Shown piece after piece: positions 1 through 43,568 of a stretch of 43,568 nucleotides of DNA. Below the pieces are notes generated by a model. That model had not been told where the DNA came from. It did not search any database and was given only the letters and a program-made list of their open reading frames with translations. Position numbers and translations under genes: made by a program. Every line of letters starts with the position of its first letter. The stretch's first letter is position 1. Source of the DNA: Flavobacteriaceae bacterium (lineage in GTDB: Bacteria; Bacteroidota; Bacteroidia; Flavobacteriales; Flavobacteriaceae). The stretch lies in contig CANJWG010000006.1 of the NCBI GenBank assembly GCA_947478365.1, forward strand, positions 1 to 43,568, in the 5' to 3' direction.

Positions 1-85
1 CAAATATATAAAAACACATACGATTTCCTATTGAAAATTGGGTTTAAAACCTTTAAGTTATTAACATTTTTGATATTATTTCAAC

Positions 86-116
86 AAAAAACGTTCGTCA
101 AAAATGACGAACGTTT
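86..116 (-). terminator. Rho-independent terminator downstream of the asnB remnant
   Basis: A perfect 12-bp inverted repeat (AAACGTTCGTCA / TGACGAACGTTT) closes on an AAAA loop. Read on the minus strand it is followed by a run of T residues, the form of an intrinsic terminator for leftward transcription. It lies about 110 bases beyond the stop of the asnB pseudogene, which reads the same way, so it probably ended the original asnB transcript. Confidence 0.75.
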
Positions 117-227
117 AGAAAAGGAATCAAGTAAAGATTTAACAAACAAACTAAACTTTAAACAAAACTCAAACTACTAAACTTGATTTTAATATTAAGG
201 TTGTTCCTATTTCTTTAATTTACTTTT

Positions 228-881
228 TCATGTTTTTCCATAAGCATCTTCATGAACACTTGCGACAGCTCTTCCTGAAGGGTCATACATATTTTTAAAC
301 GCCTCATCCCACTCTAATGCAATTTTTGTACTACAAGCCACACTTGCTTCCTGAGGAACTCTTAAAGCGGCAGCATCACTTGGAAAATGTTTCGTAAAAA
401 TGGAACGGTAATAATACTCTTCTTTTGATGTTGGCGTTTGAATTGGGAATTTGTATTTAGCATTAGCCAACTGTTCATCCGTAATTTCTTTGGCTACATC
501 ATAAATCGCAAAGCCAAAAATACCGTTAATTTCATCTAGAAAATGAGCGCCTTTTTCTTTGTATAAAGCCAAAATAACTTCGCAGTCACTTTCGGTTTAA
601 AACGTATTTTTCCCCTCAAATTGTTTGTGCAACTCTCTGTGATTATATATCTCTCCATTGGTAGTCAAAACCAGACTCTTATCTTCGGTAAACAAAGGTT
701 GTTTTCCTGAAGTGGGATCAACAATAGCTAGACATTCGTGGGACATAATTGCTTTATCGTTACTCTAAATCCCACTCCAATCCGGACCACGGTGTCGAAT
801 AATTTTCGACATTTCCAACACTTTTGGTCTTACCACTTCTGCTTTTTGTTTTAAATCGAAAGCACATACAATTCCACACAT
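228..881 (-). pseudogene. asnB: asnB pseudogene (glutamine-hydrolysing asparagine synthetase, middle deleted)
   Basis: This is the remnant of asparagine synthetase B, which makes asparagine from aspartate, glutamine and ATP. From the ATG at 881 the minus strand reads MCGIVCAFDLKQ, the class II amidotransferase N-terminus with catalytic Cys2, then RHRGPDWSGI and NGEIYNH. After FGFAIYDVAK it jumps directly to EITDEQLANAKYKFP, near the C-terminus, and ends in WDEAFKNMYDPSGRAV, as full-length AsnB does. The whole synthetase (PP-loop) domain is missing; 218 codons remain against about 555 in the family (recalled length). Two in-frame stops lie at 765-767 and 597-599. The deletion itself keeps the frame. 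The ORF-track entry 228-572 is only the open tail, beginning at an internal TTG. The gene is certainly non-functional. Confidence 0.93.
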
Positions 882-1189
882 AATTTATTATTTTATTTAT
901 GGGGCAAAGATGGTATAATAGTTATAAATTAAAAACATAATTTATTATTTAATTATATATTAATACTAAATTAAAATTTTTATATTAAATATGTAATTAA
1001 TAAATTATGATAATCTAAATTAAAGTTATATACAGAAATAATTGACACAGCCAAACGGATTGTATATTTGGCAATACAACAAAGAAGAAGTTGCTCTCAT
1101 AATATTCTTTATGATTTTCAAAAGAAGAAATCAAAACCATAAAAACATCTTATATTTGAAAAAAATCATACTATTTATAACTTTAAATT
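882..1189. other. AT-rich divergent intergenic region
   Basis: These 308 bases separate the leftward asnB remnant from the rightward acyltransferase gene. No open reading frame or RNA gene is visible. The left half is almost pure A/T. The right half carries one good Bacteroidota promoter (listed separately) and a second -7-like TATATTTG at 1151-1158 that has no TTG at the right distance. Confidence 0.6.
1042..1070 (+). promoter_or_regulatory. Bacteroidota-type promoter for the acyltransferase operon
   Basis: TTG at 1042-1044 and TATATTTG at 1063-1070 are separated by 18 bases. This matches the TTG / TAnnTTTG consensus known for Flavobacterium and Bacteroides sigma factor. Transcription would start near 1077, leaving a leader of about 110 nt before the ATG at 1190. 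Confidence 0.65.
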
Positions 1190-2212
1190 ATGAGTTTTAA
1201 AACCTTTTTCAAAAACGAAGCATCTTCAGATAGAATAGATTGGGTTGATCAAGTGAAAGGATTAACAATCTTTTTGGTGGTTTATGGTCATAACTTCCCC
1301 TTTACCGAAAAATACATTTATACTTTTCACATGCCTTTATTCTTTATGATTTCTGGATTTTTTCATCCTAAAACATCAAGAGTAGATGACATAAAAAAAC
1401 GAGGCAAATCATTGTTGGTCCCTTATTTTATTTGGAGTCTGTTTTTATTTATATTTTGGTTTTTTGTTAGTAGTCGATTTGGTGAAAGCGTTGCGCTAAA
1501 TCTTTCTCCAATTGAAAATTTCATTGGAATATTTTATTCTCAAGGTGACCGATTTTATATGGATTGGGGTATACCAATGTGGTTTCTTCCTGGACTCTTT
1601 ATGACGTTCCTGATTTTTTATTGGTTACAAAAAATTAAAAGCCAATTCTGGTTTATTTTTTCTTTAATTACATTACCCACTATTGGTGCATTATATGCTA
1701 GAAACATTCCGATGAATTTGCCCTGGAGTATTAATATAGCAATGGTAGCTTTAGGTTTTTATGCATTCGGTTTTTATGGATTTAAAATCATAAATGCGGT
1801 ATCGAGAAAGAACAGTCTTTTTTTTGCAGTTGGGTTTTGTATTGTTCATTTCCTTACCTACAATTACAATATAAAAATTGACATGTATCGAGCTCATTAT
1901 GGCAATGAATCCTTTTTTATTTTGAGCGGAATAACGGGAAGCTTATTTGTACTCTTCTTTTTTAAATCCTTGCCATACTTTCCTTTTTTAGCTTTTATAG
2001 GGAAGTTCTCTTTAATTATTTTGGCGCTTCAATTAATATCCATGTCATTCATAAAGTTTGTTTTGCTTTATGGTTTTCATCAATCTGATTTTAATTTTTC
2101 TGAATGGAAACGATTTGTATTTGCTATTTTACAAATATTCTTACTAGTCCCGAGTTTTTTCATCATTAACAAATACTTACCACTACTTAATGGAGGTTAT
2201 AAAAAAATATAA
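1190..2212 (+). CDS. Acyltransferase family 3 membrane protein
   Basis: A 340-residue polytopic membrane protein of the acyltransferase 3 family (OafA/WecH/NolL-like), which transfers acetyl or similar acyl groups to sugars of surface glycans at the inner membrane. The N-terminus RIDWVDQVKGLTIFLVVYGHN contains the family's first-helix arrangement, with the conserved His after a hydrophobic stretch (family knowledge). About ten hydrophobic segments follow and fill the whole length, which is normal for the family. The ATG at 1190 is the first in frame. The gene overlaps the next by 23 nt (2190-2212), so the two are translationally coupled and probably act on the same envelope molecule. The acceptor is not identifiable from sequence; O-acetylation of O-antigen or lipid A is an inference. 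Confidence 0.85.
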   Translation: MSFKTFFKNEASSDRIDWVDQVKGLTIFLVVYGHNFPFTEKYIYTFHMPLFFMISGFFHPKTSRVDDIKKRGKSLLVPYFIWSLFLFIFWFFVSSRFGESVALNLSPIENFIGIFYSQGDRFYMDWGIPMWFLPGLFMTFLIFYWLQKIKSQFWFIFSLITLPTIGALYARNIPMNLPWSINIAMVALGFYAFGFYGFKIINAVSRKNSLFFAVGFCIVHFLTYNYNIKIDMYRAHYGNESFFILSGITGSLFVLFFFKSLPYFPFLAFIGKFSLIILALQLISMSFIKFVLLYGFHQSDFNFSEWKRFVFAILQIFLLVPSFFIINKYLPLLNGGYKKI

Positions 2213-3695
2213 ATCCCAATTTAGGTTCCATTTGTTATTGAATAGTTCCTTTGGCCTTTTTATAACATTTGCTTCATATTATCATATTCCTGTTGCAGCA
2301 TTTACTGATTTTGGATTCTATTTTGCTCATTTTATCTGCTTACAGTTTTCGATATTTGGCTTTTTATATTTTTTGAGCCTAAACAAACACTTTTTTAGAG
2401 TAGTTTTTCCCATTGTGTTTTTGTTGCTTTCAGGCACTGCTTTTTGGGTTTACTTTCAAGACATAACCATTTCACATAGCATAATACAAGTTTCTTTTGA
2501 AACAAAGATGGATATCATGATGGATTTGATAACTTTTCCATTTATACTATATGTTCTTTTAGCAATTACTACAGTGATTTTTATTTTAAAATACTATTCT
2601 AAAATCAACAATAATAAGTTAAAATCACCTTTGACTCTTTTGGCTATTTTAGCCATATTCAGTTATTTTATGGTAGAGGATTATCAATTTGGAACCTTCA
2701 ACAGAAGACTTCCTTACAATATATTAGTTTCTACTAGAGAATATCTTGAACAAAACCCTTTACTTTTAAAGCCAGTAAACTATAGCGTCAAAACTAATTG
2801 TGATAGTTTGAGCGTTGTTTTTATTCTTGGCGAAAGTGTTAGAGCTGATCATTTACAGCTTAATGGTTATCCCAGAAAAACAAATCCTTTATTATCCCAA
2901 AGAAATGATATTATAAGTTTCCCAAACGCCTATACTCCATTAACGTATACTGCCATTAGTCTTCCACAACTATTAACAAACGCCACACTCACTGATGATT
3001 ATAGTCAGCCTAAACAATCTTTAATTCAAGTTTTGAATCAAGCTAAGATTCAAACAAATTGGATTGGTAATCAAACTCCTGAGAAAAGTTATGAGATGTT
3101 TATTGAGCAATCCTCATTTAAACAAATTTTAGACCCTCTTCATTCTGAATTAAGTTTTCGGAAAGATTATGACGAAAAATTAATTCCCGTTTTCAAAAGC
3201 TATTTTAGACCTTTTACCAATCAGTTCAATGTCATACATATGATGGGCAGTCATTGGTGGTATGAAACAAGATATTCTGACCGATTCAGAACTTTCAAAC
3301 CTGTGATTAAAAGCAAACACATCCCCTCCAACTCCTATAAAGAAATGATTAATTCATATGACAACACTATAGTGTATTTGGATAATTTCATCAATATAAT
3401 AATTAAGGAAATTGAAAAGAAAGATTCAAAAACCTTGTTAATTTACTTATCGGACCATGGAGAAATTTTAGGAGAAAATAATTTATGGCTGCATGCACAA
3501 AAAGGTAAAGCAAGTGAAAATCCGGCTATGCTTATTTGGTGTTCTTCAAAATTTAATAAAGAATATCCCAATATAATTTCAAATCTAAAAATGAATAAAA
3601 ATAAGAAAACAGATTTAGATTTCTTCTATAACAGTATATTGTATTTATTTAAAATAGAAAATATTCCCTACGATAAGAATAAAGTGATCTTTTAA
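2190..3695 (+). CDS. Sulfatase-family / EptA-like phosphoethanolamine transferase
   Basis: A 501-residue inner-membrane enzyme of the alkaline phosphatase/sulfatase superfamily. Residues 1 to about 165 hold roughly five hydrophobic helices; from about 205 onward is the periplasmic catalytic domain. Visible motifs are VVFILGESVRADH (metal-binding Glu), YTPLTYTAISLPQLL (the position of the nucleophilic Thr in EptA-type enzymes), IYLSDHGE (Asp-His metal ligands) and LWLHA (final His). The layout is that of lipid A or glycan phosphoethanolamine transferases such as EptA and CptA, and the length is normal. It starts inside the acyltransferase gene. Its 3' end converges on the GreA-like gene with a 10-nt gap. 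The transferred group is inferred from the family; other sulfatase-fold transferases are possible. Confidence 0.82.
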   Translation: MEVIKKYKSQFRFHLLLNSSFGLFITFASYYHIPVAAFTDFGFYFAHFICLQFSIFGFLYFLSLNKHFFRVVFPIVFLLLSGTAFWVYFQDITISHSIIQVSFETKMDIMMDLITFPFILYVLLAITTVIFILKYYSKINNNKLKSPLTLLAILAIFSYFMVEDYQFGTFNRRLPYNILVSTREYLEQNPLLLKPVNYSVKTNCDSLSVVFILGESVRADHLQLNGYPRKTNPLLSQRNDIISFPNAYTPLTYTAISLPQLLTNATLTDDYSQPKQSLIQVLNQAKIQTNWIGNQTPEKSYEMFIEQSSFKQILDPLHSELSFRKDYDEKLIPVFKSYFRPFTNQFNVIHMMGSHWWYETRYSDRFRTFKPVIKSKHIPSNSYKEMINSYDNTIVYLDNFINIIIKEIEKKDSKTLLIYLSDHGEILGENNLWLHAQKGKASENPAMLIWCSSKFNKEYPNIISNLKMNKNKKTDLDFFYNSILYLFKIENIPYDKNKVIF

Positions 3696-3705
3696 ACATT
3701 TTTAT

Positions 3706-4149
3706 TTAAGTTACGCTTTCAATAATATAAGTCTTTCCATTAATATCAAACGAAACCCCAACTTCATTTCCCATCAATTTACTCCCTAAAGGAGATTGTG
3801 GCGAAATTGCAAAAATGGTTTTGTCATCAATACTTAATTTTGGTAAAGCGGTGCTTATGAATAATATCATTTCATTAGCTTGAACTAAACTTCCTAAAGC
3901 TACTTTTTTGTGTGTTTGAGAAGCCTCAATTTTGTCGAGAATGGTTTTTTGTTCGAGGATTTCTTTAAGCTTGTGATTGAGCTTTTCTTGCTCCAAATGC
4001 ATCATTGACAAAGCCGTTTCATGTTTATCTCCAGCCGAACCTTTGGCATCATTCTGCGCATCGATAGTCAAACCCGAAATCATGTCTTGAAAAACATCTA
4101 TTCGGTCCTGGAGTAATTCTTTGTAGCGTTGGAGTATTTGTTGTTTCAT
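3706..4149 (-). CDS. GreA/GreB-like transcription factor domain protein
   Basis: A 147-residue protein. The N-terminal two thirds is predicted helical and coiled-coil-like (QRYKELLQDRIDVFQDMI, then a Glu/Lys/Leu-rich stretch MMHLEQEKLNHKLKEIL). The C-terminal part (AISPQSPLGSKLMGNEVGVSFDINGKTYIIESV) matches the small FKBP-like C-terminal domain of GreA/GreB, where an SPLG-LMG pattern is characteristic. Gre factors insert a coiled coil into the RNA polymerase secondary channel and rescue backtracked complexes. Homologues in flavobacteria are, as I recall, often labelled 3-oxoacyl-ACP synthase, which nothing in this sequence supports. Whether the acidic tip residues needed for transcript cleavage are present cannot be settled by eye. 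It may be the last gene of the leftward TPR-barrel unit. Confidence 0.7.
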   Translation of the reverse strand: MKQQILQRYKELLQDRIDVFQDMISGLTIDAQNDAKGSAGDKHETALSMMHLEQEKLNHKLKEILEQKTILDKIEASQTHKKVALGSLVQANEMILFISTALPKLSIDDKTIFAISPQSPLGSKLMGNEVGVSFDINGKTYIIESVT

Positions 4150-4174
4150 TTAAGATTGTTAGATTATTAGAAAG

Positions 4175-4219
4175 TTAGACTTCTTAGATAAATTATTTCT
4201 AACGATCTAAGAAGTCTAA
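4175..4219. repeat. Perfect 15-bp inverted repeat in a TCTAA-rich intergenic stretch
   Basis: TTAGACTTCTTAGAT (4175-4189) and ATCTAAGAAGTCTAA (4205-4219) are exact reverse complements around a 15-nt loop. The surrounding gap (4150-4238) is built from repeated TCTAA/TTAGA words, and a near-17-bp direct repeat starts at 4204 and 4221. It lies between two leftward genes, so the hairpin could end or process the barrel transcript. No T-run follows, so it is not a standard terminator. Confidence 0.65.
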
Positions 4220-4238
4220 TGATCTAAGTTAGTCTAAA

Positions 4239-5975
4239 TTAAAAATCAAATTTATAACTTGCTCCTCCCAAAACTTGCAATCCCTGCACAGGATAATTCA
4301 ACCATCTTTGGTAATCCTGATTGGCCAAATTGTTTCCTTTTAAGAAGAAAGTTAATCGGTCACTATATTTATATCCAACATGCGCATTCAAGTCGAAATA
4401 GCTTTTTAGGGTTATGTTCTCATCCGGAGGAAAAGGGAGTGTTACTGTAGCTTGTCTAAAAATATCTTTTCGTTCCCCTACAAAGAACAAACTCGTTCCT
4501 GCGTACCATTTTGGCGTAATGTTAACATCAAGAGTTGTGGCTAGTTTTATTGCCGGTAAATTCCAAGCTTCTTTTTCAGCATCAGTAGTAAAACTGCTAT
4601 ACGTTCCGTTGATTCCAAAAGATATATTTTTTGAAAAATCAGCTTTCAATTCACCAAAGAAACTTACCGTTTTTACTTTATCATAAACTACATCAAACGA
4701 ATTTCCGAAAGTATAACCATCCGTATTCGCATTAAAATTATCATAGATATTACTTTTAAAAAGTGCTTTCCCGTCTTCATTTTTGTACGACCCACAAATG
4801 TTATAACTGATACTGCTTGCCAACTTTCCTTTTAGACCGGCATAGATATCAAATTTTTGATCGGTTGGAGCAATGACAAGTGTTGGCGATACAAAGAAGT
4901 TTTCCTGAACAAAATCATGATAGGAATTCTGTTGTAATGTTCCTTCGAAACCTGCGTAAAAAACCATCAAATCACCAACAATTTTATACGAACCTGTAAC
5001 CTGCGGATATATAAAGAATTTGCTTCCGCCCGATTCTTGTGCTGCGCTATAAAACATTCCAACTCCTGCATTCACAGTCAAATCGTCTTTGTGAATTTTG
5101 ATGCTTGGTTGAAATCCAATATTGGTAAAACCATATTTAAAAGAAGTACCAGTATAAAAAGATTTATCAAAAGAACCACTAATATAATCCAACACAAAAT
5201 CAACTTTTATTTTATGCTCAATGATATCAAATTCCAAAGACGGTTTTGCCACAAAACGGTTTTCGGCTGAACCAAAAGCATCCCAAAAACGACTGAATTT
5301 AAGTGCGCTTTCTTTTAAAATATTATCTAAACCTAATCTTCCACCAACATATAATGTATGATACGTTTGCTGTTCGTCAATGTTTGCAATCGTCGCATCA
5401 GACAATAGATTAGGGTAAATTCCGTACCAATTATATACTTGATTTTTGTAACCCAAATCCGCGTTCCATGACATTGCTTTCGTTCTACTTCCGTAGGTTA
5501 AATCTAAAGCAGTAGTAAAGAATTTATCATCTAGTTGAACATTTTTTATTCCACCTTGAGACGAACTGTGACGCAACATTCCTCCAAAATAATCGGTATT
5601 GCTAATGTTTTGGGTAACAAAAAGTTTTGCATTGATTACTCCATAATTTCCTGCTGCCAGCGTCAAATAGTTACTGAATATTTTTTCTAAATTACTTTTG
5701 TCTACATTAGCCGCTTTTCCTTTAGAAGGCGCAAAAGTAGATGCCACGGGAAATGAGAAAATATTGTATTGGATATTCTCTTTTCTTATGGTTTCTTCAT
5801 CATCCAAACTTGGTGTTTCTTTTACTTTAAATGCATCCGAAATAGTTGGGGTGTATGGCTTAACTACATTTACTACTTCGGTTCCAATGTTTTCGTCTTT
5901 CTTTTGCGCGGTTGTCTTTTGGAAACTCCCCAACAATAGAACAGCTGCTATAATATATTGAAATGTCTTTTTCAT
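4239..5975 (-). CDS. Outer-membrane beta-barrel protein (TonB-receptor-like barrel, no plug)
   Basis: A 578-residue secreted protein. A signal peptide is visible (MKKTFQYIIAAVLLLGSFQKTTAQ). After a 60-residue linker, the rest alternates short amphipathic strands, e.g. LTYGSRTKAMSWNADLGY, with aromatic girdle residues, and ends GLQVLGGASYKFDF, with a terminal Phe as expected for Bam-assembled barrels. The C-terminal third resembles TonB-dependent receptor barrels (SDRLTFFLKGNNLANQDYQRW). No TonB box, carboxypeptidase-like domain or plug domain can be seen, so active TonB-driven transport is doubtful despite the likely automatic label. It starts only 6 nt after the TPR gene ends, so the two are co-transcribed and probably act together across the periplasm. 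The function is unknown. Confidence 0.75.
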   Translation of the reverse strand: MKKTFQYIIAAVLLLGSFQKTTAQKKDENIGTEVVNVVKPYTPTISDAFKVKETPSLDDEETIRKENIQYNIFSFPVASTFAPSKGKAANVDKSNLEKIFSNYLTLAAGNYGVINAKLFVTQNISNTDYFGGMLRHSSSQGGIKNVQLDDKFFTTALDLTYGSRTKAMSWNADLGYKNQVYNWYGIYPNLLSDATIANIDEQQTYHTLYVGGRLGLDNILKESALKFSRFWDAFGSAENRFVAKPSLEFDIIEHKIKVDFVLDYISGSFDKSFYTGTSFKYGFTNIGFQPSIKIHKDDLTVNAGVGMFYSAAQESGGSKFFIYPQVTGSYKIVGDLMVFYAGFEGTLQQNSYHDFVQENFFVSPTLVIAPTDQKFDIYAGLKGKLASSISYNICGSYKNEDGKALFKSNIYDNFNANTDGYTFGNSFDVVYDKVKTVSFFGELKADFSKNISFGINGTYSSFTTDAEKEAWNLPAIKLATTLDVNITPKWYAGTSLFFVGERKDIFRQATVTLPFPPDENITLKSYFDLNAHVGYKYSDRLTFFLKGNNLANQDYQRWLNYPVQGLQVLGGASYKFDF

Positions 5976-5981
5976 TTGATT

Positions 5982-8900
5982 TTAATTTTGGATAGAAGAA
6001 TTCGTTTTAGAAATTTCGCCTTTAATCATGTTCAATTCGTTTTGTGCTTCAGCAACAACGTCATCGAATTCCTTGAAATTTTTTATTACGCTTTCTAAAA
6101 TAGAAGTTGCGCTAAAATTATCTTTCAATTGATAATAGTTTTTTGCCATTACAATCAAACCTTTGGCTCCAAAATACTTATAACCCGAATAATCCCTAGC
6201 TAATTTTTGAACTGTTTTATTAGATTCTTCAAACTTGCCATCTTTATTCTTAAAATAAGCATCGTTGTATAATGCTTCAGCTGCTAATTCTCCTTTGGCA
6301 ATGGTTAGCAATTTTGCATATGCAACTCTAGCTTTTTGCTCGTCATTCACTTTTATCGCCGCACGGGCAACGATAATCTGTGCATCACTTTTAATTTTGT
6401 TATCTGTTTTTGGGTTTACTAATACTTTGTCGGCATAAACGACAGCATTTACATAATCTTTTTGGTCGTAATACACACGCATCAAATTGGCTTGTGCAAA
6501 TGTTACGTTTTGAGGGAAATCAGCTTCCGTTTCTAATCTTTGCAACACTGGAAGAGCATTCGTATAATCATCTTTCTTCAAGTGAATTTCAGCTAAACGC
6601 GCCAATGATTGCTCCGTAAATTCATTTTTTGGTTTATTAATAACAAATTCATAATTCGAGATAGCGTTGCTTTCTTTTCCGTCAGTGTAAAGTGATTGTG
6701 CCAAATAAAAATTAGCTTTCAAAGCGTGAATTCCATTTGAAAATTGAGATACATAACCGCTCAAACTGGTTATAGCCTGCTTTGTATTGTTTTGCAAAAA
6801 TTGCTTTTCGGCAGCTTCATAAGTGTCGTTATCCAAGTCGGCATCTGTCACTTCAACAAAATCTAAAGTTTTTACCCATGCTGCATATTCATTCACTTTT
6901 CCGTTATCCATATAAACCAATCTAGCTGTAGAAACCGCTTCTAAAGCTTCGGGACTTCTTGGATATTTAGCGGCCACTTCTTTGAATTTAGCGATAGCCA
7001 ACTCATCTTTCTGCCCATTATAATAAACCAATCCCTGACGCAATATCGCTTTAGAAGCGAACGAACCATTTTTGAATTCACTTAACAATTGGTCGTAAAT
7101 TTTAATCGCTAACTCAGTTTTGTTTTCAGTTACATAAGTATTCCCTAATTCGTACAAAGCATCGTCACGATATTGTGAGGTTTTAAAATTGACCAGAAAC
7201 TTATTAAAGTCATCTATTTTCTTATCATTTCTAGAAACAAAACCATAACTCAAAGCCTTTTGGAAAGCAGCATAATCAGCATCAATACCTTTCATATCGA
7301 TAGCTTTATTGTAAGCATCCATCGCTGGCCAATATTTGGAAGTAACAAAACGAGAATCCCCTAATCGTAAATAAGCATCATTCAAACGCACTTTATCATC
7401 TTTGTTTCCATCGATATAACTTTGAAAATATTTTCCAGCTTGGTCGTACTCTTTCAATTTGAAATTTGCGTAAGCAATATGGTAATTGATGTTCTTGTTT
7501 TCGGGAGTTGTTTTAGCTTCAGCCAAAACTTCAAATTGTTTGAAACTCTGAAAAGCATCAGTAAAATTATCTAAACCATACTCGGTTTCCCCTTTCCAGA
7601 ATGTTGCACGAGCCAATATTTTCTCATTTTTCTGATTGGCAATTGATTTTTTAAACATGCTCAACGCTTCTTGGTAATTCCCATCGGTATACAATTCAAT
7701 TCCTCTATAAAACAATACTTTTTGGTAAGCTACTTTGTTTTCAGGCGTATTGTTTTTTTCCAATAATATCAAAGCATCTTTATAATTCTTAGACGTGATA
7801 TAAGAGTTAATTAATAAATTTTCGATTTCTGTTTTGTTTGGAGAATTTGGGTATTTACTCAAAAACGAAGTCAAAACATCGGGCACGCTTTGGAATGAAT
7901 TTCCAATTTCGTAACTCAGTTTGGCATAATTCAAATTGGCATCTTCTTGAATTTTATTATCAAAATCCATTTCCGATCCGCTTTTGAAAGCGTTCAATGC
8001 TTGTTGTTTTTTATCGGTTTTGAAGTAGCATTCACCCAAATGATAATAGGCATTTTGCGCAACCGAATCTTTTCCGTCAATAATTTTATTGAATTGTGAA
8101 ATCGCGTTTTCGTAATCTTTTTGCATGTAATAAGTATAACCCAATTGATAGAAATCGGTGTTACTCCACTTTCCTTTTTTGCCTTTATATTCTTTTAGAT
8201 AAGATAGCGCTTTGTCATATTGCTGCAAGTTGAAATAACTTTCTCCAATGATTTTATTCAATTCTGATTTTTCAGAAGCGTTCGATTTTGGCATCGCCGC
8301 AATACCGGCATCAATGGCTTTTTGAAAATCGCCCGATTTGAAGTTCATATCGGCTTTGAAATAAGACAATTTATCCGAATACTTTTCTTCGCCTTCCACT
8401 TTTTGGAAATACTTATTAGCCTCTTGATAATTATTCCCTTCATATTGCATAAACCCTAAATAATAATTCGCTTGCGTTCCATATTCTTTAGAATTTACTA
8501 CTTTGTTAAAATAATCAGCAGACGCTTTTTTGTCGCCCGCCGCAAAATAAGCATAACCTTTTTGGAAAGTAAATTTTTCTGTTTGATCATATGACAATGC
8601 ATTCTCATCGACTTTGTCAAAATATTGCAATGCCTGCGGAAACTTGCCTTGTTCAAAATAATATTGGGCGACTTCTATATAAGCTTGATTTTGTTTTGAG
8701 CTCGTTGGATAATCTGAAACAAATTTTTCCATCAATTCATCGGCATTATTCTGATTGAGATGTATTGCACAAATTCCGATATAATAGGCACAGTCGGCCT
8801 GAACATCTTGAGCCGTATTGTCTTGTTTTACTTTATCAAATAAAATTTGAGCTGATTGGTATTGTCTATTTTTAAACAACGAAATCGCATTATCAAATTC

Positions 8901-8996
8901 CGACAAATTATTGGTGTAAATAGCCGACTGTTGTCCTGAAACATAAGATAGTCCCGCTATAAAAAATAGAAAAAATAACATTAAACCCTTACGCAT
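5982..8996 (-). CDS. Large periplasmic tetratricopeptide repeat protein
   Basis: A 1004-residue exported protein with a clear signal peptide (MRKGLMLFFLFFIAGLSYVSG). The mature part is an almost uninterrupted run of TPR-type helical hairpins, recognisable by repeated patterns such as ALQYFDKV, AYYHLGECYFKTDKKQQALNAF and ARLAEIHLKKDDYTNALPVL. Some segments resemble the BamD/YbgF-type TPR (YRDDALYELGNTY; KYPRSPEALEAV). It probably serves as a protein-binding scaffold in the periplasm or at the inner face of the outer membrane. The barrel gene follows after 6 nt in the same direction. The ATG at 8996 is the only start before the signal peptide. A weak -7-like TATTTTTG lies at 9017-9024 on the minus strand. 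The partner is unknown. Confidence 0.85.
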   Translation of the reverse strand: MRKGLMLFFLFFIAGLSYVSGQQSAIYTNNLSEFDNAISLFKNRQYQSAQILFDKVKQDNTAQDVQADCAYYIGICAIHLNQNNADELMEKFVSDYPTSSKQNQAYIEVAQYYFEQGKFPQALQYFDKVDENALSYDQTEKFTFQKGYAYFAAGDKKASADYFNKVVNSKEYGTQANYYLGFMQYEGNNYQEANKYFQKVEGEEKYSDKLSYFKADMNFKSGDFQKAIDAGIAAMPKSNASEKSELNKIIGESYFNLQQYDKALSYLKEYKGKKGKWSNTDFYQLGYTYYMQKDYENAISQFNKIIDGKDSVAQNAYYHLGECYFKTDKKQQALNAFKSGSEMDFDNKIQEDANLNYAKLSYEIGNSFQSVPDVLTSFLSKYPNSPNKTEIENLLINSYITSKNYKDALILLEKNNTPENKVAYQKVLFYRGIELYTDGNYQEALSMFKKSIANQKNEKILARATFWKGETEYGLDNFTDAFQSFKQFEVLAEAKTTPENKNINYHIAYANFKLKEYDQAGKYFQSYIDGNKDDKVRLNDAYLRLGDSRFVTSKYWPAMDAYNKAIDMKGIDADYAAFQKALSYGFVSRNDKKIDDFNKFLVNFKTSQYRDDALYELGNTYVTENKTELAIKIYDQLLSEFKNGSFASKAILRQGLVYYNGQKDELAIAKFKEVAAKYPRSPEALEAVSTARLVYMDNGKVNEYAAWVKTLDFVEVTDADLDNDTYEAAEKQFLQNNTKQAITSLSGYVSQFSNGIHALKANFYLAQSLYTDGKESNAISNYEFVINKPKNEFTEQSLARLAEIHLKKDDYTNALPVLQRLETEADFPQNVTFAQANLMRVYYDQKDYVNAVVYADKVLVNPKTDNKIKSDAQIIVARAAIKVNDEQKARVAYAKLLTIAKGELAAEALYNDAYFKNKDGKFEESNKTVQKLARDYSGYKYFGAKGLIVMAKNYYQLKDNFSATSILESVIKNFKEFDDVVAEAQNELNMIKGEISKTNSSIQN

Positions 8997-9101
8997 AATT
9001 TTTATTTTAATTTATTCAAAAATAGTATCCAATACCCTATAACGTTAAAACATCACCATTTATTATAAACATTGTTGTAAACAATTTTACAGAAAGAAAA
9101 A

Positions 9102-9171
9102 AGAGAATAGAAAATAGACTGCACTTAGCCTTAAAATCTATATTCTATTCTCTATGTTCTATATTCTTTAT
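9102..9171. repeat. Intergenic 7-bp-periodic array with an inverted arm
   Basis: From 9137, five units of exactly 7 bp follow each other (TCTATAT, TCTATTC, TCTATGT, TCTATAT, TCTTTAT). About 19 nt upstream is the complementary strand of the same words (AGAGAAT, AGAAAAT), giving a 17-bp inverted repeat (9102-9118 with 9137-9153) with one mismatch. It lies between the divergent 5' ends of the TPR gene and ftsE. It is one of several arrays with period 7 in this window. Confidence 0.75.
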
Positions 9172-9179
9172 AAAATAAT

Positions 9180-9210
9180 TTTGAATACAAACCTTATCTT
9201 ATTACATTTA
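9180..9210 (+). promoter_or_regulatory. Probable ftsE promoter
   Basis: TTTG at 9180-9183 and TACATTTA at 9203-9210 are separated by 19 bases. The -7 element matches TAnnTTTG at all but the last base. It lies 20 nt before the ftsE ATG and just downstream of the 7-bp array. Confidence 0.45.
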
Positions 9211-9229
9211 CCCAATAAACTAATTACCC

Positions 9230-9913
9230 ATGTCAGAAACTGTTTTATCTCTAAAAAATATAACGATTTACCAAGAAAATAGAGTGATTTTATCACAAAT
9301 AAATCTTGAAGTTAAAGAAGGTGAATTCCTTTATATCATTGGTAAAACAGGAACAGGTAAAAGTAGTTTTATGAAAACCCTTTATGGAGATTTACCTTTA
9401 ACTGTTGGTACAGGAAATATTGTTGGTTATGATTTATTGAACTTAAAAGAAGATGAAATTCCTTTTTTGAGAAGAAAAATTGGAATTGTTTTTCAGGATT
9501 TTCAATTATTACCGGACAGAAGTATTAACGAGAATATGCTTTTTGTATTAAAAGCAACCGGCTGGACAGACAAAACAGCAATGCAGGATAAAATTGACGA
9601 TGTTCTGCAACGTGTTGGCATGGTCGGTCTGACAAATAAAATGCCCCACCAACTATCAGGTGGAGAGCAACAAAGAGTTGCTATTGCCAGAGCATTATTG
9701 AATGATCCTGAATTAATCTTAGCTGATGAGCCAACAGGAAATCTAGATCCACAAACGAGTGCTGAAGTTTTAGGTGTTTTGAAAAAAATTAATGAAAACG
9801 GAAAAACAGTTATTATGGCCACTCACGATTATGCTGTGATCATGAAATTCCCCGCCAAGACACTTAAATGCGAAGACAATACTATTTTTGAAGTGGTTCA
9901 AAAAACGGTCTAA
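9230..9913 (+). CDS. ftsE: Cell-division ABC transporter ATPase FtsE
   Basis: A 227-residue ABC ATPase of FtsE length and pattern. Walker A GKTGTGKS is at residues 38-45, the Q-loop in IGIVFQDFQLLPDRS, the signature LSGGEQQR at 142-149, Walker B with D166-E167, and the switch His at 199 (ATHD). QDFQLLPDRSINEN is typical of FtsE, which with the membrane protein FtsX controls periplasmic peptidoglycan hydrolases at the division site. No ftsX follows. Instead the gene runs 32 nt into the 3' end of a convergent membrane gene, so FtsX must be encoded elsewhere, as is usual in this group to my knowledge. LolD-type ATPases are the main alternative. Confidence 0.85.
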   Translation: MSETVLSLKNITIYQENRVILSQINLEVKEGEFLYIIGKTGTGKSSFMKTLYGDLPLTVGTGNIVGYDLLNLKEDEIPFLRRKIGIVFQDFQLLPDRSINENMLFVLKATGWTDKTAMQDKIDDVLQRVGMVGLTNKMPHQLSGGEQQRVAIARALLNDPELILADEPTGNLDPQTSAEVLGVLKKINENGKTVIMATHDYAVIMKFPAKTLKCEDNTIFEVVQKTV

Positions 9914-11138
9914 ATCTTCTAGTTTCTGACAAATAATTAGCCAAAAGTAATATTACAAAAGGAAAAGTCACGAGATGAAATCTATCGCCCTGACCACAGG
10001 AAATTCCAGATAATAATATGATGTACCCTATAAAAAAGCTAACAAAAGTAAATGAATTTGGTTTTTTAAAGGTTTTAAACAAAAAGAAAGCCGAGAGCAA
10101 TATTCCAAATAAACTAAGAAAACGATTTTGCCATTTAGAAACATCAAACAGTAAAGTTTTCCAAGAATCAAAGTTACTTCTTCCTTTATAGTTTTTCCAT
10201 TCTTCAATACAACTATTACCGCTAACTGTATTATCCCTTATGTCTGAAATATAAGCTTTTACCAGATTTGAAAAATTAGTTCTGATTTGGCGTTTTAAAT
10301 CTTCTAATGCCACTTTCTTTTGATCTGTAAAATCCAAACTAAATAAATATTCAGCTCTTGGGTTGTTGATTTGGTTGAATTCTTTTCCGTGTTTAAAACA
10401 GTCTGCTTTGCTGCATATATAATTGTGATACGTTACACCATCAATATAACTGATTGTGAAATTGCCATATTGCGCTTTCATTCCCACTACTTGAATTAAT
10501 ATCATCAAGAAACTCACATAAAGAAAAATCATGCTTTTGTGCTTATAGTTTTTGATAATTTCTTTGAAAAATAAGAACACTAAGATAATCCCAAAAAACT
10601 TAGCGCCTGGTTTTATCAACATACTCGATAAGAATATAGCTAGAGAAAATGATAAATAACAAAACTCTTTTGTTTTATAATATCGAAACAAAAAATAAAA
10701 AGCAAAAACTGTAAAGAAAACAAAGATGTTTTCAGTAAGTAAAAGATAATTTGAAGTGATATTTCCCAAAATAAAAAAAGGCAGCATTGCAAACCAAAAA
10801 GCCACTTTTTCTTTGAGAAAATTCTTCAAAATTTCAAATAAAATAATGGAAGTTCCCAACCAGCAAAAGACATTTAATATGAAACTCCATTCAAAAATAA
10901 CTGCATCAGAACTGCCAAATAAATAGGGGATTCCAATAATGAAAGCCATTAACATCGGGCGATAGTAATGACCTGTAAACTTTAAATACATAAATTGAGC
11001 CGCCTCCAAATAGTTTGAACTATCCCCATAAATTATTGTTTGTTTGTCTAATTGCAGGATGAAATTCAATATTTCCAGACAGAACAAGCCCACAAAAATG
11101 ATAAGAAGATGGTATTTATATTTTTTAAAAAAACTCAT
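9882..11138 (-). CDS. GT-C-type membrane glycosyltransferase-like protein
   Basis: A 418-residue polytopic membrane protein with about ten hydrophobic helices. The first periplasmic loop begins IIYGDSSNYLEAAQFM, containing the acidic residue expected in the first extracytoplasmic loop of GT-C transferases (PMT/ArnT-like, GT39/GT83). A soluble loop around residues 240-310 contains YHNYICSKADCFKHG. GT-C enzymes move a sugar from a polyprenyl-phosphate donor to a glycan or lipid on the periplasmic side. Its place at the edge of the polysaccharide cluster supports a glycan role. The ATG at 11138 is the first Met. Its 3' end overlaps ftsE by 32 nt on the opposite strand. Acceptor and donor are unknown. 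Confidence 0.65.
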   Translation of the reverse strand: MSFFKKYKYHLLIIFVGLFCLEILNFILQLDKQTIIYGDSSNYLEAAQFMYLKFTGHYYRPMLMAFIIGIPYLFGSSDAVIFEWSFILNVFCWLGTSIILFEILKNFLKEKVAFWFAMLPFFILGNITSNYLLLTENIFVFFTVFAFYFLFRYYKTKEFCYLSFSLAIFLSSMLIKPGAKFFGIILVFLFFKEIIKNYKHKSMIFLYVSFLMILIQVVGMKAQYGNFTISYIDGVTYHNYICSKADCFKHGKEFNQINNPRAEYLFSLDFTDQKKVALEDLKRQIRTNFSNLVKAYISDIRDNTVSGNSCIEEWKNYKGRSNFDSWKTLLFDVSKWQNRFLSLFGILLSAFFLFKTFKKPNSFTFVSFFIGYIILLSGISCGQGDRFHLVTFPFVILLLANYLSETRRFRPFFEPLQK

Positions 11139-11193
11139 ACTTGCCGAAAAATATATTTTCTTTGTAAATATATTATATAATTCTGTTTTCTGA

Positions 11194-12090
11194 ATGATTT
11201 CAATTCTAATTCCTAGCTATAACTACAACACTTTGCCTTTGGTAGAAGAATTGCACAATCAGGCTATTTTGGAAAATATTACATTTGAAATCATTGTTCA
11301 GGATGATGCTTCATCTCTTAATGAAACAACTCAAACAAATAACAAAATCAATCAGATTACACACTGTAGGTTCGAGCGCAATGAAACGAATATTGGTCGA
11401 GGACAAAATAGAAATTCATTGGTTGCTAAAGCTCAATATTCTTGGTTAATTTTTTTAGATTGCGATACATTTCCGCAGCATAAAAACTTTATCAGAAACT
11501 ATATTGACGCTATTAAAATTGAAAATGTAGAGGCAGTATACGGAGGGATAATTTATCAGAAAAATAATCCAAATCCAAGCGAAATGCTCCGTTGGGTTTA
11601 TGGTAAAAAAAGGGAAGAAATTCCATTGGAAAGAAGACTTAATCATCCATACAAACATTCGCTAATGTCTAATTTTTTGATGAAGAAAGTAATCATCCAA
11701 AAATTCCCTTTTAATGATAAGTTATTTCAATATGGTTATGAAGATGTTGTTCTAATTCGGGAATTACAGCGAAATGCTATTCCCATTGCCCAAATCGAAA
11801 ATGCTGCATATCATTTACAACTCGAAGATTCTGTTATTTTTTTAGAGAAAACAAAGCATTCTTTAGTAAATTTAAAAATGCTTACAGACCAAAACGTTTT
11901 TGATGATGACAACTCGTCATTGTTAAGAACTTATCAACTTATTTCAAAAATGGGCATGCGGAATTTAGTTGCTTACACCTTTAAAAAAACAGAAGCTTTT
12001 TTGACTAAAAATTTGCTCTCAGAAAGTCCATCATTAGTATTATTTCTATTGTATAAATTAGGTTATTTTTGTCAAATAAATTCTCGTTAA
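11194..12090 (+). CDS. Family 2 glycosyltransferase
   Basis: A 298-residue cytoplasmic GT-A glycosyltransferase. The N-terminus MISILIPSYNYNTLPLVEEL and VQDDASS form the nucleotide-binding part, WLIFLDCDTFP carries the DxD-type metal/donor motif, and FQYGYEDVVLIREL provides the acceptor-side ED motif. The length is normal. It probably adds a sugar during repeat-unit assembly on undecaprenyl phosphate. It is the first of two rightward genes; its stop overlaps the next ATG in a TAATG junction. It is divergent from the GT-C gene with a 55-nt gap. Sugar specificity cannot be read from sequence. Confidence 0.85.
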   Translation: MISILIPSYNYNTLPLVEELHNQAILENITFEIIVQDDASSLNETTQTNNKINQITHCRFERNETNIGRGQNRNSLVAKAQYSWLIFLDCDTFPQHKNFIRNYIDAIKIENVEAVYGGIIYQKNNPNPSEMLRWVYGKKREEIPLERRLNHPYKHSLMSNFLMKKVIIQKFPFNDKLFQYGYEDVVLIRELQRNAIPIAQIENAAYHLQLEDSVIFLEKTKHSLVNLKMLTDQNVFDDDNSSLLRTYQLISKMGMRNLVAYTFKKTEAFLTKNLLSESPSLVLFLLYKLGYFCQINSR

Positions 12091-13016
12091 TGCCTTATTT
12101 TTCAATAATCATACCGGTTTATAACAAAGAAAAATTTGTTGTCAAAACAATGGAAAGTGTTTTGAGCCAGACATTTACTGACTATGAAATAATCATTGTA
12201 AATGATGGTTCAACCGATCAAAGCGAAGCCAAAATTTCAACATTTAAAGACAACCGAATTAAATATTATTCCAAAAAAAATGAAGGTGTTGCTCTCGCCA
12301 GAAACTTCGGAATTGAAAAAGCAACCGCTGATTATATTTGCTTCTTAGATGCAGATGATTTTTGGTTTCCTACCTTTTTAGAAACAATGCATCGTTATAG
12401 TTCAGAACTTCCAGAACAAAAAGTCTTTGCTTCAGCTATAGAAATTGAGACTAAAAACAAATGCATTCCGGCGCACTATTCTATAAAGGAAACATCAGCT
12501 ATTGAAATTTTGAATTTCTTTGATGCCAGTCAAAAGGAATGTGTTTTGTGGACATCGAGTGTTTGCATTCACAAAAGTGTTTTCGAGAATGTCGGCGTCT
12601 TTGACACCAAAATAAAACATGGTGAAGACACTGAATTGTGGATTAGAATTGGGCTACAATTCCCAATTGTTTTTATACACAATATTTTAGCGCGCTATGT
12701 TTATCATAAAGAAAGTGTATCCCGAAATTCGAATTACTATTTTGAAAAATATACTTTCGACAAATATGATTTGGAAGAAAAGCATAATCCGAAACTAAAA
12801 AAGTATATGGATTTCAACCGATTTTCAGCTGTAATAAAATGCAAACTCGATAGTGATTGGAAAACAGCTAAAGAAATTTATTCAGCAATTGATTTGAATA
12901 ATCTAACTGTCAAGAAAAGAGTTTTACTTAAATCACCACCATTTTTATTAAAACTGTTATTGAAATTGAAATTCTTTTTGACGAATTTTGGTTTAGGAAA
13001 TTCCGTTTTTAGATAA
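12090..13016 (+). CDS. Family 2 glycosyltransferase
   Basis: A GT-A family 2 transferase of 308 residues. The N-terminus MPYFSIIIPVYNKEKFVVKTMESVLSQTFTDYEIIIVNDGSTD is nearly consensus for the family, and CFLDADDFW holds the DxD motif. HGEDTELWIRIG is the catalytic ED region. The ORF track begins at a TTG (12069), but the ATG at 12090 shares TAATG with the previous stop and starts exactly where the family starts, so I use it. The last 24 nt overlap the convergent fdtA gene. It most likely builds the same O-antigen unit as its neighbour. Confidence 0.88.
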   Translation: MPYFSIIIPVYNKEKFVVKTMESVLSQTFTDYEIIIVNDGSTDQSEAKISTFKDNRIKYYSKKNEGVALARNFGIEKATADYICFLDADDFWFPTFLETMHRYSSELPEQKVFASAIEIETKNKCIPAHYSIKETSAIEILNFFDASQKECVLWTSSVCIHKSVFENVGVFDTKIKHGEDTELWIRIGLQFPIVFIHNILARYVYHKESVSRNSNYYFEKYTFDKYDLEEKHNPKLKKYMDFNRFSAVIKCKLDSDWKTAKEIYSAIDLNNLTVKKRVLLKSPPFLLKLLLKLKFFLTNFGLGNSVFR

Positions 13017-13406
13017 TAAAAAATCATTATAATCTCGGATATAATCTTCCTCTTCATAAACTTCAGAAGCCACAACCAGGCAAACAGAACCCGAAGAAAA
13101 GTTCTGCAATTCACGCCAAATGCCATTTGGAATTAATAGTCCAAAATTTGGTTTGTTGAGTGTCACCGTTCTTTGTTTGTCGCCATCCTTCAATATCACA
13201 TCAAAACTACCGCTTAAAGCTACCATAAATTGCAGCAATTTATTGTGTGCATGTCCGCCTCGTTCTGCTCCACTCGGAACGTCATACAAATAATAAACGC
13301 GTTTCATTTCAAATGGGATTGTACTTCCCTCAATAACAGATAGATTTCCTCTAATGTCATCTAATTTAGGGACTTCTATTAATTGAATATTGTCAATTGT
13401 TGTCAT
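12993..13406 (-). CDS. fdtA: FdtA/QdtA-type dTDP-4-keto-6-deoxyhexose 3,4-ketoisomerase
   Basis: A 137-residue single-cupin enzyme of the FdtA/WxcM-like family. It moves the keto group of dTDP-4-keto-6-deoxyglucose from C4 to C3, preparing it for 3-amination. Visible hallmarks are DDIRGNLSVIEG, KRVYYLYDVPSGAERGGHAHNKLLQFMVAL (the conserved His-x-His of the cupin) and NFGLLIPNGIWRELQNFS. The length is typical. The product stereochemistry (Fuc3N or Qui3N series) cannot be decided by eye. The matching aminotransferase is encoded at 17959-19071. It starts at a TAATG junction with the glycosyltransferase upstream. The rmlA and rmlB genes needed to make the substrate are outside the window. Confidence 0.88.
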   Translation of the reverse strand: MTTIDNIQLIEVPKLDDIRGNLSVIEGSTIPFEMKRVYYLYDVPSGAERGGHAHNKLLQFMVALSGSFDVILKDGDKQRTVTLNKPNFGLLIPNGIWRELQNFSSGSVCLVVASEVYEEEDYIRDYNDFLLSKNGIS

Positions 13407-14254
13407 TATTTTAAATTTTCAAGCTCTTTATATTTTTTGATCCCTGATAAACCAATTCTAAATTTTACAATACATTCATTCCAATTAATATAATTATTCC
13501 TCAAAATAAAAAAGATATATTTAAATAACCAAAAATAAACCATATTCCCTTGGAGTTTACAAAATAAGGCTGATCTTGCATAAACTAATTTGTCCTCTCC
13601 CTGATAATCTCCAGAACATAATAAGGGATGGGAAACAATTACTAACGGATTAAAATAAGTCTTTATCTTTAACTCAAGTGCCATTTTTAAAAATAAAAAT
13701 TCTTCGGCAGTTTCAAAAAAAGAACCTAATCCAAAATTCTCGTCATAATATATTTTTTTCGATTTTATAACATCTGTTTTGAAAGCTATTTCAAATGAAA
13801 TTACATTCCAAATACTTTTTTTAGTATGTTCATATACTATTTGAGAACTGTTTCGAGGTTTATTAAAGCCAATACGTTGATGGTTAAATGTAATTATTTC
13901 CGCATTTTGCAATTTGTTGAAGGTTGCTATTATATCATTTTCAAAATTCGGGAAATAAATAATATCATCATCAGCGATTATACAAATTTCTTTAATTGTA
14001 TTTTGAATAGCTAAATTTCTGCTTTTTGATAATCCTTTTTCAAAAGAATTAATTACTCTAACGTTAGGAAATTCAGAAGTTAATATATTATTTTCTTGTG
14101 TTTGATTTATTATTAGTATAGAGAATTTAGAAAAATGACAAAATGGGAACATTGGAATCAAAAAATCTAAAGAGTTTCTATCCATAGTGGAAATTAAAAT
14201 TTCCAAATCTTCTTTATTATATTCTTTTACCAATTTGTTATTATATTTACGCAA
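13406..14254 (-). CDS. Family 2-like glycosyltransferase, non-ATG start
   Basis: About 280 residues of GT-A type: LEILISTMDRNSLDFLIP, FEKGLSKSRNLAIQN and EICIIADDDIIYFPNF (the DDD metal motif). The ORF has no ATG before codon 26, which would cut into the first beta-strand. The track starts at TTG 14254, but a -7-like TATATTTG (14252-14259, minus) overlaps that codon, so translation probably begins at a later TTG, codon 8 or 17 (14233 or 14206). It forms a two-gene unit with fdtA through a TAATG junction and is divergent from the next gene with a 23-nt gap. The sugar donor is unknown. Confidence 0.75.
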   Translation of the reverse strand: MRKYNNKLVKEYNKEDLEILISTMDRNSLDFLIPMFPFCHFSKFSILIINQTQENNILTSEFPNVRVINSFEKGLSKSRNLAIQNTIKEICIIADDDIIYFPNFENDIIATFNKLQNAEIITFNHQRIGFNKPRNSSQIVYEHTKKSIWNVISFEIAFKTDVIKSKKIYYDENFGLGSFFETAEEFLFLKMALELKIKTYFNPLVIVSHPLLCSGDYQGEDKLVYARSALFCKLQGNMVYFWLFKYIFFILRNNYINWNECIVKFRIGLSGIKKYKELENLK

Positions 14255-14277
14255 ATATAAAAAATCTGCTTTATAAA

Positions 14278-15420
14278 ATGAAAATACTTTTTGTAGGCGA
14301 ATACAGCCGATTGCATAATTCCTTAAAAGAAGGTTTAATTGCTAAAGGCCATCAAACAGTATTGATTTCTTCTGGGGATTATTTTAAAAAAATCGATCAA
14401 GATTATTCTTTCCATTCTTCTATACTCTCAGATTATTGGATTTTCCAAAAACCAAATAACTTATTATATAAATTAACTAGAATCGATTTAGTAAAAGTCG
14501 AAAGAGCTTTGCGTTTTTATTTTTTGATTCCAAAACTAAAGGGTTTTGACCATGTCCAACTCATTAATTCTGATGCAATTGGAACTTTTCCGTTACTTTC
14601 TAGAATATTGTATAAAAAACTATTCAAAAAAATTAAAAGTAGAAGTTTATTAATTTGTGGAGATGAGACTCCAATTATAGATTATCTTCTAAAAAATGAA
14701 ATACGTTATTCAATTCTAACTCCTTATTTTGAAGATACTTCACTAAAAAAAGAATTTCAATTTCCATTAAAATATAGCCAAAAAAACTATCGAAAAACCT
14801 TCAATTGGTTGGTTCAAAATTGTCAAAGTTTAATTGCCTCCGATTTAGATTATAAAATTCCGATGAAGAAAATGGGTTATTCGGTTAATTTTATTCCAAA
14901 TCCAATAAATACAACCAAATTGAAATATCAAGAACTAATAATTAAAGATAAAATTATCATTTTCCTGGGAATTAATCGAGGAAGTTATGAGAAAAAAGGA
15001 ATCATTTTCTTTGAAAAAGCATTGTCGATTATTCAGGAAAAATTCAACACTAAAGTTGAAGTAATTGTTAGTGAAAATATTCCGTATAAAAAATATATAA
15101 ACCTCTATAATAAAGCTCATATTTTAATGGATCAAGTATATGCTTTTGACCAAGGATATAATGCTCTAGAAGCTATGGCGAAAGGAAAAATAGTTTTTAC
15201 AGGAGCTGAAAAAGAGTTTGAAACCCATTACAATCTTAACAAAAAAGTAGCCATCAATGCGTTGCCCGATGTGGATTATCTAGTAGCACAATTATCTTTT
15301 TTAATTGAAAATCCTGAGGAACTAATCGCCATGGGCAAACGTGCTAGAACTTTTATAGAAAAAGAGCACTATTATATAAAGATTGCGGAGAAGTATTTAG
15401 AGGTTTGGGAGAAGAATTAA
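14278..15420 (+). CDS. Glycosyltransferase, GT-B fold (group 1/GT4-like)
   Basis: A 380-residue protein beginning MKILFVGEYSRLHNSLKEGLIAKGHQTVLIS, the N-terminal Rossmann entry of GT-B glycosyltransferases. The C-terminal half has INRGSYEKKGIIFFEKAL, VSENIPYKKYINLYNKAHILMDQVYAFDQGYNALEAMAKGKIVFTG, equivalent to the donor-binding E-x7-E region, and ends with the usual C-terminal helix. Sequence conservation with canonical GT4 is loose. It sits alone on the plus strand inside the mostly leftward part of the polysaccharide cluster. It probably adds one sugar of the repeat unit. Confidence 0.75.
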   Translation: MKILFVGEYSRLHNSLKEGLIAKGHQTVLISSGDYFKKIDQDYSFHSSILSDYWIFQKPNNLLYKLTRIDLVKVERALRFYFLIPKLKGFDHVQLINSDAIGTFPLLSRILYKKLFKKIKSRSLLICGDETPIIDYLLKNEIRYSILTPYFEDTSLKKEFQFPLKYSQKNYRKTFNWLVQNCQSLIASDLDYKIPMKKMGYSVNFIPNPINTTKLKYQELIIKDKIIIFLGINRGSYEKKGIIFFEKALSIIQEKFNTKVEVIVSENIPYKKYINLYNKAHILMDQVYAFDQGYNALEAMAKGKIVFTGAEKEFETHYNLNKKVAINALPDVDYLVAQLSFLIENPEELIAMGKRARTFIEKEHYYIKIAEKYLEVWEKN

Positions 15421-15439
15421 GTAAAGATTATTATTAAAA

Positions 15440-16927
15440 TTACTTATTCTTATTCATCTTCTCAATTAGAAATTCCTTAAAGTTAATTCTTTGGTTTAAC
15501 TCTTTCAAAGAGTATAAAAAGGATAGTATAAAAAGAATAGAAATGAAAACATATGCATAAATCTGTTCAAGACTATAAATAATTATTATTGCTAAAACCC
15601 CAAATAATAAGCTAATGGCAATTAGTTTTCTACTTGATGGAACAAAATTAAAATCATAGTGCTTGTTTACTATTCTATATATGTAGAAGGCAAAAAGTAT
15701 ATAATTCAAAAAATAGGCAATCCCCAATCCTAATAAACCATAATATTTATAAAGACCAATTGAAAAAATTAAATTTAATACATCTCCAAAAAGTGCTTGC
15801 ATGAAAAATAGTTTTTTGTTTCCTTTTACTAAAACAATATAGTTCATTGGGAAAATGATTGCTTTCAAAATTACAGAAAACAATGCCATTTTTAATATTA
15901 AAAATGAGCTATAAAATTTATGAGAATAAAGTAAGTTGATTAAAAATGGTGTTGCTAAATATAAAAAAATGATAGCTGGCGTGATTAAAATCAGTGCAAT
16001 TTCTATTTGATTGTTGACCAATTGCTTTATTTTTTTATTATCCTCATTTACAGAAGATAATTTAGGATAGAAGTCATAAGTCATGGCATTAAAAATTAAC
16101 CCCAAGTAATTAATCAAAATTACAGAACTTACTTCATAATAACCCAAAACCTGTGATGAAGCTCCAGCATCATTAAGGTAAATTTTAATAACAAAATTGC
16201 AAATTTGACCAAAAATTAAATTTAATGACATAAAAAAGCCCAGCTTAAAAATGGGCGAAGATTGCTCATAAAATTCATTATATTTGAAAGGTATAATTTT
16301 AAAAGAATATTGCCTTGTAAAATAAATTGTAACTAAAAACAAAATAATGCAAGAGGATAGCATTACCCATATTATTCCTTCAATTCTTAAAAAATAATAG
16401 ATAATTATTGTTCCGATGGCAATAAAAAAAGCTGCAATACTATTGCATATTGCTAAGGTTTTAATTTTATTAACCCCTTGAAGAATTGCCATTCTAGCAT
16501 TGGAAAGACTTGTTATAAAAAAATAAATGGATAAAAGGATGAACCAATACTGTTTATTTGGTGTTCCAAAAGTAAAAATACTGATGGTTTTACTAAAAAC
16601 TATTGACAAAATTGATCCAAATAATCCTATTAAAACTGCCATCTTTTGCAATAATGCAATAGTTTTATTCATGGATTTGGTTTTGTCATTACCATTAACT
16701 AATGCAATTTCGCGAGTTGCTATTGTAAGAAATTCAAAATTAGTAATGGCTACAATAATATTTACAGCATTATTTAAAAGTGACACTAATCCAATGCCAA
16801 TTGGGCCTAGATAAACAGCCACAAATTTTGAACTAATAATGCTGATTATTGTTCTAAAAACTTGCATGATTCCAAAAACTCCTGTTGCTTTTAAAATGGA
16901 TCGATAAGAGTGATTTTGTTGGTTCAT
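15440..16927 (-). CDS. wzx: O-antigen flippase (Wzx-like)
   Basis: A 495-residue polytopic membrane protein with about 12-14 hydrophobic helices of the MATE/MOP polysaccharide transporter group. It begins SYRSILKATGVFGIMQVFRTIISIISSKFVAVYLGPIGIGLVSLL, matching the start of O-antigen translocases. It would flip undecaprenyl-linked repeat units to the periplasm for polymerisation. It follows the 16949-17968 glycosyltransferase by 21 nt in the same direction. No Wzy polymerase was recognised inside the window. No WaaL ligase was seen either. Confidence 0.85.
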   Translation of the reverse strand: MNQQNHSYRSILKATGVFGIMQVFRTIISIISSKFVAVYLGPIGIGLVSLLNNAVNIIVAITNFEFLTIATREIALVNGNDKTKSMNKTIALLQKMAVLIGLFGSILSIVFSKTISIFTFGTPNKQYWFILLSIYFFITSLSNARMAILQGVNKIKTLAICNSIAAFFIAIGTIIIYYFLRIEGIIWVMLSSCIILFLVTIYFTRQYSFKIIPFKYNEFYEQSSPIFKLGFFMSLNLIFGQICNFVIKIYLNDAGASSQVLGYYEVSSVILINYLGLIFNAMTYDFYPKLSSVNEDNKKIKQLVNNQIEIALILITPAIIFLYLATPFLINLLYSHKFYSSFLILKMALFSVILKAIIFPMNYIVLVKGNKKLFFMQALFGDVLNLIFSIGLYKYYGLLGLGIAYFLNYILFAFYIYRIVNKHYDFNFVPSSRKLIAISLLFGVLAIIIIYSLEQIYAYVFISILFILSFLYSLKELNQRINFKEFLIEKMNKNK

Positions 16928-16948
16928 TTAATAATTTATCAAAAAAAA

Positions 16949-17968
16949 TCAATCAATTTTACAACCAATATCTAAATAATAATTTTTAAAACTCTCTACC
17001 CATGCTAACCAGTCTTTTGAAGATATTCTGTTTTGAGGATTAGAATCAAGAATAGTAATTATTTCTTTTGGATTAATGTCATTTGGCATTGAATTTATAA
17101 CATCAATATGATCATTCAACCATGCATCATTCAAAATTTTATTAAACACAAACATATCCACTTTACCATCATAATCTTCTTTATGTTGATTTGTAGCAGA
17201 CGATATAAAACCAGTCCGCAATATTTCATGATTATATCGAGCAAATTGAACGTTATTATAATTTTTAAAATAATATTTAAGCGCATTATACAATTGCAAT
17301 CCTTCATCTACTTTATTATCATGATTGTGCCATAATTTTGAATAATAATTTTTATTAAATATCATTCCAGCAACGGCATAAATGGTATAATAAGCCAACC
17401 GCTTTTCTTCTGTATTTATACTTAGAAATTTTAAAATTTTTCTAATTTTAAATCTATTAAATTTATAAAATATAACATAGTATAACGCTGGAATAATGGT
17501 ATAAAGTTTGGGCTTCAATAATACAATATTATCTTTTTTAACAGTTCCTTTATTTTGATTTAACTTCGGATTTCCAAGCCAAAATAATTTAGTAATTACA
17601 ACCTTATTCTCTATAATTTCTTTTTCAACTGCTACTATATCAAGCACATCAATAAACCATGTGTCATCTTCAATTAGAATAAAATTTTCTGAAGCGTTTT
17701 TACATGCATTTACCCATAAATTTATTGGAATATTATACGTATTTGGACAAATTCCATTTAAAGCATTATGCTGTTTTTGTTCATAAAACTCTGATTTTTT
17801 TAAAATTATATTTGGAAATAATTGAATGATTTTGTCAAGATAAATTTGGGGAGTCCCATCGTCTAATACATATATTTCACCTTCAAAATTTTTGACAAAT
17901 TTATTTATAGAATATAAGCATCTATTTAGGTAATACGGTCTATTAAAAGATTTTATAATTATGTCCAT
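16949..17968 (-). CDS. Glycosyltransferase-like protein (GT2/GT-A type)
   Basis: A 339-residue protein with a GT-A style start, [22 protein letters not shown], followed by YVLDDGTPQ and [10 protein letters not shown], the probable metal-binding acidic cluster. The C-terminal half is not family-typical and I cannot assign it. It overlaps the end of the aminotransferase gene by 10 nt and is followed by wzx, so it belongs to one leftward unit: acyltransferase, aminotransferase, this gene, flippase. It may transfer the modified amino sugar made by its upstream neighbours, which is an inference from order only. Confidence 0.7.
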
Positions 17969-19071
17969 AAATTAATAATTTTAATTACATAATCAACTTC
18001 ATCCATAGTCATTACTGGACTAATTGGCAAACTTAAAACTTCACGATGAATTTTTTCGGTTATTGGAAACGAAAGTGAATTCCATCCCGAAGTTTCGGGA
18101 GCAAAAGCTTTTTGTTTGTGTGGTGCAATTGGATAATGAATTACCGTTTCTATATTATTTTTATTTAAATACGATTGAAGTGAATCTCTTTCTGAAGTTC
18201 GGACAACAAATAAATGAAATACATGATTTACTGACAAATCCCATGTTGGCACTATTAATTTCTCATTTTTGATTTCTGCTAAATATCGTTTAGCAATTGA
18301 TTGACGGATTTTATTTTCTTTATCCAAATTTGGTAATTTCACATTCAAAAAGGCAGCTTGTAATTCGTCCAAACGCGAGTTTACACCAATATATTCGTTA
18401 TGATATTTTTGGTTCGAACCATAATTTCGTAAAGCGAAAATCACTTTAGCCAAAGTATCGTCATTGGTCGTTATCGCACCGGCATCGCCCAAAGCGCCAA
18501 GGTTTTTCCCCGGATAAAAACTAAATGCTGCAGCATCCGATAAATTCCCTGCTTTTTTATGATTAGAAACTGCGCCATGCGATTGTGCTGCATCTTCGAT
18601 TACTAATAAATTATTTTGTTTTGCAATAGCATTTATAGCTGCCATATCTGCCAATTGCCCATAAAGATGCACCGCTAAAATGGCTTTAGTTTTTGAGGAT
18701 ATTTTACCTTGAATCAAATCGGGATTGATGTTGTACGTTTCTAATTTTGGCTCAACTAAAACTGGCACTAAATTGGCTTGCAAAATTGCCAAAATGCTGG
18801 CAATATAGGTATTTGCCGGAACGATAACTTCGTCACCTTTCTGAAGTTTTCCGAGTTGGATATATCCTTTGAAAATTAATACTAAAGCATCCAAACCATT
18901 ACCAACTCCGATACAATGGCCGGAGCCACAATAATCGGCAAAATTACTTTCAAATGCTCTAACTTCATCGCCCAAAATAAACCAACCCTTATCTAAAACT
19001 AATTCCATTTTTTTCTGAAATTGCTCTTGATATTGCTGATTGATTTTTTGCAGGTCGAGGAATCTAATCAT
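17959..19071 (-). CDS. fdtB: DegT/DnrJ/EryC1-family sugar aminotransferase (FdtB/QdtB type)
   Basis: A 370-residue PLP enzyme that transaminates a 3-keto sugar nucleotide. Visible are [35 protein letters not shown] (Asp160, PLP ring nitrogen) and [14 protein letters not shown] (Lys189, Schiff base). It has the family's usual length when started at the ATG at 19071 (MIRFLDLQK); the ORF track adds 30 upstream residues. That ATG overlaps the previous stop in ATGA. With FdtA encoded nearby the likely product is dTDP-3-amino-3,6-dideoxyhexose. A 4-aminotransferase role cannot be fully excluded, but FdtA argues for position 3. Confidence 0.88.
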
Positions 19072-20045
19072 AGCATTACATTTTCTAAAAGATGATAATC
19101 TGACGTTTGAACTTCGTAAAAATTCTGAATCGTAGTTTTGGCACCAAACGTTTCTTTCCAAAACAATAAACCTTGATTAATTTTCTTCCCGTTTTGCTCA
19201 TGAGAAATCCCAAAATCAAAGAAATTTTTATCTTTAAAAACTTGGGTAATCAAATAATTATAGAGTAAATCTAAACTTCCTAATTCATTCTTTTGTACAT
19301 TACCAGAAATATACTGCGGATGCGCTACTTTATCTGTAATAAAAACTGTTGTTCCGGCAACAATTTTATCAATATTATATACGTTAAAATGACGAATGTT
19401 GTTTGGAAATTTTTGCTGCAAGTTACTTATTTCTTCTAATGTGTGCACTGGTTTTGAATTGTGCTTTTTTGCCAAATTCGGGATCAGTATTTCATTCCAA
19501 AACAAATCGAATTTAGGTTCTTCCTTAATCACCAAATTGTTCTTTTCGCCACGACGAATACTTTCTCTACGAGTTTTGGATAAAGCAAAAGTTTTTGTCA
19601 AATCTATAACCGAAAGACAATCTCTACGAATTAGTTTCGCATTAGACAAAAACAAAACATATTCAATTTCTTCAGAGAAGTAATCGGTGTATATTGATGG
19701 AATCAATTTCAATTGAAAAGCAGTAATATCAAGTGAATGCAAAAACGCTAAGACATCTTTTGTAATCGCAATTACTTGACCTAATTTGATTTTATTGTCA
19801 AAAACAAATCCACCATAAGTCAACCCTTGATGAGAGAAAATAGTCTTGTCAACTCTATTTGCCGGAATTATCGAAACCAATATATCATCTTCAAAAATCA
19901 GTAAAGAAAAATCCTGAAATCTATCAGAATGGTATTCCATAAAATCGCGATGGAACAGAAAAGTCGCATTTTTGGCAGTGCTTACAAAGTTGTTCCAAAT
20001 GGCATAATCTTCTGAAGTATATAGTCTAACTGAATAGTTTTTCAC
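19068..20045 (-). CDS. FemAB/GNAT-like N-acyltransferase
   Basis: A 325-residue protein of the FemAB-like GNAT group (Acetyltransf_6 type). Recognisable elements are the N-terminal W-x-F segment ([27 protein letters not shown]), [18 protein letters not shown] in the middle and a C-terminal GNAT half with [19 protein letters not shown] and [12 protein letters not shown]. It is translationally coupled (ATGA) to the sugar aminotransferase, so it most likely acylates the new 3-amino group. In described Fuc3NAc/Qui3NAc pathways that step uses a left-handed beta-helix acetyltransferase (FdtC/QdtC), so this fold is an alternative. The acyl donor is unknown. It heads the leftward four-gene unit. Confidence 0.72.
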
Positions 20046-20157
20046 TTGTATTTTTTAAACATTGGAAAATTAAACATTTATTTTAAAAAAGTCGCCCTTA
20101 TTAATAATTCAATTTTCAAAAATATTGTTTAATTTTATCATCTCAACCGTTTTTGCA

Positions 20158-21948
20158 TTGAATTTAAAACGACTTTTTTTCTTTTTTATTGTTCTTGTTT
20201 GTTTCATTTTTAAAACCAATGGACAAAATGTATCGTTGTATAACCAGTTTAATGGTCGTTACGATTTTACATTCATAGGTAATACCATGAATACTACTGA
20301 AAACAATACCTCTTTTGATTTGGTTACTACCACTTCTTCTTCAGCAACACTTTCTTTAAATTCGACAGATGTAATTGAAAAAGCATATCTGTATTGGGCA
20401 GGAAGTGGTGATGGTGATTTTGAAGTCAATTTAAATTCAGATGTCATAACTCCGGATAGAACTTTCTCTCTTGTCAGGGAATTTCCCGGTCTGACTTTAA
20501 CCTATTTTAGTGCCTTTAAAGATGTAACATCCCTTATTCAGACTACAGGAAATGGTGATTATACGCTTTCCAATTTGGACATTTCTCAATTTGAAGAGTT
20601 CCATTTTCAAAGAAATACTAATTTTGCAGGTTGGGCGATTGTAATTATCTATAAAAATGATACCCTTCCATTAAACCAAATTAATGTTTACGATGGTTTA
20701 CAAGGTGTTCCTGATGAATTGTCCATTACTTTAAGTAGTTTAAATGTTATTGATAACAATAATTCCAAAGTAGGTTTTGTTGCCTGGGAAGGCGATTCTA
20801 GTTTGGCAACAGAAGAATTCAGAATGAACGGAAACTTACTAAGCAACGCTTCGAATCCACCAAATAATGTTTTTAATGGAACAAATTCGATAACCAGCAG
20901 TTCAACTTTGTACAACATGGATTTGGATATTTACGATATTCAGAGCAATATAGCTATTGGCGATACAAGCGCCGAGATTACTCTTACTTCTTTCCAGGAT
21001 TTTGTGATGATTAATACAGTTGTTACTAAATTAAACAGTCAATTGCCGGATGCGACAGTCTCGATTGACTCTGTTGAAAAACAGTGTGATTCAAAAACAA
21101 TAGTTATAAATTATACCGTTTCTAATTTAAATTCGACCAACCCATTACCAGTAGCCACTCCTATATCCATTTACATTGATGGTCAACTATTTCAAACCAT
21201 AACGACTTCAGTCGAAATACCAATTGGTGGTTCTGTTCCCGGTCAAATTACTCTTGTTTTACCAGACACAGTTACCTTGGATTTTGAAATTAAATTTACG
21301 GTTGATGATATTGGAGACGGAACCGGAATTGTAGCCGAATTGTTTGAGAATAATAATACGGCTATTGCAAACGATTCGCTTTGGATTTCACCACCGTTTA
21401 ATCCACTAGATAATTTATTGGTTTGCAACGAAGGTTTTACCCGTGGCACTTTTGACTTTTCGTCTTATGAAGATTTGGTCAAAATAAATCCGGAAGACAG
21501 TGTCCGATTTTACGAAACACATGAAAATGCAACCAATGATGTAAACCCAATTTCAAACACTTCCAATTATCAAGCAATGCAAACCCCCAAAGAAATTTTC
21601 GTTAGGGTTTTCAATGAACATTGTTTTAGCATTTCATCTTTTTTACTAAAAACCAGAAATTGTCCGCCAACCTTTTACAACTTTGTTTCTGCCAATACCG
21701 ATTCATATAATGACACCTTCTTTATTAGTGGTTTACGAGATATTTTCCTGAATTTTAAATTAGAAATTTATAATCGTTGGGGAAGATTACTTTGGACAGG
21801 TAATCAGAATACTGAAGATTGGGATGGTTATGTAAAAGATGGTGTAGGTAGTAAAAATGCACCCGACGGCACTTATTTTTATTTGTTGTTTTTAAACGAT
21901 ATAGATTATCCGGAACCTTTAAGAGGTTTTTTATATTTAAATCATTAA
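20158..21948 (+). CDS. Secreted protein with T9SS type B sorting domain
   Basis: A protein of about 596 residues destined for the cell surface. The C-terminal 85 residues (NTDSYNDTFFISGL, LEIYNRWGRLLWTG, DWDGYVKDGVGSKNAPDGTYFYLL) are the gliding-motility-associated C-terminal domain, the type B signal for type IX secretion. The region at about 10-300 is beta-rich, with VIEKAYLYWAGSGDGDFEVNL; a CARDB-like segment follows (VSIDSVEKQCDSKTIVINYTVSN). No in-frame ATG precedes the signal peptide. I place the start at TTG 20158 (MNLKRLFFFFIVLVCFIFKTNG); the track uses TTG 20125. The role is unknown, probably adhesion or a surface structure. It is monocistronic. Confidence 0.82.
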   Translation: MNLKRLFFFFIVLVCFIFKTNGQNVSLYNQFNGRYDFTFIGNTMNTTENNTSFDLVTTTSSSATLSLNSTDVIEKAYLYWAGSGDGDFEVNLNSDVITPDRTFSLVREFPGLTLTYFSAFKDVTSLIQTTGNGDYTLSNLDISQFEEFHFQRNTNFAGWAIVIIYKNDTLPLNQINVYDGLQGVPDELSITLSSLNVIDNNNSKVGFVAWEGDSSLATEEFRMNGNLLSNASNPPNNVFNGTNSITSSSTLYNMDLDIYDIQSNIAIGDTSAEITLTSFQDFVMINTVVTKLNSQLPDATVSIDSVEKQCDSKTIVINYTVSNLNSTNPLPVATPISIYIDGQLFQTITTSVEIPIGGSVPGQITLVLPDTVTLDFEIKFTVDDIGDGTGIVAELFENNNTAIANDSLWISPPFNPLDNLLVCNEGFTRGTFDFSSYEDLVKINPEDSVRFYETHENATNDVNPISNTSNYQAMQTPKEIFVRVFNEHCFSISSFLLKTRNCPPTFYNFVSANTDSYNDTFFISGLRDIFLNFKLEIYNRWGRLLWTGNQNTEDWDGYVKDGVGSKNAPDGTYFYLLFLNDIDYPEPLRGFLYLNH

Positions 21949-21984
21949 AAAAAGAAAGTGATTTAGGTACACTTTAAGTAAAGC

Positions 21985-22797
21985 ATGAAACAAATTACTT
22001 CCGCTCAAAATCTGTTTATAAAATCTTTAATTCAGCTTCAAGAAAAAGCTAAAGCCCGAAAACATTCCGGCACTTTTTTGATTGAAGGCATACGCGAAAT
22101 TGAGTTAGCTGTAAAAGGAAATTACGAAATCGAAACATTACTATTTGTACCTGAAATCGTAACCAATTTGCAAATTTCCACCCAAGGCGAAGCAGAACTG
22201 AACGGAGTTAAATTTTCAAATTTTCAAATCATTGAGATATCAAAGGAAGTTTATCAAAAACTAGCCTATCGAGATACCACTGAAGGCATTTTGGCAGTAG
22301 CTAAAACCAAATCGCTACAATTAGCTGATTTAAAACTTTCTGAAAATCCTTTGATTTTAGTGATGGAGGCCATTGAAAAACCAGGCAATATCGGTGCGGT
22401 TTTGCGAACTTGTGATGCGGCTAAAATAGATGCCGTAATTATCGCTAATCCAAAAACAGATTTATATAATCCGAATATTGTTCGCTCAAGTATTGGGTGC
22501 TTATTTACCAATCAAATTGCAACGGGTTCTACTGAAGAAGTAATTGATTTTTTAATCAAACAAAATATTAATTTTTATAGTGCCACTTTGCAAAATTCGA
22601 CTTCCTATCATACTCAAGATTACACAACACCAACTGCATTGGTAGTTGGCACAGAAGCTACAGGATTATCCGAACTTTGGCGTGAAAAAGCTACTCAAAA
22701 TATTATAATTCCGATGCAGGGCGAAATTGATAGTATGAATGTTTCTGTTGCTGCTGCCATATTGATTTTTGAAGCTAAGCGACAACGAGGGTTTTAA
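21985..22797 (+). CDS. TrmH/SpoU-family RNA 2'-O-methyltransferase
   Basis: A 270-residue SPOUT methyltransferase. An N-terminal substrate-binding domain (SAQNLFIKSLIQLQEKAKARKHSGTFLIEGIRE) resembles RlmB/TsnR-type enzymes. The SpoU motifs follow in order: MEAIEKPGNIGAVLRTCDAAKIDAVI, LVVGTEATGLSELW and IPMQGEIDSMNVSVAAAI, which carry the knot and SAM pocket. It methylates ribose 2'-OH in rRNA or tRNA using S-adenosylmethionine; the exact nucleotide is not predictable here. The length is normal for the family. A 7-bp repeat array begins directly after its stop codon. Confidence 0.88.
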   Translation: MKQITSAQNLFIKSLIQLQEKAKARKHSGTFLIEGIREIELAVKGNYEIETLLFVPEIVTNLQISTQGEAELNGVKFSNFQIIEISKEVYQKLAYRDTTEGILAVAKTKSLQLADLKLSENPLILVMEAIEKPGNIGAVLRTCDAAKIDAVIIANPKTDLYNPNIVRSSIGCLFTNQIATGSTEEVIDFLIKQNINFYSATLQNSTSYHTQDYTTPTALVVGTEATGLSELWREKATQNIIIPMQGEIDSMNVSVAAAILIFEAKRQRGF

Positions 22798-22867
22798 TTT
22801 AGGATTTAGGAGTTGGGATTTACGATGCTTTTTACTAATTCCTTTTCCCTTATCTCTTATCCCTTAT
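22798..22867. repeat. Two 7-bp-periodic word families in one register
   Basis: Directly after the trmH stop come TTTAGGA, TTTAGGA, GTTGGGA and TTTACGA (22798-22825). Further on come CCCTTAT, CTCTTAT and CCCTTAT (22847-22867). The two blocks use unrelated words, yet their starts are 49 bases (7 x 7) apart, so the whole gap stays in a 7-bp register. No ORF or terminator is seen. Confidence 0.75.
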
Positions 22868-22881
22868 TTTTAAATTTTCCA

Positions 22882-22913
22882 TTTGCACAGTTCATTTGTA
22901 ATACCTAATTTTA
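22882..22913 (+). promoter_or_regulatory. Possible promoter of the rel/spoT gene
   Basis: TTTG at 22882-22885, 20 bases, then TAATTTTA at 22906-22913, one base off TAnnTTTG. It is placed 20 nt before the ATG at 22933. Confidence 0.4.
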
Positions 22914-22932
22914 GGAATTGATTGAAATTGCT

Positions 22933-25152
22933 ATGATTGAAATAGATTTAGAAGAAGAAAAAAAAGCCATTGCCCGAGAATATAAAGAATTACTTCGCAT
23001 AAGTTATCAAACGCTAACCGATTCTGATAAAAAACTCATCCGAAAGGCCTTTGATGTTTCCGTTGAAGCACACAAAGATCAACGTCGTAAATCAGGGGAA
23101 GCATATATTTTTCATCCTATAGGTGTTGCCAAAATAGTTGCTTCCGAAATTGGTTTGGGCGCAACAAGTATTGCAGCCGCATTAATGCATGATGTGGTTG
23201 AAGATACTTATGTAACTATTGAAGACATCGAAAAAAAATTCAATCCAAAGATTGCCCATTTGGTCGAAGGTTTGACCAAAATTTCCAAGGTTAAAAAAGA
23301 TATGAACATATCAATGCAGGCGGAAAACTTCCGTAAAATGCTATTGACTTTAAACGATGATGTGCGTGTGATTCTGATAAAAATTGCTGACCGTTTGCAC
23401 AATATGCAAACAATGGAATCCATGCCAGATTACAAACAAGTAAAAATTGCTTCAGAAACATTATACATCTATGCACCTCTCGCCCATCGTTTGGGTTTAT
23501 ATAACATAAAAACCAAACTAGAAGATTTAGGTTTGAAATATACGGAACCCGATATTTATAAAGATATTGTCGGCAAAATAAAGGAAACCAAAGAAGAGCA
23601 AGACGAATACATCAAAACGATTTCTGATGTTTTAAAAAAATCCTTAGACGATGAAGGTGTTGAATTTGTCCTAAAAGGAAGACCAAAATCAATCTATTCT
23701 ATTCGTAGAAAAATGGCAGCGCAAAACGTAACTTTTGATGAAGTTTACGATAAATTTGCCCTTCGCATCATTTACAAATCCAATCTTCACGACGAGAAGT
23801 TTTTAGCTTGGAAAATTTATTCCATTGTTACGGATCATTATCGCCCGAGTCCAAGTCGTTTGCGCGACTGGATTTCATCACCAAAATCAACCGGTTATGA
23901 AGCCCTTCACATTACCGTTATGGGACCAAAAGGACGTTGGGTAGAAATTCAAGTACGAAGCGAGCGCATGGATGAAATTGCTGAAAAAGGATACGCAGCT
24001 CATTATAAATACAAACAAGGAGCAACAGAAGAAAGCGGTTTAGATACCTGGCTCAACTTGTTAAAAGAAGCTTTAGAAAGTTCAGAAACTAATGCAGTAG
24101 ATTTTGTAGAAGATTTCAAAATGAATTTGTACGCCAAAGAAATCTTTGTTTTTACTCCCAAAGGCGAAATCAAATCATTGCCCAAAGGTGCTACATCGCT
24201 TGACTTTGCTTTTAGCATACATTCCGAGATTGGTATTAAAACCCGTGGAACCCGAGTCAACGGAAAATTAGTTCCATTAAATTATGAATTAAAAAGTGGT
24301 GACCAAGTTGAAATCATAACTTCTGTTCATCAAAAACCAACTATCAACTGGCTTGATTATGTAACTACTTCAAGAGCCAAAAATAAAATTAGAAACGTTC
24401 TTAACGAAAACACCAAGAAAATTGCCGAAGACGGGAAAGAACTATTGACCCGGAAATTGAAACATTTAAAAATAACAATCAACGAGAATGTGGTCAATGA
24501 ATTGGTGAATTACTTTAAACTAAAAACCAGTTTAGATTTATTTTATCGTGCAGGAATTGGCTCCGTTGAAAACCAACAACTCAAGGATTTTGCTGCTCAA
24601 AAAAGTAATACCTTGATGAATTTCTTCAAAAACAAAATTAAACGTTCACCAAGCTCTAATTCAGAAGATATAAACAAACCTATCCTGAACAGCAATTATG
24701 ATATGCTTGTTTTTGGGGCAGATCTAGATAAGTTAGATTATAAATTGTCGTCGTGCTGTAACCCAATTCCCGGCGATGATGTTTTTGGTTTTATTACCAT
24801 TAACGAAGGCATTAAAGTGCACAAAAAAGATTGTCCCAACGCCATTTCACTTCAATCAAATTATGCCTACCGAATTATGTTGGCCAAATGGATTGATTCG
24901 TCACAACAGGAATTTAAAGCTATTTTAAAAATTACTGGAATGGATAGTTTAGGATTGACCAATGAATTAACAAAAGTAATTTCAAACAATATGCATGTGA
25001 ATATACAAAGTATTTCTCTTAGTGGTGAAGCCGGAATATTTTATGGCCAAGTTGCTGTTATTGTGCAAAATAATAGCATACTGAAAAAACTCATCGATAA
25101 TATCAAAAAAATTGATGGTATTGATAAGGTAACCCGAGTATATACAAACTAG
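22933..25152 (+). CDS. spoT: Bifunctional (p)ppGpp synthetase/hydrolase (Rel/SpoT)
   Basis: A 739-residue long RSH enzyme, the stringent-response regulator. In order: HD hydrolase domain (HPIGVAKIV, MHDVVEDT with His86-Asp87 and Glu90-Asp91), synthetase domain (GRPKSIYSIRRKM, FALRIIY, SPKSTGYEALHITVMGP, VEIQVRSERMDEIAEKGYAAHYKYK), TGS domain (IFVFTPKGEIKSLPKGATSLDFAFSIHS), a zinc-finger/RIS region (LSSCCNPIPGDDVFGF, HKKDCPNA) and a C-terminal ACT domain. Both catalytic sites look intact. The synthetase signature usually written RxKD reads RLRD here. The track starts at TTG 22918; I choose the ATG at 22933. It is followed by the Fur-family gene after 74 nt. Confidence 0.93.
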   Translation: MIEIDLEEEKKAIAREYKELLRISYQTLTDSDKKLIRKAFDVSVEAHKDQRRKSGEAYIFHPIGVAKIVASEIGLGATSIAAALMHDVVEDTYVTIEDIEKKFNPKIAHLVEGLTKISKVKKDMNISMQAENFRKMLLTLNDDVRVILIKIADRLHNMQTMESMPDYKQVKIASETLYIYAPLAHRLGLYNIKTKLEDLGLKYTEPDIYKDIVGKIKETKEEQDEYIKTISDVLKKSLDDEGVEFVLKGRPKSIYSIRRKMAAQNVTFDEVYDKFALRIIYKSNLHDEKFLAWKIYSIVTDHYRPSPSRLRDWISSPKSTGYEALHITVMGPKGRWVEIQVRSERMDEIAEKGYAAHYKYKQGATEESGLDTWLNLLKEALESSETNAVDFVEDFKMNLYAKEIFVFTPKGEIKSLPKGATSLDFAFSIHSEIGIKTRGTRVNGKLVPLNYELKSGDQVEIITSVHQKPTINWLDYVTTSRAKNKIRNVLNENTKKIAEDGKELLTRKLKHLKITINENVVNELVNYFKLKTSLDLFYRAGIGSVENQQLKDFAAQKSNTLMNFFKNKIKRSPSSNSEDINKPILNSNYDMLVFGADLDKLDYKLSSCCNPIPGDDVFGFITINEGIKVHKKDCPNAISLQSNYAYRIMLAKWIDSSQQEFKAILKITGMDSLGLTNELTKVISNNMHVNIQSISLSGEAGIFYGQVAVIVQNNSILKKLIDNIKKIDGIDKVTRVYTN

Positions 25153-25187
25153 TTGTGAGTTAATAAATTATGAGTTATGAGTTATTT
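25153..25187. repeat. Short 7-bp-periodic array after spoT
   Basis: Immediately after the spoT stop lies a short array with 7-bp units, clearest as ATTATGA, GTTATGA, GTTATTT at 25167-25187. It is weaker than the other arrays in the window and sits just before the fur promoter. Confidence 0.5.
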
Positions 25188-25191
25188 AAAC

Positions 25192-25222
25192 TTTGATACC
25201 TTAAACAAAAAAATTACCTTTG
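25192..25222 (+). promoter_or_regulatory. Strong Bacteroidota promoter for the fur-like gene
   Basis: TTTG at 25192-25195 and TACCTTTG at 25215-25222, separated by 19 bases, fit the consensus exactly. The annotated ATG is only 5 nt after the -7 box, so the transcript would be leaderless or start inside the ORF. Confidence 0.65.
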
Positions 25223-25226
25223 TCCC

Positions 25227-25679
25227 ATGACACTAATTGCATATGATAATACCAAAAATCAAGAGACAGTAAAAAACGTTTTTACAATGTATCTTGAAAA
25301 CAAAGGACACCGCAAAACACCTGAGCGCTATGCTATTCTTCAGGAAATTTATGATAGCGAAGAGCATTTTGATATTGAGAATTTGTATATCAAAATGAAA
25401 AACAAAAACTATCGTGTGTCACGTGCAACCCTATACAACACTATAGAACTTTTATTAGATTGTGGTTTAGTGCGAAAACATCAGTTTGGTCAAAATCAGG
25501 CACATTATGAGAAATCATATTTCGATAAACAACACGATCATATCATTATGACCGATACTGGGGAAGTTATAGAGTTTTGTGACCCTAGAATTCAAACAAT
25601 TAAACAAACAATTGAAGAAATTTTCGGCATCGAAATTCACAACCATTCGCTTTACTTTTACGCTAATAAAAAAGAATAA
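25227..25679 (+). CDS. fur: Fur-family transcriptional regulator
   Basis: A 150-residue Fur-family repressor. The winged-helix half has [17 protein letters not shown] and the recognition region [24 protein letters not shown]. The dimerisation half has [21 protein letters not shown], with the HDH metal-binding motif. The paired CxxC structural zinc sites of classical Fur are absent; only one Cys (FCDP) is in that half. Family members sense iron, zinc, manganese or peroxide; the metal here cannot be decided. Start: ATG 25227 as in the track. The next Met (25287, [14 protein letters not shown]) would leave a 130-residue protein and is possible given the position of the promoter. It is followed by a small membrane gene after 2 nt and by purA. 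Confidence 0.85.
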
Positions 25680-25681
25680 TC

Positions 25682-25897
25682 ATGAAGCCATTCGACTATT
25701 TTAAAAAGACTTTTATTGGAATTTTTGTATTTATCATTGTATCTAAATTGGTTTTTCAGCTTTTAGATGATATGGATAAATTTACAATACACTTTGTTTT
25801 AAAAATTAGTGCTGTAGCTTTTATAACAGCATTAGTTATGGGCTGTATAAACTATTTTGCCAAAATAGGGTTTACATCAAAAGCAAAACAAAAATAA
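25682..25897 (+). CDS. Small two-helix membrane protein
   Basis: A 71-residue protein of unknown function. Two hydrophobic helices are visible (IGIFVFIIVSKLVFQLL and VLKISAVAFITALVMGCINYF), separated by a short acidic loop (DDMDKF); the tail is basic (SKAKQK). The start follows the fur stop by 2 nt and purA follows after 34 nt, so the three are probably one transcript. The conserved tight spacing makes it a real gene. I do not recognise the family. Confidence 0.7.
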   Translation: MKPFDYFKKTFIGIFVFIIVSKLVFQLLDDMDKFTIHFVLKISAVAFITALVMGCINYFAKIGFTSKAKQK

Positions 25898-25931
25898 ACA
25901 CAACAACTAACTACAATAAACACACAACACA

Positions 25932-27203
25932 ATGACCGTAGATTTACTGCTCGGATTACAATGGGGCGACGAAGGCAAAGGAAAAATTGTTGACGTTCTT
26001 ACTTCAAAATACGACATTATTGCTCGTTTTCAAGGCGGACCAAACGCTGGTCATACTTTAGAATTTGATGGAATCAAACATGTTTTACGAACGATTCCTT
26101 CGGGGATTTTTCATGGCAACAATATCAACCTAATTGGAAATGGTGTAGTGATTGACCCAGTGGTTTTTAAAAGTGAAATTGATGGTCTGGCCAAATTCAA
26201 TCTCGATTTAAAATCAAAATTGATAATTTCTCGCAAAGCGCACTTAATACTTCCAACGCATCGTTTATTAGACGCAGCATCTGAAGCTTCTAAAGGGAAA
26301 GCTAAAATTGGTTCTACCTTAAAAGGCATTGGACCAACTTATATGGATAAAACAGGTAGAAACGGAATACGTGTTGGTGATATTGAATTAGCTGATTTTA
26401 AAGAACGGTATAGAGCTTTGGCTGAAAAGCACGAGGCAATGATTGCTTTTTATGATGTAGCTATTCAATACAATTTACCGGAACTAGAAAAAGAATTCTT
26501 TGAAGCCATCGAAGACTTAAGAAAATTAGATTTTATTGACAGCGAGGAATATTTGGCACAAGCACAAAAAGCAGGCAAATCTATACTATGCGAAGGCGCA
26601 CAAGGTTCTTTGCTAGATGTTGACTTTGGAACCTATCCGTTTGTTACCTCATCTAACACAACAGCAGCTGGTGCTTGTTCAGGTTTAGGAATCGCACCAA
26701 ATAAAATTAAAGAAGTTTTTGGAATTTTCAAAGCATATACAACACGTGTCGGTTCTGGTCCTTTTCCTACGGAAGATTTTGAAGAAGCTGGTGATGTTAT
26801 GGCTAAAGTTGGGAACGAATTTGGCTCAGTTACCGGAAGAAAACGTCGTTGTGGTTGGTTAGATTTAGTAGCATTGAAATATGCAATCCAAATTAATGGC
26901 GTAACCCAACTGATGATGATGAAAGGCGATGTACTTTCAGGCTTTGATACTTTAAAAGTAGCAACGGCATATCACTATAAAGGAAAAGTGATTAACCATT
27001 TACCATACAATATTGAGGAAGAAAACGTCACTCCAATTTACACCGAGTTTAAAGGATGGAAACAGGATTTAACCGGACTAACCACTTTTGAAAGCTTACC
27101 CAAAGAACTAAAAGACTACATTGAATTTATAGAACGTGAAGTTGAAGTACCTATAAAAATTGTCTCTGTTGGCCCAGATAGAAAACAGACGATAACTAAA
27201 TAA
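25932..27203 (+). CDS. purA: Adenylosuccinate synthetase
   Basis: A 423-residue enzyme forming adenylosuccinate from IMP, aspartate and GTP, the first committed step to AMP. Hallmarks are LGLQWGDEGKGKIVD (catalytic Asp13), GGPNAGHT (His41), KGIGPTYMDKTGRNGIRVGD, CEGAQGSLLDVDFGTYPFVTSS, TRVGSGPFPTE, TGRKRRCGWLD and KGDVLSGF. It has full length and no anomalies. It is preceded by fur and the small membrane gene and followed directly by a strong terminator hairpin. Confidence 0.97.
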   Translation: MTVDLLLGLQWGDEGKGKIVDVLTSKYDIIARFQGGPNAGHTLEFDGIKHVLRTIPSGIFHGNNINLIGNGVVIDPVVFKSEIDGLAKFNLDLKSKLIISRKAHLILPTHRLLDAASEASKGKAKIGSTLKGIGPTYMDKTGRNGIRVGDIELADFKERYRALAEKHEAMIAFYDVAIQYNLPELEKEFFEAIEDLRKLDFIDSEEYLAQAQKAGKSILCEGAQGSLLDVDFGTYPFVTSSNTTAAGACSGLGIAPNKIKEVFGIFKAYTTRVGSGPFPTEDFEEAGDVMAKVGNEFGSVTGRKRRCGWLDLVALKYAIQINGVTQLMMMKGDVLSGFDTLKVATAYHYKGKVINHLPYNIEEENVTPIYTEFKGWKQDLTGLTTFESLPKELKDYIEFIEREVEVPIKIVSVGPDRKQTITK

Positions 27204-27242
27204 AAAACAAAACCCTTTCAGTGATGAAAGGGTTTTGTTTTT
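27204..27242 (+). terminator. Terminator of purA (bidirectional shape)
   Basis: A long stem, ACAAAACCCTTTCA against TGAAAGGGTTTTGT, with a GTGA loop, A-rich before and T-rich after. It starts at the purA stop. The symmetric A/T flanks let it also end leftward transcription from the amylase remnant. Confidence 0.85.
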
Positions 27243-28037
27243 CTCAAAGTTAAATATAAAACTCTCGCTTGGTTTAACACTCAACTCGATTATTCCTTTA
27301 CCATCGGTTACTTTTAAATGTGCAACGCTTCCGCAAAGTTGGTCTTTTATTGGGTAAAATCCGTCTTTTAAATCCCAGGTTTTGATCACTTCTTCGGGAA
27401 CTTTCAACTCAAAATCGCTAGTAGTAGACCAGGAAAAATTGACAACTACTATGAGTTTTTCTTTGGCTGTCCAGCGCACATAAGAATAAATACCTGGGCC
27501 ATAACGTTTGGCTTCATTACGGTTAATCCTTTGTATTTCTTTGAATTTGCCCATCAGGGCATCGCTATTTAATGTGAAGTTTAGTAAACTTTTGTAAAAA
27601 TCTCTTATATCCTTTTGGCTTTTCGATAATTGCCCATCATCAAATTTACCGCCATTCATCCAGCGTTGGAAATGTGGAATTCCAATATAATCAAAAAGAG
27701 GTACGGGAATGGGTTCCGAAACCGGCATTTTCTTTTCCATCTTCGCCAACTTCCTGTCCTAAATAACATATATAAGTCACGCCCAGTTTCTTGATTTCTT
27801 GCAAAGCTTTATTTGTAAAATCGTTAAACTTCCCAACACAATTTTATTCAATCTTTTCCCAAGGTTTGTTGGTGGTATTTTTGTTTCCGAATAAGCGGGT
27901 AAATACTTGATAGACTAAATCTTTTTAGGTGATGCTATAACTATTGGTTTGGAACTCATAGTGGCTTTTTTTTGAGCAACGTTTGTGTTTGCAATAAAAC
28001 AACTCATTACTATCGCAAATGTTAAACTTGTTTTCAT
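27240..28037 (-). pseudogene. Alpha-amylase family pseudogene (middle deleted, frameshifted)
   Basis: This is the wreck of a secreted GH13 alpha-amylase. From ATG 28037 a signal peptide reads MKTSLTFAIVMSCFIANTNVAQKK. After a frameshift near a run of A residues the GH13 start appears, VYQVFTRLFGNKNTTNKPW, then a nonsense codon (EKIE-stop), FNDFTNKALQEIKKLGVTYI. It then jumps straight to a C-terminal region, LGQEVGEDGKENAGFGTHSR. A second frameshift leads to LFDYIGIPHFQRWMNGGKFDDGQLS and the C-terminal beta domain (IYSYVRWTAKEKLIVVVNFS). The catalytic Asp-Glu-Asp core of the barrel is gone. The native stop is lost in the purA terminator. ORF 27108-27749 is part of this and runs on antisense to purA. 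Confidence 0.88.
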
Positions 28038-28160
28038 ACTATTCTTCAGGCTTATAATAGGTTTAATAACTCATAGCAACTAATATATAGAATATAAGCA
28101 ACATAAATAATTCTTAATAACCATTTTCATTGTTCCGAATTTCATAAATTTGGCACAAAT

Positions 28161-28776
28161 ATGAACTCATTGAAAAAGTTACTTTTTTACATATGTTTTT
28201 TGTTCTTTACGTTGACCAACATAAATGCTCAAAAATCATCCAAAATAAATGTTGAACATGCAGATCACTTTGATGTGGATGAAAAGCTGTTTCCTGATGC
28301 TGCATTGCTCCAGGGAAACGTTAAGGTAAATCAAGAAGGTGTAGTTTTTACTCGTAATAAAGCCTATTTTTTTCAAAAAGAAAATTATATCAAAGCCTTT
28401 GGAGATGTTCAAATGGTGCAAGGCGAAACGCTTTTCTTAAATAGCAAATATGACGAATACAATGGAGAAGTCAAAAAAGCCTGCGTTACAGAAAATGTAA
28501 TAATGCGTTCTCCTGAATCGACTTTGATTACGGTTACTATAAACTTTGACCGAAATACACAGGAAGCTTATTATAATTCTCTTGAAATGATTACAAACAA
28601 AGAGAATATCTTAAGAAGTAAATCAGGAAGATATTTTTCCTATTGAAGAAAATGAACTTGATGCCAAAATTCAAGCGGAAAAAAAAGTCGAAATGGCTAA
28701 AGAAAATGTTCCTTTGGTACCGAGTAAAGAAACATTGGATTATGATAAAAACAATCCAAAACCAATGGTAAAATAG
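28161..28776 (+). pseudogene. OstA/LptA-like LPS transport protein, middle deleted and frameshifted
   Basis: The 5' part encodes a signal peptide (MNSLKKLLFYICFLFFTLTNINAQ) and OstA/LptA-type beta repeats: AALLQGNVKVNQEGVVFTRNKAYFFQKENYIKAFGDVQMVQGETLFLNSKYDEYNG. At SKSGRYF the frame is lost. In another frame the sequence continues DIFPIEENELDAKIQAEKKVE to KETLDYDKNNPKPMVK-stop at 28776, which resembles the far C-terminus of flavobacterial OstA-like proteins. About 205 codons remain of an expected 550-600 (length recalled, not measured). The junction lies in GATATTTTT, which fits both sides. LptA-like proteins bridge LPS to the outer membrane. The 161-residue ORF could still make a short OstA fragment. 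Confidence 0.8.
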
Positions 28777-28809
28777 TTTTCAGTCAGAATATTCAGTTCG
28801 CATAATATA

Positions 28810-28852
28810 ACTTTGTGAACTTTGTGTAAAACTTTGCGCCTTTGCGGTTAAA
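28810..28852. repeat. ACTTTGYG word repeat upstream of the aminotransferase
   Basis: The word ACTTTGTG/ACTTTGCG recurs three times, followed by TTTGCGG, at spacings of 9, 12 and 10 nt, ending just before the ATG at 28858. The spacing is not 7. Similar strings before flavobacterial genes are familiar to me but I cannot cite a description. One TTTG copy might serve as promoter element. Confidence 0.5.
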
Positions 28853-28857
28853 AAAAA

Positions 28858-30054
28858 ATGAAACAAGATTTCCTAAAATACCAAGCACAGACCTCTCAGA
28901 ATCCTTTGGGCATGGAAATTTCACATGCTGTTGGATCTTATATCTACGACACAAATAATAAAAAATATTTAGATTTTGTGGCTGGAGTTTCAGCAGCAAG
29001 TTTAGGACATCAGCATCCAAAAGTTAATCAGGCCATCAAAGACCAATTAGACAAATATTCTCATGTGATGGTTTATGGTGAATATGCACAACATCCAGCC
29101 GTAGCTTATTGCAAATTATTAGTAGCACATTTACCTCCAAGTTTAAACAAAGTTTATTTGGTTAATTCCGGTACCGAAGCCTGCGAAGGTGCTTTGAAAT
29201 TAGTCCGCAGAGTAACCGGAAGAAGTCAATTAATATCTTGTCATAATGCTTATCATGGCAATACTATGGGCTCAATGAGCGTAATGGGTTTTGAAGAACG
29301 CAAACAAATTTTCCGTCCGTTAATTCCCGATGTTGATTTTATTACTTTCAATAACGAAGAAGATATTCAGAAAATAACAACCAAAACAGCCGGAATCATC
29401 CTCGAAAGCATACAAGGTGGTGCCGGCTTTATTGAACCCCAGAATGATTTCTTAGCCAAAGTTAAAAAACGATGTGAAGAAGTTGGTGCCTTACTGATTC
29501 TGGATGAAATCCAACCCGGCTTTGGGCGTACAGGAAAACTGTTCGGTTTTGAAAACTACAATGTTATTCCCGACGTAATTATAATAGGAAAAGGAATGGC
29601 AGGCGGAATGCCTGTCGGCGGTTTTGTAGCCAACGAAAAGCACATGGACTTATTAAGTCATGATCCTAAATTAGGACATATTACCACTTTTGGCGGTCAT
29701 CCTGTCATTGCGGCAGCTTGTTTAGCTACTTTGGAAGAAATTTTAGAAAAAGATTACGGCAATCAATCTCTGGCAAAAGAAAAACTGTTTCGGGAGCTTT
29801 TGGTACATCCTTTGATAGATCAAATCCGCGGAAGAGGATTGATGCTAGCTGCAATGACAAAAGATACTGAGATTACCAATAAAGTAATTTTAAAATGTCA
29901 AGACAAAGGTTTGATTTTATTTTGGCTGCTTTTTGAAGGTTGCGCTATCCGAATTACTCCTCCGTTAACAATATCTGAAAATGAAATAAGAGAAGGTTGC
30001 GCCATAATCATTGAGGCTATGGATGAGATTCTCAGCGAATTAAAAAATTGTTAA
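28858..30054 (+). CDS. Class III PLP aminotransferase (acetylornithine/ornithine type)
   Basis: A 398-residue fold-type I aminotransferase of class III. Visible are VAGVSAASLGHQHPKV, VNSGTEACEGALKLVRR, CHNAYHGNTMGSMSVMG, LLILDEIQPGFGRTGKLFG (Asp216, PLP nitrogen) and VIIIGKGMAGGMPVGGF (Lys245, Schiff base), then TTFGGHPVIAAACLATL. It transfers an omega- or alpha-amino group to 2-oxoglutarate. Substrates in this class include acetylornithine, ornithine and 4-aminobutyrate; the sequence does not decide. No arginine genes are near. It lies downstream of the ostA remnant. Its start codon ends an A-rich tract. Confidence 0.88.
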   Translation: MKQDFLKYQAQTSQNPLGMEISHAVGSYIYDTNNKKYLDFVAGVSAASLGHQHPKVNQAIKDQLDKYSHVMVYGEYAQHPAVAYCKLLVAHLPPSLNKVYLVNSGTEACEGALKLVRRVTGRSQLISCHNAYHGNTMGSMSVMGFEERKQIFRPLIPDVDFITFNNEEDIQKITTKTAGIILESIQGGAGFIEPQNDFLAKVKKRCEEVGALLILDEIQPGFGRTGKLFGFENYNVIPDVIIIGKGMAGGMPVGGFVANEKHMDLLSHDPKLGHITTFGGHPVIAAACLATLEEILEKDYGNQSLAKEKLFRELLVHPLIDQIRGRGLMLAAMTKDTEITNKVILKCQDKGLILFWLLFEGCAIRITPPLTISENEIREGCAIIIEAMDEILSELKNC

Positions 30055-30140
30055 TTAAATTGTTTACAATAATAATCGCTGTTCACAAAAAAAGCACTGT
30101 CTTTCCCTAATTTTATTAAGGTTAATTTTAACACTTAGTT

Positions 30141-31541
30141 ATGCACCTAGATCACGACGAAGAAGACTACAACTTATCCTTATCGAAATTTGAATCTATG
30201 TTGAAAACCAACAAAGTACTCTTTTTCGACTCAGAGGAATTCGAGGAAATCATTCTCCATTACCTTGATATGGGCAAAGCCACTTTAGCTAAGAAAGCTT
30301 TAAAGTTAGGTCTGGAACAACACCCAAAATCAAGCGGATTAAAACTTGTACAAGTAGAAATGTTGGTGTATGATGACAAACTAGATCAAGCTGAAAAGTT
30401 ACTTAACGAACTTTACGCGATCGAACCTACTAACGAAGAAATTTTTATTCAAAAAGCCAATATTTATTCTAAAAGAGACGACCACGAAAAAGCGGTTGAA
30501 TTATTAAAAATAGCCTTACAATATACCGAAGATTTTGCCGATGTCTATAACTTAATAGGTATGGAATATCTTTTTATGGATAATCTTGAATTGGCGAAAG
30601 ATAGCTTTATAAAATGTTTGGAACAAGATTTTGAAGATCAATCTGCGCTTTATAATGTTGTATATTGCTTTGAATTTCTAGACCAAAACTTGAAAGCGAT
30701 TGAGTACCTTAAAACATATATAGATAGAAATCCATATAGCGAAATTGCTTGGCATCAATCTGGACGTTTATATTATGGTGTAAAAGATTATGAAAATGCA
30801 GTCCGTTCTTTTGAATTTGCTACTTATATAGACGAAGAATTTGTTGGCGCTTATATGGAAAAAGGTAAAGCTTTAGAGCGATTGAAACGCTATGAAGAAG
30901 CCATTGAAAGTTATAGCAAAACGATTGAATTAGATGACCCAACTTCTTATGCTTTGCTGCGTATTGGTAAATGTTATGAAAAACTTGGCAATAAAGTACA
31001 AGCCCTGAAATTTTTCAACAAAACAGTACACGAAGATCCATTGTTAGACAAAGGATGGATTGCGATTACTGATTTTTATGTTCGCCAAAAAAATTATCAA
31101 AAAGCGTTATATTTCGTCAACAAAGCCTTGGCTATTGATGACCAAAATCGTTTGTATTGGAAACGTTATGCAACCATTAACAAAGCGATGGATCAATTTG
31201 AAGAAGCTGAATTTGGATATCGAAAAGCTATTGAATTTGGCGACTATCAGTTAGACACTTGGTTATTTTGGGTAGACATTATGCAAATAATGGGCGAATA
31301 TAATAACGCTATTTTAACTTTAATTCAAGCAGCGGAATACTTCCCAGATGATTACGAAATAGAATATCGTATGGCCGGATTTCACATGCTTTTGAACGAG
31401 GAAGAAAAAGGAAATTATCATTTGAGTAATGGTTTGCGACTTAACTTTAAACACCACACCATTATAAAAGAATTATTTCCGACCGTTTGGGATAGAACTT
31501 CTGTTCAAGAATATATTGCAAAACACAAAAAACCAGAATAA
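30141..31541 (+). CDS. Cytoplasmic TPR protein
   Basis: A 466-residue soluble protein with no signal peptide, made of about twelve TPR hairpins from residue 40 onward (ADVYNLIGMEYLFMDNLELAKDSF; AWHQSGRLYYGVKDYENAVRSF; ALLRIGKCYEKLGNKVQALKFF). The N-terminus is acidic (HLDHDEEDYNLSLSKFE). Probably a protein-interaction scaffold. It abuts aroE with no intervening base (stop at 31541, ATG at 31542), so the two are co-translated. That order is, in my recollection, common in flavobacteria. The specific partner is unknown. Confidence 0.85.
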   Translation: MHLDHDEEDYNLSLSKFESMLKTNKVLFFDSEEFEEIILHYLDMGKATLAKKALKLGLEQHPKSSGLKLVQVEMLVYDDKLDQAEKLLNELYAIEPTNEEIFIQKANIYSKRDDHEKAVELLKIALQYTEDFADVYNLIGMEYLFMDNLELAKDSFIKCLEQDFEDQSALYNVVYCFEFLDQNLKAIEYLKTYIDRNPYSEIAWHQSGRLYYGVKDYENAVRSFEFATYIDEEFVGAYMEKGKALERLKRYEEAIESYSKTIELDDPTSYALLRIGKCYEKLGNKVQALKFFNKTVHEDPLLDKGWIAITDFYVRQKNYQKALYFVNKALAIDDQNRLYWKRYATINKAMDQFEEAEFGYRKAIEFGDYQLDTWLFWVDIMQIMGEYNNAILTLIQAAEYFPDDYEIEYRMAGFHMLLNEEEKGNYHLSNGLRLNFKHHTIIKELFPTVWDRTSVQEYIAKHKKPE

Positions 31542-32282
31542 ATGTCGCGAAGACAATTTGGTTTACTAGGAAAAAACATTAGCTATTCCTTTTCAAAGAA
31601 ATACTTTACCGATAAATTTGCTTTGGGAAATTTAGCCGATTGCTCTTACGAGAATTTTGACATTCAAATCATTGAAGAATTCCCAACAGTTATTGCCAAT
31701 AATCCTGATTTAATTGGCTTGAATGTTACCATTCCATATAAAGAAACAATAATTCCTTATCTGAATAAACTTTCTAAAAATGCAGCTCAAATTGGAGCCG
31801 TAAATGTTATTCGGGTTACCAAAAAAGGAAACCTAAAAGGCTATAATTCTGATTATTATGGTTTTATGGAATCTTTAGAACTATTACTAAAACCACATCA
31901 TAAAAAAGCATTAATTCTCGGAACTGGTGGCGCAGCCAAAGCAGTTTCATTTGCGTTGGATAAGCTCGGAATTCTATACACTTTTGTGACTCGTGAAGAA
32001 AAAGAGGGCATGATTGATTACAACCGAATCAATGCTACTATTTTTGATAATTATCAGATTGTGATCAATTGTACACCTGTTGGCACAAGTCCAAACACCA
32101 AAGAATTTCCTCCAATTCCATATAATTTTTTCACTGAAAAACACATCGCCTTTGATTTGATATACAATCCCGAAGAAACACAGTTTTTGAAAAAAGCTAA
32201 AAAAAAAGGTGCCATTACCAAAAACGGTTACGAAATGTTAGTCTTACAAGCAGAAAAAGCCTGGAAGATTTGGAATAAATAA
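31542..32282 (+). CDS. aroE: Shikimate dehydrogenase
   Basis: A 246-residue NADP-dependent enzyme reducing 3-dehydroshikimate to shikimate in aromatic amino acid biosynthesis. The substrate half has FGLLGKNISYSFSKKYF, GLNVTIPYKE (catalytic Lys67), IGAVNVI and GYNSDYYGF (Asp104). The nucleotide half has ALILGTGGAAKAVSFAL and NCTPVGTSPN, then DLIYNPEET and NGYEMLVLQAEKAW. It is slightly short compared with E. coli AroE but complete. It is coupled to the upstream TPR gene. An eight-unit 7-bp array begins at the base after its stop. Confidence 0.93.
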   Translation: MSRRQFGLLGKNISYSFSKKYFTDKFALGNLADCSYENFDIQIIEEFPTVIANNPDLIGLNVTIPYKETIIPYLNKLSKNAAQIGAVNVIRVTKKGNLKGYNSDYYGFMESLELLLKPHHKKALILGTGGAAKAVSFALDKLGILYTFVTREEKEGMIDYNRINATIFDNYQIVINCTPVGTSPNTKEFPPIPYNFFTEKHIAFDLIYNPEETQFLKKAKKKGAITKNGYEMLVLQAEKAWKIWNK

Positions 32283-32338
32283 TTGGGATTTAGGATATTG
32301 GATTTAGGATATTGGATTTGGGATATTGGATTTGGGAT
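32283..32338. repeat. Eight-unit 7-bp array directly after aroE
   Basis: Eight consecutive 7-bp units with no indels: TTGGGAT, TTAGGAT, ATTGGAT, TTAGGAT, ATTGGAT, TTGGGAT, ATTGGAT, TTGGGAT. Partly a 14-bp super-unit. It starts at the first base after the aroE stop codon and ends 55 nt before rlmH. It has no dyad symmetry, so it is not a terminator. Confidence 0.85.
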
Positions 32339-32393
32339 TTATAACGAAAGAGGAATTATTGAAAGCATTCGCAATAAGCAACCGTAATAATCT

Positions 32394-32867
32394 ATGAACA
32401 TCAAACTTTTTGCCATTGGTAAAACAGATAACAAAGCATTGCAATCATTAATTGATGATTACACCAAGCGGTTGTCTTTTTACATTAAGTTTGATTTGGA
32501 AATTATTCCCGATATTAAAAACGTCAAAAACCTTTCAGAAAGTCAGCAAAGAGAAAAAGAAGGTGAATTGATTTTGGCTAAGCTTACATCGACAGACCAA
32601 TTGATTTTATTAGATGAAAAAGGCACTACTTTTTCCAGTGTTGGTTTTTCAGATTATCTGCAAAAGAAAATGAATACTGGAACTAAAACTTTAGTTTTTG
32701 TGATTGGCGGTCCATATGGCTTTAGCGATGAAGTCTATCAAAAAGCACAGAGCAAAATTTCACTTTCACAGATGACATTTTCGCATCAAATGGTACGCTT
32801 ATTTTTTATCGAACAATTATATCGTGGTTTTACTATTCTCAGAAATGAACCTTATCATCATCAGTAA
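32394..32867 (+). CDS. rlmH: 23S rRNA pseudouridine-1915 N3-methyltransferase
   Basis: A 157-residue SPOUT-class methyltransferase of RlmH length. It starts MNIKLFAIGKTDNKALQSLIDDYTKRLSFY. The SAM knot has LILLDEKGTTFSS and LVFVIGGPYGFSDEVYQKA, and the C-terminus is SLSQMTFSHQMVRLFFIEQLYRGFTILRNEPYHHQ, including the invariant YHH ending. It methylates the pseudouridine in helix 69 of the large subunit after 70S assembly. No anomalies. Confidence 0.97.
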   Translation: MNIKLFAIGKTDNKALQSLIDDYTKRLSFYIKFDLEIIPDIKNVKNLSESQQREKEGELILAKLTSTDQLILLDEKGTTFSSVGFSDYLQKKMNTGTKTLVFVIGGPYGFSDEVYQKAQSKISLSQMTFSHQMVRLFFIEQLYRGFTILRNEPYHHQ

Positions 32868-32905
32868 AAGTACGATTTACGAAATACAATTTACGAAGTT
32901 CAATA
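32868..32905. repeat. 7-bp-periodic array after rlmH
   Basis: Units TACGATT, TACGAAA, TACAATT, TACGAAG (32871-32898) follow each other exactly 7 bp apart, starting 3 nt after the rlmH stop. The array runs into the 3' end of the convergent lipoprotein gene at 32900. Confidence 0.7.
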
Positions 32906-33529
32906 AATGTATTCTTTTTTTGTATTGATACTAATTCCCTTTGGAGCAATCAATTGCTTTACAAAAAATTGATACTGTATATACTTTCCAAACGACATTC
33001 CCTTATCATAAGCAAAAACAACGCTTGAAGCCGGAACTGGTTTTGAATCCAAAAATGTCTGTAACTCATTTTTAGAAAAAACTTCTTCATTAAAATGAAC
33101 CAAATCATTTCGGTCTAAATAAAAATAGATTACATTAAAATCGGGTTTCTCTAACTTATATTTCACTTTGGTAAAAGGAAAGAAAGCCATAGTTTTTTTA
33201 ACCGTATCTGTATAAGTAAAATAATTTTCAGAAGTTGCACTTTTGTCCATGCTTGAAGTCTTTTTGGTTTGCATTTTTTTAATTTCCAATATCACTTTTC
33301 GCAATGGCAAACGCTTATCTATATTAAAAAACCAATTGGTCGAACTAATTGATTTGCTTCTGTTGACTTCAATTAAAGTGTCTTTTTCTTCTGTTTTGAA
33401 AAAGAAATAAATCGGAGAATAATCTTTCCCATCGGCTACGACAGTTTCATTGGCTTGAGGCAAGACAACTTCTTTATTTTGACAGGAAGACAATAAAAAT
33501 AAAAGAACTAAAACAACTACTCCTTTCAT
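32900..33529 (-). CDS. Lipoprotein of unknown function
   Basis: A 209-residue lipoprotein: hydrophobic leader MKGVVVLVLLFLLSSC with the lipobox Cys at residue 16, then a soluble, Lys- and aromatic-rich domain (SPIYFFFKTEEKDTLIEVNR; FNVIYFYLDRNDLVHFNEEVF; YIQYQFFVKQLIAPKGI). No catalytic motif is seen. The start overlaps the folP stop in an ATGA junction, so it is translated from the folP mRNA. I do not recognise the family. The coupling to folP does not imply a folate role. Confidence 0.8.
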   Translation of the reverse strand: MKGVVVLVLLFLLSSCQNKEVVLPQANETVVADGKDYSPIYFFFKTEEKDTLIEVNRSKSISSTNWFFNIDKRLPLRKVILEIKKMQTKKTSSMDKSATSENYFTYTDTVKKTMAFFPFTKVKYKLEKPDFNVIYFYLDRNDLVHFNEEVFSKNELQTFLDSKPVPASSVVFAYDKGMSFGKYIQYQFFVKQLIAPKGISINTKKEYIY

Positions 33530-34344
33530 AATTGACTAACTAACTTTATGGTTTCCATAGCTTCTTTTACATCGTGAACCCGAAGGATGTTGGCGCCTTT
33601 TTGCAACGCTATGGTATTTAAAACTGTAGTCCCATTCAGTGCAAATTCGGGTGAAGTTTCGAGCGTTTTGGATATCATTGATTTTCTTGAAACGCCAACT
33701 AATATTGGTAATTCGAGCAATTGAAATAACTCTAAATTATTCATCACATCAAAATTTTGGTCTTTTGTCTTGGCAAATCCAAATCCGGGATCGATTAGCA
33801 AATCACTGATTCCCAAACTTCTTGCTTGCGCTACTTTTTCTGAAAAGTAAAACAGCATTTCTTTGGTAATATTTTCATAATTCGCCATACTTTGCATTGT
33901 TTGCGGATTACCTTTCATGTGCATCATTATATAGGGAACATGATGTTTGGCAACTGTTGCCATCATTACTGCGTCCATACTTCCTGCAGAAATATCATTG
34001 ATAATGCAAGCTCCTTTTTCAATCGCTGCTTTCGCCACTTTAGCACGAAAAGTATCAACAGAAATCAATGTGGCCGGAAAATGTTTTAAAACTAATTGTA
34101 TAACTGGAATTAATCGGCTAATCTCTTCTTCTTCCGAAACAAATTCTGCACTTGGTTTACTAGAATAAGCACCAATATCAATAAAAGTAGCGCCTTCAGA
34201 GAGCATTTTTTCAACTTGGAAAAGCACACTTTCATCATCAGAATGTTTGCCACCATCGTAGAACGAATTTGGAGTTACGTTCAATATTCCCATTACTTTG
34301 GGAGATGTTAAGTCAATTAGCTTTCCGAGGCAATTAATAGTCAT
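33526..34344 (-). CDS. folP: Dihydropteroate synthase
   Basis: A 272-residue TIM-barrel enzyme joining p-aminobenzoate to dihydropterin pyrophosphate, the step blocked by sulfonamides. Visible are KVMGILNVTPNSFYDGG, FIDIGAYSSKPSA, LISVDTFRAKVAKAAI, IINDISAGS, IMMHMKGNPQTM, IDPGFGFAKTKDQN, LVGVSRKSM and RVHDV. The ORF track begins 26 codons upstream. Those codons run through the 7-bp array and do not resemble FolP, so I use the ATG at 34344 (MTINCLGKLIDL). It overlaps the lipoprotein gene by 4 nt. Its promoter is probably the minus-strand element at 34422-34454. Confidence 0.93.
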   Translation of the reverse strand: MTINCLGKLIDLTSPKVMGILNVTPNSFYDGGKHSDDESVLFQVEKMLSEGATFIDIGAYSSKPSAEFVSEEEEISRLIPVIQLVLKHFPATLISVDTFRAKVAKAAIEKGACIINDISAGSMDAVMMATVAKHHVPYIMMHMKGNPQTMQSMANYENITKEMLFYFSEKVAQARSLGISDLLIDPGFGFAKTKDQNFDVMNNLELFQLLELPILVGVSRKSMISKTLETSPEFALNGTTVLNTIALQKGANILRVHDVKEAMETIKLVSQL

Positions 34345-34370
34345 AGTAAATCTTAATTGAGTAATAAGAT

Positions 34371-34405
34371 TTTGTACTTTGTACTTCAATCTTAATTCTT
34401 TACTT
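34371..34405. repeat. 7-bp-periodic array in the folP / DUF1599 divergent promoter region
   Basis: TTTGTAC, TTTGTAC, TTCAATC, TTAATTC, TTTACTT run in exact 7-bp steps. The second TTTG lies at the -33 position of the plus-strand promoter below, and the array sits in the folP leader on the other strand. Confidence 0.65.
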
Positions 34406-34408
34406 TTG
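34378..34408 (+). promoter_or_regulatory. Promoter of the DUF1599 operon
   Basis: TTTG at 34378-34381 (inside the 7-bp array), 19 bases, TACTTTTG at 34401-34408. Both boxes match the Bacteroidota consensus. Predicted start is near 34415, leaving about 22 nt before the ATG at 34437. Confidence 0.6.
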
Positions 34409-34421
34409 GTGAAATTTGACA

Positions 34422-34454
34422 CAAAGATACACTGAAATGAGTAAAACTTCTCAA
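34422..34454 (-). promoter_or_regulatory. Possible folP promoter
   Basis: On the minus strand TTG (34454-34452), 22 bases, TATCTTTG (34429-34422). The spacer is at the long end of the accepted range. It overlaps the first codons of the divergent DUF1599 gene and would give a folP leader of about 70 nt that includes the array. Confidence 0.45.
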
Positions 34455-34982
34455 GAATATGATAAGGTTATAGCAATTTGCCGACAACTTTATGCTAACA
34501 AAATGAAAGATTATGGAAGTGCTTGGAGAATCTTGAGATTACCTTCATTAACCGACCAGATATTCATCAAAGCCCAACGCATTAGAAGTTTACAACAAAA
34601 CGAAATTCGTAAAGTTGACGAAGACGAAACCGGCGAATTCATTGGGATTATTAACTATTGTATTATAGCATTAATCCAATTGGATTTAGGTGTTGTTGAT
34701 CAACCCGATTTGAACACAGCTAAAGCCATTCAGTTGTATGATGAGAAAATTGCCGCTACAAAATCACTAATGGAAGACAAAAATCACGATTATGGAGAAG
34801 CTTGGCGTGAAATGCGTGTTAGTTCGTTAACCGATTTGATTTTGCAAAAGTTACTTCGCGTAAAGCAAATTGAGGATAATAAAGGAAAAACTTTGGTTTC
34901 AGAAGGCATTGACGCCAATTATCAAGACATGATTAATTACTCCGTTTTTGCGCTAATTTTGATGAAATTTGGAAAACAATAA
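34437..34982 (+). CDS. DUF1599 protein with internal duplication
   Basis: A 181-residue protein made of two copies of the same unit: KMKDYGSAWRILRLPSLTDQIFIKAQRIRSLQ (about residues 16-48) and KNHDYGEAWREMRVSSLTDLILQKLLRVKQIE (about 110-142). Each is followed by a helix ending IINYCIIALIQL or MINYSVFALILM. This is the DUF1599 family, which I recall is also called nucleotide modification associated domain 1; its biochemical role is unproven. The ORF track starts at 34416; the ATG at 34437 fits the promoter better. It is followed after 14 nt by the MauE-like gene, and so heads a likely operon reaching tpiA. Confidence 0.8.
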   Translation: MSKTSQEYDKVIAICRQLYANKMKDYGSAWRILRLPSLTDQIFIKAQRIRSLQQNEIRKVDEDETGEFIGIINYCIIALIQLDLGVVDQPDLNTAKAIQLYDEKIAATKSLMEDKNHDYGEAWREMRVSSLTDLILQKLLRVKQIEDNKGKTLVSEGIDANYQDMINYSVFALILMKFGKQ

Positions 34983-34996
34983 AACAATCCTAATCT

Positions 34997-36106
34997 ATGG
35001 CAACTGAAACCCAAAAAACATACATCGCGTGGACATTAAGAATTATTGTAGCAATTCTTTTTATAGTTTCTGCATTAGCAAAACTTTCTAAAGGGCAATT
35101 ATTAGATTCTCCCTATTTTGCGATTTCAACTTTTGAAGTTAAGCAATTGTACCCGATGGGTTTTTCTGAAGGTTTTGCTCCATTTTTTTCCCGAACACTT
35201 ATCGGGATTGAATTGGCGTTAGGATTATTGCTTTTACAGAACAATTGGTTGCGTAAATTTATTGTACCTGTGACTTCACTTTTATTACTAGTGTTCATTG
35301 GACACTTGAGTTATGTAACATTCTTAAGTGGAGGAAATAGCGGCAACTGCGGTTGTTTTGGAGAACTTTTACCAATGACTCCAATAGAAGCGATCATCAA
35401 AAATATTGCTGCAGTTGGACTTTTAATTTACTTATACAAACTATTGCCTAAAGTAGCTAAGGACGGAAACTTTTGGGTGTTGACAACCGTCCTTTTCGCC
35501 ACAATTTTGTCTATTTATATGTTAGCTCCAATACAGCCGCCAGCAAATAACTTCGAAGTTTCGACACCAGAAGATGTAACTAATGATACTATTCAGAAAG
35601 CAACTGTTGACACATCGGCAGCAATAGTTTCAAAAGATTCTATAAAAAAAGTTGAAACATTAAAAACAAATATAAAACAAGTAACTAACGAACCTGAGCA
35701 ACATAAATCGGGTTATACCCAATATTTTTCAAAAATTGATACGGGAAGAAAAACACTTTGCTTTTTTGTGCCTGGATGCGATCATTGTCGAGAAGCGGCA
35801 AAAGAATTGACAGAACTGAAGCAAAAAGATAAAAATTTTCCAGAAATTTCGATTATCTTTATGAATGAAGAAGCAGATTTGATTCCAGACTTTTTTAAAT
35901 ATGTTGGTGCTGAATATCCTTATAAAATAATTGAAGTGATACCTTTTTGGAAAGTATTAGGTTCCGGAAAAGATACCCCAGGTGTTAAGTATTTATGGAA
36001 CGGAAATGAATACAAATATTTTTGGGGTATCACTGATAATAAATTTAATCCTATTGATTATCAAAAAATAATTAGCAAACCATATAAAGAGCTAAAAAAT
36101 AATTGA
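34997..36106 (+). CDS. MauE/DoxX-like membrane protein fused to a thioredoxin-like domain
   Basis: A 369-residue two-part protein. Residues 1 to about 180 form four to five membrane helices of the DoxX/MauE type, with the loop GGNSGNCGCFGELLPMTP carrying a CxC pair. A Lys/Thr-rich linker (about 190-245) follows. The C-terminal domain begins TLCFFVPGCDHCREAAKEL, a thioredoxin-like CxxC, and continues ISIIFMNEEADLIPDFFKYVG. MauE-type proteins help form disulfides. The fusion suggests membrane-coupled thiol redox in the periplasm, which is inference. It corresponds to what I recall as the BT_3928 family of Bacteroidota. It is part of the DUF1599-tpiA run. Confidence 0.75.
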   Translation: MATETQKTYIAWTLRIIVAILFIVSALAKLSKGQLLDSPYFAISTFEVKQLYPMGFSEGFAPFFSRTLIGIELALGLLLLQNNWLRKFIVPVTSLLLLVFIGHLSYVTFLSGGNSGNCGCFGELLPMTPIEAIIKNIAAVGLLIYLYKLLPKVAKDGNFWVLTTVLFATILSIYMLAPIQPPANNFEVSTPEDVTNDTIQKATVDTSAAIVSKDSIKKVETLKTNIKQVTNEPEQHKSGYTQYFSKIDTGRKTLCFFVPGCDHCREAAKELTELKQKDKNFPEISIIFMNEEADLIPDFFKYVGAEYPYKIIEVIPFWKVLGSGKDTPGVKYLWNGNEYKYFWGITDNKFNPIDYQKIISKPYKELKNN

Positions 36107-36273
36107 TTTTTAATCTTTTTACCATTTTAAAATATCTAAAATTTCTTTATGATTAGTAAGAACAAAAAGCAAATACGTCATCGAAGAAGAAAAAACATAA
36201 ATTGTTTTATTTAAAAGTTCAAAATAAAAATAAAGATTCTAAATAATCCATTCAGGCCCAAATATAAAAAAAT

Positions 36274-36771
36274 ATGAAAAAAATAGTCTTGTGTCTGGTA
36301 GCAATAGTTGTTGCCTATGCCTTTTCGAATGTTCATGAAGATATATTTTCAAAAAAAGCATTATCCAAAAAATTGATTACTCCAGAAAATAATGAAATAT
36401 CATTTAAGAAAATTTTAAAAAAACATACTGGAAAAATTACTGTAATTGAAGTTTGGGCTTCCTGGTGTGGTGATTGTGTAAATGCAATGCCAAAAGTAAA
36501 AACAATGCAAGCCAATAATCCAAATGTTGATTATGTTTTTATTTCAATGGATAAATCCTTTGATAAATGGCAGGCAGGAATTGAAAAACACGAACTAAAA
36601 GGCGACCACTATTGGGCAAATGATGGAATGAAAGGTGAATTTGGAAAATCAATAAATTTAGATTGGATTCCAAGATACATTATTCTTGACAAAAAAGGGA
36701 AAATAATAATTTATCGTGCTATAGAAACTGATTTTGATAAAATTAATAAGCAATTAAAAGAACTAAAATAA
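36274..36771 (+). CDS. TlpA-like thioredoxin, membrane anchored or exported
   Basis: A 165-residue protein with an N-terminal hydrophobic segment (MKKIVLCLVAIVVAYAF) followed by a thioredoxin fold: VIEVWASWCGDCVNAMPKVKTM (active-site Cys-Gly-Asp-Cys), YVFISMDKSFDKWQAG, WIPRYIILDKKGKIIIYRA with the cis-Pro. This is the TlpA/ResA-like group, thiol reductases of the periplasm. It follows the MauE-thioredoxin fusion after 167 nt without a gene and overlaps tpiA by one base (TAATG). It may exchange electrons with the fusion protein, which is inference from order. Confidence 0.83.
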   Translation: MKKIVLCLVAIVVAYAFSNVHEDIFSKKALSKKLITPENNEISFKKILKKHTGKITVIEVWASWCGDCVNAMPKVKTMQANNPNVDYVFISMDKSFDKWQAGIEKHELKGDHYWANDGMKGEFGKSINLDWIPRYIILDKKGKIIIYRAIETDFDKINKQLKELK

Positions 36772-37523
36772 TGAGGCGAAAAATTGTTGCTGGTAATTGG
36801 AAAATGAACAAAAATGCCGAGGAAACAGAAGATTTATTAAATGATTTAATTGATAAATTACCTAATGATATTGAAGCACAAGTTATTGTTGCGCCAACAT
36901 ATATCAATCTTGCTTCAGCTGTTGATCATTTAGAATATACCAATATTCAAGTTGCTGCACAAAATATAAGTCAGTTTGAAAGCGGTGCTTATACCGGAGA
37001 AATTTCTGCCGATATGCTCAAAAGTATTGGAGTTAATATAGTTATTATTGGTCATTCTGAACGTCGTGCTTATTTTCATGAAACCGATTTTATTTTGGCA
37101 GAAAAAGTAACGACAGCACTATCTCATAATATGTCAATAATTTTTTGCTTTGGCGAAGAGTTAAAAGACCGACAAAACAACCAACACTTCAATGTAGTTG
37201 AAAACCAACTTCGTGATGGCTTATTTCATATTAAAGATAAAGATTGGGAACAAATAGTGTTGGCATACGAACCTGTTTGGGCTATTGGAACAGGAGAAAC
37301 TGCCTCTCCGGAACAGGCACAAGAAATGCATCGATTTATTAGAGAAACCGTTAGACATCATTTCGGAAGTAATGTTGCCGAAGACGTTTCTATACTTTAT
37401 GGCGGTAGTGTTAAACCGGAAAATGCTAAAGAAATTTTCTCAAAACCCGATGTTGATGGCGGACTAATTGGTGGTGCAGCTTTAAAAGCTTCAGATTTTG
37501 CCGCAATTGTTAGCTCGATATAA
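36771..37523 (+). CDS. tpiA: Triosephosphate isomerase
   Basis: A 250-residue TIM barrel interconverting dihydroxyacetone phosphate and glyceraldehyde 3-phosphate in glycolysis. Catalytic residues are visible: Lys11 in GNWKMNK, His95 in IIGHSERR, Glu167 in LAYEPVWAIGTG. The phosphate loop is ILYGGSVKPENA and the end GLIGGAALKASDF. Complete and standard. The start overlaps the TlpA-like stop; a terminator follows. Confidence 0.97.
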   Translation: MRRKIVAGNWKMNKNAEETEDLLNDLIDKLPNDIEAQVIVAPTYINLASAVDHLEYTNIQVAAQNISQFESGAYTGEISADMLKSIGVNIVIIGHSERRAYFHETDFILAEKVTTALSHNMSIIFCFGEELKDRQNNQHFNVVENQLRDGLFHIKDKDWEQIVLAYEPVWAIGTGETASPEQAQEMHRFIRETVRHHFGSNVAEDVSILYGGSVKPENAKEIFSKPDVDGGLIGGAALKASDFAAIVSSI

Positions 37524-37549
37524 GAAAAATTAGTCATAAAATCTAAATC

Positions 37550-37575
37550 CTTTCATTAATTGAAAGTTTTTTTTT
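37550..37575 (+). terminator. Terminator after tpiA
   Basis: A short stem CTTTCA / TGAAAG with a 5-nt loop is followed by an uninterrupted T-run. The stem is weak, but the T tract and the position 27 nt after the tpiA stop support it. Confidence 0.6.
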
Positions 37576-37611
37576 ATTTTTTATACTTAATTATGCATTT
37601 TATCGGTTTTA

Positions 37612-37643
37612 TTTGTATTTAGTCGAACATTTTTTTACTTTTA
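37612..37643 (+). promoter_or_regulatory. Possible promoter of the secreted hypothetical gene
   Basis: TTTG at 37612-37615, 20 bases, TACTTTTA at 37636-37643, one base off TAnnTTTG. The ATG follows at 37667. Confidence 0.45.
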
Positions 37644-37666
37644 CTAAACAATAATGTAAAATTCAA

Positions 37667-38137
37667 ATGAAAATAAAACTCATCATAGTGTTGTTGTTTA
37701 TTTGTATCTGGGATATACATTCTCAAGTAGATATACAGAAACGATTTCAATCAGATAATAGAAAATATTATATTTGGAACAAGGAGTTCGAAAAATATGA
37801 ATTGAGAGAAACAGAATATGAAAACTCTGTTATTGACATTCGTGAAATAGGTTCCAAAACCAATGGTTATATTGTCATCAGCATGGTTGATAACGGGCAA
37901 GTTAGAATGCATCATGGTTCTATTATTGACTTTACTCAAACCAGTGAAGAAGAAGGAACATGGCTAATTCGTTCCAAGTTTATGAGAGCAAAATTGATCT
38001 ACAATCCAAAAGAAAATACCATTACTTATCTTTATGAAGTTAATGACAAACGCTATAATAAGCTAATGATTTTCAACGTAAAACCCGATGAAATTCCAAA
38101 TGCTAGTCTCAAATCTGTTGTTACCACAGATGATTAA
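37667..38137 (+). CDS. Secreted hypothetical protein
   Basis: A 156-residue exported protein with a signal peptide (MKIKLIIVLLFICIWDIHSQ). The mature part is beta-rich and charged (KYYIWNKEFEKYELRETEYENSVIDIREIG; GYIVISMVDNGQVRMHHGSIID), ending in an acidic tail. No catalytic motif and no lipobox are present. I do not recognise the family. It stands alone between the tpiA terminator and prmA. Confidence 0.7.
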   Translation: MKIKLIIVLLFICIWDIHSQVDIQKRFQSDNRKYYIWNKEFEKYELRETEYENSVIDIREIGSKTNGYIVISMVDNGQVRMHHGSIIDFTQTSEEEGTWLIRSKFMRAKLIYNPKENTITYLYEVNDKRYNKLMIFNVKPDEIPNASLKSVVTTDD

Positions 38138-38199
38138 TTTTTGACTAAATGACATTATAGTAAGGTTCACGATTCTTAACTTTGCAAAAAAAATAATCA

Positions 38200-39033
38200 A
38201 TGTCAAATATTTATTTAGGGTATCATTTTTCAGTTGAACCCAAAAAACTTGGTTCTGAAATATTAATAGCAGAATTAGGTGAAAAACCATTTGAAAGTTT
38301 TATCGAAACCGAACTTGGTTTTAGCGCTTATATACAAAAAGACCTTTGTACTAAAAACATATTAGATGATATTTTTTTACTAAATTCTCCTGAATTCATT
38401 ATTTCTTACACTATCGAAGAAATTGATCAAGTCAATTGGAACGAAGAGTGGGAAAAAAACTTTGAAGCCATTGATGTAGATGGTAAATGTCATGTACGCG
38501 CACCTTTTCACCCAAAAACTAATGCCGAATTTGATATTGTTATCGAGCCTAAAATGAGCTTTGGAACAGGTCATCACGAAACTACTCATATGATGATTCA
38601 ACATCTTTTAGAAAATGATATTTCTAATATGAAAACTTTAGATATGGGTTGTGGCACAGCAATTCTGGCAATTCTTGCTGAAATGAAAGGTGCTAAAATT
38701 ATTGATGCTATTGATATTGACAACTGGTGCTACTTGAATTCGATTGAAAATGCAGAACGTAATAATTGTCATAAAATATCTGTTTATGAAGGCGATGCTT
38801 CTTTATTAAAAGGAAATAAATATGACCTGATAATTGCCAATATCAATCGCAATATATTATTAAATGACATGCAACAATACGTGGATTGTTTAAACAAAAA
38901 CGGAATCCTATTATTAAGTGGTTTTTATAATGAAGACATTACATTTATTGATGACTCCTGCACCGAAAAAGGATTGACATTTGTTAAAAAAATCGAAAGA
39001 AATAATTGGGTTTCGTTGAAATATATAAATTAG
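38200..39033 (+). CDS. prmA: Ribosomal protein L11 methyltransferase
   Basis: A 277-residue SAM-dependent enzyme. The N-terminal part binds L11; NWNEEWEKNFEAIDVDGKCHVRAPFHP leads to the catalytic domain with IEPKMSFGTGHHETTHMMI, LDMGCGTAILAILAEMKGA (SAM site), AIDIDNWCYLNSIENAERN and YDLIIANINRNILL. The domain order and length fit PrmA. A -7-like TAACTTTG lies at 38177-38184, but no TTG is at the right distance. clpS follows after 32 nt. Confidence 0.93.
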   Translation: MSNIYLGYHFSVEPKKLGSEILIAELGEKPFESFIETELGFSAYIQKDLCTKNILDDIFLLNSPEFIISYTIEEIDQVNWNEEWEKNFEAIDVDGKCHVRAPFHPKTNAEFDIVIEPKMSFGTGHHETTHMMIQHLLENDISNMKTLDMGCGTAILAILAEMKGAKIIDAIDIDNWCYLNSIENAERNNCHKISVYEGDASLLKGNKYDLIIANINRNILLNDMQQYVDCLNKNGILLLSGFYNEDITFIDDSCTEKGLTFVKKIERNNWVSLKYIN

Positions 39034-39065
39034 CTGTTGAAAAATTTTACACCTTGTAAAACAAT

Positions 39066-39347
39066 ATGAAAATGAGTACTATTGAAAAAGTTCAGGAAGA
39101 CATTTTAGTTGAAGAACAAATCGGAATTAATAACGAAATCGTATTGTATAACGATGATGTTAACACTTTTGATCATGTTATTGACACACTGATTCGGGTT
39201 TGTAATCATAATCCGGAACAAGCCGAACAATGTGCAATTTTAGTTCATTATAAAGGAAAATGTACAGTAAAAACAGGTTCTTTTGATGAGCTAAAACCAC
39301 AATGCACCCAACTTTTAGATGCTGGCTTAAGCGCTGAAATTATTTAA
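39066..39347 (+). CDS. clpS: ATP-dependent Clp protease adaptor ClpS
   Basis: A 93-residue adaptor that hands N-degron substrates to the ClpA-type unfoldase. The core VLYNDDVNTFDHVIDTLIRVCNHNPEQAEQCAILVHYKGKCTVKTGSFDELKP contains the NDD-T motif that reads the N-terminal residue and the conserved VH-GK stretch. Two starts are possible (39066 or 39072); the first is used. The last 8 nt overlap the convergent hypothetical gene. Confidence 0.93.
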   Translation: MKMSTIEKVQEDILVEEQIGINNEIVLYNDDVNTFDHVIDTLIRVCNHNPEQAEQCAILVHYKGKCTVKTGSFDELKPQCTQLLDAGLSAEII

Positions 39348-39768
39348 ATTTCCAATCAAACTCATCATTGTCTTTGATGATAGCACCAATTTCAACTCGA
39401 ATTATATCATCATATTCTGATTGCAGAATTAACCAATTACTTTCATTGAAGTGATTTTCGGTTGTGTCAAAATCTTCTTTCGCCCAAGATTTGAAAGGCA
39501 GTTCAGCTTTAACCATTTCTATATTTCTTCCCAAGACTTTTTTATCCAAAATGGTAGCTTCCGGATGTGAACAAATAATATAACCCAAGCGAAACTCTTC
39601 ATCTTCATAAAAAGTTAAACTTAGTTTTTGTTGGTTATACAAACAAATAACATTCCCGTCTTCATCGTTATATTGTTTATCTGGTTTACCGTAAAGCATC
39701 TCAACATCCTTTTGCTTCATTCCAAAAAGCAATTTATCTATACCGTTTTTTAGATTAATAATCATCAT
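39340..39768 (-). CDS. Small soluble hypothetical protein downstream of purM
   Basis: About 142 residues, unknown function. From the ATG at 39768 it reads MMIINLKNGIDKLLFGMKQKDVEMLYGKPDKQYNDEDG, where GMKQKDVEMLYGKPD resembles the SmpA/OmlA-type motif seen in many small proteins. The rest is beta-rich and acidic, with no signal peptide. The track's start at 39801 lies inside purM; the ATG at 39768 is 7 nt after the purM stop and more plausible. It is co-transcribed with purM and overlaps clpS by 8 nt at the other end. Confidence 0.65.
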   Translation of the reverse strand: MMIINLKNGIDKLLFGMKQKDVEMLYGKPDKQYNDEDGNVICLYNQQKLSLTFYEDEEFRLGYIICSHPEATILDKKVLGRNIEMVKAELPFKSWAKEDFDTTENHFNESNWLILQSEYDDIIRVEIGAIIKDNDEFDWKFK

Positions 39769-39775
39769 TTCGATT

Positions 39776-40954
39776 TTAATACTCAAAATTTCCAAACTCA
39801 CTAGTAATAGTGAGTTTTTTGTTATTACTAGCTACTACTCTTCCTATAATTTGAGCGTCAACACCAAAAGATTTTGAAATTTCGATAATATTGTTGGCTA
39901 TTTCAGCAGGAACATATAATTCCATTCTGTGTCCACAATTAAAAACTTGATACATTTCTTTCCAACTCGTTTTGGATTGTTCTTGTATCAATTTGAAAAG
40001 TGGCGGCACGGGAAAAAGATTGTCTTTTATTACATGAACTTTATCTACAAAATGCAACACTTTGGTTTGAGCTCCGCCCGAACAATGCACCATTCCGTGA
40101 ATGTCCTTAGAAGTGTATTTATTCAGTATAGTTTTGATGATTGGTGCGTATGTTCGTGTAGGAGACAATACTAATTTCCCAGCATCAATTGGAGAATTCT
40201 CTACTTCATCTGTCAGTCTTGTTTTTCCTGAATAAACCAAATCATTAGGTATCGAACTGTCGAAACTTTCTGGATATTTATGCGCTAAATAATTGGGAAA
40301 AACGTCATGACGCGCTGATGTCAATCCGTTGCTTCCCATTCCGCCGTTGTAACTTTTTTCATATTTGGCCTGACCGAAAGAAGCCAAACCAACAATCACA
40401 TCTCCTGCTTTTATATTCGCATTATCAATTACATCACTGCGTTTCATTCGGGCTGTAACGGTTGAATCTACTATTATCGTTCGCACTAAATCGCCAACAT
40501 CAGCCGTTTCACCACCAGTAGAATGGATGGTAACACCAAACGTTTTTAGCTCTGCAATCAATTCTTCTGTTCCGTTGATAATGGCAGAAATGACTTCGGC
40601 CGGAATTAGATTTTTGTTTCTTCCTATAGTTGATGAAAGCATGATATTATCTGTCGCTCCAACACAAAGCAAATCGTCAATATTCATAATCAAAGCATCC
40701 TGCGCAATACCTTTCCAAACAGAAATATCGCCAGTTTCTTTCCAATACAAATAAGCTAAAGACGATTTTGTTCCAGCGCCATCAGCATGCATAATGAGGC
40801 AATAATTGTCATCATTAGTCAGATAATCAGGAACAATTTTGCAGAAAGCTTTTGGAAATAATCCTTTGTCTATGTTTTTGATAGCGTTGTGGACATCTTC
40901 CTTGGAAGCCGAAACTCCTCGAAGATTGTAACGTTGACTGTTATCGGAACTCAT
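39776..40954 (-). CDS. purM: Phosphoribosylformylglycinamidine cyclo-ligase (AIR synthetase, Bacteroidota type)
   Basis: A 392-residue enzyme closing the imidazole ring to form AIR in purine biosynthesis, ATP-dependent. Visible are RYNLRGVSASKEDVH, MHADGAGTKSSLAYLYWKETGD, DALIMNIDDLLCVGATDNIMLSSTIGRN, HSTGGETADVGDLVRTIIVDSTV, GDVIVGLASFGQAKYEKSYNGGMGSNGLTSARHDVF and MVHCSGGAQTKVLHF. It is longer and more divergent than E. coli PurM, in line with the Bacteroidota form. A -7 box TATCTTTG lies at 40978-40985 on the minus strand, 23 nt before the ATG. Confidence 0.85.
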   Translation of the reverse strand: MSSDNSQRYNLRGVSASKEDVHNAIKNIDKGLFPKAFCKIVPDYLTNDDNYCLIMHADGAGTKSSLAYLYWKETGDISVWKGIAQDALIMNIDDLLCVGATDNIMLSSTIGRNKNLIPAEVISAIINGTEELIAELKTFGVTIHSTGGETADVGDLVRTIIVDSTVTARMKRSDVIDNANIKAGDVIVGLASFGQAKYEKSYNGGMGSNGLTSARHDVFPNYLAHKYPESFDSSIPNDLVYSGKTRLTDEVENSPIDAGKLVLSPTRTYAPIIKTILNKYTSKDIHGMVHCSGGAQTKVLHFVDKVHVIKDNLFPVPPLFKLIQEQSKTSWKEMYQVFNCGHRMELYVPAEIANNIIEISKSFGVDAQIIGRVVASNNKKLTITSEFGNFEY

Positions 40955-40977
40955 GTGTAGTGTTGTGTGTTGTTCCG

Positions 40978-40985
40978 CAAAGATA
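40978..40985 (-). promoter_or_regulatory. -7 box of purM promoter
   Basis: TATCTTTG on the minus strand matches TAnnTTTG exactly and sits 23 nt before the purM ATG. The region where the -33 box should be is occupied by the 7-bp array and lacks a TTG, so promoter strength is uncertain. Confidence 0.5.
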
Positions 40986-40986
40986 A

Positions 40987-41021
40987 GATTAGATTTGGGA
41001 TTTGAGATTTGGGATTTGGGA
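40987..41021. repeat. 7-bp-periodic GGGATTT array upstream of purM
   Basis: GATTAGA, TTTGGGA, TTTGAGA, TTTGGGA, TTTGGGA run in 7-bp steps between the OmpA gene stop and the purM promoter. The words resemble those after trmH and aroE but on this side are read antisense to the genes. Confidence 0.8.
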
Positions 41022-41031
41022 TTTTTCAGAA

Positions 41032-41802
41032 TTATTTCTCAACAATCAAAATTTCTACCCTACGGTTTTCATTTTCTTCCTGATCTGTTTTTTCAGGTAT
41101 TGGATGTAATGGTCTTGATGTACCATAACCCTTGAAAGTCATTCTCTTTCTTTCAATTTTACATCGTAGTAAATAATTATAAATGGCTCTTGCCCTAGCT
41201 GTGGAAACATCGTTTTTATCACCTTCTGTTTGGCAACAAATATGTCCCTGTATTTCTATTTTTAATTTTGGATTTTCTTCCATCGCACAACGCAAATCAA
41301 TTAGTGTAGGTTGCGATTTAGGCACAATTCGAGCTGAATTGTTGAAAAAATAAATGTTAGGAAGTGTTATGAGTTCACCAACTTTAGATTTTTTTATTTT
41401 CTTTGTTAGTTCACTTTCAACGGGTAAGACTAATGGCTCATTATAAAAAATCGTTACTTTTCTGTTCTCAGCTTGGACCTTAGATTGTTTAAAATCTTTA
41501 CCAAAAGCTGTTTTTTCTAAATTTCTATCGAATTTCAAACCACTTTTCTCCAACAAAATATGAACATTATCAATACGTCTTACCGCTAGTTTTTTATTGT
41601 AATCTTTAGTATCAATGCTATCGCAATACCCCAGAAGTTTGGTAATTTCTACATTTTTATTTTTGGAAATCCACTCATTAATTTCTAAAATTGACGTTGA
41701 ATTTGGAAAATCTTTATTGAAATCAAAAAAGACTTCCACTTGCTTTTGTCCCAAACATTTGAAGGAAATGAGAAAAAATAATACGATTATTTTTATTTTC
41801 AT
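41032..41802 (-). CDS. OmpA-family protein with two OmpA-like domains (third of three)
   Basis: A 256-residue exported protein with a short signal (MKIKIIVLFFLISFKCLGQ). Domain 1 (about 22-122): VFFDFNKDFPNS, LLGYCDSIDTKDYNKKLAVRRID, with the Asp and Arg of the peptidoglycan site. Domain 2 (about 145-255): IYFFNNSARIVPKSQPTL, KIEIQGHICCQTEGDKNDVSTARARAIYNYL, GYGTSRPLHPIPEK, NRRVEILIVEK. In domain 2 GH is followed by ICC instead of the usual TD. No lipobox is seen. It shares a TAATG junction with the upstream paralogue, so the three are one operon. Role: probably cell-wall anchoring of the envelope, unproven. Confidence 0.83.
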   Translation of the reverse strand: MKIKIIVLFFLISFKCLGQKQVEVFFDFNKDFPNSTSILEINEWISKNKNVEITKLLGYCDSIDTKDYNKKLAVRRIDNVHILLEKSGLKFDRNLEKTAFGKDFKQSKVQAENRKVTIFYNEPLVLPVESELTKKIKKSKVGELITLPNIYFFNNSARIVPKSQPTLIDLRCAMEENPKLKIEIQGHICCQTEGDKNDVSTARARAIYNYLLRCKIERKRMTFKGYGTSRPLHPIPEKTDQEENENRRVEILIVEK

Positions 41803-42704
41803 TATTTATTTACAATTAAGATTTCTACTCTGCGATTGGCAGCTCTTTCTTTTTCATTCTTTTCGGGTAGTTTATATATTGGATCATTACTTCCGTAACC
41901 CCTAAAAGCTAACCTTTTAACTTCTACGCCGTATTTTGTCAAATATTTTAAAATTACCAAAGCTCTTCTATAGGATAATTTGGTATCATTCGGATTTGGA
42001 TTGCAGCAAATATGTCCATGAATTTCAATTACTAACTTTGGATTATTCATCATTATATCAAGTAATTCATCCAAAAGCGGCATTGATTGTTCCATTACTC
42101 TTTCTGAATTAAAATAAAAGTTGATATTATTTATTCTGACTAAATCTCCTTTACTAGCTTTATAAAATTTTGATACTAATGTTGTCCTTTCATTTTCTAC
42201 AAGTAAATCCATATCGGCAACTTCTACTATATCCTCTTCTTTTATTTCTTGTATTGTTACTTCTTTAATTCTTCTTTTACGAAAAGGACCATCAGGTATT
42301 ATTTGTGCATTTTTTTCATCCGTATTATTAGCTGTAATCAAATTATAAAACACTTCCACTTTCCTATTCTCACTTTGATTTTTAGAATATTTAAAATCTT
42401 TCCCGATAGCTTTCAACTCAACTCTATCGGCTATTTTTATATTGTTGTTATTAAAAAATTTTATCATCGCATTTACTCTTCTCATTGCCAAATCTTTGTT
42501 ATACTTGCTGTTGTCAACACTATCGCAATAGCCTAAAACTTGAATGATTTCTGCAGTTTTATTAGCTGAAACCCATTGATCTACTTTAATCTGCGATGCC
42601 TCATTTGGAACATCCTTATTAAAATCAAAAAAAATATCAAGTTTATTTTGGCTAAAGCCAGTCAAAGAAAATAATAAAACAAAAAGTAAATGAAAATTTA
42701 GCAT
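41802..42704 (-). CDS. OmpA-family protein with two OmpA-like domains (second of three)
   Basis: A 300-residue paralogue of both neighbours. Signal peptide MLNFHLLFVLLFSLTGFSQ. Domain 1: IFFDFNKDVPNEASQ, VLGYCDSVDNSKYNKDLAMRRVNAMI, GKDFKYSKNQSENRKVEVFYN. A basic/acidic linker (about 135-180, RKRRIKEVTIQEIKEEDIVEV) is longer than in the downstream copy. Domain 2: INFYFNSERVMEQSMPLLDEL, IEIHGHICCNPNPNDTKLSYRRALVILKYL, GYGSNDPIYKLPEKNEKERAANRRVEILIVNK. It starts one base after the stop of the first copy. The CC pair after GH is conserved. Confidence 0.83.
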   Translation of the reverse strand: MLNFHLLFVLLFSLTGFSQNKLDIFFDFNKDVPNEASQIKVDQWVSANKTAEIIQVLGYCDSVDNSKYNKDLAMRRVNAMIKFFNNNNIKIADRVELKAIGKDFKYSKNQSENRKVEVFYNLITANNTDEKNAQIIPDGPFRKRRIKEVTIQEIKEEDIVEVADMDLLVENERTTLVSKFYKASKGDLVRINNINFYFNSERVMEQSMPLLDELLDIMMNNPKLVIEIHGHICCNPNPNDTKLSYRRALVILKYLTKYGVEVKRLAFRGYGSNDPIYKLPEKNEKERAANRRVEILIVNK

Positions 42705-42705
42705 A

Positions 42706-43568
42706 TTAATTTTCTAAAATTAAAACTTCTACCCTGCGATTGGCAGCTCGTTCTTGTTCATCTTTTTCGGGTAATGCATAAATAGGTTGTGAGCTTCCAA
42801 AACCTTTATATGACAATCTGTCCTTTGATATATTTTGATTCAGTAAAAAATTATAAAGCGCTTTAGCTCGTTGCGTTGACAAATCAGCTCTATCAAAAGG
42901 CATACAACATAAATGACCTTGGATTTCAATTTTTAAATTTGGATTTTTTTGAAGTACCAAAAGTAACTCATACAATTTTCCACGAGATTCATTAACAACA
43001 GCAAACGTATTGATAACAAAATTCAAGTTTTCGATTTTGAGTTTTTCGCCCGATTTAGCTTCACCAACTTTCTTCATAAAAGCGCGGTCTAGTTTGAATT
43101 CAGATTTGGTTCCATTTGGATTTTCAAATACTAATTTTTCTGGGTAAACAATTTCAGGTATAGGTTGTTCCTTGACAATTTCTTTTTTAATCCCGAGGAT
43201 TTCATCTTCACGCGGTAAATCTATTTCGAGGATATAATAAATAACGACTCTACGATTTTCCGCTTTGTTTTTGGATTGTTCAAAGCTTTCTCCAAAACTT
43301 CTGGTTTTAAAATCTTCTCTGATTTTAATTTTATTTTTGACAGCATTAAAAATACAATTTACTCGTTTTTGGGCTAAAGTATCGTTGAAACCACTGGTGC
43401 CATCTTCATCTGTAAATCCGTGAATGGCTACTATTTTATTGCTCTTGTTTTCGGAAATCCAAGAACTTAGTTTTGTATTTTCTTTGGTATTTAATTCAAA
43501 CTTATTACTCTCAAAATACACAGTGAATTTCTCTTGAGCGAAACAAGAGGCCATTGAAATTAAAAAGA
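42706..43568 (-). CDS. OmpA-family protein with two OmpA-like domains (first of three, 5' end cut by window)
   Basis: At least 282 residues are visible. The track's Met at 43554 (MASCFAQEKF) is probably inside the signal peptide, because the frame continues upstream to the edge as FLIS-MASCFAQ; the true start is outside the window. Domain 1: VYFESNKFELNTKENTKL, AIHGFTDEDGTSGFNDTLAQKRVNCIF, with GFTD rather than GYCD. Domain 2: LNFVINTFAVVNESRGKL, IEIQGHLCCMPFDRADLSTQRAKALYNFL, GFGSSQPIYALPEK, NRRVEVLILEN. The Cys pair is again present. It leads the three-gene leftward set. Confidence 0.82.
   Translation of the reverse strand, partial: FLISMASCFAQEKFTVYFESNKFELNTKENTKLSSWISENKSNKIVAIHGFTDEDGTSGFNDTLAQKRVNCIFNAVKNKIKIREDFKTRSFGESFEQSKNKAENRRVVIYYILEIDLPREDEILGIKKEIVKEQPIPEIVYPEKLVFENPNGTKSEFKLDRAFMKKVGEAKSGEKLKIENLNFVINTFAVVNESRGKLYELLLVLQKNPNLKIEIQGHLCCMPFDRADLSTQRAKALYNFLLNQNISKDRLSYKGFGSSQPIYALPEKDEQERAANRRVEVLILEN

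Follow-up and report, generated by a model that had tools for sequence, protein, structure and literature searches.

Among the long simple sequence repeats of bacterial genomes, units of seven nucleotides are in excess (Mrazek 2007, as cited in PMC4679880 and PMC4692102), and in the accessible parts of the two citing papers this excess is given without an accepted cause, slippage governed by how long a piece of template the polymerase contacts having been proposed. Within the same accessible texts, in which Flavobacterium is not treated, these repeats resemble the arrays described below in that the heptamer is the most abundant unit, non-coding DNA is favored and many words are used, whereas the Flavobacterium arrays are degenerate, often form inverted pairs of fixed polarity and turn over as whole slots. 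Since a heptanucleotide excess with different words has already been published for other bacteria, the basic phenomenon is not new; an earlier sequence-only reading of this DNA knew of no description of the origin of such arrays.

About 40% of the Xanthomonas GGGAATC and Nostoc GGGGA(C/T)T heptads form convergent inverted pairs (70/186, 75/183), and the prominent arrays of sister species have different genes as neighbors (PMC4692102). They share with the Flavobacterium arrays their intergenic location and convergent inverted pairing, but are built from one G-quadruplex word per genome, whereas Flavobacterium uses many A+T-rich words without G tracts (PMC4692102); a GGG tract in each unit was not found, the words including, for example, TCTATTT, AATTATC and GTTTATA. 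The TAACTGA direct repeats of Beggiatoaceae, Cyanobacteria and five Bacteroidetes likewise have a 7-bp unit and are intergenic, but only one word is used there, in the vicinity of start codons (PMC4679880). In Flavobacterium this word type is one of many, present as CTGACAA/CTGATAA arrays (for example in L019 and L108) that account for a minority of the arrays of the genome studied here and for none of those in the analyzed stretch. The heptad stems of P6b in the Nostoc tRNA-Leu intron also carry a seven-nucleotide motif on both sides of the stem and show repeated replacement of the motif class in place but, unlike the Flavobacterium arrays, they lie in a group I intron and comprise two motif classes only (PMC4476775). 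REP/BIME elements are similarly dispersed intergenic palindromes; the Flavobacterium arrays differ from them in having tandem heptads instead of a conserved core or loop and in needing no Y1 transposase.

Arrays in the window and period preference of intergenic DNA

The analyzed DNA, hereafter the window, is a stretch of 43,568 nucleotides from a Flavobacteriaceae bacterium. The 7-bp arrays that the sequence-only reading had reported at seven places are real, being strong at 9137, 22797/22841, 25151, 32283 and 40992, and weak at 32871 and 34371, where they fall below the array threshold at period 7 (Table 1). They are all intergenic as claimed, with the one caveat that 34371-34386, which is followed by a degenerate stretch up to 34405, lies inside the longest folP ORF call (33526-34422, GTG start) and outside the likelier shorter one (33526-34344). 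The array at 32283 is best described by a 14-bp unit of two heptads.

Table 1. Repeat features of the window (coordinates in the window)
Feature	Position	Strand	Remark
5' (G-strand) arm of array hairpin, unit ATAGANN	9093..9118	+	period-7 array
Loop between arms	9119..9136	.	differs among dispersed copies L329-L348
3' (C-strand) arm, unit TCTATNN	9137..9171	+	TRF period 7, 5.0 copies
G-type array TTTAGGA	22797..22826	+	directly 3' of spoU-type methylase stop codon
C-type array CCCTTAT	22841..22867	+	same gap as 22797..22826, G-first order
Single array GAGTTAT	25151..25185	+	after spoT/relA
Array of 8.3 heptads / 14-mers (GGATTTAGGATATT)	32283..32340	+	directly 3' of aroE stop codon
Weak array, two copies of 14-mer (TACAATTTACGAAA)	32871..32897	+	TRF only
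Weak array, 2.3 perfect copies TTTGTAC	34371..34386	+	TRF only
Single G-type array GATTTGG	40992..41024	+	7 bp from OmpA-family gene stop

In the gap DNA of the window (∼3.1 kb), 14-base stretches with at least 12 self-matches occurred 25 times at lag 7, 49 times at lag 14 and not at all at lags 3-6 and 8-13. Extending the count to 791,733 bp (42%) of the genome from which the window comes, that of a Flavobacterium (the own genome), we found 42 period-7 arrays in its 73,764 bp of intergenic DNA against 0.8 expected, and only 15 in 718 kb of coding DNA, the arrays thus being mainly non-coding. The intergenic counts for periods 5, 6, 8 and 9 were 0, 3, 13 and 2, respectively, with about one array per period expected from composition-matched simulation, and the peak at 7 was stable for thresholds from 9 to 18. 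The condition under which the sequence-only reading would have been withdrawn, lag 7 being no commoner than its neighbors, is therefore contradicted genome-wide.

Across the genus, sampled as one genome per species, period-7 arrays numbered 42 in the own genome, 23 in G350, 22 in G295 and 87 in the loci of 80 relatives. Period 7 exceeded the neighboring periods in four of five samples and was, above expectation, the commonest unit length between 5 and 11 nt, the exception being G346 with 11 arrays at period 7 and 19 at period 8; beside 7, a length of 8 bp thus forms a genuine second class in the genus. A sample of E. coli K-12 showed no period-7 excess, and a cyanobacterial plasmid carried 10 period-7 arrays against at most two for each of the periods 6, 8 and 9, with only two hairpins. 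The earlier proposal of one mechanism with a fixed 7-nt step accordingly survives in part: a word-independent step found genome- and genus-wide and absent from the E. coli sample calls for a common cause, but the step is not strictly 7.

The words differ from gap to gap, which indicates that the cause acts on length and not on sequence. They are not wholly unrelated, as had been thought, since some of them recur (ATAGA/TCTAT, TTTAGGA, AATTATC, CTGACAA), and the proportion of own pairs with identical words, 2.2% compared with 0.3-0.5%, is higher than by chance within a genome. A single dispersed word was rejected, since no more than 2-3% of within-genome pairs have identical words. Also rejected were a unit of a five-base core and two-base spacer, suggested by eye, whose most variable columns are placed as by chance, and a purine/pyrimidine block structure, the unique 7-mer words being like random intergenic 7-mers.

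Inverted partners and polarity

A second, inverted array of the same word was present in the same gap for 27-44% of arrays, against 2-7% in swapped gaps, which marks the partner as gap-specific. In 67 of 72 array pairs the G-bearing strand forms the 5' arm, and the G-first polarity, at 58:5, held again at 9:0 in a further genome, obtained once the prediction had been made. Ordinary intergenic hairpins lean the opposite way (252:397), and in divergent gaps arrays were G-first at 10:0 against 41:37 for plain hairpins. Of the single arrays, those of G type lie to the left (relative position in the gap 0.34) and those of C type to the right (0.64; p 1e-8), and in co-directional gaps 79 of 102 single arrays carried C on the sense strand. 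The inverted G-first pairing, like the exchange of whole slots described below, had been overlooked in the sequence-only reading.

Ordinary neutral slippage without any special step, the polarity stemming from base-composition gradients at gene ends, would fit a weak gradient of the same direction in the array-free gaps of the own genome (GC skew falling from +0.15 on the left to -0.10 on the right). Given a period peak far above its neighbors at all thresholds, the opposite polarity of ordinary hairpins in the same genomes and the contrast between arrays and plain hairpins in divergent gaps, we regard this explanation as very improbable.

The two arms share their word but not a mirrored order of units, and arm-to-arm pairing was no better than that of unit-shuffled versions; we therefore rejected fresh mirror copying and selection for perfect pairing. 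The 5' arm at 9093 reached an inverted partner score of 16.5 against a shuffled mean of ∼8, and the arrays at 22797 and 22841 paired weakly, with a score not above shuffles. Shared word, unmirrored order and polarity would all be explained by scars of double-strand breaks, in which 3' ends were extended by G-bearing 7-8 nt repeats in a telomere-like manner and then joined, as would the left and right placement of single G and C arrays. Against such scars stand the array-rich genomes without reverse transcriptase or Ku match, and the gap-specific words, which leave no common template; moreover, we know of no such activity in bacteria, and we consider this origin quite unlikely.

The inverted G-first arrays could alternatively be selected elements, kept as a two-way RNA hairpin, which may serve in mRNA end protection or processing or in the control of read-through, or as sites for a protein, arranged in convergent arrays with 7-8 bp spacing. 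In favor of selection are a fixed polarity that runs counter to ordinary hairpins, the bias of C to the sense strand, the better folding of several paired arrays than of their shuffles (z ∼-3 to -5.7) and a G-first hairpin at the asnS|rpoN slot in 15 of 19 species despite at least six different words, a pattern suggestive of either a conserved architecture or a strong hotspot. Conversely, the presence or absence of arrays varies at most slots, shuffling of units does not impair pairing of the arms, and one sequence-specific protein cannot bind all of the unrelated words. Intrinsic terminators were rejected, array hairpins having the opposite polarity and no excess of T-rich tails (18-38% against 14-35% of ordinary hairpins); no terminator was called at the arrays within 22.7-41.1 kb, and no Rfam family matched in the window. 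On this balance, selection appears a serious but rather unlikely explanation.

Turnover and exchange of slots

Between conserved flanks, presence, absence and full replacement of the word all occur. The 25151 array is common to contig L022 and absent or different in other relatives, and at 40992 the same word is found in G149, an 8-bp inverted pair taking its place in G350. For one slot, identity was 96% between species with flanking genes at 83%, and only 62% between nearest relatives with flanks at 91%.

Such wholesale replacement could reflect a dispersed mobile palindrome (REP-, MITE- or fold-back-like), the terminal inverted repeats of which happen to be heptad arrays. The hairpin at 9.1 kb, with 39 local matches in the own genome, in many cases at least two per site, and matches at many places in other genomes, would suit this idea, as would the inward polarity typical of terminal repeats and the aroE slot at 32283, which is wholly replaced by an unrelated 9-bp-repeat hairpin in G350 (95% identical flanks) and in G149. 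A search for plasmid relatives of the hairpin found none. Loops and flanks, however, are not common to the copies, identical words are rare across gaps, and a Y1/RAYT-type transposase (Y1_Tnp) had no match in the own genome (85% complete) or in the complete G171. The near-identical slots of G350 and G094 occupy the same locus, which indicates exchange of alleles rather than transposition, and a mobile palindrome is in our judgment improbable.

Possible origin and significance

The sequence-only reading had suggested looking for a reverse transcriptase or polymerase gene accompanying the arrays. RVT_1 matched nothing in G295, G346 or G171, three complete genomes that bear arrays, and Ku had no match in the array-rich genomes examined. 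Reverse transcriptase, Ku and Y1 transposase were therefore rejected as generators, and RVT_1, Ku and Y1 transposase are unnecessary for the arrays.

The explanation that we tentatively prefer, while rating it somewhat short of an even chance, combines slippage-type synthesis of a preferred 7-8 nt step with strand foldback and short-tract recombination. The arrays would arise where DNA is synthesized locally with repeated re-priming at intervals of 7 or, less frequently, 8 nt (slipped-strand synthesis), and would be tolerated because they lie between genes. In many gaps the G-bearing strand, as we infer, would fold back and copy the array into a second, inverted one, so that the G strand would always come first (5'-G arm, loop, C arm-3'). 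Units would then be gained and lost independently in each arm, which would scramble their order, and the exchange of whole slots between species would proceed through short-tract recombination. The period preference, the inverted partners, their polarity, the unmirrored unit order and the turnover and exchange of slots are observed; slippage and foldback as the modes of synthesis, and the G-bearing strand as the folding one, are inferences. Besides these observations, the differing words and the dispensable RVT_1, Ku and Y1 transposase, the explanation is favored by relative L024, which carries a single TTTAGGA unit, a possible seed, at the site matching 22797; a shared word in unmirrored order is expected if each arm slips separately. 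None of our results gives a reason for 7 and 8 over 5 or 6, and the asnS|rpoN architecture and the above-chance recurrence of words within a genome speak against the explanation; arms that pair no better than after unit shuffling lend no direct support to a foldback copy.

A bolder formulation, which we consider improbable, is that 3' ends receive G-bearing repeats from a directional synthesis of 7-8 nt step, or that this process folds back the G strand, with convergent G-first array pairs left behind as gap scars; it would represent an analogue of telomere-type extension without reverse transcriptase, acting at least in Flavobacterium and Xanthomonas.

For Bacteroidota, no prior description was found of the gap-specific inverted pairs, their G-first polarity and unmirrored order, the wholesale turnover of slots or the array-rich genomes without reverse transcriptase and Ku. 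Simple alignment of gaps fails on such arrays, which can also lead searches for motifs and terminators astray. Any mechanism has to satisfy the sharp constraints set by the fixed polarity, the slot exchange between species, the unmirrored order and the gap-specific words that both arms carry; a known bacterial oddity thereby gains testable rules, and the question becomes approachable in a laboratory Flavobacterium.

Repeat period and its distribution

As contig C6, the window belongs to an assembly of 1.90 Mb in 151 contigs that is 85% complete. The spoT/relA product encoded in it shares 94–95% identity with its counterparts in Flavobacterium silvisoli and in related metagenome genomes, which places the source genome in Flavobacterium. 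Four contigs (L022, L050, L059 and L069) filed as Candidatus Nitrotoga, Bifidobacterium breve, Sphingobacterium and Lentimicrobium have a Flavobacterium-like spoT (86–95% identity) and look like misbinned contigs.

The tandem arrays described at seven intergenic places by the sequence-only reading were confirmed, five being strong and two weak, as was the lag-7 excess in the window's gaps, where near-perfect windows numbered 25 at lag 7, 49 at lag 14 and none at lags 3–6 and 8–13. The further claim, that a 7-bp step is shared whatever the repeated word, was upheld as a preference and not as a fixed length. In the own-genome sample (the window plus 0.75 Mb of further sequence from the same assembly, with genes called by hexamer score and arrays counted per period with no period favoured), intergenic arrays numbered 0, 3, 42, 13 and 2 at periods 5, 6, 7, 8 and 9, respectively, with 0.8 expected at period 7. 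This peak remained at period 7 across thresholds 9 to 18. Coding DNA held 15 arrays in 718 kb, and a 100-kb sample of E. coli K-12 had none, whichever period between 3 and 16 was counted.

Around spoT, 80 Flavobacterium loci (151 kb of gaps) yielded 87 arrays at period 7, 29 at period 8, six at period 6 and three at period 9. Among relatives, the counts at periods 7 and 8 were 23 and 10 in G350 and 22 and 2 in G295, but 11 and 19 in the large-genome species G346, where the 8-bp class prevails with CTTAG/CTTTG/CTCAG-type units and inverted pairs. In 11 genomes from other families of the order, sampled at only 20–40 kb each, four period-7 arrays were found in 68 kb of gaps, or ∼0.6 per 10 kb of gap as compared to 5.7 in the own genome. 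Heptad excess in bacteria is already known from two earlier reports (PMC4679880, PMC4692102), and arrays of an Anabaena plasmid (10 at period 7, one at 6, two at 8) agree with published cyanobacterial heptads.

Coordinates of inverted array pairs and of dispersed elements
Feature	Sequence	Position
Inverted array pair	window	9093-9118 + 9137-9171
8-bp inverted pair, G346	L193	15252-15348
8-bp inverted pair, G346	L202	1216-1296
Palindrome TGTCATTCCGACGAAGGAG...	L003	9558-9576
Palindrome TGTCATTCCGACGAAGGAG...	L007	15996-16014
Palindrome TGTCATTCCGACGAAGGAG...	L014	18276-18348
Palindrome TGTCATTCCGACGAAGGAG...	L117	19172-19190
Element GTCAGGCTGAGC(G/T)GAGTCGAAG	L073, L090	near 9900

Inverted partners and their polarity

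For 27–44% of arrays, a further array in the same gap repeated the reverse complement of the word, whereas the same test against other array-bearing gaps succeeded in 2–7%. Xanthomonas GGGAATC repeats, ∼40% of which lie in convergent pairs (PMC4692102), have the same arrangement. Pairs in which the 5′ arm holds the G-bearing strand (G-first) outnumbered the opposite order 14:0 in the own genome, 15:0 in G350, 6:2 in G346 and 23:3 among relatives' loci, which include orthologous copies of one slot (a gap between conserved flanking genes) and are not all independent. In contrast, ordinary intergenic hairpins of the same genomes gave 226:342 (Fisher p 1.4e-16). For G295, whose polarity was predicted before its retrieval, arrays gave 9:0 and plain hairpins 26:55, so that G-first polarity stands at 44:2 in four separate genomes.

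The rule is strand-symmetric. Since it is kept in divergent gaps (array pairs 10:0, plain hairpins 41:37), neither terminators nor avoidance of G before start codons readily explains it; convergent gaps gave 3:1 on four pairs only. In agreement with this polarity, single arrays carrying the G-bearing word lie to the left in their gaps (relative position 0.34) and those carrying the C-bearing word to the right (0.64, p 1e-8), although a weak composition gradient of the same direction in array-free gaps may contribute to this placement.

Shuffling the unit order in one arm did not reduce complementarity to the other, and in the ATAGA/TCTAT family slightly increased it, indicating that the arms have a common word and evolve as separate arrays. 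Selection for perfect arm pairing is thus not evident, though several pairs fold better than shuffled versions. ATAGA/TCTAT hairpins also occur several per gap ahead of a putative epimerase-like gene (identified by eye) in L332, L336 and L348, apparently in polysaccharide clusters, where they seem frequent.

Turnover of slots between species

The aroE/rlmH gap holds heptads in the own genome and an unrelated hairpin with 9-bp repeats in G350, with flanks 95% identical. Similarly, the gap near 41 kb in the window has GATTTGG in the own genome and G149, and the 8-bp GATTTGAA plus its inverted partner in G350, while the gap near 9 kb, with conserved flanks, has a TCTAT hairpin, GATTTAGG, GGAATTT or GGAAGTG arrays, or none, depending on the species. 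In G105 (L290, contig G105:C38), the entire array hairpin of this gap (∼190 bp) is tandemly duplicated.

Identity of slots and of flanks was uncorrelated (rho 0.09, p 0.31): between G350 and G094 the slot is 96% and the flanking genes 83% identical, and between the own genome and G350 62% and 91%, with 52% expected for shuffled slots. Species thus seem to swap slots with one another in short tracts. In the Nostoc tRNA-Leu intron, a heptad stem has likewise been reported to undergo motif replacement (PMC4476775).

At the asnS/rpoN gap (L119 in the own genome), 7- or 8-bp arrays occur in 14 of 19 species and a G-first hairpin in 15, with at least six different words, and two species have an 11-bp gap with no array. 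This architecture is constant across species and keeps in play a selected element with a function, an explanation we regard as rather unlikely for the arrays.

Other dispersed elements include a non-periodic REP-like palindrome at several own-genome places, unrelated to the heptad arrays, and a recurrent element in the spoU–spoT gap of some Flavobacterium species.

Candidate machinery and proposed origin

A reverse transcriptase co-occurring with the arrays, envisaged from the sequence alone, found no backing, as RVT_1 had no match in the own genome, G149, G171, G186, G295 or G346. Ku had no matches in the eight Flavobacterium genomes tested, nor had the Y1 transposase family in the own genome or complete G171; such absences are weak in the own genome given its incomplete assembly, and stronger in G171, G295 and G346 (99–100% complete). 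As far as we searched the open-licence literature, we found no description in Bacteroidota of the polarity and how it differs from that of ordinary hairpins, of arms that lack a mirrored unit order, or of the slot exchange.

We favour a model in which slipped synthesis with a preferred step of 7–8 nt, a proposal already published (PMC4679880, PMC4692102), would create periodicity whatever the word. Foldback of the G-bearing strand, which we infer together with the strand preference, would then yield inverted G-first pairs, and subsequent slippage within each arm would erase their mirror order.

Follow-up and report, generated by a model that had tools for sequence, protein, structure and literature searches.

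An intergenic heptanucleotide tandem repeat directly downstream of aroE in a Flavobacterium genome, probably grown where a small gene was lost

Repeats with a unit of seven nucleotides are over-represented in a wide range of bacteria, and to our knowledge no reason for this unit length has been established. In F. psychrophilum, variable-number tandem repeat (VNTR) loci are built of the 7-bp units AATAGGC, AAAGTTT, AAATCTA, AATTCAT, TTAGGCA, TTAAAAA, AATCTGA and ATTTTAG; they are mostly intergenic, vary in copy number between isolates and are used as typing markers (PMC4501049). The repeats of Xanthomonas and Nostoc (GGGNATC and GGGGAYT) are 7-bp, G-rich and intergenic. They lie at most 50 bp from a stop codon, which they may overlap, when on the sense strand, or from a start codon when on the antisense strand. 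Inverted pairs occur, and two species share repeats between corresponding genes, with variation in length and sequence (PMC4692102). Direct repeats of TAACTGA form intergenic arrays near ORF edges in Beggiatoaceae, Cyanobacteria and a few Bacteroidetes (PMC4679880). In Chloroflexus aurantiacus, heptamer satellites of the type (GATAGRA)n are scattered in one species (PMC6749651).

The sequence analyzed here (hereafter the window) is a stretch of 43,568 nucleotides, one contig of a Flavobacterium MAG (1.9 Mb, 151 contigs, 85% complete). Read from 32280 to 32340, it consists of TAA, the stop codon of aroE, followed by TTGGGAT TTAGGAT ATTGGAT TTAGGAT ATTGGAT TTGGGAT ATTGGAT TTGGGAT TT. This reading agrees with the eight exact 7-bp units directly after the stop that a preliminary description had reported, the units being three different words (TTGGGAT, TTAGGAT and ATTGGAT) rather than identical copies. 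The 14-bp order claimed there was borne out by a period match of 97% at period 14 against 74% at period 7, and the array was indeed the longest among the single heptad arrays of the window. Its left border is truly at 32283, since the preceding base, the A of TAA, breaks the repeat. A search with GGATNTNGGATNTNGGAT allowing up to two mismatches returned 11 matches, against 0.26 expected by chance, while the strict form (GGATWTN)3 occurred at one single place in the whole 1.9-Mb genome. Being made of tandem 7-bp units and lying outside coding sequence, between the aroE stop and the start of rlmH, the array is a heptanucleotide intergenic repeat, a kind of which bacterial examples have been described before. 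The coordinates of the features are collected in Table 1.

Table 1. Genes, heptad arrays and associated features of the window
Feature	Position	Strand	Evidence or remark
aroE (shikimate dehydrogenase)	31542..32282	+	stop TAA 32280-32282; Pfam Shikimate_dh_N E=2e-18
Heptad array, eight 7-bp units + 2 nt, 14-bp order	32283..32340	+	sequence read, period match, pattern search
In-frame remnant NERGIIESIRNKQP + stop, putative C-terminus of lost 61-aa ORF	32343..32387	+	BLOSUM62 score 29 vs L019 C-terminus
rlmH (SPOUT methyltransferase)	32394..32867	+	Pfam SPOUT_MTase E=2e-55
Second heptad array (TACGATT/TACGAAA type)	32868..32904	.	between convergent genes
Heptad array directly after trmH-like (SpoU methylase) stop 22795-22797	22798..22826	+	SpoU methylase confirmed by Pfam
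C-type heptad array (CTTATCC), partner of trmH array	22841..22867	+
Leader of relA/spoT-like gene, conserved with G248	22880..22932	+	local alignment score 48 vs highest shuffle 37
Short heptad array (TTATGAG), 15 nt past relA/spoT-like stop	25168..25185	+
Heptad array (GATTTGG), 7 nt from stop of minus-strand OmpA-family gene	40991..41024	+
Complementary heptad array pair (hairpin) between divergent genes	9093..9171	.	gap z -3.5

An assembly artefact of the MAG is an extremely improbable source of the array. The MAG is fragmented and short repeats are hard for short reads; however, 58 bp is shorter than a read, and complete Flavobacterium genomes assembled as one contig (G122, G212) also contain heptad arrays of this kind.

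Among the described systems, the F. psychrophilum loci resemble the aroE array in genus, unit length and intergenic position, whereas the placement at gene edges, the pairs of words and the conservation of slots reported below are not described in the sections of that paper considered here (PMC4501049). The G-quadruplex type GGGNATC was rejected for the aroE array, since it needs at least four GGG tracts with short loops and only three units are TTGGGAT, the others having GG. More generally, the Xanthomonas and Nostoc repeats use one word per clade with four G3 tracts forming a G-quadruplex, while Flavobacterium uses many words (PMC4692102). Identity with the TAACTGA repeat was likewise rejected on the words of the units; that repeat has a single fixed word and stands mostly just upstream of starts, unlike the aroE array (PMC4679880). 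The Chloroflexus satellites also have one word, and the consulted part of that report does not describe their placement relative to stops (PMC6749651).

The aroE-rlmH gap itself has a readable history. In most relatives that keep the gene pair, the gap measures 4-8 nt or the genes overlap (L020, L023, L027, L209, L212, L213, L215, L218, L221, L282). In a tree of the two genes, the window grouped with L209 (G248, gap of 8 nt) and L210 (G226, gap of 80). The array is lineage-specific, and these comparisons indicate that it is new since the split from the nearest sampled relatives. One relative, L019, carries a 61-aa ORF inside the gap, a member of a family found directly before rlmH in many Flavobacterium genomes. 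In the window, a double stop lies upstream of rlmH; the 14 codons that end there encode NERGIIESIRNKQP and match the C-terminus of the L019 ORF, LVKEIVDSIRNRQQ. The score of this comparison, anchored at the stop, was reached by none of 1,316 real C-termini and by one of 11,866 pseudo-termini, the latter taken from a gap set that includes the aroE-rlmH gap itself. The likeness was significant only in the in-frame protein comparison, the DNA-level match of the 53-nt remnant to the ORF not being significant alone (score 20, shuffle mean 16.9). The presence of this in-frame remnant downstream of the array suggests that the array fills a gene-loss scar, where it appears to occupy the place of roughly the first 47 codons of the 61-aa ORF. 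ORFs of this family, about 60 aa long and mostly directly upstream of rlmH, were seen in L019 (6830-7015), L037, L057, L217, L222, L250, L251, L256, L257 and L263; the L019 member, the one scanned, had no Pfam match.

In three relatives (L026, L210, L211) the same gap is filled by a dispersed palindromic repeat of the type CCATATAAG...CTTATATGG, unrelated to heptads. The gap thus accepts new sequence, and the heptad words recur across the genome, as they would if the array belonged to a mobile element, a MITE- or REP-like repeat that had entered behind the stop codon. We nevertheless regard such an insertion as highly improbable: the aroE array has no inverted ends, the local ORF remnant on its right leaves no room for a larger inserted unit, and no known structured RNA was matched in Rfam at the curated threshold within the window. 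Matches in the own genome cover the repeat or small chance pieces only, never together with flanks, and for this reason growth is favoured over mobile insertion. Of the two origins at gene ends envisaged in the preliminary description, growth was therefore retained, inside the scar, and insertion of a mobile unit was not.

We consider it probable that the aroE array is a lineage-specific intergenic heptanucleotide tandem repeat that lies in the scar of a lost ORF of about 61 codons, grew by duplication and is bounded by gene edges. The small ORF between aroE and rlmH would have been lost, leaving non-coding DNA in which the array would have arisen after the split from the nearest sampled relatives. 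Growth would most likely have proceeded by duplication at the DNA level, first 7 bp and later 14 bp at a time, through replication slippage or misaligned repair, and the array probably has no specific function. The copy-number variation between F. psychrophilum isolates is the behaviour expected of slippage (PMC4501049). The C-terminus of AroE, AEKAWKIWNK or nearly so, followed by the stop, is unchanged across relatives. The array would start directly after the stop because it sits in the scar of the small gene and because the first base there is the first one left free by selection on AroE. Coding DNA cannot keep heptads, since 7 is not divisible by 3 and a stop codon occurs in most of the words; arrays would therefore reach gene edges on either side.

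A comparable situation was found in the trmH gap. G248 has a DoxX-like gene, so named from its sequence alone, between trmH and relA, and the window has the paired arrays 22798..22826 and 22841..22867 where that gene stands. The leader of the relA/spoT-like gene, whose identity was confirmed by Pfam, marks the right border of the lost gene. The array begins directly after the trmH stop, as had been claimed. In both the aroE and the trmH cases, arrays thus stand where a neighbouring gene was lost. Gene loss as a general rule was rejected, however: synteny breaks affected 6 of 11 array gaps and 11 of 23 other gaps, so that the scar explanation is local. On the far side of rlmH, the second array follows the stop at 32867 immediately, within the 3 nt stated in the preliminary description, and spans the entire 32-nt gap from one stop codon to the other, the two genes being convergent. 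Relatives carry heptads with other words in this gap.

Heptads are abundant throughout Flavobacterium. The genome-scale analyses covered an 820-kb sample of the own genome and about 800 kb from five other species. In 171 kb of intergenic DNA of relatives, 73 period-7 arrays were counted against 1.3 in Markov shuffles, together with 39 arrays of period 14 and 25 of period 21, both multiples of 7, whereas 1.3 Mb of coding DNA held 4 period-7 arrays. In the own genome a first sample gave 15 period-7 arrays against 1 in shuffles, and the 820-kb sample gave 41 heptad arrays with other words. Period 7, with 14 and 21, was the most enriched short period in Flavobacterium gaps; periods 4-6 and 9-13 were at or near chance, and periods 8 and 16 showed a smaller excess. 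In intergenic DNA of L019-L098, arrays of period 16 (27 in 171 kb, where 0.7 were expected) and of period 8 made up a second, smaller repeat class. Thirteen other genera of the family, each represented by one 20-kb stretch, yielded 2 period-7 arrays in 30 kb of gaps; the density in Flavobacterium is therefore not a family-wide constant. A GGAT-type word was present in 23 of 150 Flavobacterium genomes and in 8 of 101 genomes drawn across the family.

Placement was compared with a uniform distribution within each gap for 51 informative arrays, which came from the own genome and five other species, six Flavobacterium genomes in all. Twelve arrays lay within 3 nt of a stop codon (2.8 expected) and 14 within 5 nt (4.2 expected). 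The uneven distribution predicted in the preliminary description was thus found, whereas the specific tie to gene 3' ends proposed there did not hold. Start codons were crowded as well, with 16 arrays within 10 nt (7.7 expected), and in same-strand gaps of the six genomes 18 arrays were closer to the stop and 17 closer to the start. Exclusive attachment to stop codons was therefore rejected. Crowding of both kinds is expected if arrays fill all the non-coding room left by coding constraint. For GGAT-word arrays alone, 16 were closer to the stop and 9 to the start; the plus-strand subset of GGAT-pattern arrays showed no excess at gene edges, so that the evidence for crowding at edges comes from the unbiased sample of words. 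G-type words tended to lie nearer the gene on their 5' side, mainly in the own genome (31 against 15, P=0.026, six genomes; 24 against 9 in the own genome and 7 against 6 in the others), a tendency that the aroE array fits and that resembles the one described by Rehm et al. for Xanthomonas and Nostoc (PMC4692102).

The position of the array against the stop and the excess of stop-abutting arrays over uniform expectation are features that an element of aroE mRNA 3'-end formation (terminator or processing signal) would have. In Xanthomonas, transcript ends are commoner at heptad repeats capable of forming G4 (PMC4692102), and the 58-nt array RNA, taken in isolation, can fold into a weak hairpin rich in G-U pairs (-8 kcal/mol, z -3.2). 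Against this stand the crowding at start codons and the lack of any site resembling an intrinsic terminator (stable hairpin followed by a T run) in 32200-32450. The whole aroE-rlmH gap folded no better than shuffles (z +1.26 to +1.4), and a hairpin function for the array was rejected on this ground. The two genes that flank the array share a strand and are separated by 4-8 nt in relatives; the array is therefore probably inside one transcript. No promoter-like site was found at the array and the gap has no TANNTTTG box, so that full termination would cut off rlmH. A role in aroE mRNA 3'-end formation is thus very unlikely, and the suggestion of a part in mRNA 3'-end handling was not upheld.

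The recurrence of heptads in the same gaps is harder to account for. Of 27 gaps orthologous to array gaps, 13 contained heptads, compared with 7 of 90 other gaps (Fisher P = 1e-5), the 27 gaps not being independent because they were drawn from seven slots. The words often differ: gap 40955-41031 has GATTTGG here, GTACGAA in G248, AAGCAGA in G290 and GAATTGT in G182. Whole replacement of the word between species, the array or hairpin being kept, was seen in this gap (with L268-L284) and at L110:6598-6669 (with L317-L319). At the latter, both arms of a heptad hairpin were re-worded in step (own genome, G171, G233/G182), and mean arm pairing was -14.4 kcal/mol within species, more favourable than in any other of 24 pairings, and -5.8 kcal/mol between species. 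Within units, a 4-nt core varied less than the other 3 nt, both in relatives (67 substitutions against 84.7, P < 0.0005) and in the own set (41 against 47.4, P = 0.04), and the vocabulary was restricted: 37 gaps gave 12 pairs with identical words, where 2.3 were expected. In L318 and L319, in the gaps that correspond to L110:5557 and L110:10683, and at L199:2704-2940 we also observed a dispersed element of about 80-100 bp containing CCCGCTGTCC...CGGTAGCT...CATCGGGGC. It had no Rfam match at the curated threshold and takes the place of heptad hairpins of the own genome. Rfam gave a single match across the five sources searched, Flavo-1 RNA (RF01705) at L318:12475-12554.

These data raise the question of whether arrays are slot-bound functional elements, that is 7-nt-periodic or hairpin spacers (terminator, processing site, insulator or landing site for an RNA-binding protein) with interchangeable words. 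The heptads of orthologous gaps, the joint change of the L110:6598 arms and the conserved core would fit such elements. So would the strong folds (z below -3) in 35% of array gaps against 17% of others, but the fold difference over all gaps was not significant (P = 0.24). GGATTTR arrays found by pattern between same-strand genes (L007-L018, L119-L147) had the C-type word on the mRNA in 21 of 25 cases (21 against 4), one locus being counted twice; of 29 such arrays, none was located between divergent genes. In the relatives' rlmH neighbourhoods, however, the strand bias was absent (28 against 26). The aroE array has the minority G-type word on the mRNA, no partner arm and no terminator, and its whole gap folds at shuffle level. 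The bare junction of 4-8 nt in relatives indicates that an array is dispensable there. Such a function is on balance unlikely. The related proposal that conserved slots must hold 7-nt-periodic sequence, single or as a hairpin pair, with the word free and with arms and units re-worded together over short evolutionary times, is in our view unlikely too; if true, period and pairing, not sequence, would be maintained by selection or by a dedicated DNA mechanism. Growth by duplication in a gene-loss scar remains our preferred reading of the aroE array. The restricted vocabulary and the recurrent heptads in the same gaps count against it, since plain slippage from random seeds predicts neither, as does the sparing of the 4-nt core by substitutions more than chance would allow.

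We found no description of genus-wide heptad placement or of re-worded slots in the open-licence papers searched. The aroE array alone is ordinary; less so is the return of heptads, frequently with other words, in the corresponding gaps of other species. This wider pattern has its use: orthologous gaps can be compared across many Flavobacterium species, and the heptads in them come, go and change word, making the birth of arrays, their limits at gene edges and the co-change of arms directly readable.
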